Source: Blepharisma japonicum (taxonomy: Eukaryota; Ciliophora; Heterotrichea; Heterotrichida; Blepharismidae). Taken from it: a stretch of 64,000 nt of DNA. The position numbers and the translations under genes were made by a program. Every line of letters begins with the position of its first letter. The stretch's first letter is position 1. Positions 1 to 64,000 of the stretch are shown piece after piece. Location: assembly GCA_949751835.1 (NCBI GenBank), contig CATKHK010000094.1, positions 1 to 64,000 on the forward strand, written 5' to 3'. Below the pieces are notes generated by a model. The model worked only from the letters and a program-made list of their open reading frames with translations, had not been told where the DNA came from and did not search any database.

Positions 1-119
1 CAGAGCAGCCCTAAGTTACTGCACTTTCTTTCAAAAGTGATACCCAGGCAATTGGCACAATAACCCTCAGGCAAACAGCTGCATCCCTGATCGCGAAACA
101 GCTGGAGGTCAAAACTCAT
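1..119 (-). CDS. N-terminal part of an unrecognised Cys-rich protein, cut by the window edge
   Basis: A minus-strand frame opens with ATG at 119 and stays open for 39 codons to the window edge. It encodes a Cys-rich start with a CSC pair, then a CANC pair and one more Cys (residues 13, 15, 22, 25 and 35). The spacing suggests a small metal-binding or disulfide domain, but I do not recognise it. The segment is richer in G+C than the flanking AT-rich DNA, which supports coding. Most of the gene lies outside the window. Confidence 0.45.
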   Translation of the reverse strand, partial: MSFDLQLFRDQGCSCLPEGYCANCLGITFERKCSNLGLL

Positions 120-2469
120 TTGTGGAAACTAGGGGTCGTAGCAGTAAAACCCTTGTAATAAGGGTTATAATGCAGCAGAATATAGAAATTTTGGGAGTAC
201 GTTCCACACATGGGTACTTGCACTCTTACTCTATTTCCATTTTTCTTTTCGACCCCTCTTATATATACAAAAAAAAAATTTCCTTATTTTTTTGCTATGG
301 AGCCATTTTGGAAAAATGACTAAGTCAAAATGGATAAAAAATTAAAGATGGAGGAAGACGAAGGAGGTATAAAAAGGGTGTGCTCAAAAACCCATTGAAA
401 TTTTAATTCGCTGGAAATTGGCTAGAACCTGTTAAAATCTCAAGCAAATCAAAGAATGCATATGTTTTAGGTTCCTTATGAATAATTAAATACTTCTTGG
501 CGATATTTTCTACTTTAGATTAATGATGATATTTTTTTACAATTATCGCGGTATAAATTTATATTTATTGAGAAAGTGATCAAAATTACTATATAGCTCA
601 TATTGGCTAAAAGAATTATAGCAAGCTGAGAAAAAGCAAATTGGTTTTTTTAAAAATATTTCAGAGGATTTAATTAATAGGATTAGATCTTTAAGTTTTA
701 TAGCATATCAGCTTTGAAATAAAATATACTGATAATATAAAATTATGATTTTAAGCAGATTTATTGTAAGCATAAATTATTAAGTTTTCACGATAATGTC
801 TTTATAGGCACTTTTGCTAAGTTTAAGCAGCGGAATGGATGATAGTTCATTAGATTGTTTGAAAATCGCCATAAGTCCTAAATTTTTATTCGTTATCCCT
901 TTTGGCTATTTCTCTCTTCAATAATTTCTCGTTTTCCACATCAGCAAAGAGCAAATTCTCTTATGAAAATTATTTAAATCAGAAGGATATCTGTTGCAGA
1001 GGCTTATATGTTTGGTCAAATATAAAGAATTTTCAATATGTTTTTAAATTTTATTTTAACTACAGCTGAATTTATGCTATTGACTTTGTGCTATCATATA
1101 TCTCCTTACCTAAAATACAATTAAATTTGCCCCCAGGTTTTCCGCTAGATTTGATAAAGTTTAGATAAGATTTGAGTGCTTTCTTTAATTTTTAAGATCA
1201 AAAATTGTTGTTACGTATACTCATGCAAGTTTGTTGATTGCTAATTAAACCGTTCAATGCCACTGAAAATCGCAGTAAAAGTCTATTAAAGGAATTTCCA
1301 AATTTTTATAATTTATCTTAATCAAAATTAATTAAATAAAGAATGAAAATATAAAATATGCTTTTTTTTCATACATGCTCATTTCAAGCATCGCTTTTAT
1401 TGACCTCACTTGATATCCATACTCAGTCGAATGCAATCTCTTGCATTTATCAAAATCTTTGTTTGTTCTTTCCAAATACATAAAGTATTGGAGTAAAAGA
1501 ATCTTTATAAGCGAATACAACAATCGATTTGTATGAGAATGCCAAAAATCAAAATATTTTCATTAATTATCACACTATGCATTCACTTGATGCTTTTGAG
1601 TAAAATCAAAATTTCATCGATTTTCTGTTCAAGCCAAAAATGCAGGCAAGATTTGAGTTGATATCATTATCTATTAAACCAAAACAATATAAATTTTGTT
1701 TGAAATATATCATTGAGGGGTAGTAGATATCAGAACTTGTGCACATAATCCTTATTTATTATAAGGAAACCCCTAATAGAAAACTATTACTATATTAGAG
1801 AATTCCCATTCGGAATTTGGGCAAAGGGTGCAACTTTGTTTATAAGCTCTGAATCTCCAGATTTTTTCCCTTTTTCTCACTCCTTGCTTTATTTATAAAC
1901 AGTTGCTATATTTTTATAATATGTGCCAATAAGATAAAAATGAATTTTTCATTGTATCTGGGAAGTCTTTTGCAAAGTTTACAAAAATATTGTTGAATTT
2001 GTTTTACAGGTAGGCAATTTCTATTAAATACATAGACAAGATGATTGATTAAATTTATAGCTGCCTTAGGCCATGATTAAAAAAAAGTAATCCACCTTAT
2101 TAATAATCAAATTTTAGATAGACTTAATTTAATTTTATTTAATGTAAAGTTTAGCCTATAGAGTAGCAAATTTTTTCTGTCTTTCTATTAGCTGAGCATT
2201 ATTTGAGCTAAAAATCGACTGCTTTTGTTCAATTTCTTTTAGGGGATTTTGGTTTCTAGGCTATATTTTGAGATTCTTAAATTTCTCTTTATATTCAATA
2301 ATATTTTCTGCAATTGCTGAGCAAGTTTTTGGAGTAATTCAATGCAATCATGTTTAGTGTATTTTTAATATAAAATTAGATGCTTTTCAGGATGATTTCA
2401 AATAGGATTTGCTTGAATTTCTTATAAAGTAGGGCTCCTTCTAATTTTAAATTTTAATTAATTATTAAA
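120..2469. other. AT-rich stretch without a supported gene
   Basis: About 2.3 kb of very AT-rich sequence with stops in all frames. The only longer open stretch is on the minus strand between about 1332 and 1562 (some 76 codons with TGA read as Trp, no ATG near its start). It matches nothing I know. A short stretch near 1625 resembles sequence near 4895 and 17030 in the membrane-protein cluster, so part of this DNA may be old debris from that cluster. Confidence 0.5.
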
Positions 2470-2830
2470 TTATTTTAATTGTTTCTTATCTAGATTATTA
2501 ATTAATCTAGCTCGACTGTTTGCATACAAAGAGTCCTCAGGATTGAGTCTGGTTGCTTCATTATAACATTCTATTGCTTCAAGGTCTCTTTCTAAGCAGC
2601 TTAGTGCGTTTCCTTTATTATAATGGGTAATAGCATAATCAGGGTCAAGTTCAAATGTTTTATTATAAGATTCTATTGCATCAAGTTTCTTCCTAAAGCA
2701 TTAAGAGAATCTCATTTACCATTATACGTACCTATAATATCAGGATCGAGCTCTATTGCTTCGTTATAGCATTCTATAGCTTCGATTTCTCTAATTGCAA
2801 TAATTGTTTCAGTGAAAATAAGAAAATTGT
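2470..2830 (-). pseudogene. TPR-repeat gene relic
   Basis: The minus strand encodes at least three tetratricopeptide-like units with the signature AIECYNEAIELDPD and AIESYNKTFELDPDYA, ending at a TAA at 2470-2472. Between the first and second unit the frame changes by a small indel, and no start codon or further repeats lie upstream. This is the 3' end of a decayed TPR gene. TPR proteins with this consensus are scaffolds for protein-protein contacts. The product cannot be named further. Confidence 0.7.
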
Positions 2831-3029
2831 ATAATGCAATGCAATCATCAACATAAAATCAACTTAAATTATGGCAGAAATTTAACTTTATTCATATGAT
2901 GACAAATATTCGAATCGATAAAGTATAATATATAATACTCGGATTCTTTTATTGAAACATGATACAATAAAAAGCAAACAGATTTAAAAATCAATAGAGC
3001 AAAATCAGTAAGCTTTTTTATACTGAGAA

Positions 3030-3646
3030 TGATCATACGTTACTATATAAAGCCTGAAGTTCAAAAGCCATATTAATAAAATGAGCTTGAAAATTGAAGA
3101 AAATTGAGAAATCAGCCTCATAAAGATCACAAAAATTTTATAAATTTGGCACTATCTAAAAGTGTTAGTCCTAAAGAGTTCAAATAGAAAGAGATTTCAC
3201 TTTGATGAACTTCAAAAAGTTTTAAATGGATATCGTAAACGAAAAATAAAAAAAACATAAATAAGTTGCTTTTCTTTATTTAAGCTTGCTGATCAGAGCT
3301 TAGAGATTATAAGTAAGTTAAAAAAGATCAAGCATAAGAAAATGATTCAAATAATCATTTTGTTAGTATATTTGAGGTCCTATTAATATATAAATATTAA
3401 TTAATAAAAATGTAACAGTCAGAAATTTTTATTTATTTATAATTATACAATATATGCCAAAGAAAAGTCCCAAAGAGAAAATAACTTATAAAAAAAAAAA
3501 AATCAGACTATGTAATATTTTCTTGGTTGTTGCATGGCTTTAAGTATCTAAAAGTGTAAAATAGTCAATAAAGACTAACGACAAAAGAGCAAGTCAAATA
3601 ATCATTCAGCTATTTTATTAATTTAGAAAAAATGAACCAAAAATTT
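3030..3646 (-). pseudogene. Decayed copy of the cluster membrane-protein gene (N-terminal half)
   Basis: This stretch matches the 5' half of the intact gene at 5122-6159 in two blocks: about 3030-3240 (the loop with LKSLGLD-like coding) and about 3490-3646 (the first membrane segments and the leader). They are separated by some 250 bp of unrelated AT-rich sequence. Many stops and indels interrupt it. It shows that the tandem array once extended further to the left. Confidence 0.7.
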
Positions 3647-3678
3647 ACCCTTTTTCCAATAAATGTAAAATAAATAAA

Positions 3679-4671
3679 CTAATATATTATTCTATAAATT
3701 ATCCTTACAATCCAAATCTGGCAATAAACTGAGAAGGTATTTGATGGTGCTTGAAAATTGTCACTTAAATCTCCATCTTCTGGGTACACTAAAAGATTTC
3801 CTACAGTTCATGATGATATATAAAACATCGTTTCTTTTAAGATTCAAATTTCTCCTCATAAAGCAGCAACTAAATTATATGTAAGATGCATGGCATATAT
3901 AAAAAATATATTCAAGAAATATATTTTGCATATTTTCCTCGTGTTTTCTTCTATTCCAAAGCGCTTTCCGACATTTGCTCAGGTTATTATGAAAAATTCA
4001 TAAAGTGCTAAAAAGGAAACTATAAAATAAAATGTAAGTAAATAGAAAATTCCAAAAGAAATTAATCAGAAAGAAATATCAATAATATCAAGTTTAGGAA
4101 AAAGTAGCTTTTTTAGTCAAAAAACTGTAGCAGCAATGATAATAAAAACATATTTACCCATAATATTATAAATATCATCATTATATGAAGTATATTTCAT
4201 AAATTTTACTCATGCTATTGCAAAAACAAAGACTGATACACCAAACATAATAAAATACTCATTTTCTCTTGCAGAATAACTGTAAAGCAAAAATAATAGA
4301 GGATTAATCATCCCAAAAAAGAAAGACCAATAAGCCTTTGTTGTTTGAGAACTATCAAATATTATAAACAGAGATATAAAGCTTGAAGCTCAGAAGCCAT
4401 AATAATCAATTAAGCTTGAGTATTGGAGAAGAGTTAGAAATAAATTTCACAAAGATCGCAAAAAATCTAAAATGCTAATGTTTTCTAAACCTATAAAATT
4501 CCAATAGAGTGAAATTTCAGTGTGATAAGCTCCAAAAAGAGTTAGTGGGATGTAATTGATGAAAAATAAACAAAATAGCCTTTCTGCCAACTTCTCTCTA
4601 TTTATTCTTGGATCTAAATAGTTTGGGGCTAAAATTACGTCTATAATTGCCAAGCATAAAATAATAAGCAT
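3679..4671 (-). CDS. Multi-pass membrane protein, cluster family, copy 1
   Basis: The frame is open for 330 residues when TGA is read as Trp, with ATG at 4671 and a TAG stop. It carries about eight hydrophobic segments: a leader-like MLIILCLAIIDVI, a FINYIPLTL segment, three to four central helices, and a C-terminal pair. The end holds the family signature LWGEIWILKE, then NLLVYPEDGD and a final YCQIWIVR. I recognise no known transporter, channel or enzyme motif. The protein is probably embedded in the plasma or an internal membrane. The neighbours are paralogues on the same strand. The start is the first ATG after an in-frame stop. Confidence 0.8.
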
Positions 4672-4865
4672 TTATTTATATTAATTTTGGGTTGGCCCAG
4701 CCCGGACAAATAGCAATCAAAAATTTATTCAATTAATAATACTACTAAATAAAAATTATCTTTTTAGTGTATCAGCTGTTTAACTAGAATTCTGTTGCGC
4801 TCCCTCAATTAAATTAGGTCGAAATTTATTTTTTATAAAAATTATTATTCTCACTATAAATTAAG

Positions 4866-5121
4866 AAGTAAAATCGAATTCTCTCTGAAATTTATACCAT
4901 CAAGCCAAAAATGCTTAGTCAAATTGCTTTTATAAGCTTTGAAATGCATTATATAAAAATGTTTCTCCTATCATAATTTTACTGATATTTTCTTCTGTTT
5001 GAATTATTAAACAAGGATTTATAAATGCAAATTGAAAAGGAGAAATATATCGATAAGAGTGCTTCACCCCAATAGCAATAATTAATGATACTAAACTTAA
5101 TTCCAGACTTTAATTAATTAA
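4866..5121 (-). pseudogene. Short coding relic at the left edge of the duplicated unit
   Basis: On the minus strand a frame of about 57 codons ends at TAA 4930-4932 and reads like protein (it includes YRYISPFQFAFI). The same stretch recurs near 9233-9480, where it contains stops. It has no start and no recognised family. It marks the left boundary of the 4.2-kb duplication, since similarity between the two copies begins at about 4866 and 9233. Confidence 0.45.
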
Positions 5122-6159
5122 TTAATTAATCAGATTAAGAATCCCTCTTATTATCCAAATTTGGCAATAAATTGAGATTGAATTCAACAGACCTTCAGAA
5201 AGATTATCACTATTTTCATTTTTTGGATAAACCAAAACATATCCTACTCCTCCAGCTTCAATAATAAACATTATTTCTTTTAACGATCAAAACTCTCCTC
5301 ATAGAGCTTCAACTAGTTGATTAGTGAGAAACATAGCATAAGAAAAAAATGCAATTAAAGCATATGCGCTAAGTATTTTTCATGCATTTTCTTCAATATT
5401 AAAATGCATTTTGCGATGTTCTTGAAACCTTGCTCAAAGAATTGAAAAATAATATAAAGTAGCTACATATGAAATAGAATAATAAGCTATAAGTAAATAC
5501 AAAACTCCAGAAGAAAAATAAAAGACCAGTAAATAATAAGAAATATCAAAAATATCAAGTTCATACAAAAAAAACCTTTTGAGTGTAAGCATTGTAGTAA
5601 CTATAATAAGATAAAGATATTTATCCATAGTTCGAGACATCCCTTTTGTTTTTATGCTCCTATAATTGAGCTTCAAAAATGTTAAAATAAATAGTCCAAT
5701 ATTTATTCCATATAATATAAAATATTCCTCATTATTTCTTACAGAAACATTGCAAAGCATAAAGAAAAAAGTATTGGTCATACCTATCAAGCAAGAAAAA
5801 TATGCCAATAAATCTTGAGAATAGTCATATAACATTACTAGAGATATAAAGCCCGATATCCAAAAGCTATACCAATAAAACAAACTTGAGCATTCAAGAA
5901 AATTGATAAATCAGCTTCATATAAATCGTAAAAGGCCTAGAATGCTTGCGTTGTCAATTAAGTCAAGCCCTAAAGACTTCAGATAAAGAGATATTTCATT
6001 CTGATAAACTTCAAAAAGTCCTAAAGGAATATAGTTTATAAAAAATAATAAAAATCAGGCGTATGCAATATTTTCTTGGTTTTTGTATGGCCTTAAGTAT
6101 CTGAAAGTGTAAAATAAGTCAAGAAAGATTAAAGATAAAAGAAGAAGCCAAATTATCAT
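5122..6159 (-). CDS. Multi-pass membrane protein, cluster family, copy 2
   Basis: The frame encodes 345 residues with TGA as Trp; ATG is at 6159 and TAA ends it. The layout matches copy 1: N-terminal hydrophobic leader (MIIWLLLLSLIFLDLF), FFINYIPLGLFEVY, then several membrane helices, LWGEFWSLKE, VGYVLVYPKN and a terminal YCQIWIIRG. The shared signature LWGE-W-LKE...LVYP shows that copies 1 and 2 are one family despite divergence. No enzymatic residues are recognisable. The gene lies about 95 bp from the downstream start of copy 3 on the same strand. A shortened relative is at 9482-10243. Confidence 0.8.
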
Positions 6160-6254
6160 TCAGCTATTTATTAATTCAGAAAAAATGAACCAAAAAATTT
6201 AGGATTCCCAATAAATTAATGCATATATAGCTTAGACTTCTTAAGATAATTAAA

Positions 6255-7271
6255 CTAGTATATATTTCTATAAACTATCCTTGCAATCAAAATCTGGCAA
6301 TAAACTGAGAAGGTATTTGATGGTGCTTGAAAAGTGTCTTTATAATCTCCATCTTCTGGGTACATTAAAAGATTGCCTACAGTGCATGATGATATCAAAA
6401 ACATCATTTCTTTTAAGATTCAAATTTCTCCTCATAAAGCAGCAACTAAATTATATGTAAGATGCATAGCATATATAAAAAAAGCATTCAAGAAATATAT
6501 TTTGCATATTTTTCACGTGCTTTCTTCGATTTTATAGCCTTTTCCATACTTTTCTTTGAAATCTGCTCAGGTTACTATAAAAAAATCATAGACTGCTAAT
6601 AAGGCAACTGCAAAATAAAATGCAAGTGAATAAAATATTCCAAAAGATAAAGAAATAGAAATAAATCAGAAAGAAATATCAAAATTATCAAGTTTAGGAA
6701 AAAGTAGCTTTTTTAGTCAAAAAACTGTAGCGACAATGATAATAAAAACATATTTGCCCATAATATCATGAATATCACCGCTATATCAATCATGTTTTAT
6801 AAATTTGACTCATGCTATTGCAAATACAAAGACTGATACACCATACATAATAAAATACTCATTTTCTCCTGCAGAATGACTGTAAAGCAAAAATAATAGA
6901 GGTTTAATCATCCCAAAAAAGCAAGACCAATAAGCCTTTGCTATTTGAGAACTATCATATACTATAATCAGAGACATAAAGCCTGAAGCTCAGAAGCCAT
7001 AAAAATAAACTAAGCTTGGGTATTGGAGAAGAGTAAAAAATCAGTTTCACAAAAATCGCAAAAAATCTAAATAGTCAATGCTTTCTAAACCTATAAAATT
7101 CCAATAGAGTGAAATTTCAGTGTGATAAGCTTCATAAAGAGTTAGTGGGATGTAATTGATGAAAAATAAACAAAATAGCCTTTCTGCCGACTTTTCTCTA
7201 CTTATACATGGATCTAAATAGTTTGGCGACAAAATTATTTCGATAATTGCCAAGCATAAAATAATAAGCAT
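6255..7271 (-). CDS. Multi-pass membrane protein, cluster family, copy 3
   Basis: The product has 338 residues and is closely related to copy 1 (3679-4671) and most similar to the copy at 10340-11359. ATG is at 7271 and TAG ends the gene. It contains FINYIPLTLYEAY, the central helices, a charged loop DFKEKYGKGYKIEE before the last membrane pair, LWGEIWILKE and LLMYPEDGD. Several Trp codons are TGA. Function is unknown. An integral membrane location follows from the hydrophobicity. Confidence 0.8.
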
Positions 7272-7374
7272 TTATTTATATTAATAAGCTTTTGGGTAGG
7301 CTCAGCATGTAAAACAGACATCAAAAATTTATTCAATTAATAATACTGCTAAAAAAATATTACTAAAATTAAGC

Positions 7375-8407
7375 TTATATTATTAAAATCATAATTAGTT
7401 TTCTCACTATCCAAGCTTGTAATCAAGCTCCAACCGCATTTGAAAAATTTGGACCCATCTGCTGCTGATCTTGATCTGGAAAAATTAAAATATGTCCACA
7501 TGCCCCAACTCCAATCATAAAGAGTCCTTCCTTTAAAACTCATATCTCATCTCCCACTAGTCAACTAATCAAATTATTAGAAAAAATCATCTCAATTATA
7601 AAGCCAACAAAAACTGCATAAATTTTTATAATTTTTAGAAAATTTTGCTTAAAAAAATGAACTTTTTTGAATCTTTCTGTAAATTCCTTGAATAAAGTTT
7701 GTAAATATTCAAAAAGAGATACATAGCATATCAGAAAGAAAAATAAAATAAAAAAAGTTATTCAAAGATATGATCCAAGGTAGCAAATAAATTTAAGAAT
7801 GTCAAATAAACCAGTATCTGGTAAGCAAAGAAATTTTATCGTTAAAAGCGTATTAATTAAAAATGATAAACTGTATCAGGTCATAGCTAGCTCTATCTGA
7901 TTAAAGAATATATTTGGTTTGATAAGATTAATACAAGTCATAACAAATATTGTAAAAAATGCAATATAAAGTATCAAAATTTTTTCATCATTTGAGAAGA
8001 TATAGTAAACTAAGAAGCACAATGCATTTGCTAGTGCAAAAAAACATGATATAAGTTTATCATCAGGCTTTTGACGAGCTATAATTTCCAATTAGAGACA
8101 TTATACCAAAAATCCAAAATAAATTTCAGATAAAACCGAATAAATAATGAAAAGCTTCGATAGTTAGATTTCATATCGGATTTAATCATAAAATAGGTAT
8201 AAGTATAAAACTTACATCAATTTCACTTATAATAGCAGAAATTCATTCACTGATTATTTGTGATAGTAATAAAAGGATGTAATTTGCCGCAAATAAGAAA
8301 AATAAAGAAGTTGGGATCTTTTCTTTTGCTGAAAACCTTATATGTTTCTTAATAATGCAACAGTCAAAAAGAAATAGAGAGAAAACTATCATCCAAAGGG
8401 TTATCAT
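7375..8407 (-). pseudogene. Frameshifted membrane-protein gene, cluster family, copy 4
   Basis: The gene aligns over its whole length with the intact copy at 11557-12588. One extra T in a T-run near 8070 shifts the frame after about 113 codons. Without it the gene would encode 343 residues, the same as the paralogue. The C-terminal signature in the true frame is LVGDEIWVLKEGLF, then HILIFPDQDQ and AWLQAWIVRK. Apart from this one base the reading frame is intact, so the break is recent, or is an assembly error in a homopolymer. Confidence 0.75.
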
Positions 8408-8542
8408 ATTTTATAATCTTTGCAATTAAAAAGACATTGATGAACTAGCTAATTTAAAAATTTTAAATGCTATTTTAACTCAAAATTTTGTTTTCTCAAT
8501 AAATAGAGTTTATAAATATTTAATCTCTGCGCTTAAGATTAA

Positions 8543-9160
8543 TTAAGGAATGTAATGATAAACTGTGTTATCATTTTCACTTCTCATTAAGAAATCTCTG
8601 TTAATTAGACTTTCTATTTGATCACTTATCATTGACACTTTTGGTTTAAAATTTTGCATTTATTGAAATACTTCCTCTATCATGTCTTGATGCTTTATTA
8701 TTTTCGATTTTTTTGCAATTTTAATTAAAATTGAATCAATTATGTTTTTTCTTTCATTTAGAATCGCAGTTTCTTCTTTCTTTTGAATTGATTCACTCCT
8801 AGAAATCATCTTCGGGAGATAGTTTATCTTCATATTTTTTGACTGAAAATCCTCATTAATTTCAATTTTCCCATCGATATTGAGTTTTTTTCCTTTGCTT
8901 TCTTTCTTTAGAAGTTGATATTTTGGATTAAAAAATTTTATTAAATTGGCTTTTAAAGTTGTTTCTCGTAACTTAGAATTTTCAATCATTTCTTTAACAG
9001 TGAAGGAATTTTTTTGATTAAACATTAATAATAAAGCAGCTTGATAAGGATTTACAATGCAAATATAATTATTCGGAGTGAACATTGTTGCTAAGTCTAT
9101 AGTTCCTGATGCCATAGTTCAAGTAATCTTTCGCTTATGATATTTTTCTAAGATATATAA
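8543..9160 (-). pseudogene. 3' fragment of the cullin gene
   Basis: This is nearly identical to the last 200 codons of the complete cullin at 12722-14920, starting within the cullin-homology domain (near the KRKLT-like segment) and running to the C terminus. A TAA replaces a codon near 8660 in the neddylation region. Similarity stops abruptly near 9160, where the duplicated unit ends. There is no 5' part and no start, so it should not make a working cullin. Confidence 0.85.
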
Positions 9161-9481
9161 AGTGCAGACTATCATTAGCAATTTTGGGATATTTTCAAAA
9201 TTCAAAGTTAACCAAAATCGTTTAATATTTTAAAGTAAAATCGAATTCTCTCTGAAATTTATATCATTAAGCCAAAAATGCTTTAGTCAAATTGTTTTTA
9301 TAATCTTTAAAATGCATTATATAAAAATGTTTCTCCTATCATAATTTTACTGATATTTTCTTATGTTTGAATTATTAAGCAAGGATATATAAATGCAAAT
9401 TGAAAAGGAGAAATATAACGATAAGAGTGCTTCACCTAAATAGCAATAATTAATGATACTAAACTTAATTTCAGATTTTAA

Positions 9482-10243
9482 TTAATTAATCAAATTAAGA
9501 ATTCTTCTTATTATCCAGATTTGGCAATAAATTGATATTGAATTCAACAAACCTTCAGATAGATTATCACTATTTTCATTTTTTGGATAAACCAAAACAC
9601 ATCCTACTCCTCAAGCTGCAATAACAAACATTATTTCTTTTAACGATCAAAACTCTCCTCATAGAGCTTCAACTAGTTGATTAGTAAGAAACATAGCATA
9701 AGAAAAAAATGCAATTAAAGCATATGCGCTAAGTATTTTTCATGCATTTTCTTCAATATTAAAATGCATTTTGCGATGTTCTTGAAACCATGCTCAAATA
9801 ATTGAAAAATAATATAAAGTAGCAGCATATGAAATAGAATAATAAGTTATAAGTAAATACAAAACTCCAGAAGAAAAATAAAAGACCAGTAAATAATAAG
9901 AAATATCAAGTTCGTACAAAAAAACCCTTTTGAGTGTAAGCATTGTAGTAACTATAATAAGATAAAGATATTTATCCATAGTTCGAGACATCCCTTTTGT
10001 TTTTATGCTCCTATAATTGAGCACAATGCTTGCATTGTCAATTAAGTCAAACCCTAAAGACTTCAGATAAAGAGATATTTCATTCTGATATACCTCAAAA
10101 AGTCCTAAAGGAATATAGTTTATAAAAAATAATAAAAATCAGGCGTATGCAATATTTTCTTGGTTTTTGTATGGCCTTAAGTATCTAAAAGTGTAAAATA
10201 AGTCAAGGAAGATTAAAGATAAAAGAAGAAGCCAAATAATCAT
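9482..10243 (-). CDS. Multi-pass membrane protein, cluster family, copy 5 (internally shortened)
   Basis: The frame encodes 253 residues and is the paralogue of the 345-residue copy 2. A block of about 266 bp has been lost after LGLDLIDNASI, joining it straight to LNYRSIKTKGMSR. The frame remains open to the same C terminus (LWGEFWSLKE, CVLVYPKN, YCQIWIIRR). Two to three membrane segments are lost, so the topology must differ from its relatives. The unbroken frame could mean a working short form or simply a recent deletion. Confidence 0.65.
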
Positions 10244-10339
10244 TCAGCTATTTTATTAATTTAGAAAAAATGAACCAAAAAATTTAGGATTCCCAATAAA
10301 TTAATGCATATATAGTTTAGACTTCTTAAGATAATTAAA

Positions 10340-11359
10340 CTAATATATAATTCTATAAATTATCCTGACAACCCAAATCTGGCAATAAACTGAGAAGGTA
10401 TTTGATTGTGCTTGAAAAGTGTCAATATAATCTCCATCTTCTGGGTACATTAAAAGATTGCCTACAGTGCATGATGATATCAAAAACATCATTTCTTTTA
10501 AGATTCAAATTTCTCCTCATATATCAGCAACTAAATTATATGTAAGATGCATAGCATATATAAAAAATATAATCAAGAAATATATTTTGCATATTTTTCA
10601 CGTGCTTTTTTCGATTTTATAGCCTTTTCCATACTTTTCTTTGAAATCTGCTCAGGTTACTATAAAAAAATCATAGACAGCTAATAAGGAAACTATAAAA
10701 TAAAATGCGAGTGAATAAAAAATTCCGAAAGATAAAGAAATAGAAATAAATCAGAAAAAAATATCAAAATTATCAAGTTTAGGAAAAGGTACCTTTATAA
10801 AAAAAAAAACTGTATCAACAATGAAAATAAAATAATATTTAACCATAATATCATGAATATCATCAGCGTCATATAAATTAATCTTTACAAATTTTGCCCA
10901 TGCTGATGCAAATACAAAGACTGATACACCATACATAATAAAATATTCATTTTCTCCTGCAGAATGACTGTAAAGCAAAAATAATAGAGGATTAATCATC
11001 TCAAAAAAGTAAGGTCAATGTGCCTTTATTGTTTGAGAACTATCATATACTATAATCAGTGATATAAAGCTTGAAGCTCAGAAGCCATAAAAATAAACTG
11101 AGCTTGAGTATTGGAGAAGAGTAAGAAATGAATTTCACAAAAATCGCAAAAAATCTAAATAAGTAATGTTTTCTAAACCTATAAAATTCCAATAGAGTGA
11201 AATTTCAGTATGATAAACTTCAAAAAGAGTTAGTGGGATGTAATTGATGAAAAATAAACAAAATAGCCTTTCTGCCGACTTTTCTCTACTTACTCTTGGA
11301 TCTAAATAGTTTGGTGACAAAATTACATCGATAATTGCCAAGCATAAAATAATAAGCAT
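10340..11359 (-). CDS. Multi-pass membrane protein, cluster family, copy 6
   Basis: The product has 339 residues, from ATG at 11359 to a TAG stop. It is nearly identical to copy 3 at its ends. The central part (KFVKINLYDADDIHDIMVKY, then FFFIKVPFPK) has diverged more. It keeps FINYIPLTLFEVY, the long charged loop before the last membrane pair, and the ending YCQIWVVRII. The family signature reads IWGEIWILKE. Function is unknown; it is an integral membrane protein by hydrophobicity. Confidence 0.8.
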
Positions 11360-11556
11360 TTATTTATATAAATAAGCCAGTTATTGAAGCTCCTCTGCCC
11401 TTGGCTAGGCTCAGCATGTAGAACAGAAATCAAAAATTTATTCAATTAATAATACTGCTAATTTCTTAATCATATCCCAATAATAATTTTTGAAAATCAT
11501 AAAGTCATTTCATGAGAATTCACAAATATACTTAGAAAATTTTACTAAAATTAAGC

Positions 11557-12588
11557 TTAAATTATTAAAATCATAATTAGTTTTCTCACTACCCAAGCTT
11601 GTAATCAAGCACCAACCGCATTTGAAAAATTTGGACCCATCTGCTGCTGATCTTGATCTGGAAAAATTAAAATATGTCCACATGCCCCAACTCCAATCAT
11701 AAAGAGTCCTTCCTTTAAAACTCATATCTCATCTCCCACTAGTCAACTAATCAAATTATTAGAAAAAATCATCTCAATTATAAAGCCAATAAAAACTGCA
11801 TAAATTTTTATAATTTTTAGAAAATTTTGATTAAAAAAATTAACTTTTTTGAATCTTTCTGTAAATTCCTTGAATAAAGTTTGTAAATATTCAAAAAGAG
11901 ATACATAGCATATCAGAAAGAAAAATAAAATAAAAAAAGTTATTCAAAGATATGATCCAAGATAGCAAATAAATTTAAGAATCTCAAATGAGCCAGTATC
12001 TGGTAAGCAAAGAAATTTTATCGTTAAAAGCGTATTAATTAAAAAAGATAAATTGTATCAAGTCATGGCTAGATCTATCTGATTCGAGAATTTATTTGAT
12101 TTGATAAGATTAATCCAAGTCATAACAAATATTGTAAAAAATGCAATATAAAGTATCAAAATTTTTTCATCATTTGAGAAGATATAGTAGACTAAGAAGC
12201 ACAATGCATTTGCTAGTGCAAAAAAACATGATATAAGTTTATCATCAGGCTTTGACGAGCTATAATTTCCAATAAGAGACATTACACCAAAAATCCAAAA
12301 TAAGGTCCAGGTAAAACCGAATAAATAATAAAAAGCTTCGATAGTTAGATTTCATATCGGATTTAATCATAAAATAGGTATGAGTATAAAACTTACATCA
12401 ATTTCGCTTATAATAGCAAAAATTCATTCACTAATTATTTGTGATAGTAATAAAGGGATGTAATTTGCCGCAAATAAGAAAAATAAAGTAGTTGGGATCT
12501 TTTCTCTTACTGAAAACCTTATATGTTTCTCAATAATGCAACAGTCAAAAACAAATAAAGAGAAAACTATCATCCAAAGGGTTATCAT
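11557..12588 (-). CDS. Multi-pass membrane protein, cluster family, copy 7
   Basis: The product has 343 residues from ATG at 12588 and is the intact version of the frameshifted copy at 7375-8407. It begins MITLWMIVFSLFVFDCC, has AANYIPLLLSQI in place of FINYIPL, a middle section NYSSSKPDDKLISCFF, a Phe-rich membrane segment, a basic loop (EFTERFKKVNFF), and the C-terminal signature LVGDEIWVLKE with LIFPDQDQQ. It lies about 130 bp downstream of the cullin stop on the same strand. Confidence 0.8.
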
Positions 12589-12721
12589 ATTTTATAATCT
12601 TTGCAATTAAAAAGACATTGATTAACTAGCTAATTTAAAAATTTTGAATGCTATTTTAACTCAAAATTGTGTTCTCAATATATAGAGTTTATAAATATTT
12701 AATTTCTGCACTTAAGATTAA

Positions 12722-14920
12722 TTAAGGAATATAGTGGTAAACTCTGTTATCATTTTCACTTCTCATTAAGAAATCTCTGTTAATTAGACTTTCTATTTGA
12801 TCACTTATCATTGACACTTTTGGTTTAAAATTTTGCATTTCTTGCAATACTTCCTCTATCATGTCTTGATGCTTTATTATTTTCGATTTTTTTGCAATTT
12901 TAATTAAAATTGAATCAATTATGTTTTTTCTTTCATTTAGAATCGCAGTTTCTTCTTTCTTTTGAATTGATTCACTCCTAGAAATCATCTTCGGGAGATA
13001 GTTTATCTTCATATTTTTTGACTGAAAATCCTCATTAATTTCAATTTTCTCATCGCTATTTAGTTTTTTTCCTTTGCTTTCTTTCTTTAGAAGTTGATAT
13101 TTTGGATTAAAAAATTTTATTAAATTGGCTTTTAAAGTTGTTTCCCGTAGCTTAGAATTTTCAATCATTTCTTTAACAGTGAAGGAATTTTTTTGATTAA
13201 ACATTAATAATAAAGCAGCTTGATAAGGATTTACAATGCATATATAATTATTGGGAGTAAAGATTGCTGCTAAGTCTATAGTTCCTGATGCCATAGTTCA
13301 AGTAAGCTTTCGTTTATGATATTTTTCTAAATAAAAATTTTCAAATAATTGAGTGCAAGATATTAATTCTCTAGGAATTGAGCAAAGTTCTGGAGGATTT
13401 TCTGGCCAGCATTCACTTTTTAAAATCTTAATCTCTATTTCAATCCCACTTATGCTACCTCTGCCTGACTCTTTATAATCCTCCATAAGTTTTTCAGATA
13501 TAGAGATATCATTATAAAAGATCAACATTTTATGAGCATATTTTCCTCCAAATCTCTCTTTGAGTTTATAAATCATTGATTTTTCGGCATATTCACTCGA
13601 GCTTGTCCCTTCTAACAATCTTTTAGACAAATATCATGTATAATGGTGTATGAAAACATCACAATCATCCAGATAAGAAATTATATTTACTATAGTGTCC
13701 AAAATTTGATCAGTTTCCACTTCAGAAGTAGGTCTGAGGCCAACTCTCATTTGTCAGTCGCAATAGCATGCACAATAGGCTGTGGAATTTGAGACTCCAT
13801 TAATAAACTTTCTGAAAAAGTTGTCCCATCATTGCTTGTAAGGCTGAAAACAGTTAAATGTAGTTTTGATTAATAAATCAATCTCACATTTAAATAAAAT
13901 TGAAGCTTTTATATACTCAATTCAGTCAAGCTTAAGCTGCTCATTATTTGAAATTGAATTTCCTTTGTCGTTTATATAATCATAAAGAATTTTTGTCAGA
14001 TTTTTAATATCAGGTTCTGAATGCTTTAAAATATCGAATATAGGCTTAAAAGATGCGTTTTTTGAAGCATTAGCCATGCCTTCACATAAGGTATTTTCCA
14101 TATCAGAAAGCTGCAGAGGATTTCAAAACTGGAATTCTCTAAAAAAAATATTCAAAAGTTTTTTTTTTGTCGTAGGCCTTAAATAATTTTCAGCCCTTTC
14201 TACTTCTTCATTAAGAAACTCTCCAATAGCTATCAAATACTCGTAATATGGCAAATTTTTAATCAATTCAATTATTTTTGATGCATAGAATTGCTGGGAT
14301 TCTCTTAAAAAGTCATTTTCAAAACAAAATTCATAACACTTCAGCGCTTGCTTTTCTTTACATGAAAATTTTTCATTCCCAGCTTCACCTAATCCAATAA
14401 GTAATTTTCATAAGAAACTAAAATACTTTTGTGTAATGCTTTTGTCTGCAATTAAGCCTTCTCTTTCATATTTCAAGTGCTGAATAAGTGCTTCTCCAAG
14501 TTTATTAGGCAGATAATTTAGTGGTTTCTGACTAAAATTAAAAAGTCATTTTATATTATCATATTCCTGAGGGTGTTTAAAAATTTTTCTGGTTAAGTCT
14601 GTAAGCTTATCATGAAAATTTAGTCTCTTGGCAATAGATGACAAAAGATCTTCTCCTGATAAATCAAAAAGTTCAGATTGTAAGTAGCTGACTGTATAGC
14701 TTTGAACAGAATTTATGCAAGAATTATAGAGCTCATTTATATCTTCAGGATCGCCAGCTGATTCCAAAATTTTTTGATAAACAGAATTTAAATCAGTTTT
14801 TTCTAATGAGCAACCGTCTTGCAAGTATGAAATTAAACTCTCAATGAAACATCCTTCTGTTCATTCATATTGCTTTTGCAAAAATCTTTTCCTGCTGGAT
14901 GAATTATACTTACGGGACAT
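12722..14920 (-). CDS. Cullin, scaffold of an SCF/CRL-type ubiquitin ligase
   Basis: One frame of 732 residues with TGA as Trp. The N-terminal half is helical as in cullin repeats. The cullin-homology domain follows: YLSKRLLEGTSSSEYAEKSM, KLKERFGGKY, SECWPENPPE, and the landmark YHKRKLTW. The C-terminal winged-helix/neddylation domain reads ERKNIIDSILIKIAKKSK, in which the Lys of IKIAK matches the Nedd8 acceptor, and the protein ends YHYIP. Cullins bridge a RING protein and substrate adaptors. An F-box protein is encoded at 42263-44212, but a partnership is only inference. Its 3' end is duplicated at 8543-9160. Confidence 0.92.
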
Positions 14921-15237
14921 ATTTTTATAGGAAATAAAATGAATTTAGTCAAAAAGGTATTGATGGAATTAAAATTCCATACTCTTAAATTAAATAACTT
15001 TTAAATATGCATAACCTTAGAAATAATCATCGAGTAAATCAGTCATTCATTTAATTAATTGCCCTTCAACACAATTATATAAATAAAATTAATAAAGTTA
15101 TCTCTTAAATTTATATCGATTTATTTTGACAAAAATATTATCTCATTATTCATAAAAATTCTAACTAAAAATTTTAAACTTTTGAAATATATGAATTAAA
15201 TAGATATTATTAATAAAAGATTCAAATTGAAAATATG
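14921..15237. other. Intergenic spacer
   Basis: AT-rich spacer between the cullin start and the 3' end of the heptad-repeat gene. I see no gene, RNA or clear repeat in it. Confidence 0.6.
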
Positions 15238-16158
15238 TTATTTATTAGACTTTTGTGACTTGAAAACAGTTGTATGTTCATCTCCACATTCATAACCTTC
15301 ATTTCTATCATAGCAGCCAGAATTTTGGTATTCTTCACATTTATTGCTTTCATCGTGGTCATTGCATCCACATCCTTCATCTCTTTCATCTTTTTCAGTT
15401 TTTTCATCTCCGCATTCATTTCTTTCATCTCCACATTCATCTTTTCCATTTCGATATTCGTTTCTTTCGTCTCCGCATTCATTTCTTTCGTCTCCACATT
15501 CATCTTTTTCATCTCCACACTCATTTCTTTCATCTCCATATTCATTTCTTTCGTCTCCATATTCATCTTTTTCATCTCCACACTTATTTCTTTCATCTCC
15601 ATATTCATTTCTTTCATCTCCACATTCATCTTTTTCATCTCCATATTCGTTTCTTTCATCTCCGCATTCGTTTCTTTCATCTCCACACTCATCTTTTTCA
15701 TCTCCACATTCATTTCTTTCATCTCCATACTCGTTTCTTTCATCTCCACATTCATCTCTTGTATCTTCGCATTCATTTCTTTCATATCCGCATTCATCTC
15801 TTGTATCTCCGTATTCATCTCTTTCATCGCACTCACTTCTTTCGTCATATTCGTGTCTCTCGTCTCCGTATTCGTTTCTTTCATCACACTCACTTCTTTC
15901 GCTATATTCATCACATTCAGTTTCTTCATTAAAGTTATTATGCTCATCTCCTTCATCATATCCACAGTTCTCATCGCTCCATTTTCTGCAAAATCTATTA
16001 TCGAATTCATCTTTTCAAGTCAACCTATTCTCATCCCAGCATCCATTTCTATTTACTTTCCATTGAGGCTGTGCCACACGATTACATGGAGCAGCCACTC
16101 CAGGAAGAATCGCAAATGCTACAGCAGAAATAATTACCAGAATTAGTAGCTTACTCAT
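15238..16158 (-). CDS. Secreted protein of Cys/Tyr-Gly-Asp-Glu heptad repeats
   Basis: The true frame runs from ATG 16158 to TAA 15238-15240 and encodes 306 residues with TGA as Trp. It opens with a classic signal peptide (MSKLLILVIISAVAFAILPG, then VAA). A Cys- and Trp-containing linker follows, then about 20 heptads of the form [C/Y]GDE[R/K][N/D]E, and a short Cys-rich tail (GCGCND, KCEEYQNSGC, YECGDEH). A Cys or Tyr recurs at every seventh position in an extremely acidic, charged chain. Such a chain could bind Ca2+ or crosslink through disulfides or Tyr, but this is inference. I know no family for it. It divides two parts of the membrane-protein cluster. Confidence 0.85.
15415..15870 (-). 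repeat. 21-bp coding minisatellite inside the heptad-repeat gene
   Basis: The DNA repeats every 21 bp, one heptad each, with a hint of a 63-bp higher unit in which the heptads alternate C..RN, Y..RN and C..KD. Because 21 is divisible by three, several other frames on both strands also stay open over this stretch. Those frames read as Met/Glu- or His/Phe-rich chains and are by-products of the repeat. Confidence 0.9.
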
Positions 16159-16743
16159 ATTTTTTTATATCGCTAGTATTTTTACTTGTATATCTGTTTA
16201 TGAATTAAACAGGAACCATTAAAGATGTCAGTTATTATGCGTTTTCTGACCAATTTTTTTATTTCAAGAGTAATGATTGTTCTGAGGTACAATAAATATA
16301 TATAAAATTAATCAATCAATCATAATATTAATGCGCCCGAATATATAAATTTATTAGATATTCCGAGAATTACTATAGAAAAGGTTTAGTAATGATGAAT
16401 AAAACTAGCTTCATTTCTTTGCTTTTTAAGAACAATAAGACGAAAGACATTGATTTTTTTAAACAAAATAGTGCATTTTGATAAAATAGTGTGACTTTTT
16501 CGGAATTAATAAAATTGACCCTTTTAGTAAAAGATAAGTTGTTTAACATTCTCAATAAAATTATATAGCTAATATTGATTTTAATTGCCAGAGATAAAAT
16601 AGAATTTTCTTACAATTGATTGCTGCATCTAAATAGCAAAGTTATCTAAAAGCAAAGTTGGGGTTTACAAATTTTCATTATGGCAAGCTAAAATTTAATT
16701 AGTTTGAAATTTATTAGGTATTAATTCATAATTAAGTATTTTT
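16159..16743. other. Intergenic spacer
   Basis: AT-rich upstream region of the heptad-repeat gene. I see no supported gene. A short open stretch at 16373-16555 has no protein-like character. Confidence 0.5.
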
Positions 16744-17200
16744 AAGCCAAAACTGAGTATAACATCCTGTCAGTCAGAAAAAAATATTTGATCCCCTTTT
16801 TTATTTTTTCTGGGTAGTTTAAAAGTTCAGAAAAATAGCCAACTCATATAGAATATAAAGTCTTTGAATAGTCAATTGTATTCGTATCTTTCATTAAATA
16901 AATCTAAAGTTAAATATGAAGCAACTATATAAATTAATCCATATGGTCGTAAAAATCTTGCTATTGTTTCATCAGTTTTATGCTTTTGAGAGCTATAATT
17001 CAATCTTCTGATAGAATCGTTTCAAGCCAAAAATCAATTTGACTAGCCATATTTTCTGTAAGGTATTATCAAGATCCTTGGAGATCAATATAGGGAAATA
17101 ATTAATTGGAAATAAGATAGTTAAAATTTGTGAAGTATCTTTGGGGAAGGCCTACAATAAGGATTATAATATCATGATCCTTTTTAAATAATTATATGCA
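16744..17200 (-). pseudogene. Decayed membrane-protein gene, both ends left
   Basis: About 16744-16990 matches the 3' end of the intact gene at 17601-18614 (the DLAGCYTQF region and the preceding membrane segment). About 17030-17200 matches its N-terminal part (LFPINYLPISI region). The middle is missing and both parts contain stops. It is a further remnant of the cluster. The following 400 bp hold nothing recognisable. Confidence 0.65.
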
Positions 17201-17600
17201 CAAACTTCAAATATTAAGCAAAGGGTTGAAATTAGAGGGAGAAAGCTTCAGGTCTCAATTCTATATAATCTTGAATGCATTGCTAATAAACAAATAAAAC
17301 AAAATTAAGACTGATGAAAATGAGAACTGTTGTAGGTATTTATGGGCTTACTGAAATCTCTTAAAAGGATAAATATAGAAAGAGGAGAGTAGCAACTAAA
17401 GTCAGCTACTTAAGAAAATAATTAAATTTTAATTTCAGTTAAGAATTTAATATTTATCCATAATATTTATATAAATTTCAGTTTGATTATGCGACGAGAA
17501 ATTAATTGAACATAATTAATTTATTGATTATATAAAATAATTTAATAAGTGTCGTATTTTATCAGGGTAAGATTTCACACTATTTAAATGTCAATTTATC

Positions 17601-18614
17601 TTAATATATAGAGATTGAAAAACCTATTGCTCTTAAAATTATAAATTGAGTATAGCATCCTGCTAAATCTGAGAAAAATATTTTATCCCCAGTATCATTA
17701 GTTTTAGGCGCATTCAAAAGAACTGAGAAATAGCAAATTCCTATAAAATATAAAACTTCATTGAACAGCCAATTTTTCAAGTAGCAAGAATTAAAAAATT
17801 CTATAATAAAATAAAATGCAATTATATAGATGGCTATGTATCCATATGGTAATGATATTTTGGCCAAAACCTCTTCAATCTTATGTTTAGCTGTCATATT
17901 ATAGCTTTCAAATCATAAAGAACAATCATAAATATGATCAATGTTTGATATAAAAAACATCATAAAATAAATAGCAGTTATCACCAGCACTAAATATTTG
18001 ATTAATAAAAATGATAAATCAATAATAAGTTCTGAGATTTGAAATTTTAACCCAAAAATAAATGATAATCCCACAATTAAATTTATTATAGCTGTTAATA
18101 GATAAAGATAAGAGGGGATTTTATATTGAGAAATGAGAATTCCAAAACCATAGAAATGTTGATATACTAGGTATAATAATAGAAAAACTACCAAACAATA
18201 AAAATCATCTCCAATAGAATCTTTAAGTGCAAGGCAAACTAAATTACAGGAAATTCCTATTAGAGCAGATCTATATATATAATAAATACCATTGGGCATT
18301 CATAGAGTTTGAAAATGCACAAAAGATGATACGCATAAGCTTAATAATCCAAAAATTAGCCAATAATTTAAGCTCTTCAAAGTTATTATTCATCCTTGTG
18401 GAAAAAATATTTCAAGATTTGGTTCAAGAGAAGTTATAATAATTTCTAAAAGGTAGTCATCTATAGTTTTTGAAATAGATATAGGCAAATAGTTAATAGG
18501 GAATAAAGTTGCAAGAACTCAAGTACACTTTGGAGGTTGACTGTCAAGATATTTTTCGATAAAATAATAGTTAAAGCATAAGAGTAAAAAGGCGATAAGG
18601 ATAATAAATATCAT
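17601..18614 (-). CDS. Multi-pass membrane protein, cluster family, copy 8
   Basis: The product has 337 residues from ATG 18614 to TAA. It starts with a hydrophobic leader (MIFIILIAFLLLCFNYYFI) and has LFPINYLPISI in the position of the FINYIPL segment of the left-hand genes. Several helices follow, then KIEEVLAKISLPYGY, and the C-terminal stretch IFFSDLAGCYTQFIILR. The ordering of hydrophobic blocks and the terminal aromatic-Gln...Arg motif suggest that it is a distant member of the same family. Function unknown. The paralogue at 20266-21267 is its closest relative. Confidence 0.75.
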
Positions 18615-18700
18615 GAATTCCAAAACAGAAATTATTTATTATATTAAAGTCATAATTAAGCATGTGATGCCATTATTAGCATAGAAATATTTTGATAAAT

Positions 18701-19648
18701 TTAAATTAAATTCCATAAAGCTTTGATAACATATACTTGAGAATATGTTCCAATAAAATTAGAGGCAAATATCCGAAATCTTCTATTATTATCGTCTGGA
18801 AAAGCAATAAAAGAAGCTAAAATTGCTGACATAAAAATCCACACAAATTCGTTTATTATTCAAAAGTTAGACCAGAATTTAGCAACCAAAATCACCTCTA
18901 AATTTGAACCAAATACAAAAATATATATTTCAGTCATCATAAAATAAAACTTCTTTTCTTTTTTCTTGTCTAGCAGTTTAATATATTTATCAGAGCTATC
19001 CAAATGCACGCAAAAGCAAATAAAAAAGAAAATTAGTATCACAAAAATTTCAGAGAAATTTATAATAAGGCTAATAATATTGATGAGGAATTCTACTCTA
19101 TTCAATTTATCGCTACAAAAAGCAATAACTTCTATCATAATATCCAAGAAAAACATTAAAATATAAATAAAAGTTTGTCATGATATTGAGCTTCTCCAGA
19201 TTGTTCACAATGAGAATAAAGAAACGATAATAAAAACAAATGCTGATTGATACGATGATAAAGAATTTCTTACATAAATTGATATCAAGATATTGACAAC
19301 TCCTAATGAAAATGAGAGATTTCGATATTGCTGGGGATTATAAAAATATTTAATTCATAATAGTGTGAAGCAAAAACAAATAGATAAGTAATATTGAGGT
19401 AAGTCAAATAAAATGTAACTATTAGAGCAGCCGAGAATTGCTTTATATAAATCATCAATAAATTTGTCTCTGATCTCTAATATTATTTGATCCAATTTCT
19501 GGGTATAAGATGTAGTAAAATAATCTGCAAAAAATCATAAACTGATAATTACTTTACCCTTTCTATAATAAGCTGGGTCAATGATATGTCCAATAGAAAA
19601 GTAATTGGCTGATAAAACAATACAAACAACTAATACTGTAATAATCAT
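18701..19648 (-). CDS. Multi-pass membrane protein, cluster family, copy 9
   Basis: The product has 315 residues from ATG 19648 to TAA. It carries about seven hydrophobic segments, an internal NPQQYRNLSFSLGVVNI stretch, RSSISWQTFIY, and a Lys-rich cytosolic-type loop LLDKKKEKKFY. It ends NFIGTYSQVYVIKALWNLI. It is nearly identical to the gene at 21823-22758, showing a second local duplication of this gene with its upstream copy-8-type neighbour. No functional motif recognised. Confidence 0.78.
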
Positions 19649-19689
19649 CCACTTAAGATTATTTTATGTCACATTTATTAACTTTTAGA

Positions 19690-19840
19690 AATTATTGATC
19701 GTAAATAAAGCGTACACATATCTTAAAACCTTTATATATGATAGACACCTGTTTGAGGATGTGAAATTCATTGGGCTTTTGCAAATTCTGTCTTGAATTC
19801 TAATGTGCAAATTGTTTTTAAAGAGTCATGAAAAATGCTC
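19690..19840 (-). pseudogene. Small C-terminal relic of the copy-11 type
   Basis: Nucleotides here match the 3' end of the intact gene at 23116-24003 (the segment coding for the terminal NQIGFYIFIKFLRYLYALI). The same relic recurs at about 22830-22930 and 21510-21700. It is too short to be functional and is duplicated together with the neighbouring gene. Confidence 0.5.
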
Positions 19841-20109
19841 CAGGATAAAAGAAACTTAAAAATAATAGAGATTATTAAACCATCTTTTTAAGTAGATTAA
19901 AATACTGTTAATTTATTCATAGATTAAAATAATTCACATAAAATCAAGAAGTGTATTAGATTCTATGTATTAATCATAAATTATTTCAAATTGATTTAAA
20001 ATTAGTTTAATAAATACCTTATTATTCTTATTTCATTATTTACTTATGGTTTAACGTGCTGCCTTCTTGAGCAAATGATTAATAAAAACTTACTTAACTC
20101 TAATTAGTG

Positions 20110-20214
20110 ATGTTGAGATCATTCCTACGTAGCCCATATCGGGTGGATCCAATCCGAAACTTTTACCAACAACAAGCCAGCCAGGAAGCTACAGTATGCG
20201 CCACATCGTGCTAG
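20110..20214 (+). other. GC-rich short ORF, possible relic of a mitochondrial-protein gene start
   Basis: A 105-bp stretch of about 50% G+C stands out within DNA of about 20% G+C. On the plus strand it is open for 34 codons from ATG. Its start, MLRSFLRSPYRVDPIRNFY, is Arg-rich, lacks early acids and resembles a mitochondrial import presequence. It stops at a TAG. The minus strand is broken. It could be a relocated gene fragment. I cannot name the source. Confidence 0.35.
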
Positions 20215-20265
20215 ATTATAATAATTCCCATTACTCTTAATAAGTTTTATATATATAATATTAAC

Positions 20266-21267
20266 CTAATTTAATAGATAATATCTTATTGTCAAAAATT
20301 GGATATAGCATCCTGCTAAGTCTGAAAAAAATACTCGATCTACATCTTTATCAGGGTTTGGAAAATTTATAATAGCTGAAAATTGGCCAACTCCCACTAA
20401 ATACAAAAATTCGTAAAATAGCCCAATTTGCTGATAACTGGAATTAAAAAAATCTAATGCAAGATAAAAAGCAACCAAAAAAATTAATATATAGCCATAT
20501 GGAGATAATAATTTCATTAAAACTTCTTCGATTGAACATTTTCCAGCAGAACGATAATTTTCAAAGCGCTTATAAGAATCTGCAAGGTAGTCAACATTTG
20601 TTATAAAAAAACTCAAAAAATAAATAAATGTTAAAGCCATCGCTCCCAATTTTATAGTTAAAAAAAATAAATAAATCATAAAACTAAAAATTTGTAAATC
20701 TCATTCAAAAAATGATAATAGGCATATAGTTGAACTAAGCACTGTTATAAGTAGATAAAAAGATGAAATTTGAGAATAATAAATGTTGCTTCTATATCTA
20801 TAGAAATGCTGAATAATTTGATATAGTAAAAACAAAAGTATATAAAATTTATAAATGCATTCAATATAATCATTGATTAGGAGTAAATAGATCAAATTGC
20901 AAATAATCCCTTTAGAGGAAGATTGAGCTATACTTATGGTACCTTTATTGAATAAAATCATATGCAGCTGCAGAGCAGAAATAGAGAATAAAGCTAATAA
21001 CCCACAAATTAGTCAGTAGTTTAAACTTTTCAATATTTTGCTTCATTCTTGTGGGAAAAAAATATCCAATAAAAGCTCAAGAATTGTAGTCATCATTTCT
21101 GAAAAGTAATCATCAAGAATCTTTGAAGTTGATATAGGTATAAAATTAATAGGAAATAAAATAGCGAAAACTCAAGTAGATTCTATAGGCCGCCCAGTCA
21201 CGTATTCTTTTATTAAATATCTGTCTATAAAAGTAAGTAGAAGTACAATAAGAGCAATAATTATCAT
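20266..21267 (-). CDS. Multi-pass membrane protein, cluster family, copy 10
   Basis: The product has 333 residues from ATG 21267 to TAG. It is the paralogue of copy 8, with LFPINFIPISTSK near the N terminus, CSIEEVLMKLLSPYGYILIF in the C-terminal third and VFFSDLAGCYIQFLTIR near the end. Sequence conservation is highest in the last 100 residues and the N-terminal loop. Membrane location by hydrophobicity; function unknown. Confidence 0.77.
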
Positions 21268-21504
21268 GACTCTTTATTCATTAATAAACGCTATTACCAT
21301 TTTAGCAAGAGCAAAAACAACAAGTTTAGATATTACTGCAGTTTAAACTTCATTATATTCAGTAATTTAGTTAAAGATATTTTTCTATTTGCTTTAACTT
21401 TCAATTACTAAAAATTTCATTCTATTTTTCCATAAATCTGTATTTTATGCTATAATTATAATGATATTAAGATGTATTTCTAAATAAAAAAGAATATATT
21501 TTTT

Positions 21505-21785
21505 CTTAAAACCTTTATATATATTAGTGCACCTATTTGATTATAAAATGATAGCCACCATTCTCTTGGGTCTTTCAAGGCTATCATTATCTCTAATAAG
21601 CCTCTCTATACATCTTGAAATTTAAATATAATACTTCTTGAAAAATCAATACATTTGGCCATATATCTTCTGCAAAGTCAAGCATTAATCCTACAAAAAA
21701 TTAAAATAAAGAATGAGAGTAAAAAGCAATAAGGATAATTAATATCATGAATTCCAAAACAGAAATTATTTATTATATTAAATCA
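21505..21785 (-). pseudogene. Fused remnants of two cluster genes
   Basis: About 21510-21700 resembles the 3' end of the gene at 25438-26316 (REFWLLFCNQIGVYTHLK region). About 21715-21785 matches the 5' end of copy 8 (18580-18660). The second part is the edge of the block duplicated together with copy 9. Neither part is open. Confidence 0.6.
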
Positions 21786-21822
21786 TAATTAAAAATGTCA
21801 TGCCATTATTAGAATGATAAAT

Positions 21823-22758
21823 TTAAATTAAATTCCATAAAGCTTTGATAGCATATACTTGAGAATATGTTCCAATAAAATTACAGGCAAATATATGCAA
21901 TCTTCTATTATCATCGTCTGGATAAGCAATAAAAGAAGCTAAACTTGCTGACATAAAAATCCACACTAATTCGTTTATTAGTCAAAAGTTTGACCAGAAT
22001 TCAGCAGCCAACATCGCTTCTAAATTTAATGCAAATAAAAAAATATATATTTCAGTCATCATAAAATAAAATTTTTTGTCTTTTTTCTTATCTAGCAGTC
22101 CAATATACACATCAGAGCTATCCAAATGGACACAAAAACAAATTAAAAAGAAAATTACTATCACAAAAATTTCAGAAAAATTTATAATAACGCTAATAAT
22201 ATTGATGAGAAATTCTACTCTATTCAATATATCGGAACAAAAAGCAATAGTTTCTATCATGATATCCAAGAAAAACATTAAAAAATAAATAAAAGTTTGT
22301 CATGTCATTGAGCTTCTCCAGATCGTTCACAATGAGAATAAAGAAATGATAATAAAAATAAATGATGATTGATAAGATGATAAAGAATTTCTTACATTAA
22401 TTGATATCATGATATTAGCAACTCCTAATGATAATGAGAGATTTCGATATTGTCGAGGATTATAAAAATAGTTAATTCATAATAGTAGAAAGCAAAAACA
22501 AATAGATAAATAATAGTGCGGTAAGTCAAATAAAATGCATATATCAGAGCAGCTGAGAATTGCTTTATATAAATCATCAATAAATTTGTCTCTGATCTCT
22601 AAAATTATTTGATCCAACTTAGCAGTAAAATAAGATGTGAAAAATCATAAACTGAGAATGAGTTTACTCTTTCTATATTGCCTTGAGTCAAAGAACTTTG
22701 CATCTAAAAAGTAATTGGTTGAAATAAAAATATAAACTACTAGTGCTGTAATAATCAT
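21823..22758 (-). CDS. Multi-pass membrane protein, cluster family, copy 9b
   Basis: The product has 311 residues from ATG 22758 to TAA and is a close duplicate of the gene at 18701-19648. Shared landmarks are FCFLLLWINYFYNPRQYRNL, SSMTWQTFIYF, LLDKKKDKKFY and the end KALWNLI. Differences are scattered and mostly conservative, and both copies are open, which suggests selection on both or a recent duplication. Confidence 0.78.
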
Positions 22759-23115
22759 TTTCCTTGACCTACTAAAGATTATTTTTATCACAATTATTAA
22801 CTTTAGAAATTATTGATGGAATAAATAAGACATACACATGTCTTAAAACCTCTATATAGGATAGATACCTATTTGAGGATGCGGAATATATCACTCTTTA
22901 GCAAATTCTGTAGTGAATTCTAATGTGTGTTCTCTTTTTTAATAAGGTTGAGAACAAAGCCCTGAGATAAACGAAACTCTAAAGTAATAAAGATTATTAA
23001 ACCATCTTTTAAGCAGATTAAAATTTGTTGAGTTGTTAAAAAATTATCAGATTTTATAACAAATAAGTACCTTTTTTTATATTATTCAATTAAATAATTA
23101 TCTATTATATTATTT
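22759..23115. other. Intergenic spacer with a small gene relic
   Basis: This spacer continues the duplication shared with 19649-19900, including the relic of a cluster-gene 3' end at about 22830-22930. Nothing else is recognised. Confidence 0.5.
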
Positions 23116-24003
23116 CTAAATAATTAAAGCATAAAGATATCTTAAAAATTTAATAAAGATATAGAACCCGATCTGGTTGGAAAGTGTAATTCAATAGTAT
23201 TTCATATCTCTTAAATCATAAATTGTATCATTTACAAATCTTACTATGGAGCCAGAAACTAAAAAGTAGCACCCTTCTCTGTAAATCGTTATATTTGGCA
23301 ATTTACTTTCTGCAAGCTCAAGTGATCAGTATACACTGAAAAAGAAAAATACATTGCAGATAAACTTTTCAAATACCCTCGAAAAAGCTATTTCTATTCC
23401 ATTAATATACTTTATCTTTATAAATCTTTCAGGTATGCCTTCATAAAAATCTGTCAAAAAATCACATCATCGTATTATGTTTGCCTCATTGTACATTAAA
23501 AAGTACCCAATAATATTGTCAGTTCCCAAATACTTGAATAAATCAAACACCAATCATAAAATAAAATATATACCATGAATTTCCTCTGGTAAATATGATA
23601 TGTCTACACAGATGCTAGTTATGAACAGAAGAAGCCATAATATATATCCTAAAAATAGAACACTATCTTTAATTTTAAGAGTTTTAGATTGAGGGAAAGC
23701 AAAATTAGAAACGATAAAGAGATGATAATAGAGATGGGGATAGATTTCAATCAACAAATAAGGATTCTGTGAAATAGTTAAATCTGTGATGTTAGTAGTT
23801 CTGTCAAGAGATCAGTCTTCATAGCTGGAGCTCTTAATAAAGTTAAATATGAGCTCTACTTCAGCTAAAAAATACAAAAAGCAATAGTAATTGAATAAGA
23901 AGGAAGCAATATATCGATACCAAGAGGTTGTAATTTGCTTTGGGGTAAAATATATTTCAGAAATAGCTATCCATAATAACAAAAGTAGCCCCAATAATAT
24001 CAT
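23116..24003 (-). CDS. Multi-pass membrane protein, cluster family, copy 11
   Basis: The product has 295 residues with TGA as Trp, ATG 24003 and a TAG stop. It begins MILLGLLLLLWIAISEIYF, followed by LFNYYCFLYFLAEVE in the position of the FINYIPL segment. It has about seven hydrophobic blocks, a loop YEGIPERFIKIKYINGIE, and the end YWITLSNQIGFYIFIKFLR. It is the most divergent type together with the gene at 25438-26316. No known domain. Confidence 0.72.
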
Positions 24004-24301
24004 TCAAATTATTTATTATATATTATGGATATATATCTGAAAGAAATGAGTGAAAAATATATTAATAGAGTTAGCCAGATACAATATCTGATTAATTGAC
24101 TCTATAGATTATCTTTTAAGTTTTCATATTCAAATGGACTTATCTTACTTTGAATTTTATAAGAAAAAGTCAAATGATCAGAAAGATTGAAATTTATTTA
24201 TTACCTGCGATCTTTTATATGTAGCCAAATAAATACATTACATTGTTCTTAAGCAGAAGCTCGAAACTTTAAAATGGATTACTCCTCTCATTTTTTATTA
24301 A

Positions 24302-24499
24302 CTAACTTTTCTCTGTGCTATATCGATTGAATGCTACAGAAAGTTTTGCAAGCTTTCCATCATTTGATAACTCATCGTGGAATAAAATCCATTTAGCTAA
24401 TTCATAGCATTGCTTTTCTTTATGATAGGATTTTTTATATTCAAGTAAAATGCTACTTGAAATAAAGCTATTCCTATAAAAGTGTATTGAACTTCATTA
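24302..24499 (-). pseudogene. Orphan coding fragment
   Basis: A frame of about 65 codons without a start ends at TAG 24302-24304. It looks protein-like (LLEYKKSYHKEKQCYELAKW, then FHDELSNDGKLAKLSVAF). It is helical and charged, unlike the membrane family around it. I do not recognise it. It is probably the tail of a lost gene. Confidence 0.4.
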
Positions 24500-24856
24500 T
24501 CTATTATCAAGGTAATGAATAGAGCATGAATATAGCAAAAATAAGATATTTAAATAAATTGATATACATATTAAAAGTGATAATTTCAATAGATTTAAAT
24601 CCTTAAATTCTATAGGATTTCTAATGCTATCATTACAAACTGATAAATAGATAGGCCATAGAATATTGGCTATGTTTTCTTTAATTAAAGAATAGCATTT
24701 TGAACCAAATATCTTTGGTTTCTAAATTTGTAACTCAAAATGTCTAGATATTAGCAGTCTATTATAATATAAATACTATAGAATTATTAATTACCAAAAT
24801 CGAAAGGCTTTATTTTGGACATTAAATATTCATTTGGTTGAAGAAACAAAAATTAA

Positions 24857-25333
24857 AGCACAATGAAGATATGGAATAGCAATGTGAAAATCAGAATGAA
24901 TAAAATAAATAGTGGAGAACATCTAAATGATTTATGCGAAAATTGCCAAACGAAAGAAACAGAAGAACATATTTTGGATTTCTGTCCTAGATTCTCAGAA
25001 GAAAGAAAAACATTTCTTAATAGACTGAAAGATGCAATTGGAATTAATTACTTGAAAGTAAAACTCTACATTTGAATGCTAGTTGATGCATCGGAACATA
25101 AAATAATTGCAGGACTAGAGTTGGATCATTTTAAACAAGTAGACTTTATTACAAAAGTTAATTTAAAAATTATTGATGAAAAATTAAAAAAGAAGAAAGG
25201 AAATATAATCAAAGAGTATGAAGAAGAACTAATTGAAGCAGGAATATTAGAAAATGGTATTGAAGAATGGAAAAATATAAAAAGATTCAAACTAGGACGG
25301 CTTCCTAGAAGGCATCGTAATTTAAGTAATTAA
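24857..25333 (+). mobile_element. 5'-truncated LINE, C-terminal end of a non-LTR reverse-transcriptase ORF
   Basis: The frame encodes about 159 residues with one TGA-Trp and ends at TAA. It carries the CCHC-like knuckle found after the reverse-transcriptase domain of many LINEs: CENCQTKETEEHILDFCPRF followed by the usual Arg. A basic, Lys-rich C-terminal tail follows (KLKKKKGNIIKE, GRLPRRHRNL). The reverse-transcriptase core is absent, since an in-frame stop lies just upstream at 24854. The piece is therefore a typical 5'-truncated insertion. It is the only plus-strand coding stretch of any length in the membrane-gene cluster. Confidence 0.65.
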
Positions 25334-25437
25334 CTAAGTATAAGAGTTAGGGGAATCGTTGGCAAGCAAATTTAATCATATAATCACATGAGTCAATTTC
25401 TTCTTCAATTTTCGAGCATTATCTCTTTAAAATTATT

Positions 25438-26316
25438 TTAATTAATACAGAAAACATAAATCAAACATAAAATCTTTAGATGTGTATATACACCTATTTG
25501 GTTGCAAAATAAGAGCCAAAATTCTCTTGGGTCTCTCAATTTAAAGTCAAAATCTTTGACGAGCCTTGATATACATCTTGATAATAAGAAATAATACCCC
25601 TCTCTGAAAATTCAAATATTTGGTCATATAGTTTCTACAGTTTCAAGTGTCCAGCTAGTCGAAATAAAGAAAAACACTAAACTTATTAAATTTTCAAATA
25701 GTTTAAGAAAGTTTATTTCAGCATTTTTGCTAGTTTTTAAATTTACCTCAAATTGTTTTCAAAATTTATGCCATTGATACGCATTTGCAGCATCATAAAG
25801 ATGAAAGAACATGATAGTCAATGAAGCTACAATGTATTTTAAAAACGCAAAATGTAGTCAATATAAAAAATCAGAATTTAATGATAAGTCAGTAGTATAT
25901 GATAAATCTGCAAGAAGGCTCATAACGCATAATAAAAGTCATAATAAAAATGCCCAAGCGGGATTGCCAAGCTTTTTCGTTGCATAGGCGACAAGTGCTA
26001 AGCAAAAATTGTATGCAATAAATAGGGTATAGTAGGAATGTGAAAAACTTTGGTTACTGAAAGAAGGGTTTCCTGAAGTACATCAGTTTGTAATTGAAGT
26101 AAGTAAGCTTGGAATTAATTCTTCAATGCCAGAGGCTTTAAAAGCATTAGTTAGGCATTTATCAATAATTGAAAAATATAGGAAGGAAAAGTAATTTACT
26201 AAAAACGTAATCACAAATTGATAGGAGTTATGCTGAATTTTCTCTCTGTTAAAGTATGTTTTCAAAATAAAGAAATTTGCTATAGTAAGTAATAAAAAAA
26301 GTCCTGAAATTATCAT
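25438..26316 (-). CDS. Multi-pass membrane protein, cluster family, copy 12
   Basis: The product has 292 residues from ATG 26316 (MIISGLFLLLTIANFFIL) to TAA. In-frame codons upstream lack an ATG, so this start matches its relatives. It has VNYFSFLYFSIIDK in the FINYIPL position, several hydrophobic blocks and AWAFLLWLLLCVMSLLADLS, and ends FCNQIGVYTHLKILCLIYVF. It is the closest relative of copy 11 and marks the right end of the cluster. Function unknown. Confidence 0.72.
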
Positions 26317-26948
26317 TGCAAATCTATTTATTATTATTATAAATGCTAATTTATAAATAGAATTAGTCAAGATGGCATTGCTCTTAAAAACATTGCTTCA
26401 AAAATATCATAAGATAGCCTAAGTTGTTATATTTCATAGTTTTAAGATTAAACTATTTATTATAAAAGTTGACTAGCACTTTTGCAATTTGTTTAAGCAT
26501 TTTTGAATACACAAAACTATATTGTAGCAAAGTTATCTGCGATTTTTTGAGCAATTAATTTATATATAGCCAGACTATTTTTAAGGGAACAAATTAAACT
26601 GATAAGAAACGTTTTCATATATATTTCTGAGTTGCTTTAAGATAATCATTAACTGATTTATTTCTTAATGCCTTTTCAATTTTAATATATCAAGAATCTA
26701 TGTATGCTAACATATAAATTTGAATTATAAAATAATTCTAGCTTTTAATCACACTCTGACAGGGTTAAGCTTTCATATTTCATCATGCCACAATAATGCT
26801 TCTCTATTTACAACTTGGAAGTAATAATTATTATATTAAATCTATAAGGAATTATCAAGAATTGATAACTTATTCTTCTTCCATAAATTATATAATAAAA
26901 TTTAACATATAAACATTTTATTTATCAAAAGAAAATAGATTGAGAATA
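26317..26948. other. AT-rich spacer
   Basis: No supported gene, RNA or repeat seen. Confidence 0.5.
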
Positions 26949-27281
26949 ATGGATAGAGAGACTATTGCTCAATTAATGCTCTGCTTAAAGATTCAAATGA
27001 GAAAGCACTCATTTTTAATAAGAAATTGAAAGTTTGAAGACTAAGGAAGAGAAATTTATAGGATTATTGATAAAGAAGATAACAAACAAAATTCCAAAAG
27101 GATTTTTCGTATTTGCAATCTATATAAAGTAATCAAGCTTTATCAGCCTAACAGAACAAGAAAATATAGCAAAGACCGGAAAAAATCAAAGAAACAATTA
27201 TATCAGAAAAATATAAGGAGAATTTTACTTCTAAAATATCAAATGAGTAATAAAATCTATTCTAATAAGTCTTGAAGCTAA
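26949..27281 (+). pseudogene. Broken basic ORF, unrecognised
   Basis: From ATG 26949 a single frame runs 110 codons with one TAA at codon 32 and TGA read as Trp. It encodes a strongly basic chain (GREIYRIIDKEDNKQNSKRI, YQPNRTRKYSKDRKKSKK). One in-frame stop makes it a probable pseudogene or a chance open stretch. I recognise no family. The following 630 bp up to 27911 are AT-rich, with one short motif (GGCTTTGTGTAAAAT) present twice near 27430 and 27483. Confidence 0.35.
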
Positions 27282-27911
27282 TTCTCAAGAAGAAAATAAT
27301 GCAATAAAAATTGTAAAACTAAGATTATTTTATATTAGTATTTGTCAAAATAAATAAATAAATAAGTTTTTAAGCTGCTTTATTGTAAATGTAATATTTT
27401 TCTTATTATAATTAAGTGGTAATGCTTGGCTTTGTGTAAAATTTAAATATTCAAGATCCCTTTTTACTTAGCATGCTGTAACGGCTTTGTGTAAAATCCA
27501 AAATGGAAAGAGACTTATTGAAAAAACGTAGATCGCATGCTGAATTTATCTAGAAAGATAGATTTGAATGATTTTTTAAGACTCTTAAAGTGCTTTTATG
27601 TGAAACTTCATTTTTTTCACATTTATAAAAAATTTGTTTATGCTTTTATTTCTCACGGCTTTTAATGCAAAACTCCAAGCTCTATGATTAAATGAGCTAA
27701 AATATCTTATTGCTATAATAATACAAAGTATTTTTTACTTAGATTTTTAATATATGCAATAAATGCTGCCCTTTTTTTAAATAGGTAATCTGTTCTAGCA
27801 ATCAGTGCAAATAAGTACTTGCCTTTTTTTACAGTTAAGCCTGACTAATTAAGACAGAATTTTTAAAAAATAAATTGTTTTTATATATTAAAATTGATTT
27901 TTTCTCTTCAC

Positions 27912-28358
27912 TTAACCGCAGAAATTAAGCAGAGCATTATTTTGTGCAATTTTTCTTTCTTCTGAAATGTAAGGCAGCTCATACGTTCGGTTTTCCCCAC
28001 AAGAAAAGTGATTTTTCTCTTGGTTTACCTGAAAATCAATAGGCTCTAGCTGTATGCATCCATTTTCTATAGTAAAAGGCAATTGATTATGAACTCTCCT
28101 ATGCAAAGACAACTGAGACAGCTGCCTGTATTTTTTGCTACATCCAAGGACTTTACAAACGTAAGGCCTTTCTCCTGAATGAATAAACCTATGCTCAATG
28201 AGATTTTGCTTGCTAACAAGCTGTTTATGACAGATATTGCAAGTAAAAGATCTTAAAAATAGATGTCTTGTATTTATATGACGTTTTAAGTTGTATTTGC
28301 TCTTGAATTGGCGACTGCACCAGGAGTAATAGCAGGTAAATTTGATATCTTCTTCCAT
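27912..28358 (-). CDS. Three-finger C2H2 zinc-finger protein
   Basis: The product has 148 residues and three C2H2 fingers in its first 95: CYYSWCSRQFKSKYNLKRH with a final H, CNICHKQLVSKQNLIEHRFI, and CKVLGCSKKYRQLSQLSLHR. The HSGERPYVC linker between fingers 2 and 3 is the standard DNA-binding type. The first and third fingers have the longer C-x4-C spacing seen in TFIIIA-like fingers. The C-terminal 50 residues are unstructured and acidic. Probably a nuclear DNA- or RNA-binding protein; the target is unknown. Confidence 0.85.
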   Translation of the reverse strand: MEEDIKFTCYYSWCSRQFKSKYNLKRHINTRHLFLRSFTCNICHKQLVSKQNLIEHRFIHSGERPYVCKVLGCSKKYRQLSQLSLHRRVHNQLPFTIENGCIQLEPIDFQVNQEKNHFSCGENRTYELPYISEERKIAQNNALLNFCG

Positions 28359-28738
28359 TTTTTAAATTATTGTAAGTAAAATTTTTCATTTTTTTCTGTT
28401 GTATTCATATATACTGATAAAAAAGGGAAATTTAAAAAATTACTCTTCATTGGAGAAAATTGAGAGTAAGATTTCCCCCTTCATGCAAAGCTCATATTAT
28501 GAAGTGTTTATTTAAGAGGTATAAAATTCTGAATATTATAAAAATTTTAAGCTGCTATATAAATATCAAGTAAATAGATTCATTCTGTATTCATTTACAC
28601 TGAATAAAATTAATAATTTTGTTTTTATTTGAAATTTGTATTTATAACTTAGATGCTTGAAAAATAATTTTCAATTTTAAGTTCAACACTATAAAAATTT
28701 TATTTATTTAAAAATAAAATATTATAACTATTTATTGA
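28359..28738. other. Intergenic spacer
   Basis: AT-rich spacer between the C2H2 gene and the 3' end of the SPEF2 gene. No feature seen. Confidence 0.6.
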
Positions 28739-31700
28739 TTATTGTTTTTTTGATATCAGCTCTTTTTCCCATGCTTCAACGACATCATGGCTTGCTTTCT
28801 GTTTGATTAATTGATTTATTTCTTCTATTTGAGAATGTTGTGCTTCTTGCATTAAATATGATAAAAATGAAGTCCACTTTAGGAACCCTCTTTGTTCTAT
28901 ATCATAAGCATTAACTAATCCGATTATTTCTCCATACGACCTTAATCTCCACTTTTCAGGCAGACTGTCGACGTTGTCTAGTAAAGCACTTAGCTTTTTC
29001 CTTCTGAAAATTATATTTGCCAATACATTTACGCTAATAAGTAAAGGATACTGTAAAAGTTCTTCTACTATTGATCGAAGCTGAGGTGTTGAAATTTTTG
29101 TGGGAGAAATTGGTGCTTTCGGAGGTATAACTGGAGGAGGAACTGTTTCAAAAGTAATGATATTATTGTGAATTATTGCATCTAGAGTTTTCAATTCTAA
29201 AAGTGGCTGGATTTTTATTTGTTTTTCTATAGAATTTCTAACTATGCTAGAAATTTCGTCTACTGCTTTGTTTTCTGCTAAAATGGCAGAGTATATCCAT
29301 TTTTCCATTCTTTGGTAAATTTTAGTGGCTTCTTGCTCTATTTCTTTTATCCTTGATTTACCCCAATTTTTAGCCCGATCCACTCTATAAAGCAAAATCT
29401 CATGCTCTTTCTTAATTGCTGCTTCCATTTCCAGCTGAATTTCAGTTTTTTCGATTTTTTCTTCTTCCTTTTTACCTTTTGGTGCAGGCTTTTTAGCTTT
29501 TGGATCTTTAACCTCTTTTTCCTCTTCGGCAGCTGGGACATATGGTGGAGTTTGTACAATTCTATCACATAATTTATCGATAGTTTCGCTTGGATTAACC
29601 CCTTCCAAAACCAAATCAATCTGAGGAATTTCACATTTCGGCAGCTTTCTTTTTTCTAAAGTTGCGTAATAGTCAGTCAAAACTTGTATGGAAGCTCCAT
29701 ATCGCTGGTATTCAGCTTGAAGAATTGCTTGAACTTGTCTCATAATTAAATCAGACTGCCCTTCAAGCCAGCCACAACTTTTTATGTCTTTCAGCTCTTC
29801 TTCAGCTTCTAATTGTCGCTTTTCAATGATGTCCCAGATTTGGTTGCATAAATCTTCTGTTCTTTGATGGAGTTCAGCTATTGTAGCTTGGTCTTCTCTC
29901 ATATCTGGGTTTTCATCTGAAAACTGATTGAAGTCCATTTGGAATTTGTTTAACAAATCTTGCTTTTCGCAAGGTCTATATAAAAACTCTAAAAATTCTT
30001 CTTGAATTTGCTTTAAATGCTGAGTGGAATCAGTTCGCTGGTATCTCTCAAGCTCAAAAACTTGTAACAGTGCCGCCACATAAGCATCTTGCATTACTTC
30101 CCAAAATTCCCATAACCCATCTGGCTTTTCTTGGACAGCCGGGAAAATTTTATCTTGAAAAGGCTCTTCATATAGAGCGGTTTCCCTTTGGTCTTCTTTA
30201 AGCATTTCTGCACTTTCCCTTTTTCTATCTAAAGCTTCTTGTGCTTCAAGTGCCACTAAATCTTCTTGCTTCTTCTTTTCCTCTTCCTCAATTTGCCATT
30301 TTTCATCTAATTCTCTCCTTTTTTGGATGAGCTCTTCTACAAGTTCTTCAATTTCTGCGCCGCTTTCCATTATTGGCTTATTTGTGTCAACATTTACTAA
30401 AATTGATTTTTGGTCTTTTCCGAACTGCCAAAGCCAGTCTGTCAATTCATGTGTATGCCTATCTAATGCAATCATTCGGTCTACAATTGCACCTCTATGC
30501 TCATTTATTTTATCATCAGGCTGTAAATTTTCTACTAATGGAGATTCATTTAATGTAGGGACATCATCTTCGATATGATACAGAAGATTTGTCTTGGGGT
30601 CAAGTCTCCTTCCAAATGATCGTCTTAAGCACTCTCTTTTATCAGCCCAAAGCCAAATTAAATAGTCTAATCCTGATTTATACAAATCATTATTTTCTGG
30701 AGGCTTGCACTCTAATGGAGCAATTTTTAAGACTTTTTCAATATTTATTTCTTTTTGGGATTTTTCTTTTTCAATAGGATCTTTGAAATTAGTTAAAGCT
30801 TCTTCTAATAGTTTAGCTTGGCTTGAAGTTGTTGGAAAATCTACTAAAATCCATCCAGCTTCATTAGAGATCATGATTTTTTCAACAATTAAATTCACAA
30901 TATCTTCATCCCTTAAGGTCTTGCCTTCAAGCAAAACATCAACACTGGCTTTTGCAATTATGTCTTTTACTTCTATGATATCTATATTATATCTTGTTCT
31001 TAAGCGGCCTGCATGAGTGCTTTTCCCACTATAAGGATATCCTATCATAGCCAGTTTGATTGGTGGACATGGCAAAAGACTGCCTTTATTTACAGCCTCT
31101 GAGTCGAATTTTCAGTCAATTAGCTTCAATAAAGCATCAGAAAATTTATAATTAAAAATTGAGGTGTTATAATCCCACTGTCCTTTTCCTAAAATATAGT
31201 CATCAAGCTCTCTTATATTGAGTGCTTCATTATTTCCAACAATTACATTTGAGCCATCTTTAAATAGATGAACCCATTCATTCCAGTATCTTTTATCAAG
31301 CTCTTCTGAATTTTTATTCTGCTGGAACGCATAAACTTCTTCAGTTATCCCAAGTAGCAGCTCAAACATATTTTCCATATCTTTTCCTTTCTCATTTCTC
31401 TGCTCAACTTGCAGATCAATTTCTAGCCTATGTGCTCTGGCTTCTTCTAGCTCCACTTCAATCCACATATTATCAGTTCACCTCTCTAACATTTTTCGCT
31501 CTTTAAGTTGGGCAATTTCTGAGTCATATTCACGTCTTCTTTCATATCTGGTTTCTCTTAGTTTCCTATGAGCGACCATAAGCTCTGTATAATGGGTAAC
31601 TTTTCATATATCATTAGCTACATCTTCTTCTATATTAGAAAGAATATCTAGCTTTTTTAATGCTAAGTCTTGCCGGTAATTGACTTCCTCTGATACTTCA

Positions 31701-32668
31701 AGCTGGTTTAGCCTAGCTGCCATCGTCCTACGCTTGATATCCCTTTCCTGTGTCGTTATTGTAGCTGGGGTCGAGCCCCTAAAATAAGACACAGTTTGAG
31801 CCATCGTTTGTGTTGCCTTGTAAGGTTTGATTGAGATCCCATGCTCCTTCATAGTTTTTGCTTCAAATTCATTGATCCCATTAATTTCTTCGTTCACTTC
31901 TTTGGTATACATAGTATCTGCAACGTCTTTGGCATGCTGAAACTGCTTTAATTTATATGTCAGCTCCATATTCTCTCTGTTTTTCTTGATTTCCATGTTA
32001 TAGTTCCAATCTTGAACCCCTTTTTGTTCCCAATCCTCCATAAATCCTGCATTTCTTTGTAGCTTATTAATCAAAGCTTTTCTTTTTTCGTCCTTTAATT
32101 TAATTTCTCTTGCCGCTTCATTGATTTTATCTTGCTGTGCTCTTTTTTCGCTTCTTATTTGAAATTGGGCGAATTTATCCATCTTTTTTTCGAGATCGAC
32201 TTCTTTTTGAGCCCTGTTCATCCTTTGAAGTCTCGTCACTGTATTTTTCTTTTCCATCTCGTCAAATTGAGGCCGTTCTGGTCGTATACTTTTGACTGGA
32301 GGCTGCTCGTTTAGTTTTCCTTTCTTTAGTAAAGTTACATCTGTTGGAGGGGAGGTCTTTTCTAAAGCCATTTTCAGCTGATAGAGGAGCTTGATGGCAG
32401 CCCCGCTTTCTTTTTTGATGATGCCGTTGATGATGTTGGTGTCAAATTTCACCCCAAGAGACTTGAAGACTTCTATCATATGAGTGAAATTGCTTAATAC
32501 ATAGTTTCGTGTGTGCCTATCTTTAAAGCAATCAAAATCAGGCTGCTGATTGAACTTGTAGAGTAGTTCACCAAGAAGGTAGCCATTTGAAAAATCTTCT
32601 TCGAAGTTGGTTATTTTTTTCGAAAGTTCAACTTCGCTGTTCAACCAAGTTTCGAGGAGTTGTGCCAT
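28739..32668 (-). CDS. SPEF2: SPEF2/CPC1 central-pair protein of the ciliary axoneme
   Basis: One intronless frame of 1309 residues with TGA-Trp codons. Residues 1-105 form the CH-like domain of SPEF proteins (WLNSEVELSKKITNFEEDFS, NGYLLGELLYKF). Long charged coiled coils follow. Near residue 540 comes an adenylate-kinase-like domain with P-loop GYPYSGKSTHAG and a RMIALDRH-like lid region. The tail is again coiled coil with an EF-hand-like end. SPEF2/CPC1 belongs to the C1b projection of the central microtubule pair and is needed for normal beating, which fits a heavily ciliated cell. It is shorter than human SPEF2 (about 1800). Confidence 0.9.
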
Positions 32669-33098
32669 AACTGTTTATCAAAAAATTATGAATTTAATAC
32701 AGAAGCTAGATATTAGAGCTAATTAAGCGGAGATAAAATTTAGAAGGGTTGCTTGAAAAAGAAAGCATATATTATTGATATTGTTAAAAGATTGGCGATA
32801 TTTGAATACAACTTTTATATTGTGGAGAATTGAAATATGTGCAGAAAATGGTATTCTAATGTTTTTATTTTATATTTGTTTAAAGATATTAAGCGATTAT
32901 TGTAATCTTTAAACTCTATAAGTATTTGCATAAGCATGAATTGAAAATTAAAATAAATCATCAAAGAACATGAGCTTAAAATATCTATAAACTTTTTGGC
33001 TAAAAAACATATAAATTGCTTATCTTTATCTTCATATTCATTTAAATTCCAATTGAAGAAATTAAGCTATACTTGTATCACATAATCTTCTTAATAAA
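32669..33098. other. Divergent intergenic region between SPEF2 and eL34
   Basis: 430 bp of AT-rich DNA between two divergent starts. It must hold both promoters. I see no distinct motif beyond A/T tracts. Confidence 0.5.
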
Positions 33099-33437
33099 AT
33101 GGTTAAACGAGTGATTCTTAGGAAAAGATGCCCATATCACACTAAGTCCCACAAGATCAGACAAGTCAAAACACCAGGTGGCCGTCTTCTTGTTCACTAC
33201 GTGAAAAAAATCGCTAAAGGCCCACACTGCAAAGAAACAGGAGAGCGCTTAGCAGGTATCCCAGCCTTAAGACCTAAAGAATACTCAAGAATCAACAAAA
33301 AAGACAGAACAGTCTCCAGAGCCTACGGTGGCGTACTGTCCCATAAAACCGTCAAAGATAGAATTATTCGAGCTTTTCTTACAGAAGAAGTCAAGGTCAT
33401 TAAGAAGAAAATGCAACAGCAAAAAAAGGCCAAGTAA
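33099..33437 (+). CDS. RPL34: Large-subunit ribosomal protein eL34
   Basis: The 112-residue product has the family core RVILRKRCPYHTKSHKIRQV, TPGGRLLVHY, then RLAGIPALRP, RTVSRAYGG and a Lys-rich end. The usual length is about 117. Codon choice is less AT-biased than in neighbouring genes, as expected for a highly expressed gene. It has no intron. Its stop lies 11 bp from the convergent stop of the polymerase kappa gene. Confidence 0.96.
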   Translation: MVKRVILRKRCPYHTKSHKIRQVKTPGGRLLVHYVKKIAKGPHCKETGERLAGIPALRPKEYSRINKKDRTVSRAYGGVLSHKTVKDRIIRAFLTEEVKVIKKKMQQQKKAK

Positions 33438-33448
33438 GAATTTATTAA

Positions 33449-35113
33449 CTAAGTCTTACTAAAAAATTTATCAAGAGTTGCACCATTGTTTGTTTTCAGC
33501 TTTTTCTTTGTAGTCTGCTGGACTGGGATTTTTCGCTTTAACGAGAAATTTTCTGGAGAGCATTCACCTATGTGGATTTCCATGCGATATTCACTCATGG
33601 TGAACCATTCTTGGCATTTAGGGCATTGTTGGCGGATTAATTTAATTCCTTTCATTATTTCTTTTGATTCTTCTTTTGATTCATCCGTTTTTGGCTCTTC
33701 GTTTTCACTTGTGGAGACTGAGAAGATTTCTGGGGTGGCGAATTCTTGAATTTTTCAGTAGCTATCAATGGATTTTCGCTTGCTTCGGCTGAATTCTAAA
33801 TTAGAAGCTCGGAGTCCAAGCAGTCGAATTGGCTCAAACGGTTTTATTGTTGCGAGAAGTCTTGCAGCAATTTTATAAATGTCATCTATTTTGTGAATAA
33901 ACCTTTTTGAGGTTTCAGATTTATTTGTATTTTCAAACTTATAAGTTTTTATAAACACAGAAACTGTTTTGCATTCTGCATCTTTTTCAATTAATTCTTC
34001 TGAAATTGATTCACAAAAATCTCTTAATTTTGAATCAATAAAAGACATATCATCAGTGGCTTTAAAAGTCCTGGAAATACTGATACTTTTTTGGTCTTCA
34101 TATACATCTGAATGATGTATTGATCCTATTCCAAGTGCGGCTCTAATAAAGAAATTTAAAGATTCGTTATAAACAAAACTCAGTTCCAGCTTTAGTCTTA
34201 AAATATCGGAACAAGTTTTGACTCCTAATTCATTGAGGATTTTTTCTTGAACTTTCCCAATGCCGGGGATTTTTCTGATATTTTGGTTTTGGAGATAATT
34301 TACTATTGTGTCTCTATCTGGAGGTAGATAAAATTGCCCGTTGGGCTTATTGGCATCACTTGCTATTTTTGCTAGCATTTTATTGCAGGCAATTCCAGCT
34401 GATGCAGTTAGTTGAGTTGATTCATAAATTTTTGCTCTTATTTCAGCTGCTATTGCTTGACGGCCTTCATCATTATTTATGCCTCTAGCTTCAAGAACTG
34501 GAGTTATTCATAAATAAGCTTCATCTAATCCCATACTTTCAAATTCAGGATCATAATCTTTGAAAATTTCTCTGATTTTGCGTCCTTCAATTTGATATTT
34601 ATCAAAATTATGCTTAACAAAAATCAAATCTGGGCATAATTTTTTCCCGATAAATCCAGGCATAGCGCTGCGCACCCCAAACCTTCTCGCTATATAATTA
34701 GCTGTAGAGATCATAGAAAGCCCTCCTACTGCAATTGGTTTATCCGCCAGTTCAGGGTTATCTCTAATTTCAACAGATGCGTAAAACATATCCATATCAA
34801 TATGAAGCCAAGTTTCAGTCATAACCCTGCTTTTTTCAATACTTTCCATCAAATGGTTTACATTAGCCTCTGCTCTAGCTAAAAAATCTTGTCCCATTTC
34901 TTTATATTTCTCTATTTCAATTTTCATTTGATGTGTTTTCTTCAAAATCTGTTCAGTTCTTTGCTGTTCATGCTTATAATGTTCTGAGTTTTTTGAAGTT
35001 TCATAAATTATTTTATCAATCTGCTCTCGATCAAGTCCTTGCATTCCTGCTTTTTCATGTGTAAAATTATACATATGCCTTATATTAGGAGTCGGGTCTT
35101 CGTTGTTTTCCAT
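33449..35113 (-). CDS. POLK: Translesion DNA polymerase kappa (Y family)
   Basis: One frame of 554 residues with TGA-Trp codons. A helical N-terminal clasp (residues 1-100, AGMQGLDREQIDKIIYE) is typical of kappa. Palm motifs: HIDMDMFYASVE near 105 with the metal-binding acids, and MGLDEAYL near 200. STQLTASAGIACNKMLAKIA and the helix-hairpin-helix IRKIPGIGKV follow. The little-finger domain ends near 430. A UBZ-like zinc finger (CPKCQEWFTMSEY, H, C) precedes a C-terminal PIP-like box ATLDKFF. It copies past DNA lesions in the nucleus and is recruited by ubiquitinated PCNA. Length is shorter than the human enzyme (870). Confidence 0.93.
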
Positions 35114-35127
35114 TTATAAGCTAATTA
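35114..35127. promoter_or_regulatory. 14-bp divergent intergenic region
   Basis: Only 14 AT-rich bases separate the ATG of the polymerase kappa gene from the ATG of the LRR gene on the opposite strand. The start codons are supported by the stops and domains on each side. Promoter elements must lie inside the two reading frames, or leaders must be nearly absent. Confidence 0.6.
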
Positions 35128-35808
35128 ATGTCGATTTTAAATTTTTCGAGGCAAAATTTAAAAGAATTGGAGCTAGAAGACGAAGACGCAGTTTATTTAA
35201 ACGCATCAAATAACTTAATAGAGTCAACCTGGGGGATCCATTTAATGGTGAATTTGAGAGAAATTGATTTTTCTTATAATTTGATAAGACAGATTGAAGG
35301 CTGGGGATATTTGAGTCAATTGGAAATTATTGATATGTCACATAACTGTTTAGCAAGCACCTTTGGACTTAGAAGCTGTACTAAAGTGCATACGTTGTTA
35401 TTGAGAGGAAATTTTTTAAGGGGAATTGAAGGATTAGAAGGGATGAAAGAGCTGAAATATTTAGATGTGTCACATAATCAATTGAATGATGTTTTTGCGT
35501 CTATAAGGCCCTTAAGTTTGAATGCGAAATTGCAGTCATTATTTTTAGAAGGAAATCCATTGCCTGCGTATAGACAGTATTGTTATTCAATGCTTCAAAG
35601 TTTAGCTTTATTGGATGGCGTTCCTACTCCTCCTAGCAATGCAAATAATAAACCTGGCTCCCTCCGTAGCTGTTACTCAATTAAAAAAAGGCCTGCTCAA
35701 GAAAAAAGCAGTAAAGTATTAACTCAAAGATGTAGATCAGCGTTTTCTACATCAAGAAATCAAGAGTGCTATGAGCCTAGGCATGCTACATCTAGAAAAA
35801 TAATTTAA
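35128..35808 (+). CDS. SDS22-type leucine-rich-repeat protein
   Basis: The 226-residue product has five to six LRRs of the 22-residue SDS22-like class (LREIDFSYNLIRQIEG, LEIIDMSHNCLAS, VHTLLLRGNFLRGIEG, LKYLDVSHNQLND). An LRR-cap-like segment follows: LFLEGNPLPAYRQYCYSML, then LALLDGVPTP. The final 60 residues are basic and disordered. Such proteins are common in ciliary complexes and as phosphatase regulators. I cannot assign a specific partner. It is divergently paired with polymerase kappa. Confidence 0.88.
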   Translation: MSILNFSRQNLKELELEDEDAVYLNASNNLIESTWGIHLMVNLREIDFSYNLIRQIEGWGYLSQLEIIDMSHNCLASTFGLRSCTKVHTLLLRGNFLRGIEGLEGMKELKYLDVSHNQLNDVFASIRPLSLNAKLQSLFLEGNPLPAYRQYCYSMLQSLALLDGVPTPPSNANNKPGSLRSCYSIKKRPAQEKSSKVLTQRCRSAFSTSRNQECYEPRHATSRKII

Positions 35809-35858
35809 AAGAAAATTTGTACTTGTTTAAATTTATATAGTAATTAACAGCCTTAAAA

Positions 35859-37289
35859 ATGACAGAAATGAATCAATTTGACTTAATAATTGGAATCGCA
35901 ATTGGTAATGCTAAGCCTACAAGTGCTAAATATTATCGTTTTTCTCCTGAAAAAATCCATCAAGATTTATCTCTGCTTTCAGCTGCAAAAGCTCTTAGTC
36001 GGCTAAAACCATTAAACGACCTTGGTGAAGAATATCAAAATTTATATATGCCTGCTTTGCCTTGCCATGATTTAGTTCTGATTTCTGAAGAAGAACCGTC
36101 ACCATTTGGTCCTTGAATAAAAGATGAAGAAGGAATTCCACTATTTCTTTCAGGAAAAAGATCAGCAATTTTTTCTCAGGACAATCAACTTATCAGATTA
36201 AAAGGTTGTGGAAATCTTAATTATGGATTTAACATAGAGCCTATGCCATATCCCCCAGAAGGTAAAGAAATAAGAGGCTGCTGCTTTGAAAACACAGGCC
36301 CTAGAGAGCAATTCATGAGTTGGCACATAAATTCAATACTATCAAACTATGGCTTTAAGACTGGGAATTTGCCATATGGACTTTGAGAATATCAAAATGA
36401 AAATTTAAGCCAAATTAAAAAATTTTGTGGAATATTTCAAACTTTTGGGGATCGAAGATTGGCTACTCACTTATTAGGAGGTGCTGATAAATTATTAAAT
36501 GAAATCGAAAAATTTTGTGATCATGAGAAATTAAATCATATGTTTGTAGATTCTCGTAAAATCGGAAATAAAATTGAAAGCACCGTAAAACAAATTAAAA
36601 ATACTGGACCGTTATTCCATGAAGATTTGCATGTATGGACTTCTCAAGGGGTTTATAGAAATAATTCTTCATTATTAAATATCCTAGACAAAGATCCTGA
36701 TTTCGAATTTTTTGAAAATTTTGATGTTGACTTAGGGATTGGAAGAAGAGTCAACGTAAAAAATATAGCTAGAGACCTTGCAAAACTTTTCTGGAAAATT
36801 GGAAGAGAAGCAGGGCAGATTAAAAGAATATTAGAAGATCATGACATATCATGAGGATATTTTATTGATCACAATCCGTTTGAGCCTCATTGTAATTCCC
36901 ATCCTAATAACTTCATCATATTGCCATCTGGATCTGAGCACATTTTAGCTCCTGTTGATTTTGATATGGCTTTTAGAGGAAACGAGTTTTTGAATATCGT
37001 TGATGAAAATTCCCTCGGACAAAATGATAACTCATTATTTCAAAACTGACTTAATTGTGAAAGAGTAAACCTTGAGTTAGCGCTTGCTGGACAAGAAAAT
37101 ATGGCCAACTTTAGTTATTCTGAAGAAGCTAGTGAATCTGTATTGCATAGTGCTTACAGAGATTTATTAGTACTGGGATATCGTTCTGGGTTTGACAAAT
37201 CTGAGGACACATACAATGAAAGCAGAGCCCATTTGGAGCCAGTCATTTTTACATGCTTGGCTTTCACACAAGAAGTTGATAAATATTAA
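35859..37289 (+). CDS. Unrecognised protein with a kinase-like HPNNF...VDFDMAF motif
   Basis: One frame of 476 residues with TGA-Trp codons. The first 100 residues end in LPCHDLVLISEEEPSPFGPW. A middle part has RGCCFENTGPREQFMSWH and FGDRRLATHLLGG. A late segment, SHPNNFIILPSG followed by APVDFDMAFRG, resembles the catalytic-loop Asn and metal-binding Asp of aminoglycoside-phosphotransferase-type kinases. I see no clear ATP-loop. It could be a small-molecule kinase or a dead relative. It starts 50 bp downstream of the LRR gene on the same strand. Confidence 0.8.
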
Positions 37290-37512
37290 TCTTAAGAAAT
37301 TTTAAACGTATTCTTATTTTTCCTATATATAAAAATCATACTACTCGATGCCAAAGGAGTTTATTACCGCCTGCTCATCTATTTATTATTCAAAAACTTC
37401 ATCATAAATTTTTAAACGAAAATCTTTTCAAAAATTCCTACAATAATATTGATTTATTACAAAATTAATCTAGGTGCTTAACATCGGTATAAAATAAACA
37501 ATATTTACTTAT

Positions 37513-38343
37513 CTATAGCTCCTTCTTAGCAAGATTAGCAAACTCTGGGCTATTGTTTCTTTCGTTTGAATTTACAAATTCATCTATTTGGTTTTTAATT
37601 TCTTGAGGAAATTCGTTTTTAAAAAAGTTCATGAAGCCTATCATCTGAGCAAGCTCTTCTGTACAGTTTCCAGCTCTGCTCATAATAACAGTTTGAGGGT
37701 CCATAAAAGGCTGAATTTCTATTTCCTTCAACATTTCATATGCTGCGTAGTTGTGGAGAATTCCCCATTTTTGATAGCAGTATGGAGTATGTTCTGATTC
37801 CATTAAGCAGCACTTAAATCCGAATTTTTTACAAAGAGAATCTAAATTAAAGTCTGCGAACAAGTAACTGACATAATAATGGTATGATTCTCGCACTGAT
37901 AATTTTTCAAAATACGTTTTGCAGAATAAATGATTAAAACTTCTGTTTGACTTTTGTTTGATTTCATATCTTTTTGCTTTACCGTCAGTTTCTGGACCTT
38001 CTTCTGTCCTACTTATTTTTGATAATTCTTCTTTGTGCCTCTCAAAGCATTTTTTAAGCAAATCAAATGCAGCTACTGCCGCATCATTTAGCTCATTGAG
38101 TTTATTTAAAGTCTTTTTGGGGGATTTAAGTTTCATTATGTTTCTATTGATTCGTTTATGGCCTCTGATGAGCTGACATCTTAAATATTCTTTTTTCGGG
38201 TGTAAGCTTTTCTTTCCACGGTTAAAAAGGCTGAGTACCCAAGTGTCGTAGCTCGGTCGCCGTCCTGATTTTCTAGGAGTACGAAGAAAAGTAAAATAAT
38301 CAATTAGGGAGTTTGCGCTATTAGAATCATCGATTGCTTCCAT
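37513..38343 (-). CDS. Unrecognised protein, helical, Cys-containing
   Basis: The product has 276 residues from ATG 38343 (MEAIDDSNSANSLIDYF). The codons further upstream contain no ATG. It has a basic N-terminal half (PRKSGRRPSYDTW, KKSLHPKKEYLRCQLIRGH, RINRNIMKLKSPKKTLNKL). A helix-rich C-terminal half follows (SVRESYHYYVSYLFADFNLD, then FGFKCCLMESEHTPYCYQKW). No transmembrane segment and no known domain. The basic N terminus suggests nucleic-acid binding or nuclear import, which is inference only. Confidence 0.75.
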   Translation of the reverse strand: MEAIDDSNSANSLIDYFTFLRTPRKSGRRPSYDTWVLSLFNRGKKSLHPKKEYLRCQLIRGHKRINRNIMKLKSPKKTLNKLNELNDAAVAAFDLLKKCFERHKEELSKISRTEEGPETDGKAKRYEIKQKSNRSFNHLFCKTYFEKLSVRESYHYYVSYLFADFNLDSLCKKFGFKCCLMESEHTPYCYQKWGILHNYAAYEMLKEIEIQPFMDPQTVIMSRAGNCTEELAQMIGFMNFFKNEFPQEIKNQIDEFVNSNERNNSPEFANLAKKEL

Positions 38344-38799
38344 TTTATAGGATAATCTCGAGTGGCTATTAAAAATATATGAATTATTATAATTATACTT
38401 AAGCACACTTTAAATGATATAGAGCCTTTATTTTCCTTTGAGATTGGATCGAAATCATCAAGGCTGATGATCCATCACCATAATAAAAAAGCCATTTTCT
38501 TAGCTTTTTTACTAAAACTATATAAAATCGTTAGAATTATTAAATTTTAAAATGCATTATTGCTCTTCAATAGTATTATCATAATAAAAAATTACAAGTA
38601 TTTATTGTTTGAAACATCTAAATTAAGCCTGGATTATTAGCATAGATATGATACCCTAACAACGCCCATATACCTGTGCCTTTATATTGACTAAATTTTG
38701 TTAATGTTCAATAAATTTTGCTTTCTCAAAATCCCAAATTATTTTTTTGGGCAATCCAATCCAAAATAAATTTTGATTTTTTGCTATTTCAAGCAAAAT
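38344..38799. other. Divergent intergenic region
   Basis: AT-rich spacer between divergent genes; it should carry promoters for both. No RNA or repeat recognised. Confidence 0.5.
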
Positions 38800-39297
38800 A
38801 TGGGAGAGTTTTTGAGATTTATCGGCAAATGGTCTGGCTCAGGATATGTTCTTCCTCCTATCAATGTCAATTATGGTGAGGAAATTTCAATTACCCCATT
38901 TGGAACACCAAAAGGCATTATTTATAATTTTTCATCAAAAACTTGGATTGCAGGAAGTGATTATCAAACTCGCCCAATGCACACAGAGATTGGGATGATG
39001 AAGCTAAGGAACCTTGAAGCTGGGAATTTTGCGGTCGAACTGATGCTCACTCATCCATTTGGATTGTGCGAAGTCGATTGTGGCCAAGCTGTAGGCTCTG
39101 AAATTTTGCTTGAAAGCACAAATTTTATAAGAACTCCGACAAATACAAATATAAAAATCGATAAAGTTAGAAGAAGATATTGAATCGAAGGCGACACCTT
39201 GAAATATCAGCTTTACTTGACTGTTTTTGGAGGTCAAGAAAACTTGCATTTGCAAGGTGAATTAACAAGAGTGACAGAGCAAACTCTTTACAACTAA
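38800..39297 (+). CDS. Nitrobindin / THAP4 C-terminal-type heme-binding beta-barrel protein
   Basis: The 165-residue product from ATG 38800 has one TGA-Trp. It shows the conserved run of the family: FLRFIGKWSGSG, YGEEISITPFGTP, a PMHTEIGMMKLR strand, PFGLCEVDCG, and RRRYWIEGDTLKYQLYL, with ENLHLQGELTR at the end. Nitrobindins are small FABP-like barrels that bind heme b and react with NO or peroxynitrite. The length is typical (about 165). Cytosolic, since no signal is present. Confidence 0.85.
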
Positions 39298-39663
39298 ATA
39301 ATGATTAGTTTAATTATCATTAAATTAAGTAACTATTATTTTTATGTCTTTTGCAATTTAAACATTCTTAAAATAAATATTATTCTGTGTTTTGATATCT
39401 CCCTCCAAAAACAAATATTAACTTTCAAAGCAAAAGCTATGCGATATAAAACATTATTGAGGCCTTAAAAGAGAAAGCAGTTGTTAAATACTCTAAAGTG
39501 ATATAAAGTCTTATTCGTTTTAAAATAAATTAAAAACATATGTATATCTTAATTGAAAAAAAATTCAATAAACAAAAAATTAACACTTTCTCTATCATTT
39601 ATAACAACTCTCTATGAGATTTCTCTGTTTTTAACTCAAATTATAATTCGAAAATTTATTATA
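39298..39663. other. Intergenic spacer
   Basis: AT-rich convergent spacer with no feature seen. Confidence 0.5.
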
Positions 39664-39987
39664 CTAATCAATACTTTCTTCACCTCTTTTAATACCAAAA
39701 CAGATTGAATTCACATCAATATTTTCTTTGTTAAAAATTTCGTCGTCCAAATTCTTGGAGCTTTTATTTGAAAATTTGTGAAATTCAGCTTCACCACGCT
39801 TTGGGGATTTTCTGAAAAATCCTGTATTATGTTTCTTTAAGTCCTTATAAGTTCTAAGCTTAAAGTCGTTTAACACAAAATGTGAAAAAACATGCTGCTT
39901 TAAAAATTTTCTACTTTTAAAAGTAGATTCACAGATCAAGCACTTTTGAATTCTAACGCGTCGAGCTATTCCCATTTTTATATTCAT
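39664..39987 (-). CDS. Small single C2H2-finger protein
   Basis: The product has 107 residues with one clear finger, CLICESTFKSRKFLKQHVFS with the final His. A partial second finger (LRTYKDLKKH) lacks its Cys pair, and the tail is basic then acidic. It resembles the neighbour at 40025-40501 in the finger sequence, with the same CxxC-xx-FKSR-xL order, so the pair probably arose by duplication, this one having lost a finger. Confidence 0.7.
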   Translation of the reverse strand: MNIKMGIARRVRIQKCLICESTFKSRKFLKQHVFSHFVLNDFKLRTYKDLKKHNTGFFRKSPKRGEAEFHKFSNKSSKNLDDEIFNKENIDVNSICFGIKRGEESID

Positions 39988-40024
39988 TAAGCATTAGCAA
40001 AAATTCAATAAATAAAATTTACCT

Positions 40025-40501
40025 TTAATTATTTTCAACCTTTGGGAAAGGTGATGTTTGAATTACTCTGCTACCAAAATTTAGTTTTTTCTTTTCTTTA
40101 TGTTTTGAATCTTTATTTTCTTTATCAGAGTCTTCTAAGTTTAGATAATACCCTACGTCAAAACTATCCTCAACAGCTTCATTATTTTCTGTTTTTTCTT
40201 CAGTTTTTTCATCATCTTTCAGAGCGAGAAGTCATAGCGAAGCTAGCCACTCGTTATAATGAAGCCTCTTTTCATGCCTAGTTAAGCCATGCTTATATTT
40301 GTAGGAATTCCCACAAATTTTGCAGAAAAACTGTCTTTTTTGGCTATGAGAAATTTTGTGACGAGCTAAATAGGACCTTGATTTAAATAATTTGAAGCAT
40401 AGGCAGCACATCAATAAACGAGCTGATTTCCTTTTTTCCATTTTTAAATTTGGAATTCGGATCTGATCTAAAACGGGGGAATTTATTTTAATTATAAGCA
40501 T
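40025..40501 (-). CDS. Two-finger C2H2 protein
   Basis: The product has 158 residues from ATG 40501 to TAA, with one TGA-Trp after the fingers. An internal Met at 40440 is an alternative start. Finger 1 is CCLCFKLFKSRSYLARHKIS with the last His. Finger 2 is CKICGNSYKYKHGLTRHEKR with LH. The tail is rich in Glu and Lys (DDEKTEEKTENNEAVED, DSDKENKDSKHKEKKK), suggesting a disordered nuclear protein. Tandem with the single-finger gene downstream. Confidence 0.78.
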
Positions 40502-40660
40502 TAATCGATTAGAGCTAATAAACAGCAATAGTTTTGAAGATTTACCAGTAATTTAAAAACGCGCTACTTAGATGCTTATTTTAATTCATTTTCACTGTCT
40601 TTAGCATCTAAAAATAAATAAAAAAATCGTGGCCAACAACTGACAGCTCATTAGTTATAA

Positions 40661-42013
40661 ATGAAGCGAGGAAGAGGTGGAAAAGAAGGTGAACCTAAAG
40701 CGCCTAAGCCAAAAAAGGAAAAACCCCATAAGCCTACTTACGATGAGCTGGTAGCTGAACAAGACAAAGCAATGCAAGACCAATCAATAACAGCGTCCAA
40801 TGAAGAAGTAATAGAGTTTCTGAAGAAAAATGCTGGTGTAAAGGATGCGTTCATTGAACTTCGTCAATTGCTTTTAGCCTCCCCATGCACACGAAAAGAT
40901 ATAGGTGAGCTGATTTCGACCATATTTGACCTAATCGCTGAAGACCCTAAGCAGCTCCCATGGGGAAAAGCCGCCATCGAAACCATCTCAACTGAAGTTT
41001 TGGAGCCAAAAAATAGAATCAAGGACGCATTTTTTTTCCCAAGCGGCGAGTCAGAACTAAAGCTCTGCTGCTATCTCAACAAAGCCGTGAAGACAATGTT
41101 AGTTTGTGTATTTACAATTACTAACAATAATTTGGCCGACGCCATTAGAGATGCAGTAAAAAGAGGAGTTGACGTTAGAGTTATTTCTGATGATGAGTGC
41201 ATGAAAATGCTGGGATCTGATGTCAAACTTCTGCATGATGAAGGAATTCCTGTTAGAGTTGACTTAGATCCTCATGCCCATATGCACAACAAATTTGTGG
41301 TCATTGACGACTATTTATTGCTAACTGGGAGCTTTAACTGGACAAAACAAGCTGCGTATAAAAATTGCGAAAATTTGACAGTTATTGACGATCCTCCACT
41401 ATGCAAACTTTATACTGAAGAATTCAATAAGCTATGGAAACAGTTTGAAAGCAGCGAGGCAAATTATATTTCTGGATTCGTGCAGCCACCTCCAATGAAA
41501 TTCCATAAAAAGACTGATAAAAAGCCAGAAGAAGAAGGCAAAAAGACCGAAGAAGTCAAAGTAGAAGTAGCAAAAGTAGAGGAAGTTACTAATGTTGAGG
41601 AAATAGTAGATCCAGCTAGAGAAAAGCCTACTAAAAAGAATAGTGTTTCTGAGGAAGCAAAACCTGTAGATGCTCCTAAAGAAAAAACACCAAAGAAGAA
41701 TAGCATCTCAGAAGAATCTAAACTTGCTGAGGAAGGAAAAACTGAGACTACACCAGCACAGCCTTCGGAAAAGAAGCCAAGAAAAGGGCGACCTCCAAAA
41801 GCAGCAGAAGCAAAATCAACTGAAGAAAAGAAAGAGCCAAAGCCGAGGAAAACACCAGTTAAAAAGGATACGCCCAAAAAACAGTCAGGCAGAAAGAAGA
41901 AAAAGCAAGACTCAGATGAAGAATCAGCAGGATCGGAGTCAAAAGTACTTCAGCTTGAATCAGACTCTGAAGGAAAAGCTGCAGCAGGAAAATCGGATTC
42001 AGATTTCGAATAA
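40661..42013 (+). CDS. PLD-superfamily protein, Zucchini/MitoPLD-like single HKD, with AT-hook tail
   Basis: The 450-residue product has three parts. Residues 1-25 are Lys/Pro-rich. Residues 30-270 hold a single phospholipase-D-like domain with the HKD-type motif HMHNKFVVIDDYLLLTGSFN near 207, preceded by GVDVRVISDDE as in Zucchini/PLD6. Residues 280-450 are a Lys/Glu/Pro-rich tail with an AT-hook-like KKPRKGRPPKA. Single-HKD family members act as dimers; animal members cleave piRNA precursors, others are nucleases. The tail and lack of a membrane anchor suggest a nuclear, DNA-associated nuclease rather than a mitochondrial one (inference). Confidence 0.82.
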   Translation: MKRGRGGKEGEPKAPKPKKEKPHKPTYDELVAEQDKAMQDQSITASNEEVIEFLKKNAGVKDAFIELRQLLLASPCTRKDIGELISTIFDLIAEDPKQLPWGKAAIETISTEVLEPKNRIKDAFFFPSGESELKLCCYLNKAVKTMLVCVFTITNNNLADAIRDAVKRGVDVRVISDDECMKMLGSDVKLLHDEGIPVRVDLDPHAHMHNKFVVIDDYLLLTGSFNWTKQAAYKNCENLTVIDDPPLCKLYTEEFNKLWKQFESSEANYISGFVQPPPMKFHKKTDKKPEEEGKKTEEVKVEVAKVEEVTNVEEIVDPAREKPTKKNSVSEEAKPVDAPKEKTPKKNSISEESKLAEEGKTETTPAQPSEKKPRKGRPPKAAEAKSTEEKKEPKPRKTPVKKDTPKKQSGRKKKKQDSDEESAGSESKVLQLESDSEGKAAAGKSDSDFE

Positions 42014-42262
42014 ATTTAATCCCAATAATCTCAATACTTGTGTTTTAATTTCATATAAAATTTCACAATTTTAAAATTAAGAGCATAATTAGTAATTTCC
42101 TGACAAACAAAATTGCCTAGCATATGTTAAAAAAATTAAATTATTTAGAAAGCTATTCGGCTATTAAGAAAAATAAAAAATAATAATCAGATTAAAAGGT
42201 TAAATATGAATTACAAGACTACTACTTTATGAAGTATAAATAAAGATATAAATACTTTACTA

Positions 42263-44212
42263 TTAGAATAATTCACAGTGTTTACTCGCATTTGCTCCAA
42301 AATGTTTCAAAACTGTACATACTTCGGTTCTATTATTAATTTGAGCTAAGTCTAAGGGTGAATAGCCTTCTTTACAAATTGGAGACAGCATTGCCCTTAA
42401 ACGAATTAATTCTTCAACTACAGCTTTATGGCCGCCTTGTGCGGCTTGATGTAAGGCAGTCCTTCCTGCTTTATCCCTTCTATCTACATCTGCTCCATTT
42501 TTATGTAAGTAAGATATCAAATCTGCATAATTAGAAGCAGCCGAAGCTATTAAAGCTGTCCATCCAAAATTATCTTCAGCTTCTACATCGCATCCATTTT
42601 TCACCAAATATTTAAGTATTTTTACACAGTAATTTTCTGCTGCTAATATTATAAGCGGTTTATGAGAGTCTGCACCTATTTCAGGCACAAGTGAGTTTTC
42701 CTTATTTTTTACTATTTTTGTTTCTTCTTTTTGTATTCAAGAAATTCCTAAATATTCTATAAGTGCGATACATATATTTTCTTTATGCTTGATTATATAA
42801 TACTGTATAGCTTCATGAATAATTTCTTTAGAAATTAAATTAAGTAATTTATAATGTTCAAAAGTTGCAAAATTTTTGCATAAACCTTGGTTAATTATCA
42901 ATATATTTGGGTGTTTATGGCAAGGAAAAATTGGGAATGAATTTTCAAGCAAAAATTTAAAAAGATCTTCGTTATCATTTTCGGCTGAAATACAAAAAGG
43001 GTTGCAAAATTGATCGTTATAATGGTTTTTTAGATGAAGCTTTTTTTTGCGAAATAATTTCAAAATTGGAAGGTTTCCTTTTTGTGCTGCAAGAGATATT
43101 GAAGGAATTTCTAATTCAAAATCTGAGTCAGATGTGGGTCATGTGTCCGCTCCACAGCTTAATAATAATTTGAGTAATTTCAGATGTGAGCAAAATATTG
43201 CGGTGTTTACTAAACTATTTTTATACTCAGCTGTATGGAAACTAAGATCAAGACCATGCCGAATCATTATTTTAAAAGTGTTTACGAGTATGGTCTCAGT
43301 TTTGTGATTTTTATGAATGAATTGAATTTGTGGGTAGTTTCAAGTGCAAAGAGAGCTATCAGACATAAGGTCAACATCTCCTCCATAGTTAAGAAACCTT
43401 TCTAATTTTTCAAAATCATCTTTTCCCTTTATTTCATACAAAATATCTCCAATACTAGTACTGTTTATACTAATTCCATGATTTTCCAAACATTTTGATG
43501 TGCTTGAGATAATATCTTTTATAAAGAGTCTTTTCAATCGAGATTCTTGTAATATTTCTTGTAATTCATTTAGCTCTATATTAAGATTTTCGAGCTGGGA
43601 ACAATAAGTTAGATCAAGCAACTCAAGATTTTTCAAGTTTTTTACAATTTCTTTAAAATCAAATAATGTAGTAGAAGTATTCCCTGCATAAAGCTTCTTT
43701 AAATTCGGAAACAGCGAAATTAAAGATTCATATCCCAATGATTTACTTTTATTGTTAGCAAATTTTAGCACTTCAAGAGGCAAATCAATAGTTTCTGGAG
43801 GATTTTTAGATAATGATGCTTGCTTTGTATAGTTTAATCGATCTCAAAGCTCTCCTAATGGAATCTTTGTATTAGTGAGATTTAATTTGAGGAGACTTGG
43901 CTGAGAAATAAGTACTAAACATAGCCTTTTAGTTGTAATATTTACATTTCGAAGATCTAAAGATAATAGTTTAAATTCTGCAAGCGATAATTTGCATGAG
44001 AATTTGCAAAATATTTGAAATAAGTCACAAGAAGGGTCAAAACATCCTGGCTGAAGTTTATAACTTCCTGTTCCTTGAAGCGAAAAATAATGCTCTGACT
44101 CTTCTATAATAATTTTTCATGTCTTGCAAACTTGAGCAAGTTTAATTACTTGATTGAAAGGGCCCACAATTGGAAGGATAAATTTGAGTATTTTTATTGG
44201 CAATTCTTCCAT
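42263..44212 (-). CDS. F-box / LRR / ankyrin-repeat protein
   Basis: One frame of 649 residues with TGA-Trp codons. The N terminus (MEELPIKILKFILPIVGPFN, LAQVCKTWK) is an F-box. Residues 90-240 contain LRR-like segments (LEVLKFANNKSKSLG, FPNLKKLYAGN, LELLDLTYCSQLENL). The second half holds ankyrin-type units (HGLDLSFHTAEYKNSLVN, DNFGWTALIASAASNYADLI, DKAGRTALHQAAQGGHKAVV, KEGYSPLDLAQINNRTEV). F-box proteins bring substrates to SCF ligases. This one could use the cullin at 12722-14920, an untested idea. Its domain mix is unusual. Confidence 0.85.
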
Positions 44213-44566
44213 TTATATTTTTTTGTAAAGATTTTCCTCTATTATAACATTGAAGTCGTGAAATATCTTGTAAGACGGAAGAAATTTAAAAATAATTATA
44301 TTTTGAGAATCATTAAATCTAATTTTAATTAAATAACAAAACAAAAATTATCTAAAAAAATATTTTTAAATATCTTGCTTTTATAATGAAAATAAATAAG
44401 CATGATAGAAAATGCAAATTAAACTCTGTTAAAACTCAATGGAAATTATACTATGAAATTTTATTAAAAATAATCTAATAATTATTTGGCTTTAAATTAT
44501 TATAAGAATTTTCTGCTTTCCAATTAGTGATTTTCCATTTTCAATTCTAATAAAGCGACAAAAATA
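44213..44566. other. Divergent intergenic region
   Basis: AT-rich DNA between divergent starts. A short plus-strand open stretch overlapping the F-box gene is a shadow. No motif recognised. Confidence 0.5.
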
Positions 44567-45256
44567 ATGGCTGCTGCATTAAAGCTCTACACCAATCCAT
44601 TTTCTCAGCCAGGCCGTGCTGTTCAATGCTTCATAGCATTAAATCATATAGACTATGAGCTCCACGTCATAGACTTCGGCAAAGGAGAGCAAAGATCCCC
44701 AGAATTCCTTGCAATAAACCCACAAGGACAAGTTCCTGTTATTGCCCATGGAGATTTCCATCTCGCAGAAAGTGGTGCTATCCTTATCTACTTAGCAGAA
44801 GCTTATCACATCGAAAACCAATGGTATCCAGCAGACATCCATCAAAGAGCCCAGATTAATTCATACTTGCATTGGCATCATACAAACTCACGCAAGCATT
44901 GCTACAGTTTGGTTTTCCAAAAAGTTACCCAGCCTGTATTTATGGGATTCCCACCCCTTGCCCCTGAAAAAGAGGCTGAATTAAAAGCTAACGTTGACGC
45001 TTTTATGGCTGGTATCAATGCCACATTAGAAGCCCATCATTACATAGCAAGAACTTCTCAAGCAAGCTTAGCAGATCTCCAATGCTTCAGTGAGCTCGCT
45101 CAATTGAAATTAGTGAACTACGACTTTACACCATACCCAGCTGTTAAGAGATGGTTTGAAGAACTCGAAAGCAACCCTCAAATAAATGATATTCATCAGC
45201 CATTATTCGGTTTCGCTAGAAAACTTAACACTCCTGCAGAAGAAGCTACTAATTAA
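44567..45256 (+). CDS. Glutathione S-transferase, theta-like
   Basis: The 229-residue product has the thioredoxin-like N-terminal domain with the theta/phi-type catalytic region NPFSQPGRAV (active Ser candidate in FSQPGR). INPQGQVPVI follows, with the cis-Pro, and the SNAIL-like ESGAILIYLAE. The C-terminal all-helical domain starts near residue 90. Length is typical. It detoxifies electrophiles with glutathione in the cytosol. Codon use is relatively G+C-rich, suggesting high expression. It precedes the gamma-CA-like gene by 55 bp on the same strand. Confidence 0.93.
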   Translation: MAAALKLYTNPFSQPGRAVQCFIALNHIDYELHVIDFGKGEQRSPEFLAINPQGQVPVIAHGDFHLAESGAILIYLAEAYHIENQWYPADIHQRAQINSYLHWHHTNSRKHCYSLVFQKVTQPVFMGFPPLAPEKEAELKANVDAFMAGINATLEAHHYIARTSQASLADLQCFSELAQLKLVNYDFTPYPAVKRWFEELESNPQINDIHQPLFGFARKLNTPAEEATN

Positions 45257-45311
45257 ACCTTAAGAAATCATCTCCATTAATAATCCTATAGATTTAATTT
45301 ATATTCCATTT

Positions 45312-45965
45312 ATGCTCAAATCTCTATTTGGCAAGTTCAGACAAGCCAGAAAAGCAGCCCAACCTCCAACAGGCACCGCTTATTTTGAAAAACTGACCAA
45401 GCATAGGCAAATTTTGCCTCTTTACGACCTTTATCCAATCCACCAGCACTCTTTCATCGCCCCAAATGCAAGTCTTATTGGTGAAGTCTTCATTGGAAGA
45501 GATTCAGCAGTGATGTATGGGACAGTAGTAAGGGGCGACATCAATAAAGTGACCATTATGAATCATTGCTATGTAGGTGAAAACTCTGTGCTTCATACTG
45601 CTGCAAGTCTACCTACAGGAGCTCCAGCAGAGCTTATTGTTGGCATCAGCGCCTATGTAGGGCCTAACTGTGTTTTATATTCCTGCATTTTAGAAGACTT
45701 TTGCCAAATTGGTGCAGGCACAGTTATTTTGGAAGGAGCGAGGGTGGAGAAGTATGCAATAGTGCTTCCTAATAGTGTGATCCCACCTGGAAGACTTATA
45801 CCATCAAAACAGGTGTGGGGAGGTAACCCAGTTCAGTTTATTAGGAATGTTTATGAAATGGATGAAGTTTATTTAAGAGATTCTATATCAAGCGAACTAA
45901 AAGCAGCTGGCGAGCATATGAGACAGTTGGAAGATTTCGGTCATGCACATATGTATGACTCTTAA
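45312..45965 (+). CDS. Gamma-carbonic-anhydrase-like protein, probably of mitochondrial complex I
   Basis: The 217-residue product is a left-handed beta-helix protein: FIAPNASLIGEVFIGRDSAV, MYGTVVRGDINKVTI, YVGENSVLHTA, QIGAGTVILEGARVEKYAIV, QVWGGNPVQFIR. The basic start (MLKSLFGKFRQARKAA) looks like a mitochondrial presequence. Gamma-CA-like subunits form the matrix arm attachment of complex I in ciliates, plants and others. Of the three zinc-binding His expected, only the one in SVLH is evident. The other two positions read VGISAYVG and LYSC, so catalysis is unlikely. Confidence 0.88.
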   Translation: MLKSLFGKFRQARKAAQPPTGTAYFEKLTKHRQILPLYDLYPIHQHSFIAPNASLIGEVFIGRDSAVMYGTVVRGDINKVTIMNHCYVGENSVLHTAASLPTGAPAELIVGISAYVGPNCVLYSCILEDFCQIGAGTVILEGARVEKYAIVLPNSVIPPGRLIPSKQVWGGNPVQFIRNVYEMDEVYLRDSISSELKAAGEHMRQLEDFGHAHMYDS

Positions 45966-46002
45966 GATTAAAATCATATCAATGGTTATTTATTCAATTA
46001 TC

Positions 46003-47187
46003 CTATTGGTTTTCTTTAGAAATTAAGTCAAGGATGTTTCTTAACACCTCAGCACTTTCTAGTAGCTTTTTGTAGCGGCATCTTTGTCTGATCTGGCGTC
46101 TTCATAAGAATTCTTGTAGATGCTCTTCAAGGTGGATAGCACTACGGTTTCTAATTTTGATATTATGTTTAGCTCACAGCCAAAGTGTGATGGTTCCTCT
46201 TATATGGACTTCTTTGTTCTCAGCGTTTTCAAAACCTTTGAATTTTTCTAAAGTAAAATGAGGGTAGCCATAATCTTCTAATCTACCATAGGCCCCATGT
46301 CTACAAGTCAAAATAACTGTTCCAATTTCACAGCGCTTTTGGATTATTGGAAGGATATACTCAAACGATCTTTTTTCTAACGGCTCCAAGTATGCTAGTT
46401 TTGTGTCCCTTTCATACATAAGTAGCACCCATTTCTGAGGAGCTTTTCCTTTCCCAATTTCGATTTTTCTTTGAATAAAATTTTGCTCGTCAATTTCTAC
46501 AACTCCATTGAATTTTGGTAAATTTCTCATAAATTCTTTGCAGGCAAGCTTCCTTATACGACGGCTGAGATGAATTATGTGGGTTGGAGAACAGTCTAGA
46601 AGGTTTGCAATCTCAGAATCCTTCATACCTAATGCTCATAGAAACATAAATAATAGGATCTTGTCTAAATTCAATTGGCATTTGGCCCAAAAAGTATTTT
46701 CTTTAATACTTGATTTGGCGTTACAGTTGTTACAGCGGAAGCCATAGCCTAAGCAGCCATAATTTTCAATTCTCATATCGGGAGCTCCATATTCTGTCAT
46801 GCATTTATCACATTTTCTACTTTTTGGGATTGCTCCACATTTGAGTAAAAATGCCATAGCAAGCTCTGGGTCTTTGCAGATTGAGAAAAAGCATTGAGGA
46901 AGTTCTTTTGCCATGAAATCAACTTCTGTGCCCTGGGCTTGCTGCTTTATGCTTGTTAGCTGCGGCTTAGGATGTGGGCTTTCAGACATCATCTTCATTC
47001 TTGCTTCAATTGCGGTAATTCTTCCAAGGACTTTTTTGAGGTAATTTGTTCGTTGCTCGATTTCTTCAATTAATTTTTTATTTTCAGCTTTTAGCATTTG
47101 AGCTTTATAGAACCTCTGGAAACATTTTTGGCATGAGAGAAAATTGTCATAGTGCTCTGAGCAGACGCATGAAATCTTATCTTCCAT
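46003..47187 (-). CDS. Domesticated ISXO2/IS1595 (Merlin)-type transposase, catalytic triad lost
   Basis: One frame of 394 residues with TGA-Trp codons. An N-terminal Cys-rich part (CVCSEHYDN, CQKCF) and a coiled coil are followed near 128-170 by a zinc ribbon, CDKCMTEYG and FRCNNCNAKSS. A helix-turn-helix comes next (LWALGMKDSEIANLLDCSP) and an ISXO2-type DDE fold: VVEIDEQNF (D233), VILTCRHGAYGRL and HIRGTITLWLWAK, then FLWRRQ. The second acid (TD in relatives) is C295 and the third (E in the TIE motif) is T334. No terminal inverted repeats are visible and the frame is intact, pointing to a host function. The stop is 37 bp from the convergent gamma-CA-like stop. Confidence 0.82.
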
Positions 47188-47314
47188 TATCTTGAAGCCC
47201 CCAAAATTTTTAAAGAAATTTTTTGTTGATTATATTGATAATTATAAAATGAATAATATCTTAAGTTTAAAAATTTATATATGGATTTATTTTTAGCTAT
47301 ATATTTCTCTTTTC

Positions 47315-49361
47315 TTAATTAGAGGGCCTCCTTGCCAGAAATTCCTCCATACATCTTTTACTTTTCCCTAAAAAATTCATTGGCAAGGGGTCTACAAATA
47401 TATTCAATTTCTTCGTTTTTTCATCGAACTCCTCTACTTGTGCATTTAGGTTCTGTTCAATCCATTCTTCAATTTCCCTGATTTTTTTATCAAGCCGCTC
47501 TTTCAAATCTTTTGCGGTATGGATAGAAGCCTCTAACTTATTCCTCCCTTCAATCCTTTTCTTATGAAACTTAGCTTCTTCCTTATAATTTGCAAATTCT
47601 TTTAATGCTGTTTCAATATACTCATTTGGCAGTCTTCCATTTTCATTTAATATAGTGATTTGCGATACTTTGCCACTTTTTTGGTCTTTAGCATTAATAT
47701 GCATAATACTGTCAGCATCAATATCAAAAGTGACTTCAATTTGAGGAACTTCCTTTGGTGCAGGATTAATTCCTTCTAAATTGAATGCTCCCAATAAACT
47801 GTTGTCTCTGACCATTGACCTTTCACCTTCAAACACACTAAGACAAATAGCAGACTGATTGTCATAATAAGTTGTAAAAATTTGGGTTTTTTTTGTAGGA
47901 ATTGTTGAGTTTCTTGGTATAAAAACACTCATAACTCCACCTGCAGTTTCAATTCCAAGGGAAAATGGAATTACATCCATTAATAATACATCTTGAATTC
48001 ATTCTGAACAATCCCCTGACAGAATTCCGCCTTGCACAGCTGCTCCACATGCTACTGCTTCATCAGGATTAATACCACTACACAATTCTTTTCCATTAAA
48101 AAACTCTTGAATTATCTGTCTAATTTTTGGAATTCTTGTTGATCCACCAACAAGTAAAATTTCATGAATTTGATAATTAGCGAATCCTGAATCTCGAAGA
48201 ACTCTTTCTACAGGTTCAATGCATTCTCTGAAATAATCCATATTTAATTCTTCAAAATTTGTTCTATTAATTTTTGTAGAATAGTTAACTCCATCTGCTA
48301 AGGAATCGATTTCTATGAAAGCTTCATATGCTGATGATAAAACTATTTTTGGGTTGACATGAAATTACATTGTCTCTTATTTTCATGACTTTTTTTGTTA
48401 TTTAAAGAGCACTATCGAAGTAGGTTTTGGAACTCAATGTAAGGGGGAAAAATACTTTATTTATTTAAAAGCTTATGCTATTTTAATAGGACACAAAATT
48501 TATTAAAATACTAGACGACGATATTCTCTTTTGAACCACTATTTTGGCTCTTTCTCAAGCACTCATTAACCTCACCTTAGCTCTAATGTTTTCATCTAAT
48601 CTGATCCCTGTTTTCTTTTTGAAATCAACAATAAAATAATCGATCATTCTATTATCAAAATCACTACCTCCTAGATAATTATTTCCTCATGTAGCTTTGA
48701 CTTCAAGCACACCATTGTCTATTGTTATTAAAGATACATCAAAAGTCCCACCTCCCAAATCAAAAATAAGGATGCTCATTTCATCTGCATCTTTTCTATA
48801 TAAGCTATATGCAATTCCTGATGCTGTAGCCTCATTAATAATTCTAACAACATTTAGACCTGCGATTATGCCCGCATCTTTGGTCGCCTGTCTTTGTAAG
48901 TTATTGAAGTTAGCAGGAACAGTGATAATTGCTTTTATAATAGTCCTACCAAGGTATTTCTCAGCAATTTCTTTCATCTTTACCAGAAGTAGTGCAGTTA
49001 TTTCTTCAGCAAAAAAGTATTTTGTTTCTCCTCTAAATTGAACAACTATTTGAGGCCTATTGTTAGGGCCACAGACGACTCTGAATGGCCAAAATTTTAT
49101 CATTTTTTGTATGCTTGTGTCATGAAATATTCTCCCAATCAGCCTTTTTATGCCATAAACAGTATTTTGTGGATTTCTTGCAGCTTGACTTTTTGCCTCT
49201 TCTCCAACAAGTATTTCTGTATCTGTAAAAGCTACATATGAAGGAGACAGGTTGTTTCCTTGATCATTGGGGATTATTTGGGCTCTATTATTTTCTCAAA
49301 CAGCTACGCAGCAATTAGAAGTTCCTAAGTCAATGCCAATAACTGGCTCTTTTGCTGACAT
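47315..49361 (-). CDS. Hsp70-family chaperone, interrupted by a 196-bp insertion
   Basis: The 5' part from ATG 49361 has the Hsp70 ATPase signatures [37 protein letters not shown], and [15 protein letters not shown] (with TGA-Trp). The frame breaks at 48541 inside ERAKIVLSS and resumes at 48345 with IEIDSL, then [12 protein letters not shown] and the substrate domain to LARRPSN. Without 48346-48541 the gene encodes 616 residues in one frame. It lacks the EEVD tail of cytosolic Hsp70 and is quite divergent. As it stands, translation would stop just after the ATPase core. A decayed duplicate at 52732-54389 lacks the insertion. Confidence 0.8.
48346..48541. mobile_element. 196-bp TA-flanked insertion in Hsp70, candidate retained IES
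   Basis: The insertion lies between a TA at 48344-48345 and its own closing TA at 48540-48541. Taking out exactly this segment restores the uninterrupted codons for ERAKIVLSS and a single frame. The paralogous Hsp70 at 53610-53660 has no insertion at the same place, which proves that it is an addition. Both ends are flanked by ACTATTTT-like sequence. Terminal inverted repeats are weak at best (GGGTTGA against GGTTCAA). It is AT-rich and noncoding. It could be an internal eliminated sequence left in the somatic genome, or a small transposon relic. Confidence 0.65.
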
Positions 49362-49672
49362 CTTTCTATATTTTTATATCGATATTAAAGTAAGAAATTG
49401 GGCAGATTAACTTAATGAATAATTTTATTTCGATTGAAGTTGAAATTTGAGTCAACTTTATAATAGACATAAAAAACAGGATAAAATATTAATTTAGAGG
49501 CATAATTTTTAGCATTAATAAACTTGTTTTCTTATTTGATATCAAAAATATATAGCTTCGCTAATTTTATGCTTTTCTGATTTAGAATTAAATTCCTATT
49601 TAAGAATTTTAAGCAATAATTTCTTTTAGCTCCTTGATAATACTTAAAAATAAATATTTTATTTATAAAATC

Positions 49673-49885
49673 ATGGATCAAACACCTGAAGAAGTTTTCC
49701 AAATAAATATTTGCCATTTAACCATTTAACTTGAATTCTTTATCTCCTTTGAAACAGAATTACAATTCCCTGACCTAGCTATGGACTTAAATTCTCCTTT
49801 TGTTTCACATCAATCTCACGCTTAACCACTTCTCAAGTTATTCCAGCTAAAGCTTATGTTTGTATATAGTTTGAGCCTCACGTTA
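49673..49885 (+). pseudogene. 5' relic of the CXC-domain gene
   Basis: This matches the first 70 codons of the intact CXC gene (54725-55246), including the start region coding MDQTPEEVFQINI-like text. It carries stops and indels and ends before the cysteine motifs. It sits in the same head-to-head position relative to Hsp70 as the intact gene does, so it belongs to the duplicated Hsp70-CXC block. Confidence 0.8.
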
Positions 49886-50044
49886 AACACCGCTTTTTGA
49901 AGTGTCTGGTGAGCTGCTGGAGAATAGCCATATTAATCCGGAAAGTAAATCAAAATTGAAATGGTTTAATAAATCTGGTTGGAATGTGAAATTGCCGTTC
50001 TGTATGCTAATTGAAGTCAGCAGATTCTGATGGGATTCCTGACT

Positions 50045-50665
50045 TTCCGAGGTATTTTCAATTACCCTGCCCAGCCACCCAGCTAACCTACTTTGCGACC
50101 TTCCCCAGTCATCTACCCAACCAACCCACCAACCTACCCATCTGCCCTATTTGGTCACCTAACCCAGCCGCCCTTCTCAACCGCCTTACTAAGCCACCCA
50201 CCTCGCCGCCTACCCAGCTGCCCTACTCCAGTCGTAAGCCAATCACCCCTGCCGGCTACCATACCCAGCCGCTCTACCCAGCCTCCCGACTCAGTCGTCT
50301 CCTACCCAGTCGTTTTATTTAAGCAGCCCTCCCAGTCTACCCAGTCGCACTATCCGGCCACCCAGCTGGTCGTCTACCCAGCCACCTTCCTAACCTCACA
50401 TAGCAGCCTCTACCCAACCGTCCTACCCAGTGGTGCTATACAGCTGTCCTACACAGCTACCCTACCCAGCCGTCTCCTACCCAGCTGCCCTACCCAGCTA
50501 CCCAACTCAGCGGCCCTACTTAACAGCTCTCCCCAGTCTACCCAACCCAACCTTCCAGCCGTACTAACTGGCCGTCTACCCAACTACCCAACCCCATCCA
50601 GCCGCCCCTACTCAACCGCTCTATCCTGCCGCCCTACCCAACCACCTACCCAGTCGCTTTCTAAA
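50045..50665. repeat. C-rich degenerate repeat island
   Basis: About 620 bp of imperfect repeats of a 10-13 bp unit around CTACCCAGCCGCC on the plus strand, with G+C near 55% against about 25% around it. The complement has many GGG runs spaced by a few bases, so G-quadruplexes are possible. Pro/Ser/Thr-rich open frames across it are by-products of the repeat. It starts directly after the relic end of duplication copy A. Confidence 0.85.
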
Positions 50666-50769
50666 TTAAGTATTCTGTCACGCTACCCAGCATCATACAA
50701 AAAATGCAACTTATCCAAACCCGTTTCAATCATGCTAAAAAATGGATACTTATTATGCAAGAAGTATGG

Positions 50770-51055
50770 AGTTTGAGACAATTAAATCTTGAAAATGTAA
50801 AGCCAGAATGGAAAGAGCAAACCAACAGTTAGAACTTGCTTAATAAAGAAGAAAATTTCAATGAAAAACAAGTGTCTTCTTTAAATTGAAAAAAATGGCT
50901 GATAGTATGATTAATAAATCTTTTAAAACTCTCGAACAAGTTATGATTTCAAAACAAAATTTATGCAGCAATAACAGTTTGAATAGTTCTCAATTTCTAT
51001 AGCTTATCGTGAAATAAAGCTTTTTTATACAGTAGGTGCTAGCTTAATTGTGAGG
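50770..51055 (+). pseudogene. Decayed coding stretch, unrecognised
   Basis: A plus-strand frame reads protein-like for about 90 codons with several TGA-Trp and one TAG (RQLNLENVKPEWKEQ, then NLLNKEENFNEKQVSSLNWK). There is no start codon at its left, where the C-rich repeat ends. No family recognised. The next 220 bp hold nothing. Confidence 0.3.
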
Positions 51056-51276
51056 ACAACATGAAAGAGCAATTCCCAATCAGCTGCATTCAAAGATTAG
51101 AAAAGCGAAAATCTTATAACTTTTAACAACATAAACACTAAATTTTAAACTTCCAAATCATACTTGTTCTCTTATTTGAACTTTTTCCAATCAAAAATGA
51201 TATCATACTATTCTAAGAAGCTCATCGGAAAATTATATATAAATAAAAGGAAGAAATCAACGAAATAGAAGTTAGC

Positions 51277-51531
51277 ATGCCAAGCCAAACTCCCTTAACT
51301 TTGCAATTTTACGACCAAAATGCTAATGTCGAAATTAAAAATATTTCTTTATCAGAGATCATTCCACCTTCTCCTCACAGTTTTTGCTTTGGTATCCTAA
51401 AGAAGAATCTCTTACAAATCAACAAATTTTTCTATATATAAAAACTTAAACAATTAATCGAGAATGAATTTCAAGAAAGCCAAAGAAAAGCATATAACTA
51501 TTCTAACTTCCTTAAACAATTAAAGTCTTAA
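51277..51531 (+). pseudogene. Broken short ORF, unrecognised
   Basis: From ATG 51277 a frame of 84 codons has a single TAA at codon 55. It begins MPSQTPLTLQFYDQNANVEI and continues after the stop with KLKQLIENEFQESQRKAYNY. The composition is protein-like, so it is a probable recent pseudogene or a short protein of 54 residues. It ends 140 bp before the E2 gene. Confidence 0.4.
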
Positions 51532-51671
51532 ATCTCCAACTATAGCTCAGTAATGAATCTGATAATCAACCAATAAAATATAGCATTTATTTCTAAATTT
51601 AAAGAAATGAATTATCATATATTTCATATTCCGAAGCTTTATTATTTTCTCATAAATAGGAATCTACAAAA

Positions 51672-52190
51672 ATGGAAAACTTAGTCACTATGCAGAGACT
51701 GTTAAATGAGCTTTTGTCACTAATGACCTCAGATGCTGATGAACATATTTATGTGCAGATGTTTGAAAATTCTTGTTTCCACTGAATTGGCTATATAAAG
51801 GGTCCAGAAAATACCCCATATGAAGGTGGATATTTCTTGTATCATATCGATTTTCCTGAAAATTATCCTGCATCTCCTCCGGACTTTTATTTCATTACCC
51901 CAATGTTCCATCCAAATATAAGAAATGATGGACGAGTGTGTTGCCAAGTTTTTGACGGAGGCTGGCAACCAACTATTTCTGTCAGGGCAATTTTTTCTTA
52001 TATTATAAGTCTATTAAATGAGCCAAGGCCTCAAGCAGGATATATAGGAGAAGCCTCACAGCTTTGCGAAACAGATAAAGCTGCATATAATTGCAAAGTA
52101 AAAGAATATACTGATAAATATGGAAATTTGGGATGGATTAGCAATTTAGATAGTGAAGATAAAGAGATTATTAATAAAATTGAAGCTTAA
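51672..52190 (+). CDS. E2 ubiquitin-conjugating enzyme (divergent)
   Basis: The 172-residue product has the UBC fold: HIYVQMFENSCFHW (Trp encoded by TGA), YIKGPENTPYEGGYF, FPENYPASPPDFYF, and the active-site region FHPNIRNDGRVCCQVF. The Trp-Pro-like GGWQPTISVR and SLLNEPRPQAG follow. C90 aligns with the catalytic Cys; C91 is an extra one beside it. The His-Pro-Asn triad is present. It charges ubiquitin or a related modifier for ligases. It lies between the two Hsp70-CXC blocks and is not itself duplicated. Confidence 0.88.
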
Positions 52191-52731
52191 ATTAAGTTAT
52201 TTATACTATATTAGCATATAAAATATATAGAGTTAGCCTTTCAAGTCAAATTATATATTAAACTTGGCACCATCCAATGGAGTCTTACTAAGTAAAAAAT
52301 AAAGAGTATTCTTAAAATAGTTAAAGCAAAAAATATATTCAGACAATCAAATTAAAATTTAATTACAAAAATAAATGCGCTTAAAATATACTACTTAAGG
52401 AACTATATATTGAATTTATAATATTAATGATTTGATATTGTTTGCTATTTCCCCTATTTTCTAAAAACTCTAAAATCCGTAAATGTCATCTTTACTTTTA
52501 TACAGATTAAAATGGATGGCATACATGACGGGGGCATAGGCAGTCAGGTGTTTGCATTTGATGAAGCGTATCTGGCAAAAATTTTTATTGCGCATATGGA
52601 TCTGCTTACTAAGTTTTTAGATCAATCGAATTTTTTTTTGAGATATATTTCCATATCAGTTGTAGTTTGCCCTTTAGGGATTCTTCCAACAGTGTAGATG
52701 GCAGCTTCTCTGTAAGAAATTAGCTTCCATT
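52191..52731. other. Spacer downstream of E2 and of the Hsp70 relic
   Basis: AT-rich, with a 61-codon plus-strand open stretch at 52512-52697 and a protein-like minus-strand stretch in the same place (IPKGQTTTDMEIYLKKKF). Neither is recognised; coding is not established. Confidence 0.4.
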
Positions 52732-54389
52732 TCATTCGGACCCCTCTTTTATTAAACTCAACTTCAAAGAGGTTTTTGATATCCCATATACTCTTGCTCT
52801 ATGGATATAACCCTGAAACTTATTCCTGTCTTCAATCCTTTTCTTACGTAATTCATCTTCTTCTTTATAATTTGCAAATTCTTTTAATGCTTGCTCAATG
52901 CACTCATTTGAGGAGTCTTTCATTTTTATTTGTTATAGAGATCTGAGATGTATTGCCACTTTTTTAGTCTTTGGCACATTCAGAATACTGTTGCAATCAA
53001 TATCAAAAGTGACTTCAATTTGTGGAACCTCTTTGGTGCAGGTTTGATTCATTTTAAATAAAATTTTCTCAATAAATAGTTGTCTCTGACTACTAAACTT
53101 TCACCTTCAAATACACTAAGACAAATAGCAGACTGATTGCCAGCATAAGTTGTAAAATTTGGGGTTTTTTCTAGAAATTGTTGAGTTTCTTGGTATGAGA
53201 ACACTCATAACTCCACCTGCAGTTTCAATTCCAAGTGAAAATAGAATCACATCCAATAGTAATATATCTTGGATTTGCTCTGAATCATCTTCGGAATAAA
53301 TTCCGCCCATTTACAGCTGCTCCACATACAACTGCTTCATCCAGATTAATACAAATACGTAATTCTTTTCCATTAAAAAATTCTTGAATTATCTGCCTAA
53401 TTTTTGGAATTCCTATTGATCCACCAACAAGCACAATTTTATGAATCTGATTTTTAACTAATCCTGAATCTCGAAGAACTCTTTCTACAGACTCAATGCA
53501 TTATCTGAAATTATCATAGTTAGTTCTTCAAATCTGACACTACTAATTTTTGAAGAATAGTTAACTCCTTCTACTAAGGAATCGATTTCTAAGAAAGCCT
53601 CTCAACATGATGATAAAACTATTTTAGCCCTTTCATCCTCAGCCCTCAGCCTTGTCTGAGCTCTAATATACAATAATAGAGCATTCTATTATCAAAATCA
53701 CCTCCTCCTCCTCTTCCTCAAAAACTATTTCCTTATACAGCCTAGACTTCGAAAATGCCATCTTCTATTGTCATTAAAGATACATCAAAAGTGCCACCTC
53801 CCATATAAAAAAGAAGAATATTCTTTTCTCTTTTACTTTTTTAAAAAGCCATATGCACATCCTGATGCTGTAGCCTCATTTATAATTTATACAACATCAA
53901 GGCCTGCAATATCTTGCATCTTTTATTGCTTGTCTTTTATATCATTGAAGGTAGCTGGACAGTAATAACTGCTTTTTTACAGTTTTACAAAGATATTTTT
54001 CAGTTATTTCTTTCATCTTGACCAAAAGCATTGCACTTATTTCTTCAGCAGAAAAAAATCGTTTTTCTTTACAAATATTTAAGGCCGATCACCAGGGTCA
54101 CATATAACTCTGAATGACCAAAATTTTATCATTTGTTGTGTACCTGGATCATCAAATCTTCTCCCAGTCAGCCCTTTTAAACCATAAACTGTATTTTGTG
54201 GATTTCTTGCAGCTTGACTTTTTGCCTTTCTCCAAAAAGTATTTCTGTATCTGTAAAAACTACATACGAAGGAGTAAGGTTGTTTCCTTGATCATTAGGG
54301 ATTACTTGGGCTCTATTATTCTCTCAAAAAGCTACACAACAATTAGCTGATCCTAAGTCAATTCCAATAACTGATTCTTTTGTCAACAT
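52732..54389 (-). pseudogene. Decayed Hsp70 gene, duplicate of 47315-49361
   Basis: It starts with ATG 54389 and SVIGIDLGSANCCVAFW, matching copy A. It is broken by many indels and stops: the ATPase motifs lie in different frames and parts of the ATPase domain are missing. The 3' part keeps short open pieces ([39 protein letters not shown]). The C terminus has diverged or been lost. It keeps no insertion at the site where copy A has one. Confidence 0.9.
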
Positions 54390-54724
54390 TTTCTATATTT
54401 TTCTTGTGATATTAATGAAAAATAAACGAAGAGAAAGAACTTGCACAGATAAGAATGATGAATATATTTTATTGTAATTGAAGTCGACATTTTGAGTCAA
54501 CTTTGTAATAGACTTAGGTAGAAAAAATAAGAAAATATTAATTTAAAGGCTAAAATTTTAGTATCAAGCAAATTTGTTTCTTAATTTAATATCAAAAATA
54601 TTCAGCTTTGCTAATTTTATGTTTTGTATTTAGAAAGTAAATTCCTATTTTAAGCATTTTAGGCAATATTTTCTTTCATCTCATCAATTAAGGTTAAGAA
54701 ATAAATATTTTTATTTATAAAATT

Positions 54725-55246
54725 ATGGATCGAACACCTGGAGGAAGTTTCCCAAATAAATATTCGCCATTTAGCCAATTTTGCTTGAATTCTTTATCTC
54801 CTTTGCAACAGAATTTACAATCCCCTGGTCAAGCTATGGATTTAGACTCTCCTTTTGTTTCGCAGCAAAATCATGCCCAGCCATTCTTGCAGCTTTTTGA
54901 TACTTCTCAAGCTATTCCAGCTAAAACTTGTGTATGTAAATGCAGAAAGACTTTTTGTTTAAAGTTATACTGTGACTGTTTTGCTAGAGGCGAATACTGT
55001 GGAGGCTGCGGATGTATGGAGTGCAAAAATCTCCCTGAATTCGAAAATGAAAGACGAGAAGCTAAAACTTTTGTATTAGATAGGAATCCAGAAGCCTTTC
55101 GAAGAAGCGAAGTCCAGGTCCCAATAGTTGGCTGCAACTGTCGCAGATCAGGATGTTTAAAAAAATACTGTGAATGCTATGCCAATGGAAAATCATGCAA
55201 TAGTTCTTGCAGATGCGATGGATGCTTAAATGCTAAGCAAATGTAA
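54725..55246 (+). CDS. Tesmin/TSO1-like CXC (CRC) domain protein
   Basis: The 173-residue product has an unstructured N terminus (1-72) and a complete CRC module: the first Cys motif CVCKCRKTFCLKLYCDCFAR to CGCMEC, the hallmark linker DRNPEAF, and the second Cys motif CNCRRSGCLKKYCECYANGK to CRCDGC. CRC domains bind DNA at CHR-like TTYGAA elements and act in cell-cycle gene control (LIN54/MuvB, tesmin, TSO1). This is an unusually short version. It is transcribed away from the decayed Hsp70 next to it. Confidence 0.93.
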   Translation: MDRTPGGSFPNKYSPFSQFCLNSLSPLQQNLQSPGQAMDLDSPFVSQQNHAQPFLQLFDTSQAIPAKTCVCKCRKTFCLKLYCDCFARGEYCGGCGCMECKNLPEFENERREAKTFVLDRNPEAFRRSEVQVPIVGCNCRRSGCLKKYCECYANGKSCNSSCRCDGCLNAKQM

Positions 55247-55277
55247 GGAATAACAAATTAAGAAATTATTCTATTAT

Positions 55278-56270
55278 TTAAGTAAAGCTCTTTTGTGGAG
55301 CTTTAGTTCTTGGAGGCGTATAAGGCCTATTTGCTCCCACCCCTACAGCTCCTCCCATTTTCTTGTCAGCAGGCTTCAATATCTGGAAGCTGCACATAAG
55401 CGTTTCATCCACACTCATCAAGGCTCCAGCATTATCAAACTCTCCGCAATAATTCGGTGCCGAAAAGAGTGTGACCAGCTGCCTCTTCGCAAAGAACTCA
55501 TACCCATCTTCAACCACTTGGTGTGCTCTACAAATTAAATCCAAATCATGTTTTCTTAAGAAATTCGCCACAATTTCAGGTCCAAACGTAAAGCTAACTC
55601 CTCTGTCATTTTCTCCCCATCCTTGCACATCTTTATCAGGGTCACTCCACAATAAATCACATATAAGTCCAGTGTCAGGGACGTCACTTGGTCTCATAAT
55701 TCTTCTGATTTGTTCCATGTTGCTGAGTTCAGGACTGAGCCCGCCATGCATGCAAAATATTTTATCATCAATAATAGAAGCTATCGGTAAACAATTAAAG
55801 CAGTCTGTAAAGGTTTTTCATAGCTTGATATTATATCTTCGTTTACATTCGTCATAAAAGCCGTAAATCCTGTTAATTGAAGCGCATTCATGGTTGCCTC
55901 TGAGCAGGAAAAAGTTTTCAGGGTATTTGATTTTATAAGCCAGCAACAGGCAGATTGTTTCTAAACTTTGTTTTCCACGGTCGACGTAGTCACCGAGGAA
56001 CAAATAATTGGCTTCAGGAGGGAAGCCACCGTATTCAAAGAGCCGAAGAAGATCGTAGTATTGGCCGTGGACATCTCCACAGATTTTTAAAGGAGCTTCA
56101 AGCTCAAGCAAGACAGGTTGAGAAATGAGGATTTCACGGGCTCGGATGCAGAGACCACGGACTTCTTGTTCGGTAAGGTTTACTTGACGACCTGGACGGC
56201 TTCCACGGACTTCTAGAAGCTTGTCGATTATGTTATCAATGTTTAAATCTGGAGTTCCAGCTGTGACCAT
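55278..56270 (-). CDS. Serine/threonine protein phosphatase PP1, catalytic subunit
   Basis: The 330-residue product carries all PPP signatures: [51 protein letters not shown], and [14 protein letters not shown]. The segment [16 protein letters not shown] has its Trp encoded by TGA, one of the best proofs of the code in this window. The length and the C-terminal TPPRTK are typical of PP1. It acts with many regulatory subunits in cell cycle, ciliary and metabolic control. The stop is 31 bp from the convergent CXC gene. Confidence 0.96.
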
Positions 56271-56666
56271 TTATAAATTATTTCAAGTTTTTGAAAGGAA
56301 TAAAAAAGACTTTGATGGCTTTTAAACGTAAAAATTGTAGGGAAATTCGAAAGTTAGGGGCTTTTAAATTTTAAGATTTCAAGGTAAATGTTGACTGGAA
56401 CGCCATTTGTATGGTTTTAAAATTTATTTAAATAGAAAATTGTTGGTTTTGGAAATGTGGCTTGCTCTTTTCTGTTTGAATTTTATTCATATTTATTCTG
56501 TAGAGCTATTCATCACTTTCGTAATTTTTTAAAATGAATTATTTTAAATACTCAATAGTAGTCTAAATTTATGAGGATCAATTCTTTAATTTTTCTTTAA
56601 TTGTTTTAGATTGTTGAAACTTTTATAGATCGTTTGGCTTGAATCATTTTCAGCTTAAAATTAAAT
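56271..56666. other. Divergent intergenic region between PP1 and DHHC genes
   Basis: AT-rich DNA between divergent starts; no distinct element recognised. Confidence 0.5.
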
Positions 56667-57699
56667 ATGAAGATGAATTTCAGAAGGCTAATTGGTGATT
56701 TTTTGTTAATGCTCCCTATCGGTTTGATAGGATTTGTGTATTACATTTTTGTGATTGTATTTTTGTACCCTAAAACACAAAGTAATTTTGACTCAGATCA
56801 TCAAGAATCTTTTCTGTCATTCTTCATTTTCCATATCCTTTTATTTCTTCTGTTATGGACTTTTATTCAAGCTATTATTTGCAAGCCAGGAAATTCTCCG
56901 AGAAATTGAGTATTCTCCAAGCAGGGATTTTATACGAGCGATTCTGATATTAAAAAGAAGCGATATTGTCTGGTATGCCATTCATTTAAACCAGAACGTT
57001 GCCATCACTGTTCAACTTGCGATACTTGCATTTTAGGCATGGACCATCATTGTCGTAATATTTAAATCAGCTTGAATCAACAACTGTGTAGGTTTTTTCA
57101 ATAGAAAAATATTTATTTTGCTATTACTATATTCACTTATTAATGGAATTTTCGTATTATTCAAACTGACTGGGCAAACTTATAGCTCATTAGAGCTTAT
57201 CCTTAGCGATAGTATTCAAGTATCATTATTTCCTCACTTGCACTACATTGCAGTATATTTTTTCTTACTTATCCTTATGATTATTCTGTCAAAGTTTACA
57301 TATTTTCACATAAAATTAGTCCTCAATAACTCGACTACTATTGAAATGCTAGACAAAGAAGCTGAAAATTATAGCATAAGTCCATTATGAAATTGAAGAC
57401 AGGTTTTTGGAAAAAATCATTGGCTTTGATTTTTACCTATTTATTTAGAAACCGGTAAACCAATTGGAGATGGAATTACATGAACTCGTCCTAAGCAGCC
57501 TTTTGAAATCAAAGCAAATTCAAATTCAGATCATAACCAAGAGATTTCTGGAAGTCCAATGTTGGAAGCTCTAAATATCTCAAAGATAGTAAAATCCTCT
57601 TCTTTAAACTCCTCTGTAGACTACTCACAAGATATAAATTCAGTACAATATATGAAATCAGACTCAGGAGCTTCTTCACCTTTTATATTGCCCAGATAA
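56667..57699 (+). CDS. DHHC palmitoyltransferase with one 16-nt intron
   Basis: Exon 1 is 56667-57054 and exon 2 is 57071-57699, giving 338 residues with TGA-Trp. Two N-terminal membrane helices are followed by the cysteine-rich domain: [34 protein letters not shown] (the P and W straddle the splice), two further helices, and a cytosolic tail. The spliced frame restores the canonical DHHCPW-NN-CG-N run. The enzyme attaches palmitate to Cys on membrane proteins in the secretory or endocytic system. The C-terminal 70 residues are Ser-rich and disordered. Confidence 0.93.
57055..57070 (+). other. 16-nt spliceosomal intron
   Basis: GTAATATTTAAATCAG lies between two halves of the DHHC active-site motif. 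It has GT..AG ends and an in-frame TAA, and its removal joins HHC to PWINNCVG in frame. The size matches the 15-16 nt introns known in heterotrich ciliates. Confidence 0.93.
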
Positions 57700-57843
57700 A
57701 GCATAAATAATTGTGAATTATTAGTGATTTAATTTTAGATAACTTTAGTATCTTTTTATTATTTAAACTTCTGTTAACTTTTTAAATAAATTTATTAAGA
57801 AGTTAAAAATTATTAAAAGTGGTTTATTGGCTAATCTTTCTCC

Positions 57844-58190
57844 ATGTCTTTTCGTCTGGCTGAGTTTGCATTTTTCATGGCAAGTTTCGATCCCACTTTC
57901 TCCAGCTACTGGGAGGTCTTCACTTTGAGATATGAGCACCTACTTCCGGAGCAAATGTGAAGCACTCTTCCAGTCTTCAGCTGTGAGAAAAAAACCAAAG
58001 ATAAACTCAGGCTCACCCATCTAGACAGGAATGTTGTAGCAGGTAATGATAGCTTCTCTTCCTCCTTCAAGTGGATAATTACGCGCTAATTCTCTTACTA
58101 TCTCTACTAACAGTCTGAACCTAGAGAGTCTTTATCCTCAGTTCCTGTTAAAGATTGTTACTCTTTTGCCTAGGACATACATTCTTTCCC
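57844..58190 (-). pseudogene. GC-richer coding relic, unrecognised
   Basis: About 350 bp of clearly higher G+C than the flanks. On the minus strand one frame reads like a conserved protein (RLLVEIVRELARNYPLEGG, REAIITCYNIP), passes a possible 15-nt intron GTCTAGATGGGTGAG, continues PEFIFGFFLTAEDWKSASHL, meets a TAG, and resumes with ETCHEKCKL. The plus strand is also open for 81 codons from ATG 57844, but looks less protein-like. Probably the 3' end of a decayed or partial gene; a structured RNA is not excluded. Confidence 0.4.
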
Positions 58191-58346
58191 TGAATCAAAT
58201 AATTATAAATTTATTATTTTAATATAGAAAATATCAGCTTCCTCATATAAAGAACTGAAATCCATTTCTGAAAGTTTTATAAATTTCATGTGATTAATTC
58301 AAGCGCTATATTTTAAATAGTAAATTTTTTTCTACTTATAATTATA

Positions 58347-61300
58347 TTAATTTGCTGCAACCTCCATAGGTGTATACTCCTTTAATTCTTCGCTAAGTGT
58401 TCCTCCACTATTATCTATAATCGAATTCTTGATAATATTGAACATATGCAAATTGTTCTTGTTTTCATTATAAAAATCAAGCTTTATATTAACGCTTAGA
58501 TTGACTAATTGTGCATCAAGTATGCTATAAGCTGAATACTCAACTGTAAGTTCAATATCTGAAGGCCCGATTCCAGTTTCATTTAAAGGGATAACTGAAG
58601 ATGCTGAATAAATTTCAAATAATTGTGAAGTCTCTGAAAGTGTATTAAACCCTGAGAGCTCTGCAGAAGTTTCTATAAAGTTTTTGTTAAGGTCATTATA
58701 ATAGCCTAGGTACTCAGAATACACAATTTCATTGAACTCACATTCCTCTTCACAGTTAGAATCACTAAGTTCTTCAGTTTCACAAGCATAAATTGACTCT
58801 AAACATTCTTTTCCAATTGTGGTTAGGTTTAGCTGGTCACAACCTCCTTGCTTATATCCTTCACATGTGCTGTTCCAATATTGGCATAAATCTGCTTTGT
58901 ATTCACAAGCATCATCTAGGCATACATTTTCTGTTTCTGTGCACGTATAATTCACTGAAGAGCACACATCACCTATAACAGTGCAGTCATAGCTTAACTG
59001 TTTTGTACAGGTATTTTTAAAATCAGACACACAAGTGCTCTTTAATGGACATGAACTGTTGCATAGTAAATCTGAGTATTCCTGAAGTGTTTGTTCGGCC
59101 TCTTGTAAATTATTTTCAGAATCTTTCAAAACATCAAGGCCAACTTGAATCCATTTATTTAAGTATTCTGATACTGAGGTAGACATAGATTCAAGCTCAT
59201 TATGATCAATGGTAAAATCAACAGTAAATTCGGCAGTCTGAATATCACCATTCATGGGTGCTGAAGCTTCTAAATATGCATCATAAACGCCGTCAAATGC
59301 TTTCCCTTCTAGAGAAAACTCAAAATATTCTCCAGTAATTTCCATATTCTCAACTTGAGATATCCCGAATAGCCGAATTTCTGCTGTAAAAGTGGCTGAG
59401 GAGTTTGTTGGGCCTACAAATAAATCACAGACAATTCTTTCACCGTATTCTGAAACTCTGATATTATTTTCTCCACAAGTAAATCCTGGCATATATACAG
59501 TCATGTTTAGTGTTTCAGTTAATTCAAGTGTTTTCGTTGTGAAGGAGCAGGGAAGACCCATAAACTCTGTTGGACCATTGATATAGAAGCCTTCTGACAT
59601 AAAGGTATACTCTTGTTCTGAGTATTCAATAGTGCAGCCAGCTGAAAAGTTAAATGTGGCAATGACGCTGTCAAGTTCACTTTTTAGGGTGATAAATTTG
59701 AAGAATAATTCAGCAGATGTTGGATACATATCTGCAACAAAGAAATTTTTGTTATAGTCTTTTATATTCAACGACACCATAATATCTCCTGGCCAAGAGG
59801 TAGTGGAATCAACAAATTCGCATTTTCCTTCTGCAGAAGATGTTAAAATTGACGTTAAATTGATATCAGCTGTAATATCAAGCAATGGTATCTCTAGGCT
59901 AGTTATATTAAGCACAGACTCCCACGTTTCTGTCATTTTTGCTGCTAAAAAGGCATCTCCAGATACTGTGGTAATATTTGCTTGAAAATTAAGCTCAGAA
60001 TTTCAGTCTCCACTTATATCAAAGGACCCTGATATAAATTGGGTTTCTTGTGGAGCAAAATAAGCATAATAAAAATTATCATAAATGACCAAAGACGAAA
60101 AACTAAGGTTTTGCAGAGAAGAGGAATAATAAAAATCAGATGGAAAATAAATGCTTGAAACATTTGCTGATGTCCCATTAAGTCCTTTAGCTATTATTGA
60201 GCAGAATTCAAGGTCAAAACAAGGTTGGGCAAGGTAAAGAGTTGAATTTATTTGAGTTCCGGGGGATATTGTAGAGTTTTCCCCATAAGAAATATTTCTG
60301 GTTGCAAATTGGAGATTTCCATTTTTAAAGCTGATACCATCATTTTTTAACCAATCTAAGTCATGAAGAACGTTAAGTGCTCGCTCACTGATATTTTCAA
60401 TGAAACCATAAGAGTCTATTACAGTTTCATACCTGGAAAAATAAACACTTAAAAAGCAGTCTTTATAATCAGCAATTTTTCCTATCCCAGTTACCGAAAT
60501 TTCAGCTTCAGGGTCAAAATTTAAAGATAAGGAAGGGCTGAAAAAGGATGTCTCGTAGAGTTTCATATTTATACTAGAATTTTCAGAGTAATGCGGCAAA
60601 ATACTATTTGAATCAGGATATAAATTTTCCATTAAATTTTCTAAATCTTCTAATTTTATTACTTTTGGATCATTTTTTACAATTGCTTGTCCTGTATAGG
60701 ACTCATTAAGTCCTGAACTTATATCAATTAAAAAGTTTTTTATTGAGTTTTCCCATATCCCTGAAAAATGCATTTCGCAGTCATTATTTTTTATATAAAG
60801 AGTTCCACTGAGGTTAGTCAAATAAACACCAGTTGTAATGGAAAAATCTGGTACAAGAATATAGACAATAGTGCTGAGAAGGCTTGCTTCTTGGCTTGAG
60901 TTGTTATTTTCCATTCAAAGAACTGTATGGCTTACAGGCAAATCTTGCAAATACTCCAAACCTTTTGGAGACTCAATTTCTGAGCATCCAGAAGTTTCGG
61001 CAATCCCATTAACCCATTCTTGCATTTTATATTCTGCATCTACATTGATAGTAACCTTGAACTTTTTAATATCTTCATTATTATAAGGTAAAGACACACA
61101 TAAACTTGAACTTAATCTTTCACTATCTTCCGAACCTGTCTGGACACTTCCTTCATATTCTAAATACCCATAATGCTGATACAAATTAATCAATTTTTTC
61201 TCGAAGATCAAATCAATTCTGTCTAAATAAGTTTCAGTTGAGCTTATTTCATAGTCCATTACAAGTTGCATTAGGTAATAATCTTGGGAGACGCCTGATT

Positions 61301-61721
61301 TGGTGTTTGCTAAAACTTGTGTTAATTTAGGCTCATCTGTAATAAAGGCTAAATCTTTGTCTGAATATTCGACTTCCATCAATTCTTCAAACATTGCGGA
61401 ATAGTCTGGGATATTTGAGATTTCTCCTATAGAAATGCAGGTAGAATTAGTACCTAATGAGATAACATACTCAGTGCCGTTTATATAAGCTTCTAGGTCA
61501 TCTATTACTAAGTACATGATATCAAGTTCAGATTGAAAGAGACCTTCAATTTGAAAATCTTTAGTTCCGTCAACAGTATATGTGTAGTTTGTATTGCAAT
61601 AGAAGCAAACTAATCGACGAGTCCCAGAGCAATCGGTTTGCTCAGCATAAAGACTTTCGGTATAAAGAGTGTCATAGTCTTTTCCTAGAGTAAGTGTTAA
61701 GATGGAAAATAAGACCAACAT
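58347..61721 (-). CDS. Large secreted Cys-rich glycoprotein, unrecognised
   Basis: One frame of 1124 residues with TGA-Trp codons. A signal peptide (MLVLFSILTLTLG) is followed by CSGTRRLVCFYCNTNYTYTV. The remainder is a long beta-rich extracellular region with dozens of N-x-S/T sites. A Cys-dense block lies near 880-995 (CPLKSTCVSDFKNTC, CTVIGDVCSSVNYTC, DACEYKADLCQYW, NCEEECEFNE). No transmembrane helix or GPI-type tail follows; the end is EYTPMEVAAN. It is probably secreted or surface-associated. It might be an adhesin or matrix protein; no family recognised. Confidence 0.88.
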
Positions 61722-61842
61722 ATCCGTTTTATTATAGAAAAGTTATAATGAATTAATATTAAATTTTCAAATTTCAAGGCAGTTTGCGAATGATTATTGA
61801 TTTAAATAAGTAATGATTTTAATTGATAATTTAAAGAAGGAA

Positions 61843-62510
61843 AATGAGATTAAAATTGGGCAAAGTGGTGGGTAAAAAAGAGTTGCCAACTAATTTGCAG
61901 ACAGAATTAGATTTAGACTTAGATGTCTAAAGAATTTCTTGCAGAGCATAAAGAGTTGGGAATCAAAATATTAAAGATTACTATGAATGTTAAAAATTTT
62001 AAAGCAACCTTAATAAATCGAGAAATTAAATGGGAATTCAAGATAAGAATCGTGGATTACGAGTATTTTTTGGATCATTTGTTGCTTTAGTTATTTGACA
62101 GCATAATATATACCTCGAGATAGAACCATTTACCAAGATGAGATCTAAGAAAGAATGCTATCATTTCTTAACTGATGATTACTTCATTAGTTTACTTGTA
62201 TTTTCTTAAAGAAACAGTTGCAATGATTAGTTAGATAAATACTATTAGAATAAAATGTTAAATTTGATAAATTAAAAAGGAAAAGTGCAATTACTCCAAA
62301 GCCAAAACACTGACCCTGGAAGAAATTTCTTCTAAGTCTTCCTATACTCACGGCGCATAAAGCACATAGAAAAAAATGGATTTGTGACATTGATATTGTT
62401 AATGTTTTCAGAGCAAAAGAACACAAATGCAATCGTTTTTTAAAAAGTCGCAAATTATGAATATTCGAAAAGCTTCCGAAAAATAAACTCTAGCAAAAAT
62501 GAAAAATAAA
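61843..62510 (+). pseudogene. Decayed plus-strand gene in several frames
   Basis: Protein-like stretches follow one another in different frames: from ATG 61843 (MRLKLGKVVGKKELPTNLQT), from ATG 61923 (MSKEFLAEHKELGIKILKIT to YFLDHLLL, 55 codons), near 62120 (EIEPFTKMRSKKECYHFLTD), and 62256-62510 (KRKSAITPKPKHWPWKKFLL). No known family; no 15-16 nt intron joins them. Most likely a frameshifted old gene, though the 55-codon piece alone could be a small gene. Confidence 0.4.
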
Positions 62511-62543
62511 ACATTTGACGTAATTTAATAAAAATTTTGTTAA

Positions 62544-62645
62544 TTAAAGCTGAGCTCCATATTCAATGCTTGAAGCTAATAATATCATAAAAGTCATTAA
62601 TAGTTGATTTCCAACAAAAACAGCACTTGGACTTCTAATCATAGC
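62544..62645 (-). pseudogene. Fragment of a second TMEM165/GDT1 copy
   Basis: The 33 open codons (SPSAVFVGNQLLMTFMILLA, then YGAQL) align with residues 44-77 of the intact gene at 62871-63509 (SPSAVLVGNQVIMTLMIIIS, YAAQL). Stops bound it on both sides. It is a partial duplicate placed just downstream of the gene. Confidence 0.75.
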
Positions 62646-62870
62646 TTAAAAAAATAACAAATAATTTTAACTGTTTAGTTAAATAAAATAGGGGTTAAAA
62701 ATGCACCAAATATGGAGTTTTTTGTATCTGAATTTTAAAATTATTTTATTTAACTCTTGATTAATTAAAGTCTTTACAAGTCTTTCTAGCAAATTATATT
62801 TAACAGTTTTTCATAAATAAATATTAATTTTAAATTAACTTAATAAATATCTAAAGCATTGGCAATATCT

Positions 62871-63509
62871 TTAGATCTCGTAAAAAATAGATAAAATTGT
62901 TAGTCCTCCAAAAATTATAAAAACAATTCCTGCAAGAATTTTCATAAACTTTTCAGGCATATACTTGCTTGTCAATTTTCCAATTAAAACTGAGCAAACA
63001 CTGCATAACCCAATTCCAAAGAAAGCACCAATAATCGTAAAAATTGGATCTATGACTGAGGCTATTGCTACAATACTTAGCTGAGAGATGCCACCCCATT
63101 CTGCAAAAAATACCAGCACTATGGTTTTCCAAAATGTTTTAAATCAACTTGGTGCTGAAATAAGATTTTCATGCAAGTCTTCACTATCAGTGCCAAAATC
63201 ATTATGATTTTGGAAAGCTTCGTAGAAAGATAGCCCTGCAAACATAAAAAAGAACACTGATGACATAATAGTTATATAGATACGGTCTATCAGAAGTTGT
63301 GCAGCGTAGCCAATGTAAGCTGAAATTATAATCATTAACGTCATGATAACTTGATTTCCGACTAAAACTGCGCTTGGTGAGTATTCCATTGACAGAACAA
63401 TCAGAACGAAAAAAGATCTGTCACCTATTTCTGATAGAAAAACAGCTAAAAATGAACTTAAAATTGCACCTAAAGGAGATTCGTCATATATTGGTGTACG
63501 TTCACCCAT
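62871..63509 (-). CDS. TMEM165/GDT1 (UPF0016) family cation transporter
   Basis: The 212-residue product has six to seven membrane helices in two homologous halves, from ATG 63509. The first family motif is intact: VFLSEIGDRSFFVLIVLSM (E-x-G-D-R-S). The second half has FFAEWGGISQLSIVAIAS, where relatives have EWGDRSQ, so the acidic Asp and the Arg are replaced by Gly and Ile. The Trp at the start of the second half is TGA. The family moves Mn2+/Ca2+ in Golgi or related membranes. The changed motif may alter or abolish transport. Confidence 0.88.
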
Positions 63510-63693
63510 TTATTTTATTAAGATGTCATTAAATTACCAATTATTCCTTTTTAGCCTTAATGATGAACCCAATAAATCTCTATAAAAAATTCTGGGATAA
63601 TACCTTTCTTATTGACGTTAAGCGGTTTTTGCACAAAATTTTTGTCATCCTTGACTATTTCTTCAAGAATTGTCCTGTCTTGCCTTATTTCAG

Positions 63694-63978
63694 CTATTTC
63701 TTTTTCCTTTGTAATAAGCAATCGTTTTTTGAAGGTTTATAATAAGGGGTTTTGTTAATTAATTCATTTTCATGCTCAATTGGGATTGGATATGATGTTG
63801 GCAATGAGCCTCAAGACATCATCAAGATTAAGATGAATGAAGCGACACAAATATTGCAGAGGCTTTGATGTCCTAATGGCCACGCATAAGTGGCGAGGGC
63901 TTTAGGCTGCACAGTTAAAGTTTCAACGTTTTCTTTGGTAGGATTGTATATTAAGTGCTTGGGTTGATTGGACTTCAT
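63694..63978 (-). CDS. Hypothetical small protein, possibly continuing beyond the window
   Basis: From the window edge a minus-strand frame is open to TAG 63694-63696. The first ATG in it is at 63978, giving 94 residues with a TGA-Trp. It has PKALATYAWPLGHQSLCNIC, a hydrophobic stretch VASFILILMMSWG, and a basic end DCLLQRKKK. The G+C content is higher than in the spacer to its left. The frame continues upstream without a stop to 64000, so the real start may lie outside. Confidence 0.45.
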
Positions 63979-64000
63979 TTTGGATGTCACAAGAATATAG

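Follow-up and report, generated by a model that had tools for sequence, protein, structure and literature searches.

A tandem gene array in Blepharisma japonicum points to an undescribed family of multi-pass membrane proteins

Introduction

What kind of protein is encoded by a densely packed run of similar genes in the heterotrich ciliate Blepharisma japonicum, how did the run arise, and what could its products do? These questions are raised by the window analysed here, the first 64 kb of contig CATKHK010000094.1 (C94, 159 kb), which is part of a genome assembly of 45.2 Mb in 224 contigs. An initial annotation, made from the letters of this window, described a cluster of membrane protein genes evolving by birth and death, of a kind that typically encodes surface receptors, self/non-self or mating factors, or transporters under diversifying selection. 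Here we follow up that description by homology, profile, structure and substitution analyses. Coordinates without a contig name refer to the window, and genes are named by their first coordinate.

Results

When UGA is read as tryptophan, positions 2817-26316 of the minus strand contain a real tandem cluster of related genes (Table 1), in which 12 open family genes lie between 3679 and 26316, 11 of them full length (292-345 aa) and one with an internal deletion. Both strands of positions 3001-26400 together hold 16 ORFs of at least 250 aa (12 of the family and four others), while 200 shuffles of 2-base blocks of this region gave 0 ORFs of that length. The same-strand cluster of 12 open genes and one copy broken by a single base, as initially described, is borne out, and the motifs listed for its left group are present in left-group members. 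Relics exist as well, although as four patches at tblastn E<=1e-3, a threshold at which reversed queries gave 0 matches, and not as the five or more that had been counted; they move the start of the array from 3030 to near 2817. For the frame-broken copy at 7375-8410, a 16-nt intron was considered as the source of the break and is ruled out by the one-base length difference.

Table 1. Members, relics and cullin sequences of the array in the window
Position	Strand	Feature	Evidence or remark
2817-3358	-	Relic, N-terminal half, left-group type, several frames	tblastn E 1.6e-21 (P0002), 3.4e-20 (P0005)
3511-3605	-	Relic, first ~32 residues, 5122 type	tblastn E 1e-5
3679-4671	-	Open family gene, left group, 330 aa	
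5122-6159	-	Open family gene, left group, 345 aa	1:1 partner B. stoltei P0005 (78% identical)
6255-7271	-	Open family gene, left group, 338 aa	
7375-8410	-	Frame-broken copy, 96.2% identical to 11557-12588	One-base length difference, A run near 8072
8660-9175	-	Truncated cullin 3' part, block-duplication passenger	7354-9151 vs 11536-13330 = 96.3%
9482-10243	-	Open family gene, left group, 253 aa	~90 internal codons fewer than 5122-6159
10340-11359	-	Open family gene, left group, 339 aa	
11557-12588	-	Open family gene, separate subtype, 343 aa	
12722-14920	-	Cullin gene, non-family, within array	Pfam Cullin 5.6e-97, Cullin_Nedd8 2.6e-15
16773-17145	-	Relic, 17601 type, two pieces	tblastn E 3.7e-13, 3.7e-5
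17601-18614	-	Open family gene, 337 aa	
18701-19648	-	Open family gene, 315 aa	
20266-21267	-	Open family gene, 333 aa, 17601 type	
21507-21678	-	Relic, C-terminal piece, 25438 type	tblastn E 3.1e-8
21823-22758	-	Open family gene, 311 aa, 18701 type	
23116-24003	-	Open family gene, 295 aa, 25438 type	Without helix 4-5 stretch
25438-26316	-	Open family gene, 292 aa	Without helix 4-5 stretch; partner of B. stoltei P0003 (72% identical)

The array has grown in part by duplication of a whole block. Positions 4866-9151 are repeated at 9233-13330, with pieces that are 93.8%, 91.4% and 96.3% identical, and this 4.2-kb duplication included a piece of the cullin gene, so that the truncated 3' part at the end of the left copy marks the breakpoint. 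The close pair 6255/10340 is part of the duplicated block; further close pairs are 3679/6255 (79% amino acid identity) and 18701/21823 (80%). Birth-and-death evolution is evident from the block duplication with its cullin piece and from the tree of the family described below, in agreement with the initial description; the recent tandem duplications and the relics fit as well.

The 12 open family genes write 78 of their 115 tryptophan codons as UGA and have a third-position GC of 22%, compared with 26 of 69 codons and 27% in nine other genes of the window. In a DHHC palmitoyltransferase-like gene, a 16-nt intron at 57055-57070 (plus strand) joins both parts into the expected DHHC...NNCVG reading. 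UGA as tryptophan and introns of 15-16 nt have been reported for B. stoltei in a paper that also refers to a preliminary assembly of B. japonicum (PMC9942806). To the right of the array lies a conserved cilia gene with SPEF2/CPC1 domains (28739-32668), and a minus-strand gene at 46003-47187 carries an ISXO2/IS1595-like transposase domain (E 1.3e-8). Within the array itself, a minus-strand ORF of 306 aa (15238-16158) has a hydrophobic start, many imperfect acidic Cys-containing repeats (DERNECG-like) and no Pfam match. A plus-strand ORF at 24863-25333, perhaps a retroelement relic, weakly resembles the zinc-binding end of LINE-type reverse transcriptases (zf-RVT E 0.18, below the cut-off). The Rfam scan gave nothing at the gathering threshold. 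Family genes lie near contig ends on C94 and C56; two or more units of the telomeric repeat CCCTAACA were found neither in the window nor in 12 further genomic stretches, and a subtelomeric position of the array can therefore not be claimed.

Single-protein searches and a profile run over selected contigs located members on C94, C168, C56, C215 and C27, and on these contigs we recognised 30 full-length open members (11, 8, 3, 4 and 4, respectively). A profile built from the left group only (15 sequences) finds 11557 (6.9e-52), 20266 (2.3e-9) and the 25438 type (1.4e-4, P0003), and misses the 18701 type at E<=1. In turn, a profile of that type reaches a copy on C168 at 0.0038, and profile-profile comparison of the 18701 type with the left group gives a probability of 95.5% (E 1.5e-8, 113 columns). 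The 25438-type profile alone finds no other member at E<=1, and its profile-profile comparison gives 86.7% (E 4.4e-6). As a control of specificity, ten profiles gave 0 reversed-sequence decoys at E<=1. Judged by these comparisons, the left group, 11557, C215_3602, the 17601 type and C27_15574 are firmly related, and the 18701 and 25438 types are related to them with moderate confidence. The proposal that all subtypes belong to one family is therefore supported, with unequal firmness.

Outer members are less certain than those of the window. A trio on C27 is linked mainly through 11557 (87.6%, E 3.5e-6), one of the three scoring 2.4e-7 with the window profile. A very divergent pair beside family genes (C215:539-1564 and C215:2346-3338) was spotted by eye and is not found by the family profile; its two genes have a firm link only to each other (95.6%), and their link to the rest is weak, at best about 50%. 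Among family genes on other contigs we also observed copies of an approximately 890-aa protein with a start that is Cys/His-rich by eye (C168:12841-15498 and several places in C56:296954-314713), some of them broken; TPR repeats occur in the C168 copy scanned. Three ORFs, at C168:24916-25329, C168:35295-35705 and C56:289805-290215, match a Ras-type GTPase over just its C-terminal two thirds (Ras 60-161 of 162 in the one scanned); the first part may be in another exon or missing.

The nearest database proteins come from B. stoltei and reach at most 78% identity with a gene of the window; in the four closest cross-species pairs tested, identity is 70-78%. Eight such relatives (P0001-P0008) were found, all entered as 'unnamed protein product' with no function stated; they belong to the same family as the array, from whose copies they differ in coming from another Blepharisma species. 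The protein searches found no relatives outside Blepharisma, an absence that marks a detection limit and not a proof, since these searches score only candidates sharing short words with the query (in one search, the 7996 sharing most words) and the third used only the C27 subgroup as query. A tree of 37 rows, 30 from the five contigs and seven of the eight B. stoltei proteins (the short P0004 was omitted), contains 1:1 partners between the species (5122/P0005 and C215_9569/P0002) as well as species-specific duplicates (the C27 pair versus P0007/P0008). Its deep forks are weakly supported (60/93), and long branches may attract each other. No description of such a family was found for the B. stoltei entries or in the mainly open-access literature searched. 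In line with the initial proposal, these sequence comparisons indicate one family of multi-pass membrane proteins that is undescribed and has so far been seen in Blepharisma alone.

Helix positions were taken from the second of two AlphaFold2 models and loop composition from 30 rows (37 aligned rows less seven near-duplicates). Lysine and arginine make up 17.5, 17.6, 12.7 and 18.1% of loops 1, 3, 5 and 7, and 5.2, 4.5, 4.1 and 2.2% of loops 2, 4, 6 and 8, whereas loop 9 is mixed (9.0% K/R, 26.9% D/E). The value for loops 1, 3, 5 and 7 exceeds that for loops 2, 4, 6 and 8 in 29 of the 30 rows, the exception being 17601, a pattern that is a consistency test and not a blind one, since the loop sides were picked after viewing the window genes. 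On this reading, the N terminus of the predicted protein lies outside, and nine membrane helices are followed by a hydrophobic C-terminal helix of uncertain placement, instead of the approximately eight segments first suggested; all three 25438-type rows lack the helix 4-5 stretch and hence two of the helices. Charge and hydropathy further predict an external amphipathic segment between helices 2 and 3, a cytosolic extension, long and charged, that separates helix 7 from helix 8, and an outer loop rich in tryptophan, which in the left group contains W-G-E-x-W-x-L-K-E. The leader, which carries few charges ahead of its hydrophobic core and more behind it, is for this reason read as a probable membrane helix rather than a cleaved signal.

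Substitution patterns speak for an average constraint on these genes. Among 28 pairs above 60% identity, dN/dS lies between 0.31 and 0.90 in 27, and the outlier, a C56 pair at 2.51, depends on a single synonymous change. The pN/pS of five groups pooled is 0.60, and a whole-gene dN/dS near 0.6 is still compatible with positive selection at single sites; 18701-19648 and 21823-22758, the pair originally singled out for this comparison, give 0.58. Among paralogues, pN is lower in outer loops (0.048-0.069) than in inner loops (0.076-0.188), although regional ratios are rough because synonymous counts per region are few (0 to 17, with none in one outer loop). Across species, the four pairs differ at 87 of 279 outside positions (31%), 79 of 235 inside positions (34%) and 188 of 826 membrane helix positions (23%). 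These values count against outer-loop diversification, and the diversifying selection initially envisaged finds no support in them.

In none of the Pfam, PDB and fold searches did all subtypes match one known family. Pfam scans covered 15 distinct members (eight of the window and 14 of alignment A2) of the 38 recognised, B. stoltei included, and gave no credible match, the best being ExbD 0.027, NmrA 0.55, MerC 1.1 and DUF3258 4.5, which we take as chance. Against PDB sequence profiles nothing reliable was obtained with alignments A1 (SREBP cleavage-activating protein, 0.73), A2 (neuromedin-B receptor, 0.01), A5 ('Non-structural protein 2', 1.1) and A4 (none). Models 1 and 2 were built from 11 and 18 rows and reached a mean pLDDT of 65.3 and 70.6 and a pTM of 0.59 and 0.42, respectively; in Foldseek neither matched at E<=0.001. 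AgamOR28, Gr43a and many GPCRs appear among the weak matches of model 1, and among those of model 2 are designed helical proteins, a few GPCRs and, with helices 7-9 aligned, TMEM16/TMC chains. VIA gave, among the 50 matches listed per model, designed proteins, GPCRs, other helical proteins and three-helix pieces. Since the two models disagree on the nearest fold, we draw no fold conclusion from them.

Discussion

Which function would account for these features? Our tentative first choice, a guess from the overall pattern and not from homology, is a chemosensory or ligand-gated membrane family, and it is followed in order by a transporter, a GPCR-like receptor, a TMEM16-like protein and a recognition factor, with some weight left for none of these. 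According to this preferred proposal, the proteins would be small-molecule receptors or ligand-gated channels of a cell-facing membrane, with a ligand pocket among the helices and an output passing through the helix 7-8 region, and the copies would differ in ligand preference. Insect odorant and gustatory receptors and the receptor-like proteins related to them are all-helical multi-pass proteins of about 300-400 residues from expanding gene families, and the array family resembles these seven-helix ion channels in size, multi-pass build and expansion. A predicted difference lies in orientation and helix number: the insect receptors have an inside N terminus and seven helices, and the array proteins are predicted with an outside N terminus and nine helices (29 of 30 rows, loop sides not blind). 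The insect fold is described with a cytosolic anchor domain and a split TM7 (PMC9998090), and its TM7 motif (T/S)Yhhhhh(Q/K/E)(F/L/M) as diagnostic but not definitive (PMC7746228). This motif, that of the gustatory receptors, occurs in 0 of 30 members, and the weak fold likeness to AgamOR28 and Gr43a comes from model 1 only, within low-confidence models, neither being among the 50 matches listed for model 2. Counted against a chemosensory role are also the lack of sequence homology to receptors or channels and of a significant fold match in the searches above, and cytosolic loops that vary at least as much as the outer ones.

Tandem expansion is likewise common in transporters and enzymes, which weighs against the chemosensory proposal and leads to its main rival, a lineage-specific transporter or efflux family in which helices 3-9 would form the translocation path and copies would differ in substrate. 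Nine to ten helices would suit such a protein, as would variation spread across membrane helices and inner loops and the polar or charged residues N42, N129, K261, E295, N326, Q333 and R338, each conserved in 18-26 of 30 rows in or near helices. Yet no transporter family of Pfam matched the 15 members, and an internal repeat was rejected, six half-profile comparisons each scoring below reversed controls. We consider a transporter doubtful, and rank it second.

An unlikely alternative is a diverged GPCR-like receptor, in which the last seven helices would form the receptor and a hydrophobic hairpin would precede them. In this regard, helices 3-9 are predicted to follow the in/out order seen in GPCRs, leaving a possible seven-helix C-terminal part, the A2 profile matched the neuromedin-B receptor over a two-helix stretch (E 0.01), and GPCR chains are frequent among the weak matches of model 1, a few recurring with model 2. 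The neuromedin match is absent with alignments A1 and A5, however, the GPCR alignments of model 1 begin at residue 1 rather than at helix 3 and none is significant, and two of the seven helices are missing from the 25438 subtype. Moreover, no Pfam GPCR family, class A (PF00001) included, matched the 15 members, and the five separate PF00001 (7tm_1) matches of the genome, on C42, C120, C33 and C24, lie outside the array. A W...E...P pattern near the end of the array proteins is, as we see it, reminiscent of GOST proteins, a type of GPCR whose separate N-terminal domain is missing here; PF06814 matched none of the 15 members, GOST proteins are not among the VIA matches listed, and the single GOST_TM match of the genome is on C7, outside the array.

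Still less probable is a small relative of the TMEM16/TMC channel-scramblase fold, a ten-helix fold to which the likeness is a low-weight three-helix alignment, mainly of helices 7-9, with no profile match to PF04547 in 15 members; the 21 anoctamin matches of the genome are separate ordinary genes, none of them on the five contigs that carry the family. Factors for surface recognition or mating, subject to diversifying self/non-self selection, would be in keeping with a tandem array that has relics and old subtypes, but are the least probable of all, given that 27 of the 28 pairs have a dN/dS below one and that the outer loops are short and not the variable part.

Returning to the chemosensory or ligand-gated proposal, a bolder form of it, which we regard as a long shot, is that heterotrich ciliates evolved a chemoreceptor or ligand-gated channel with a new class of fold, present in dozens of copies per genome, among which might be the receptor of a Blepharisma gamone (mating pheromone). 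Gamone 1 receptors are described as putative in PMC10892320. A developmental RNA-seq time course of B. stoltei is public (PMC9942806), so that a first test is possible without a new experiment. An expanding membrane family without known relatives, seen so far in one genus, would constitute a candidate set for chemical sensing or exchange in these large single cells.
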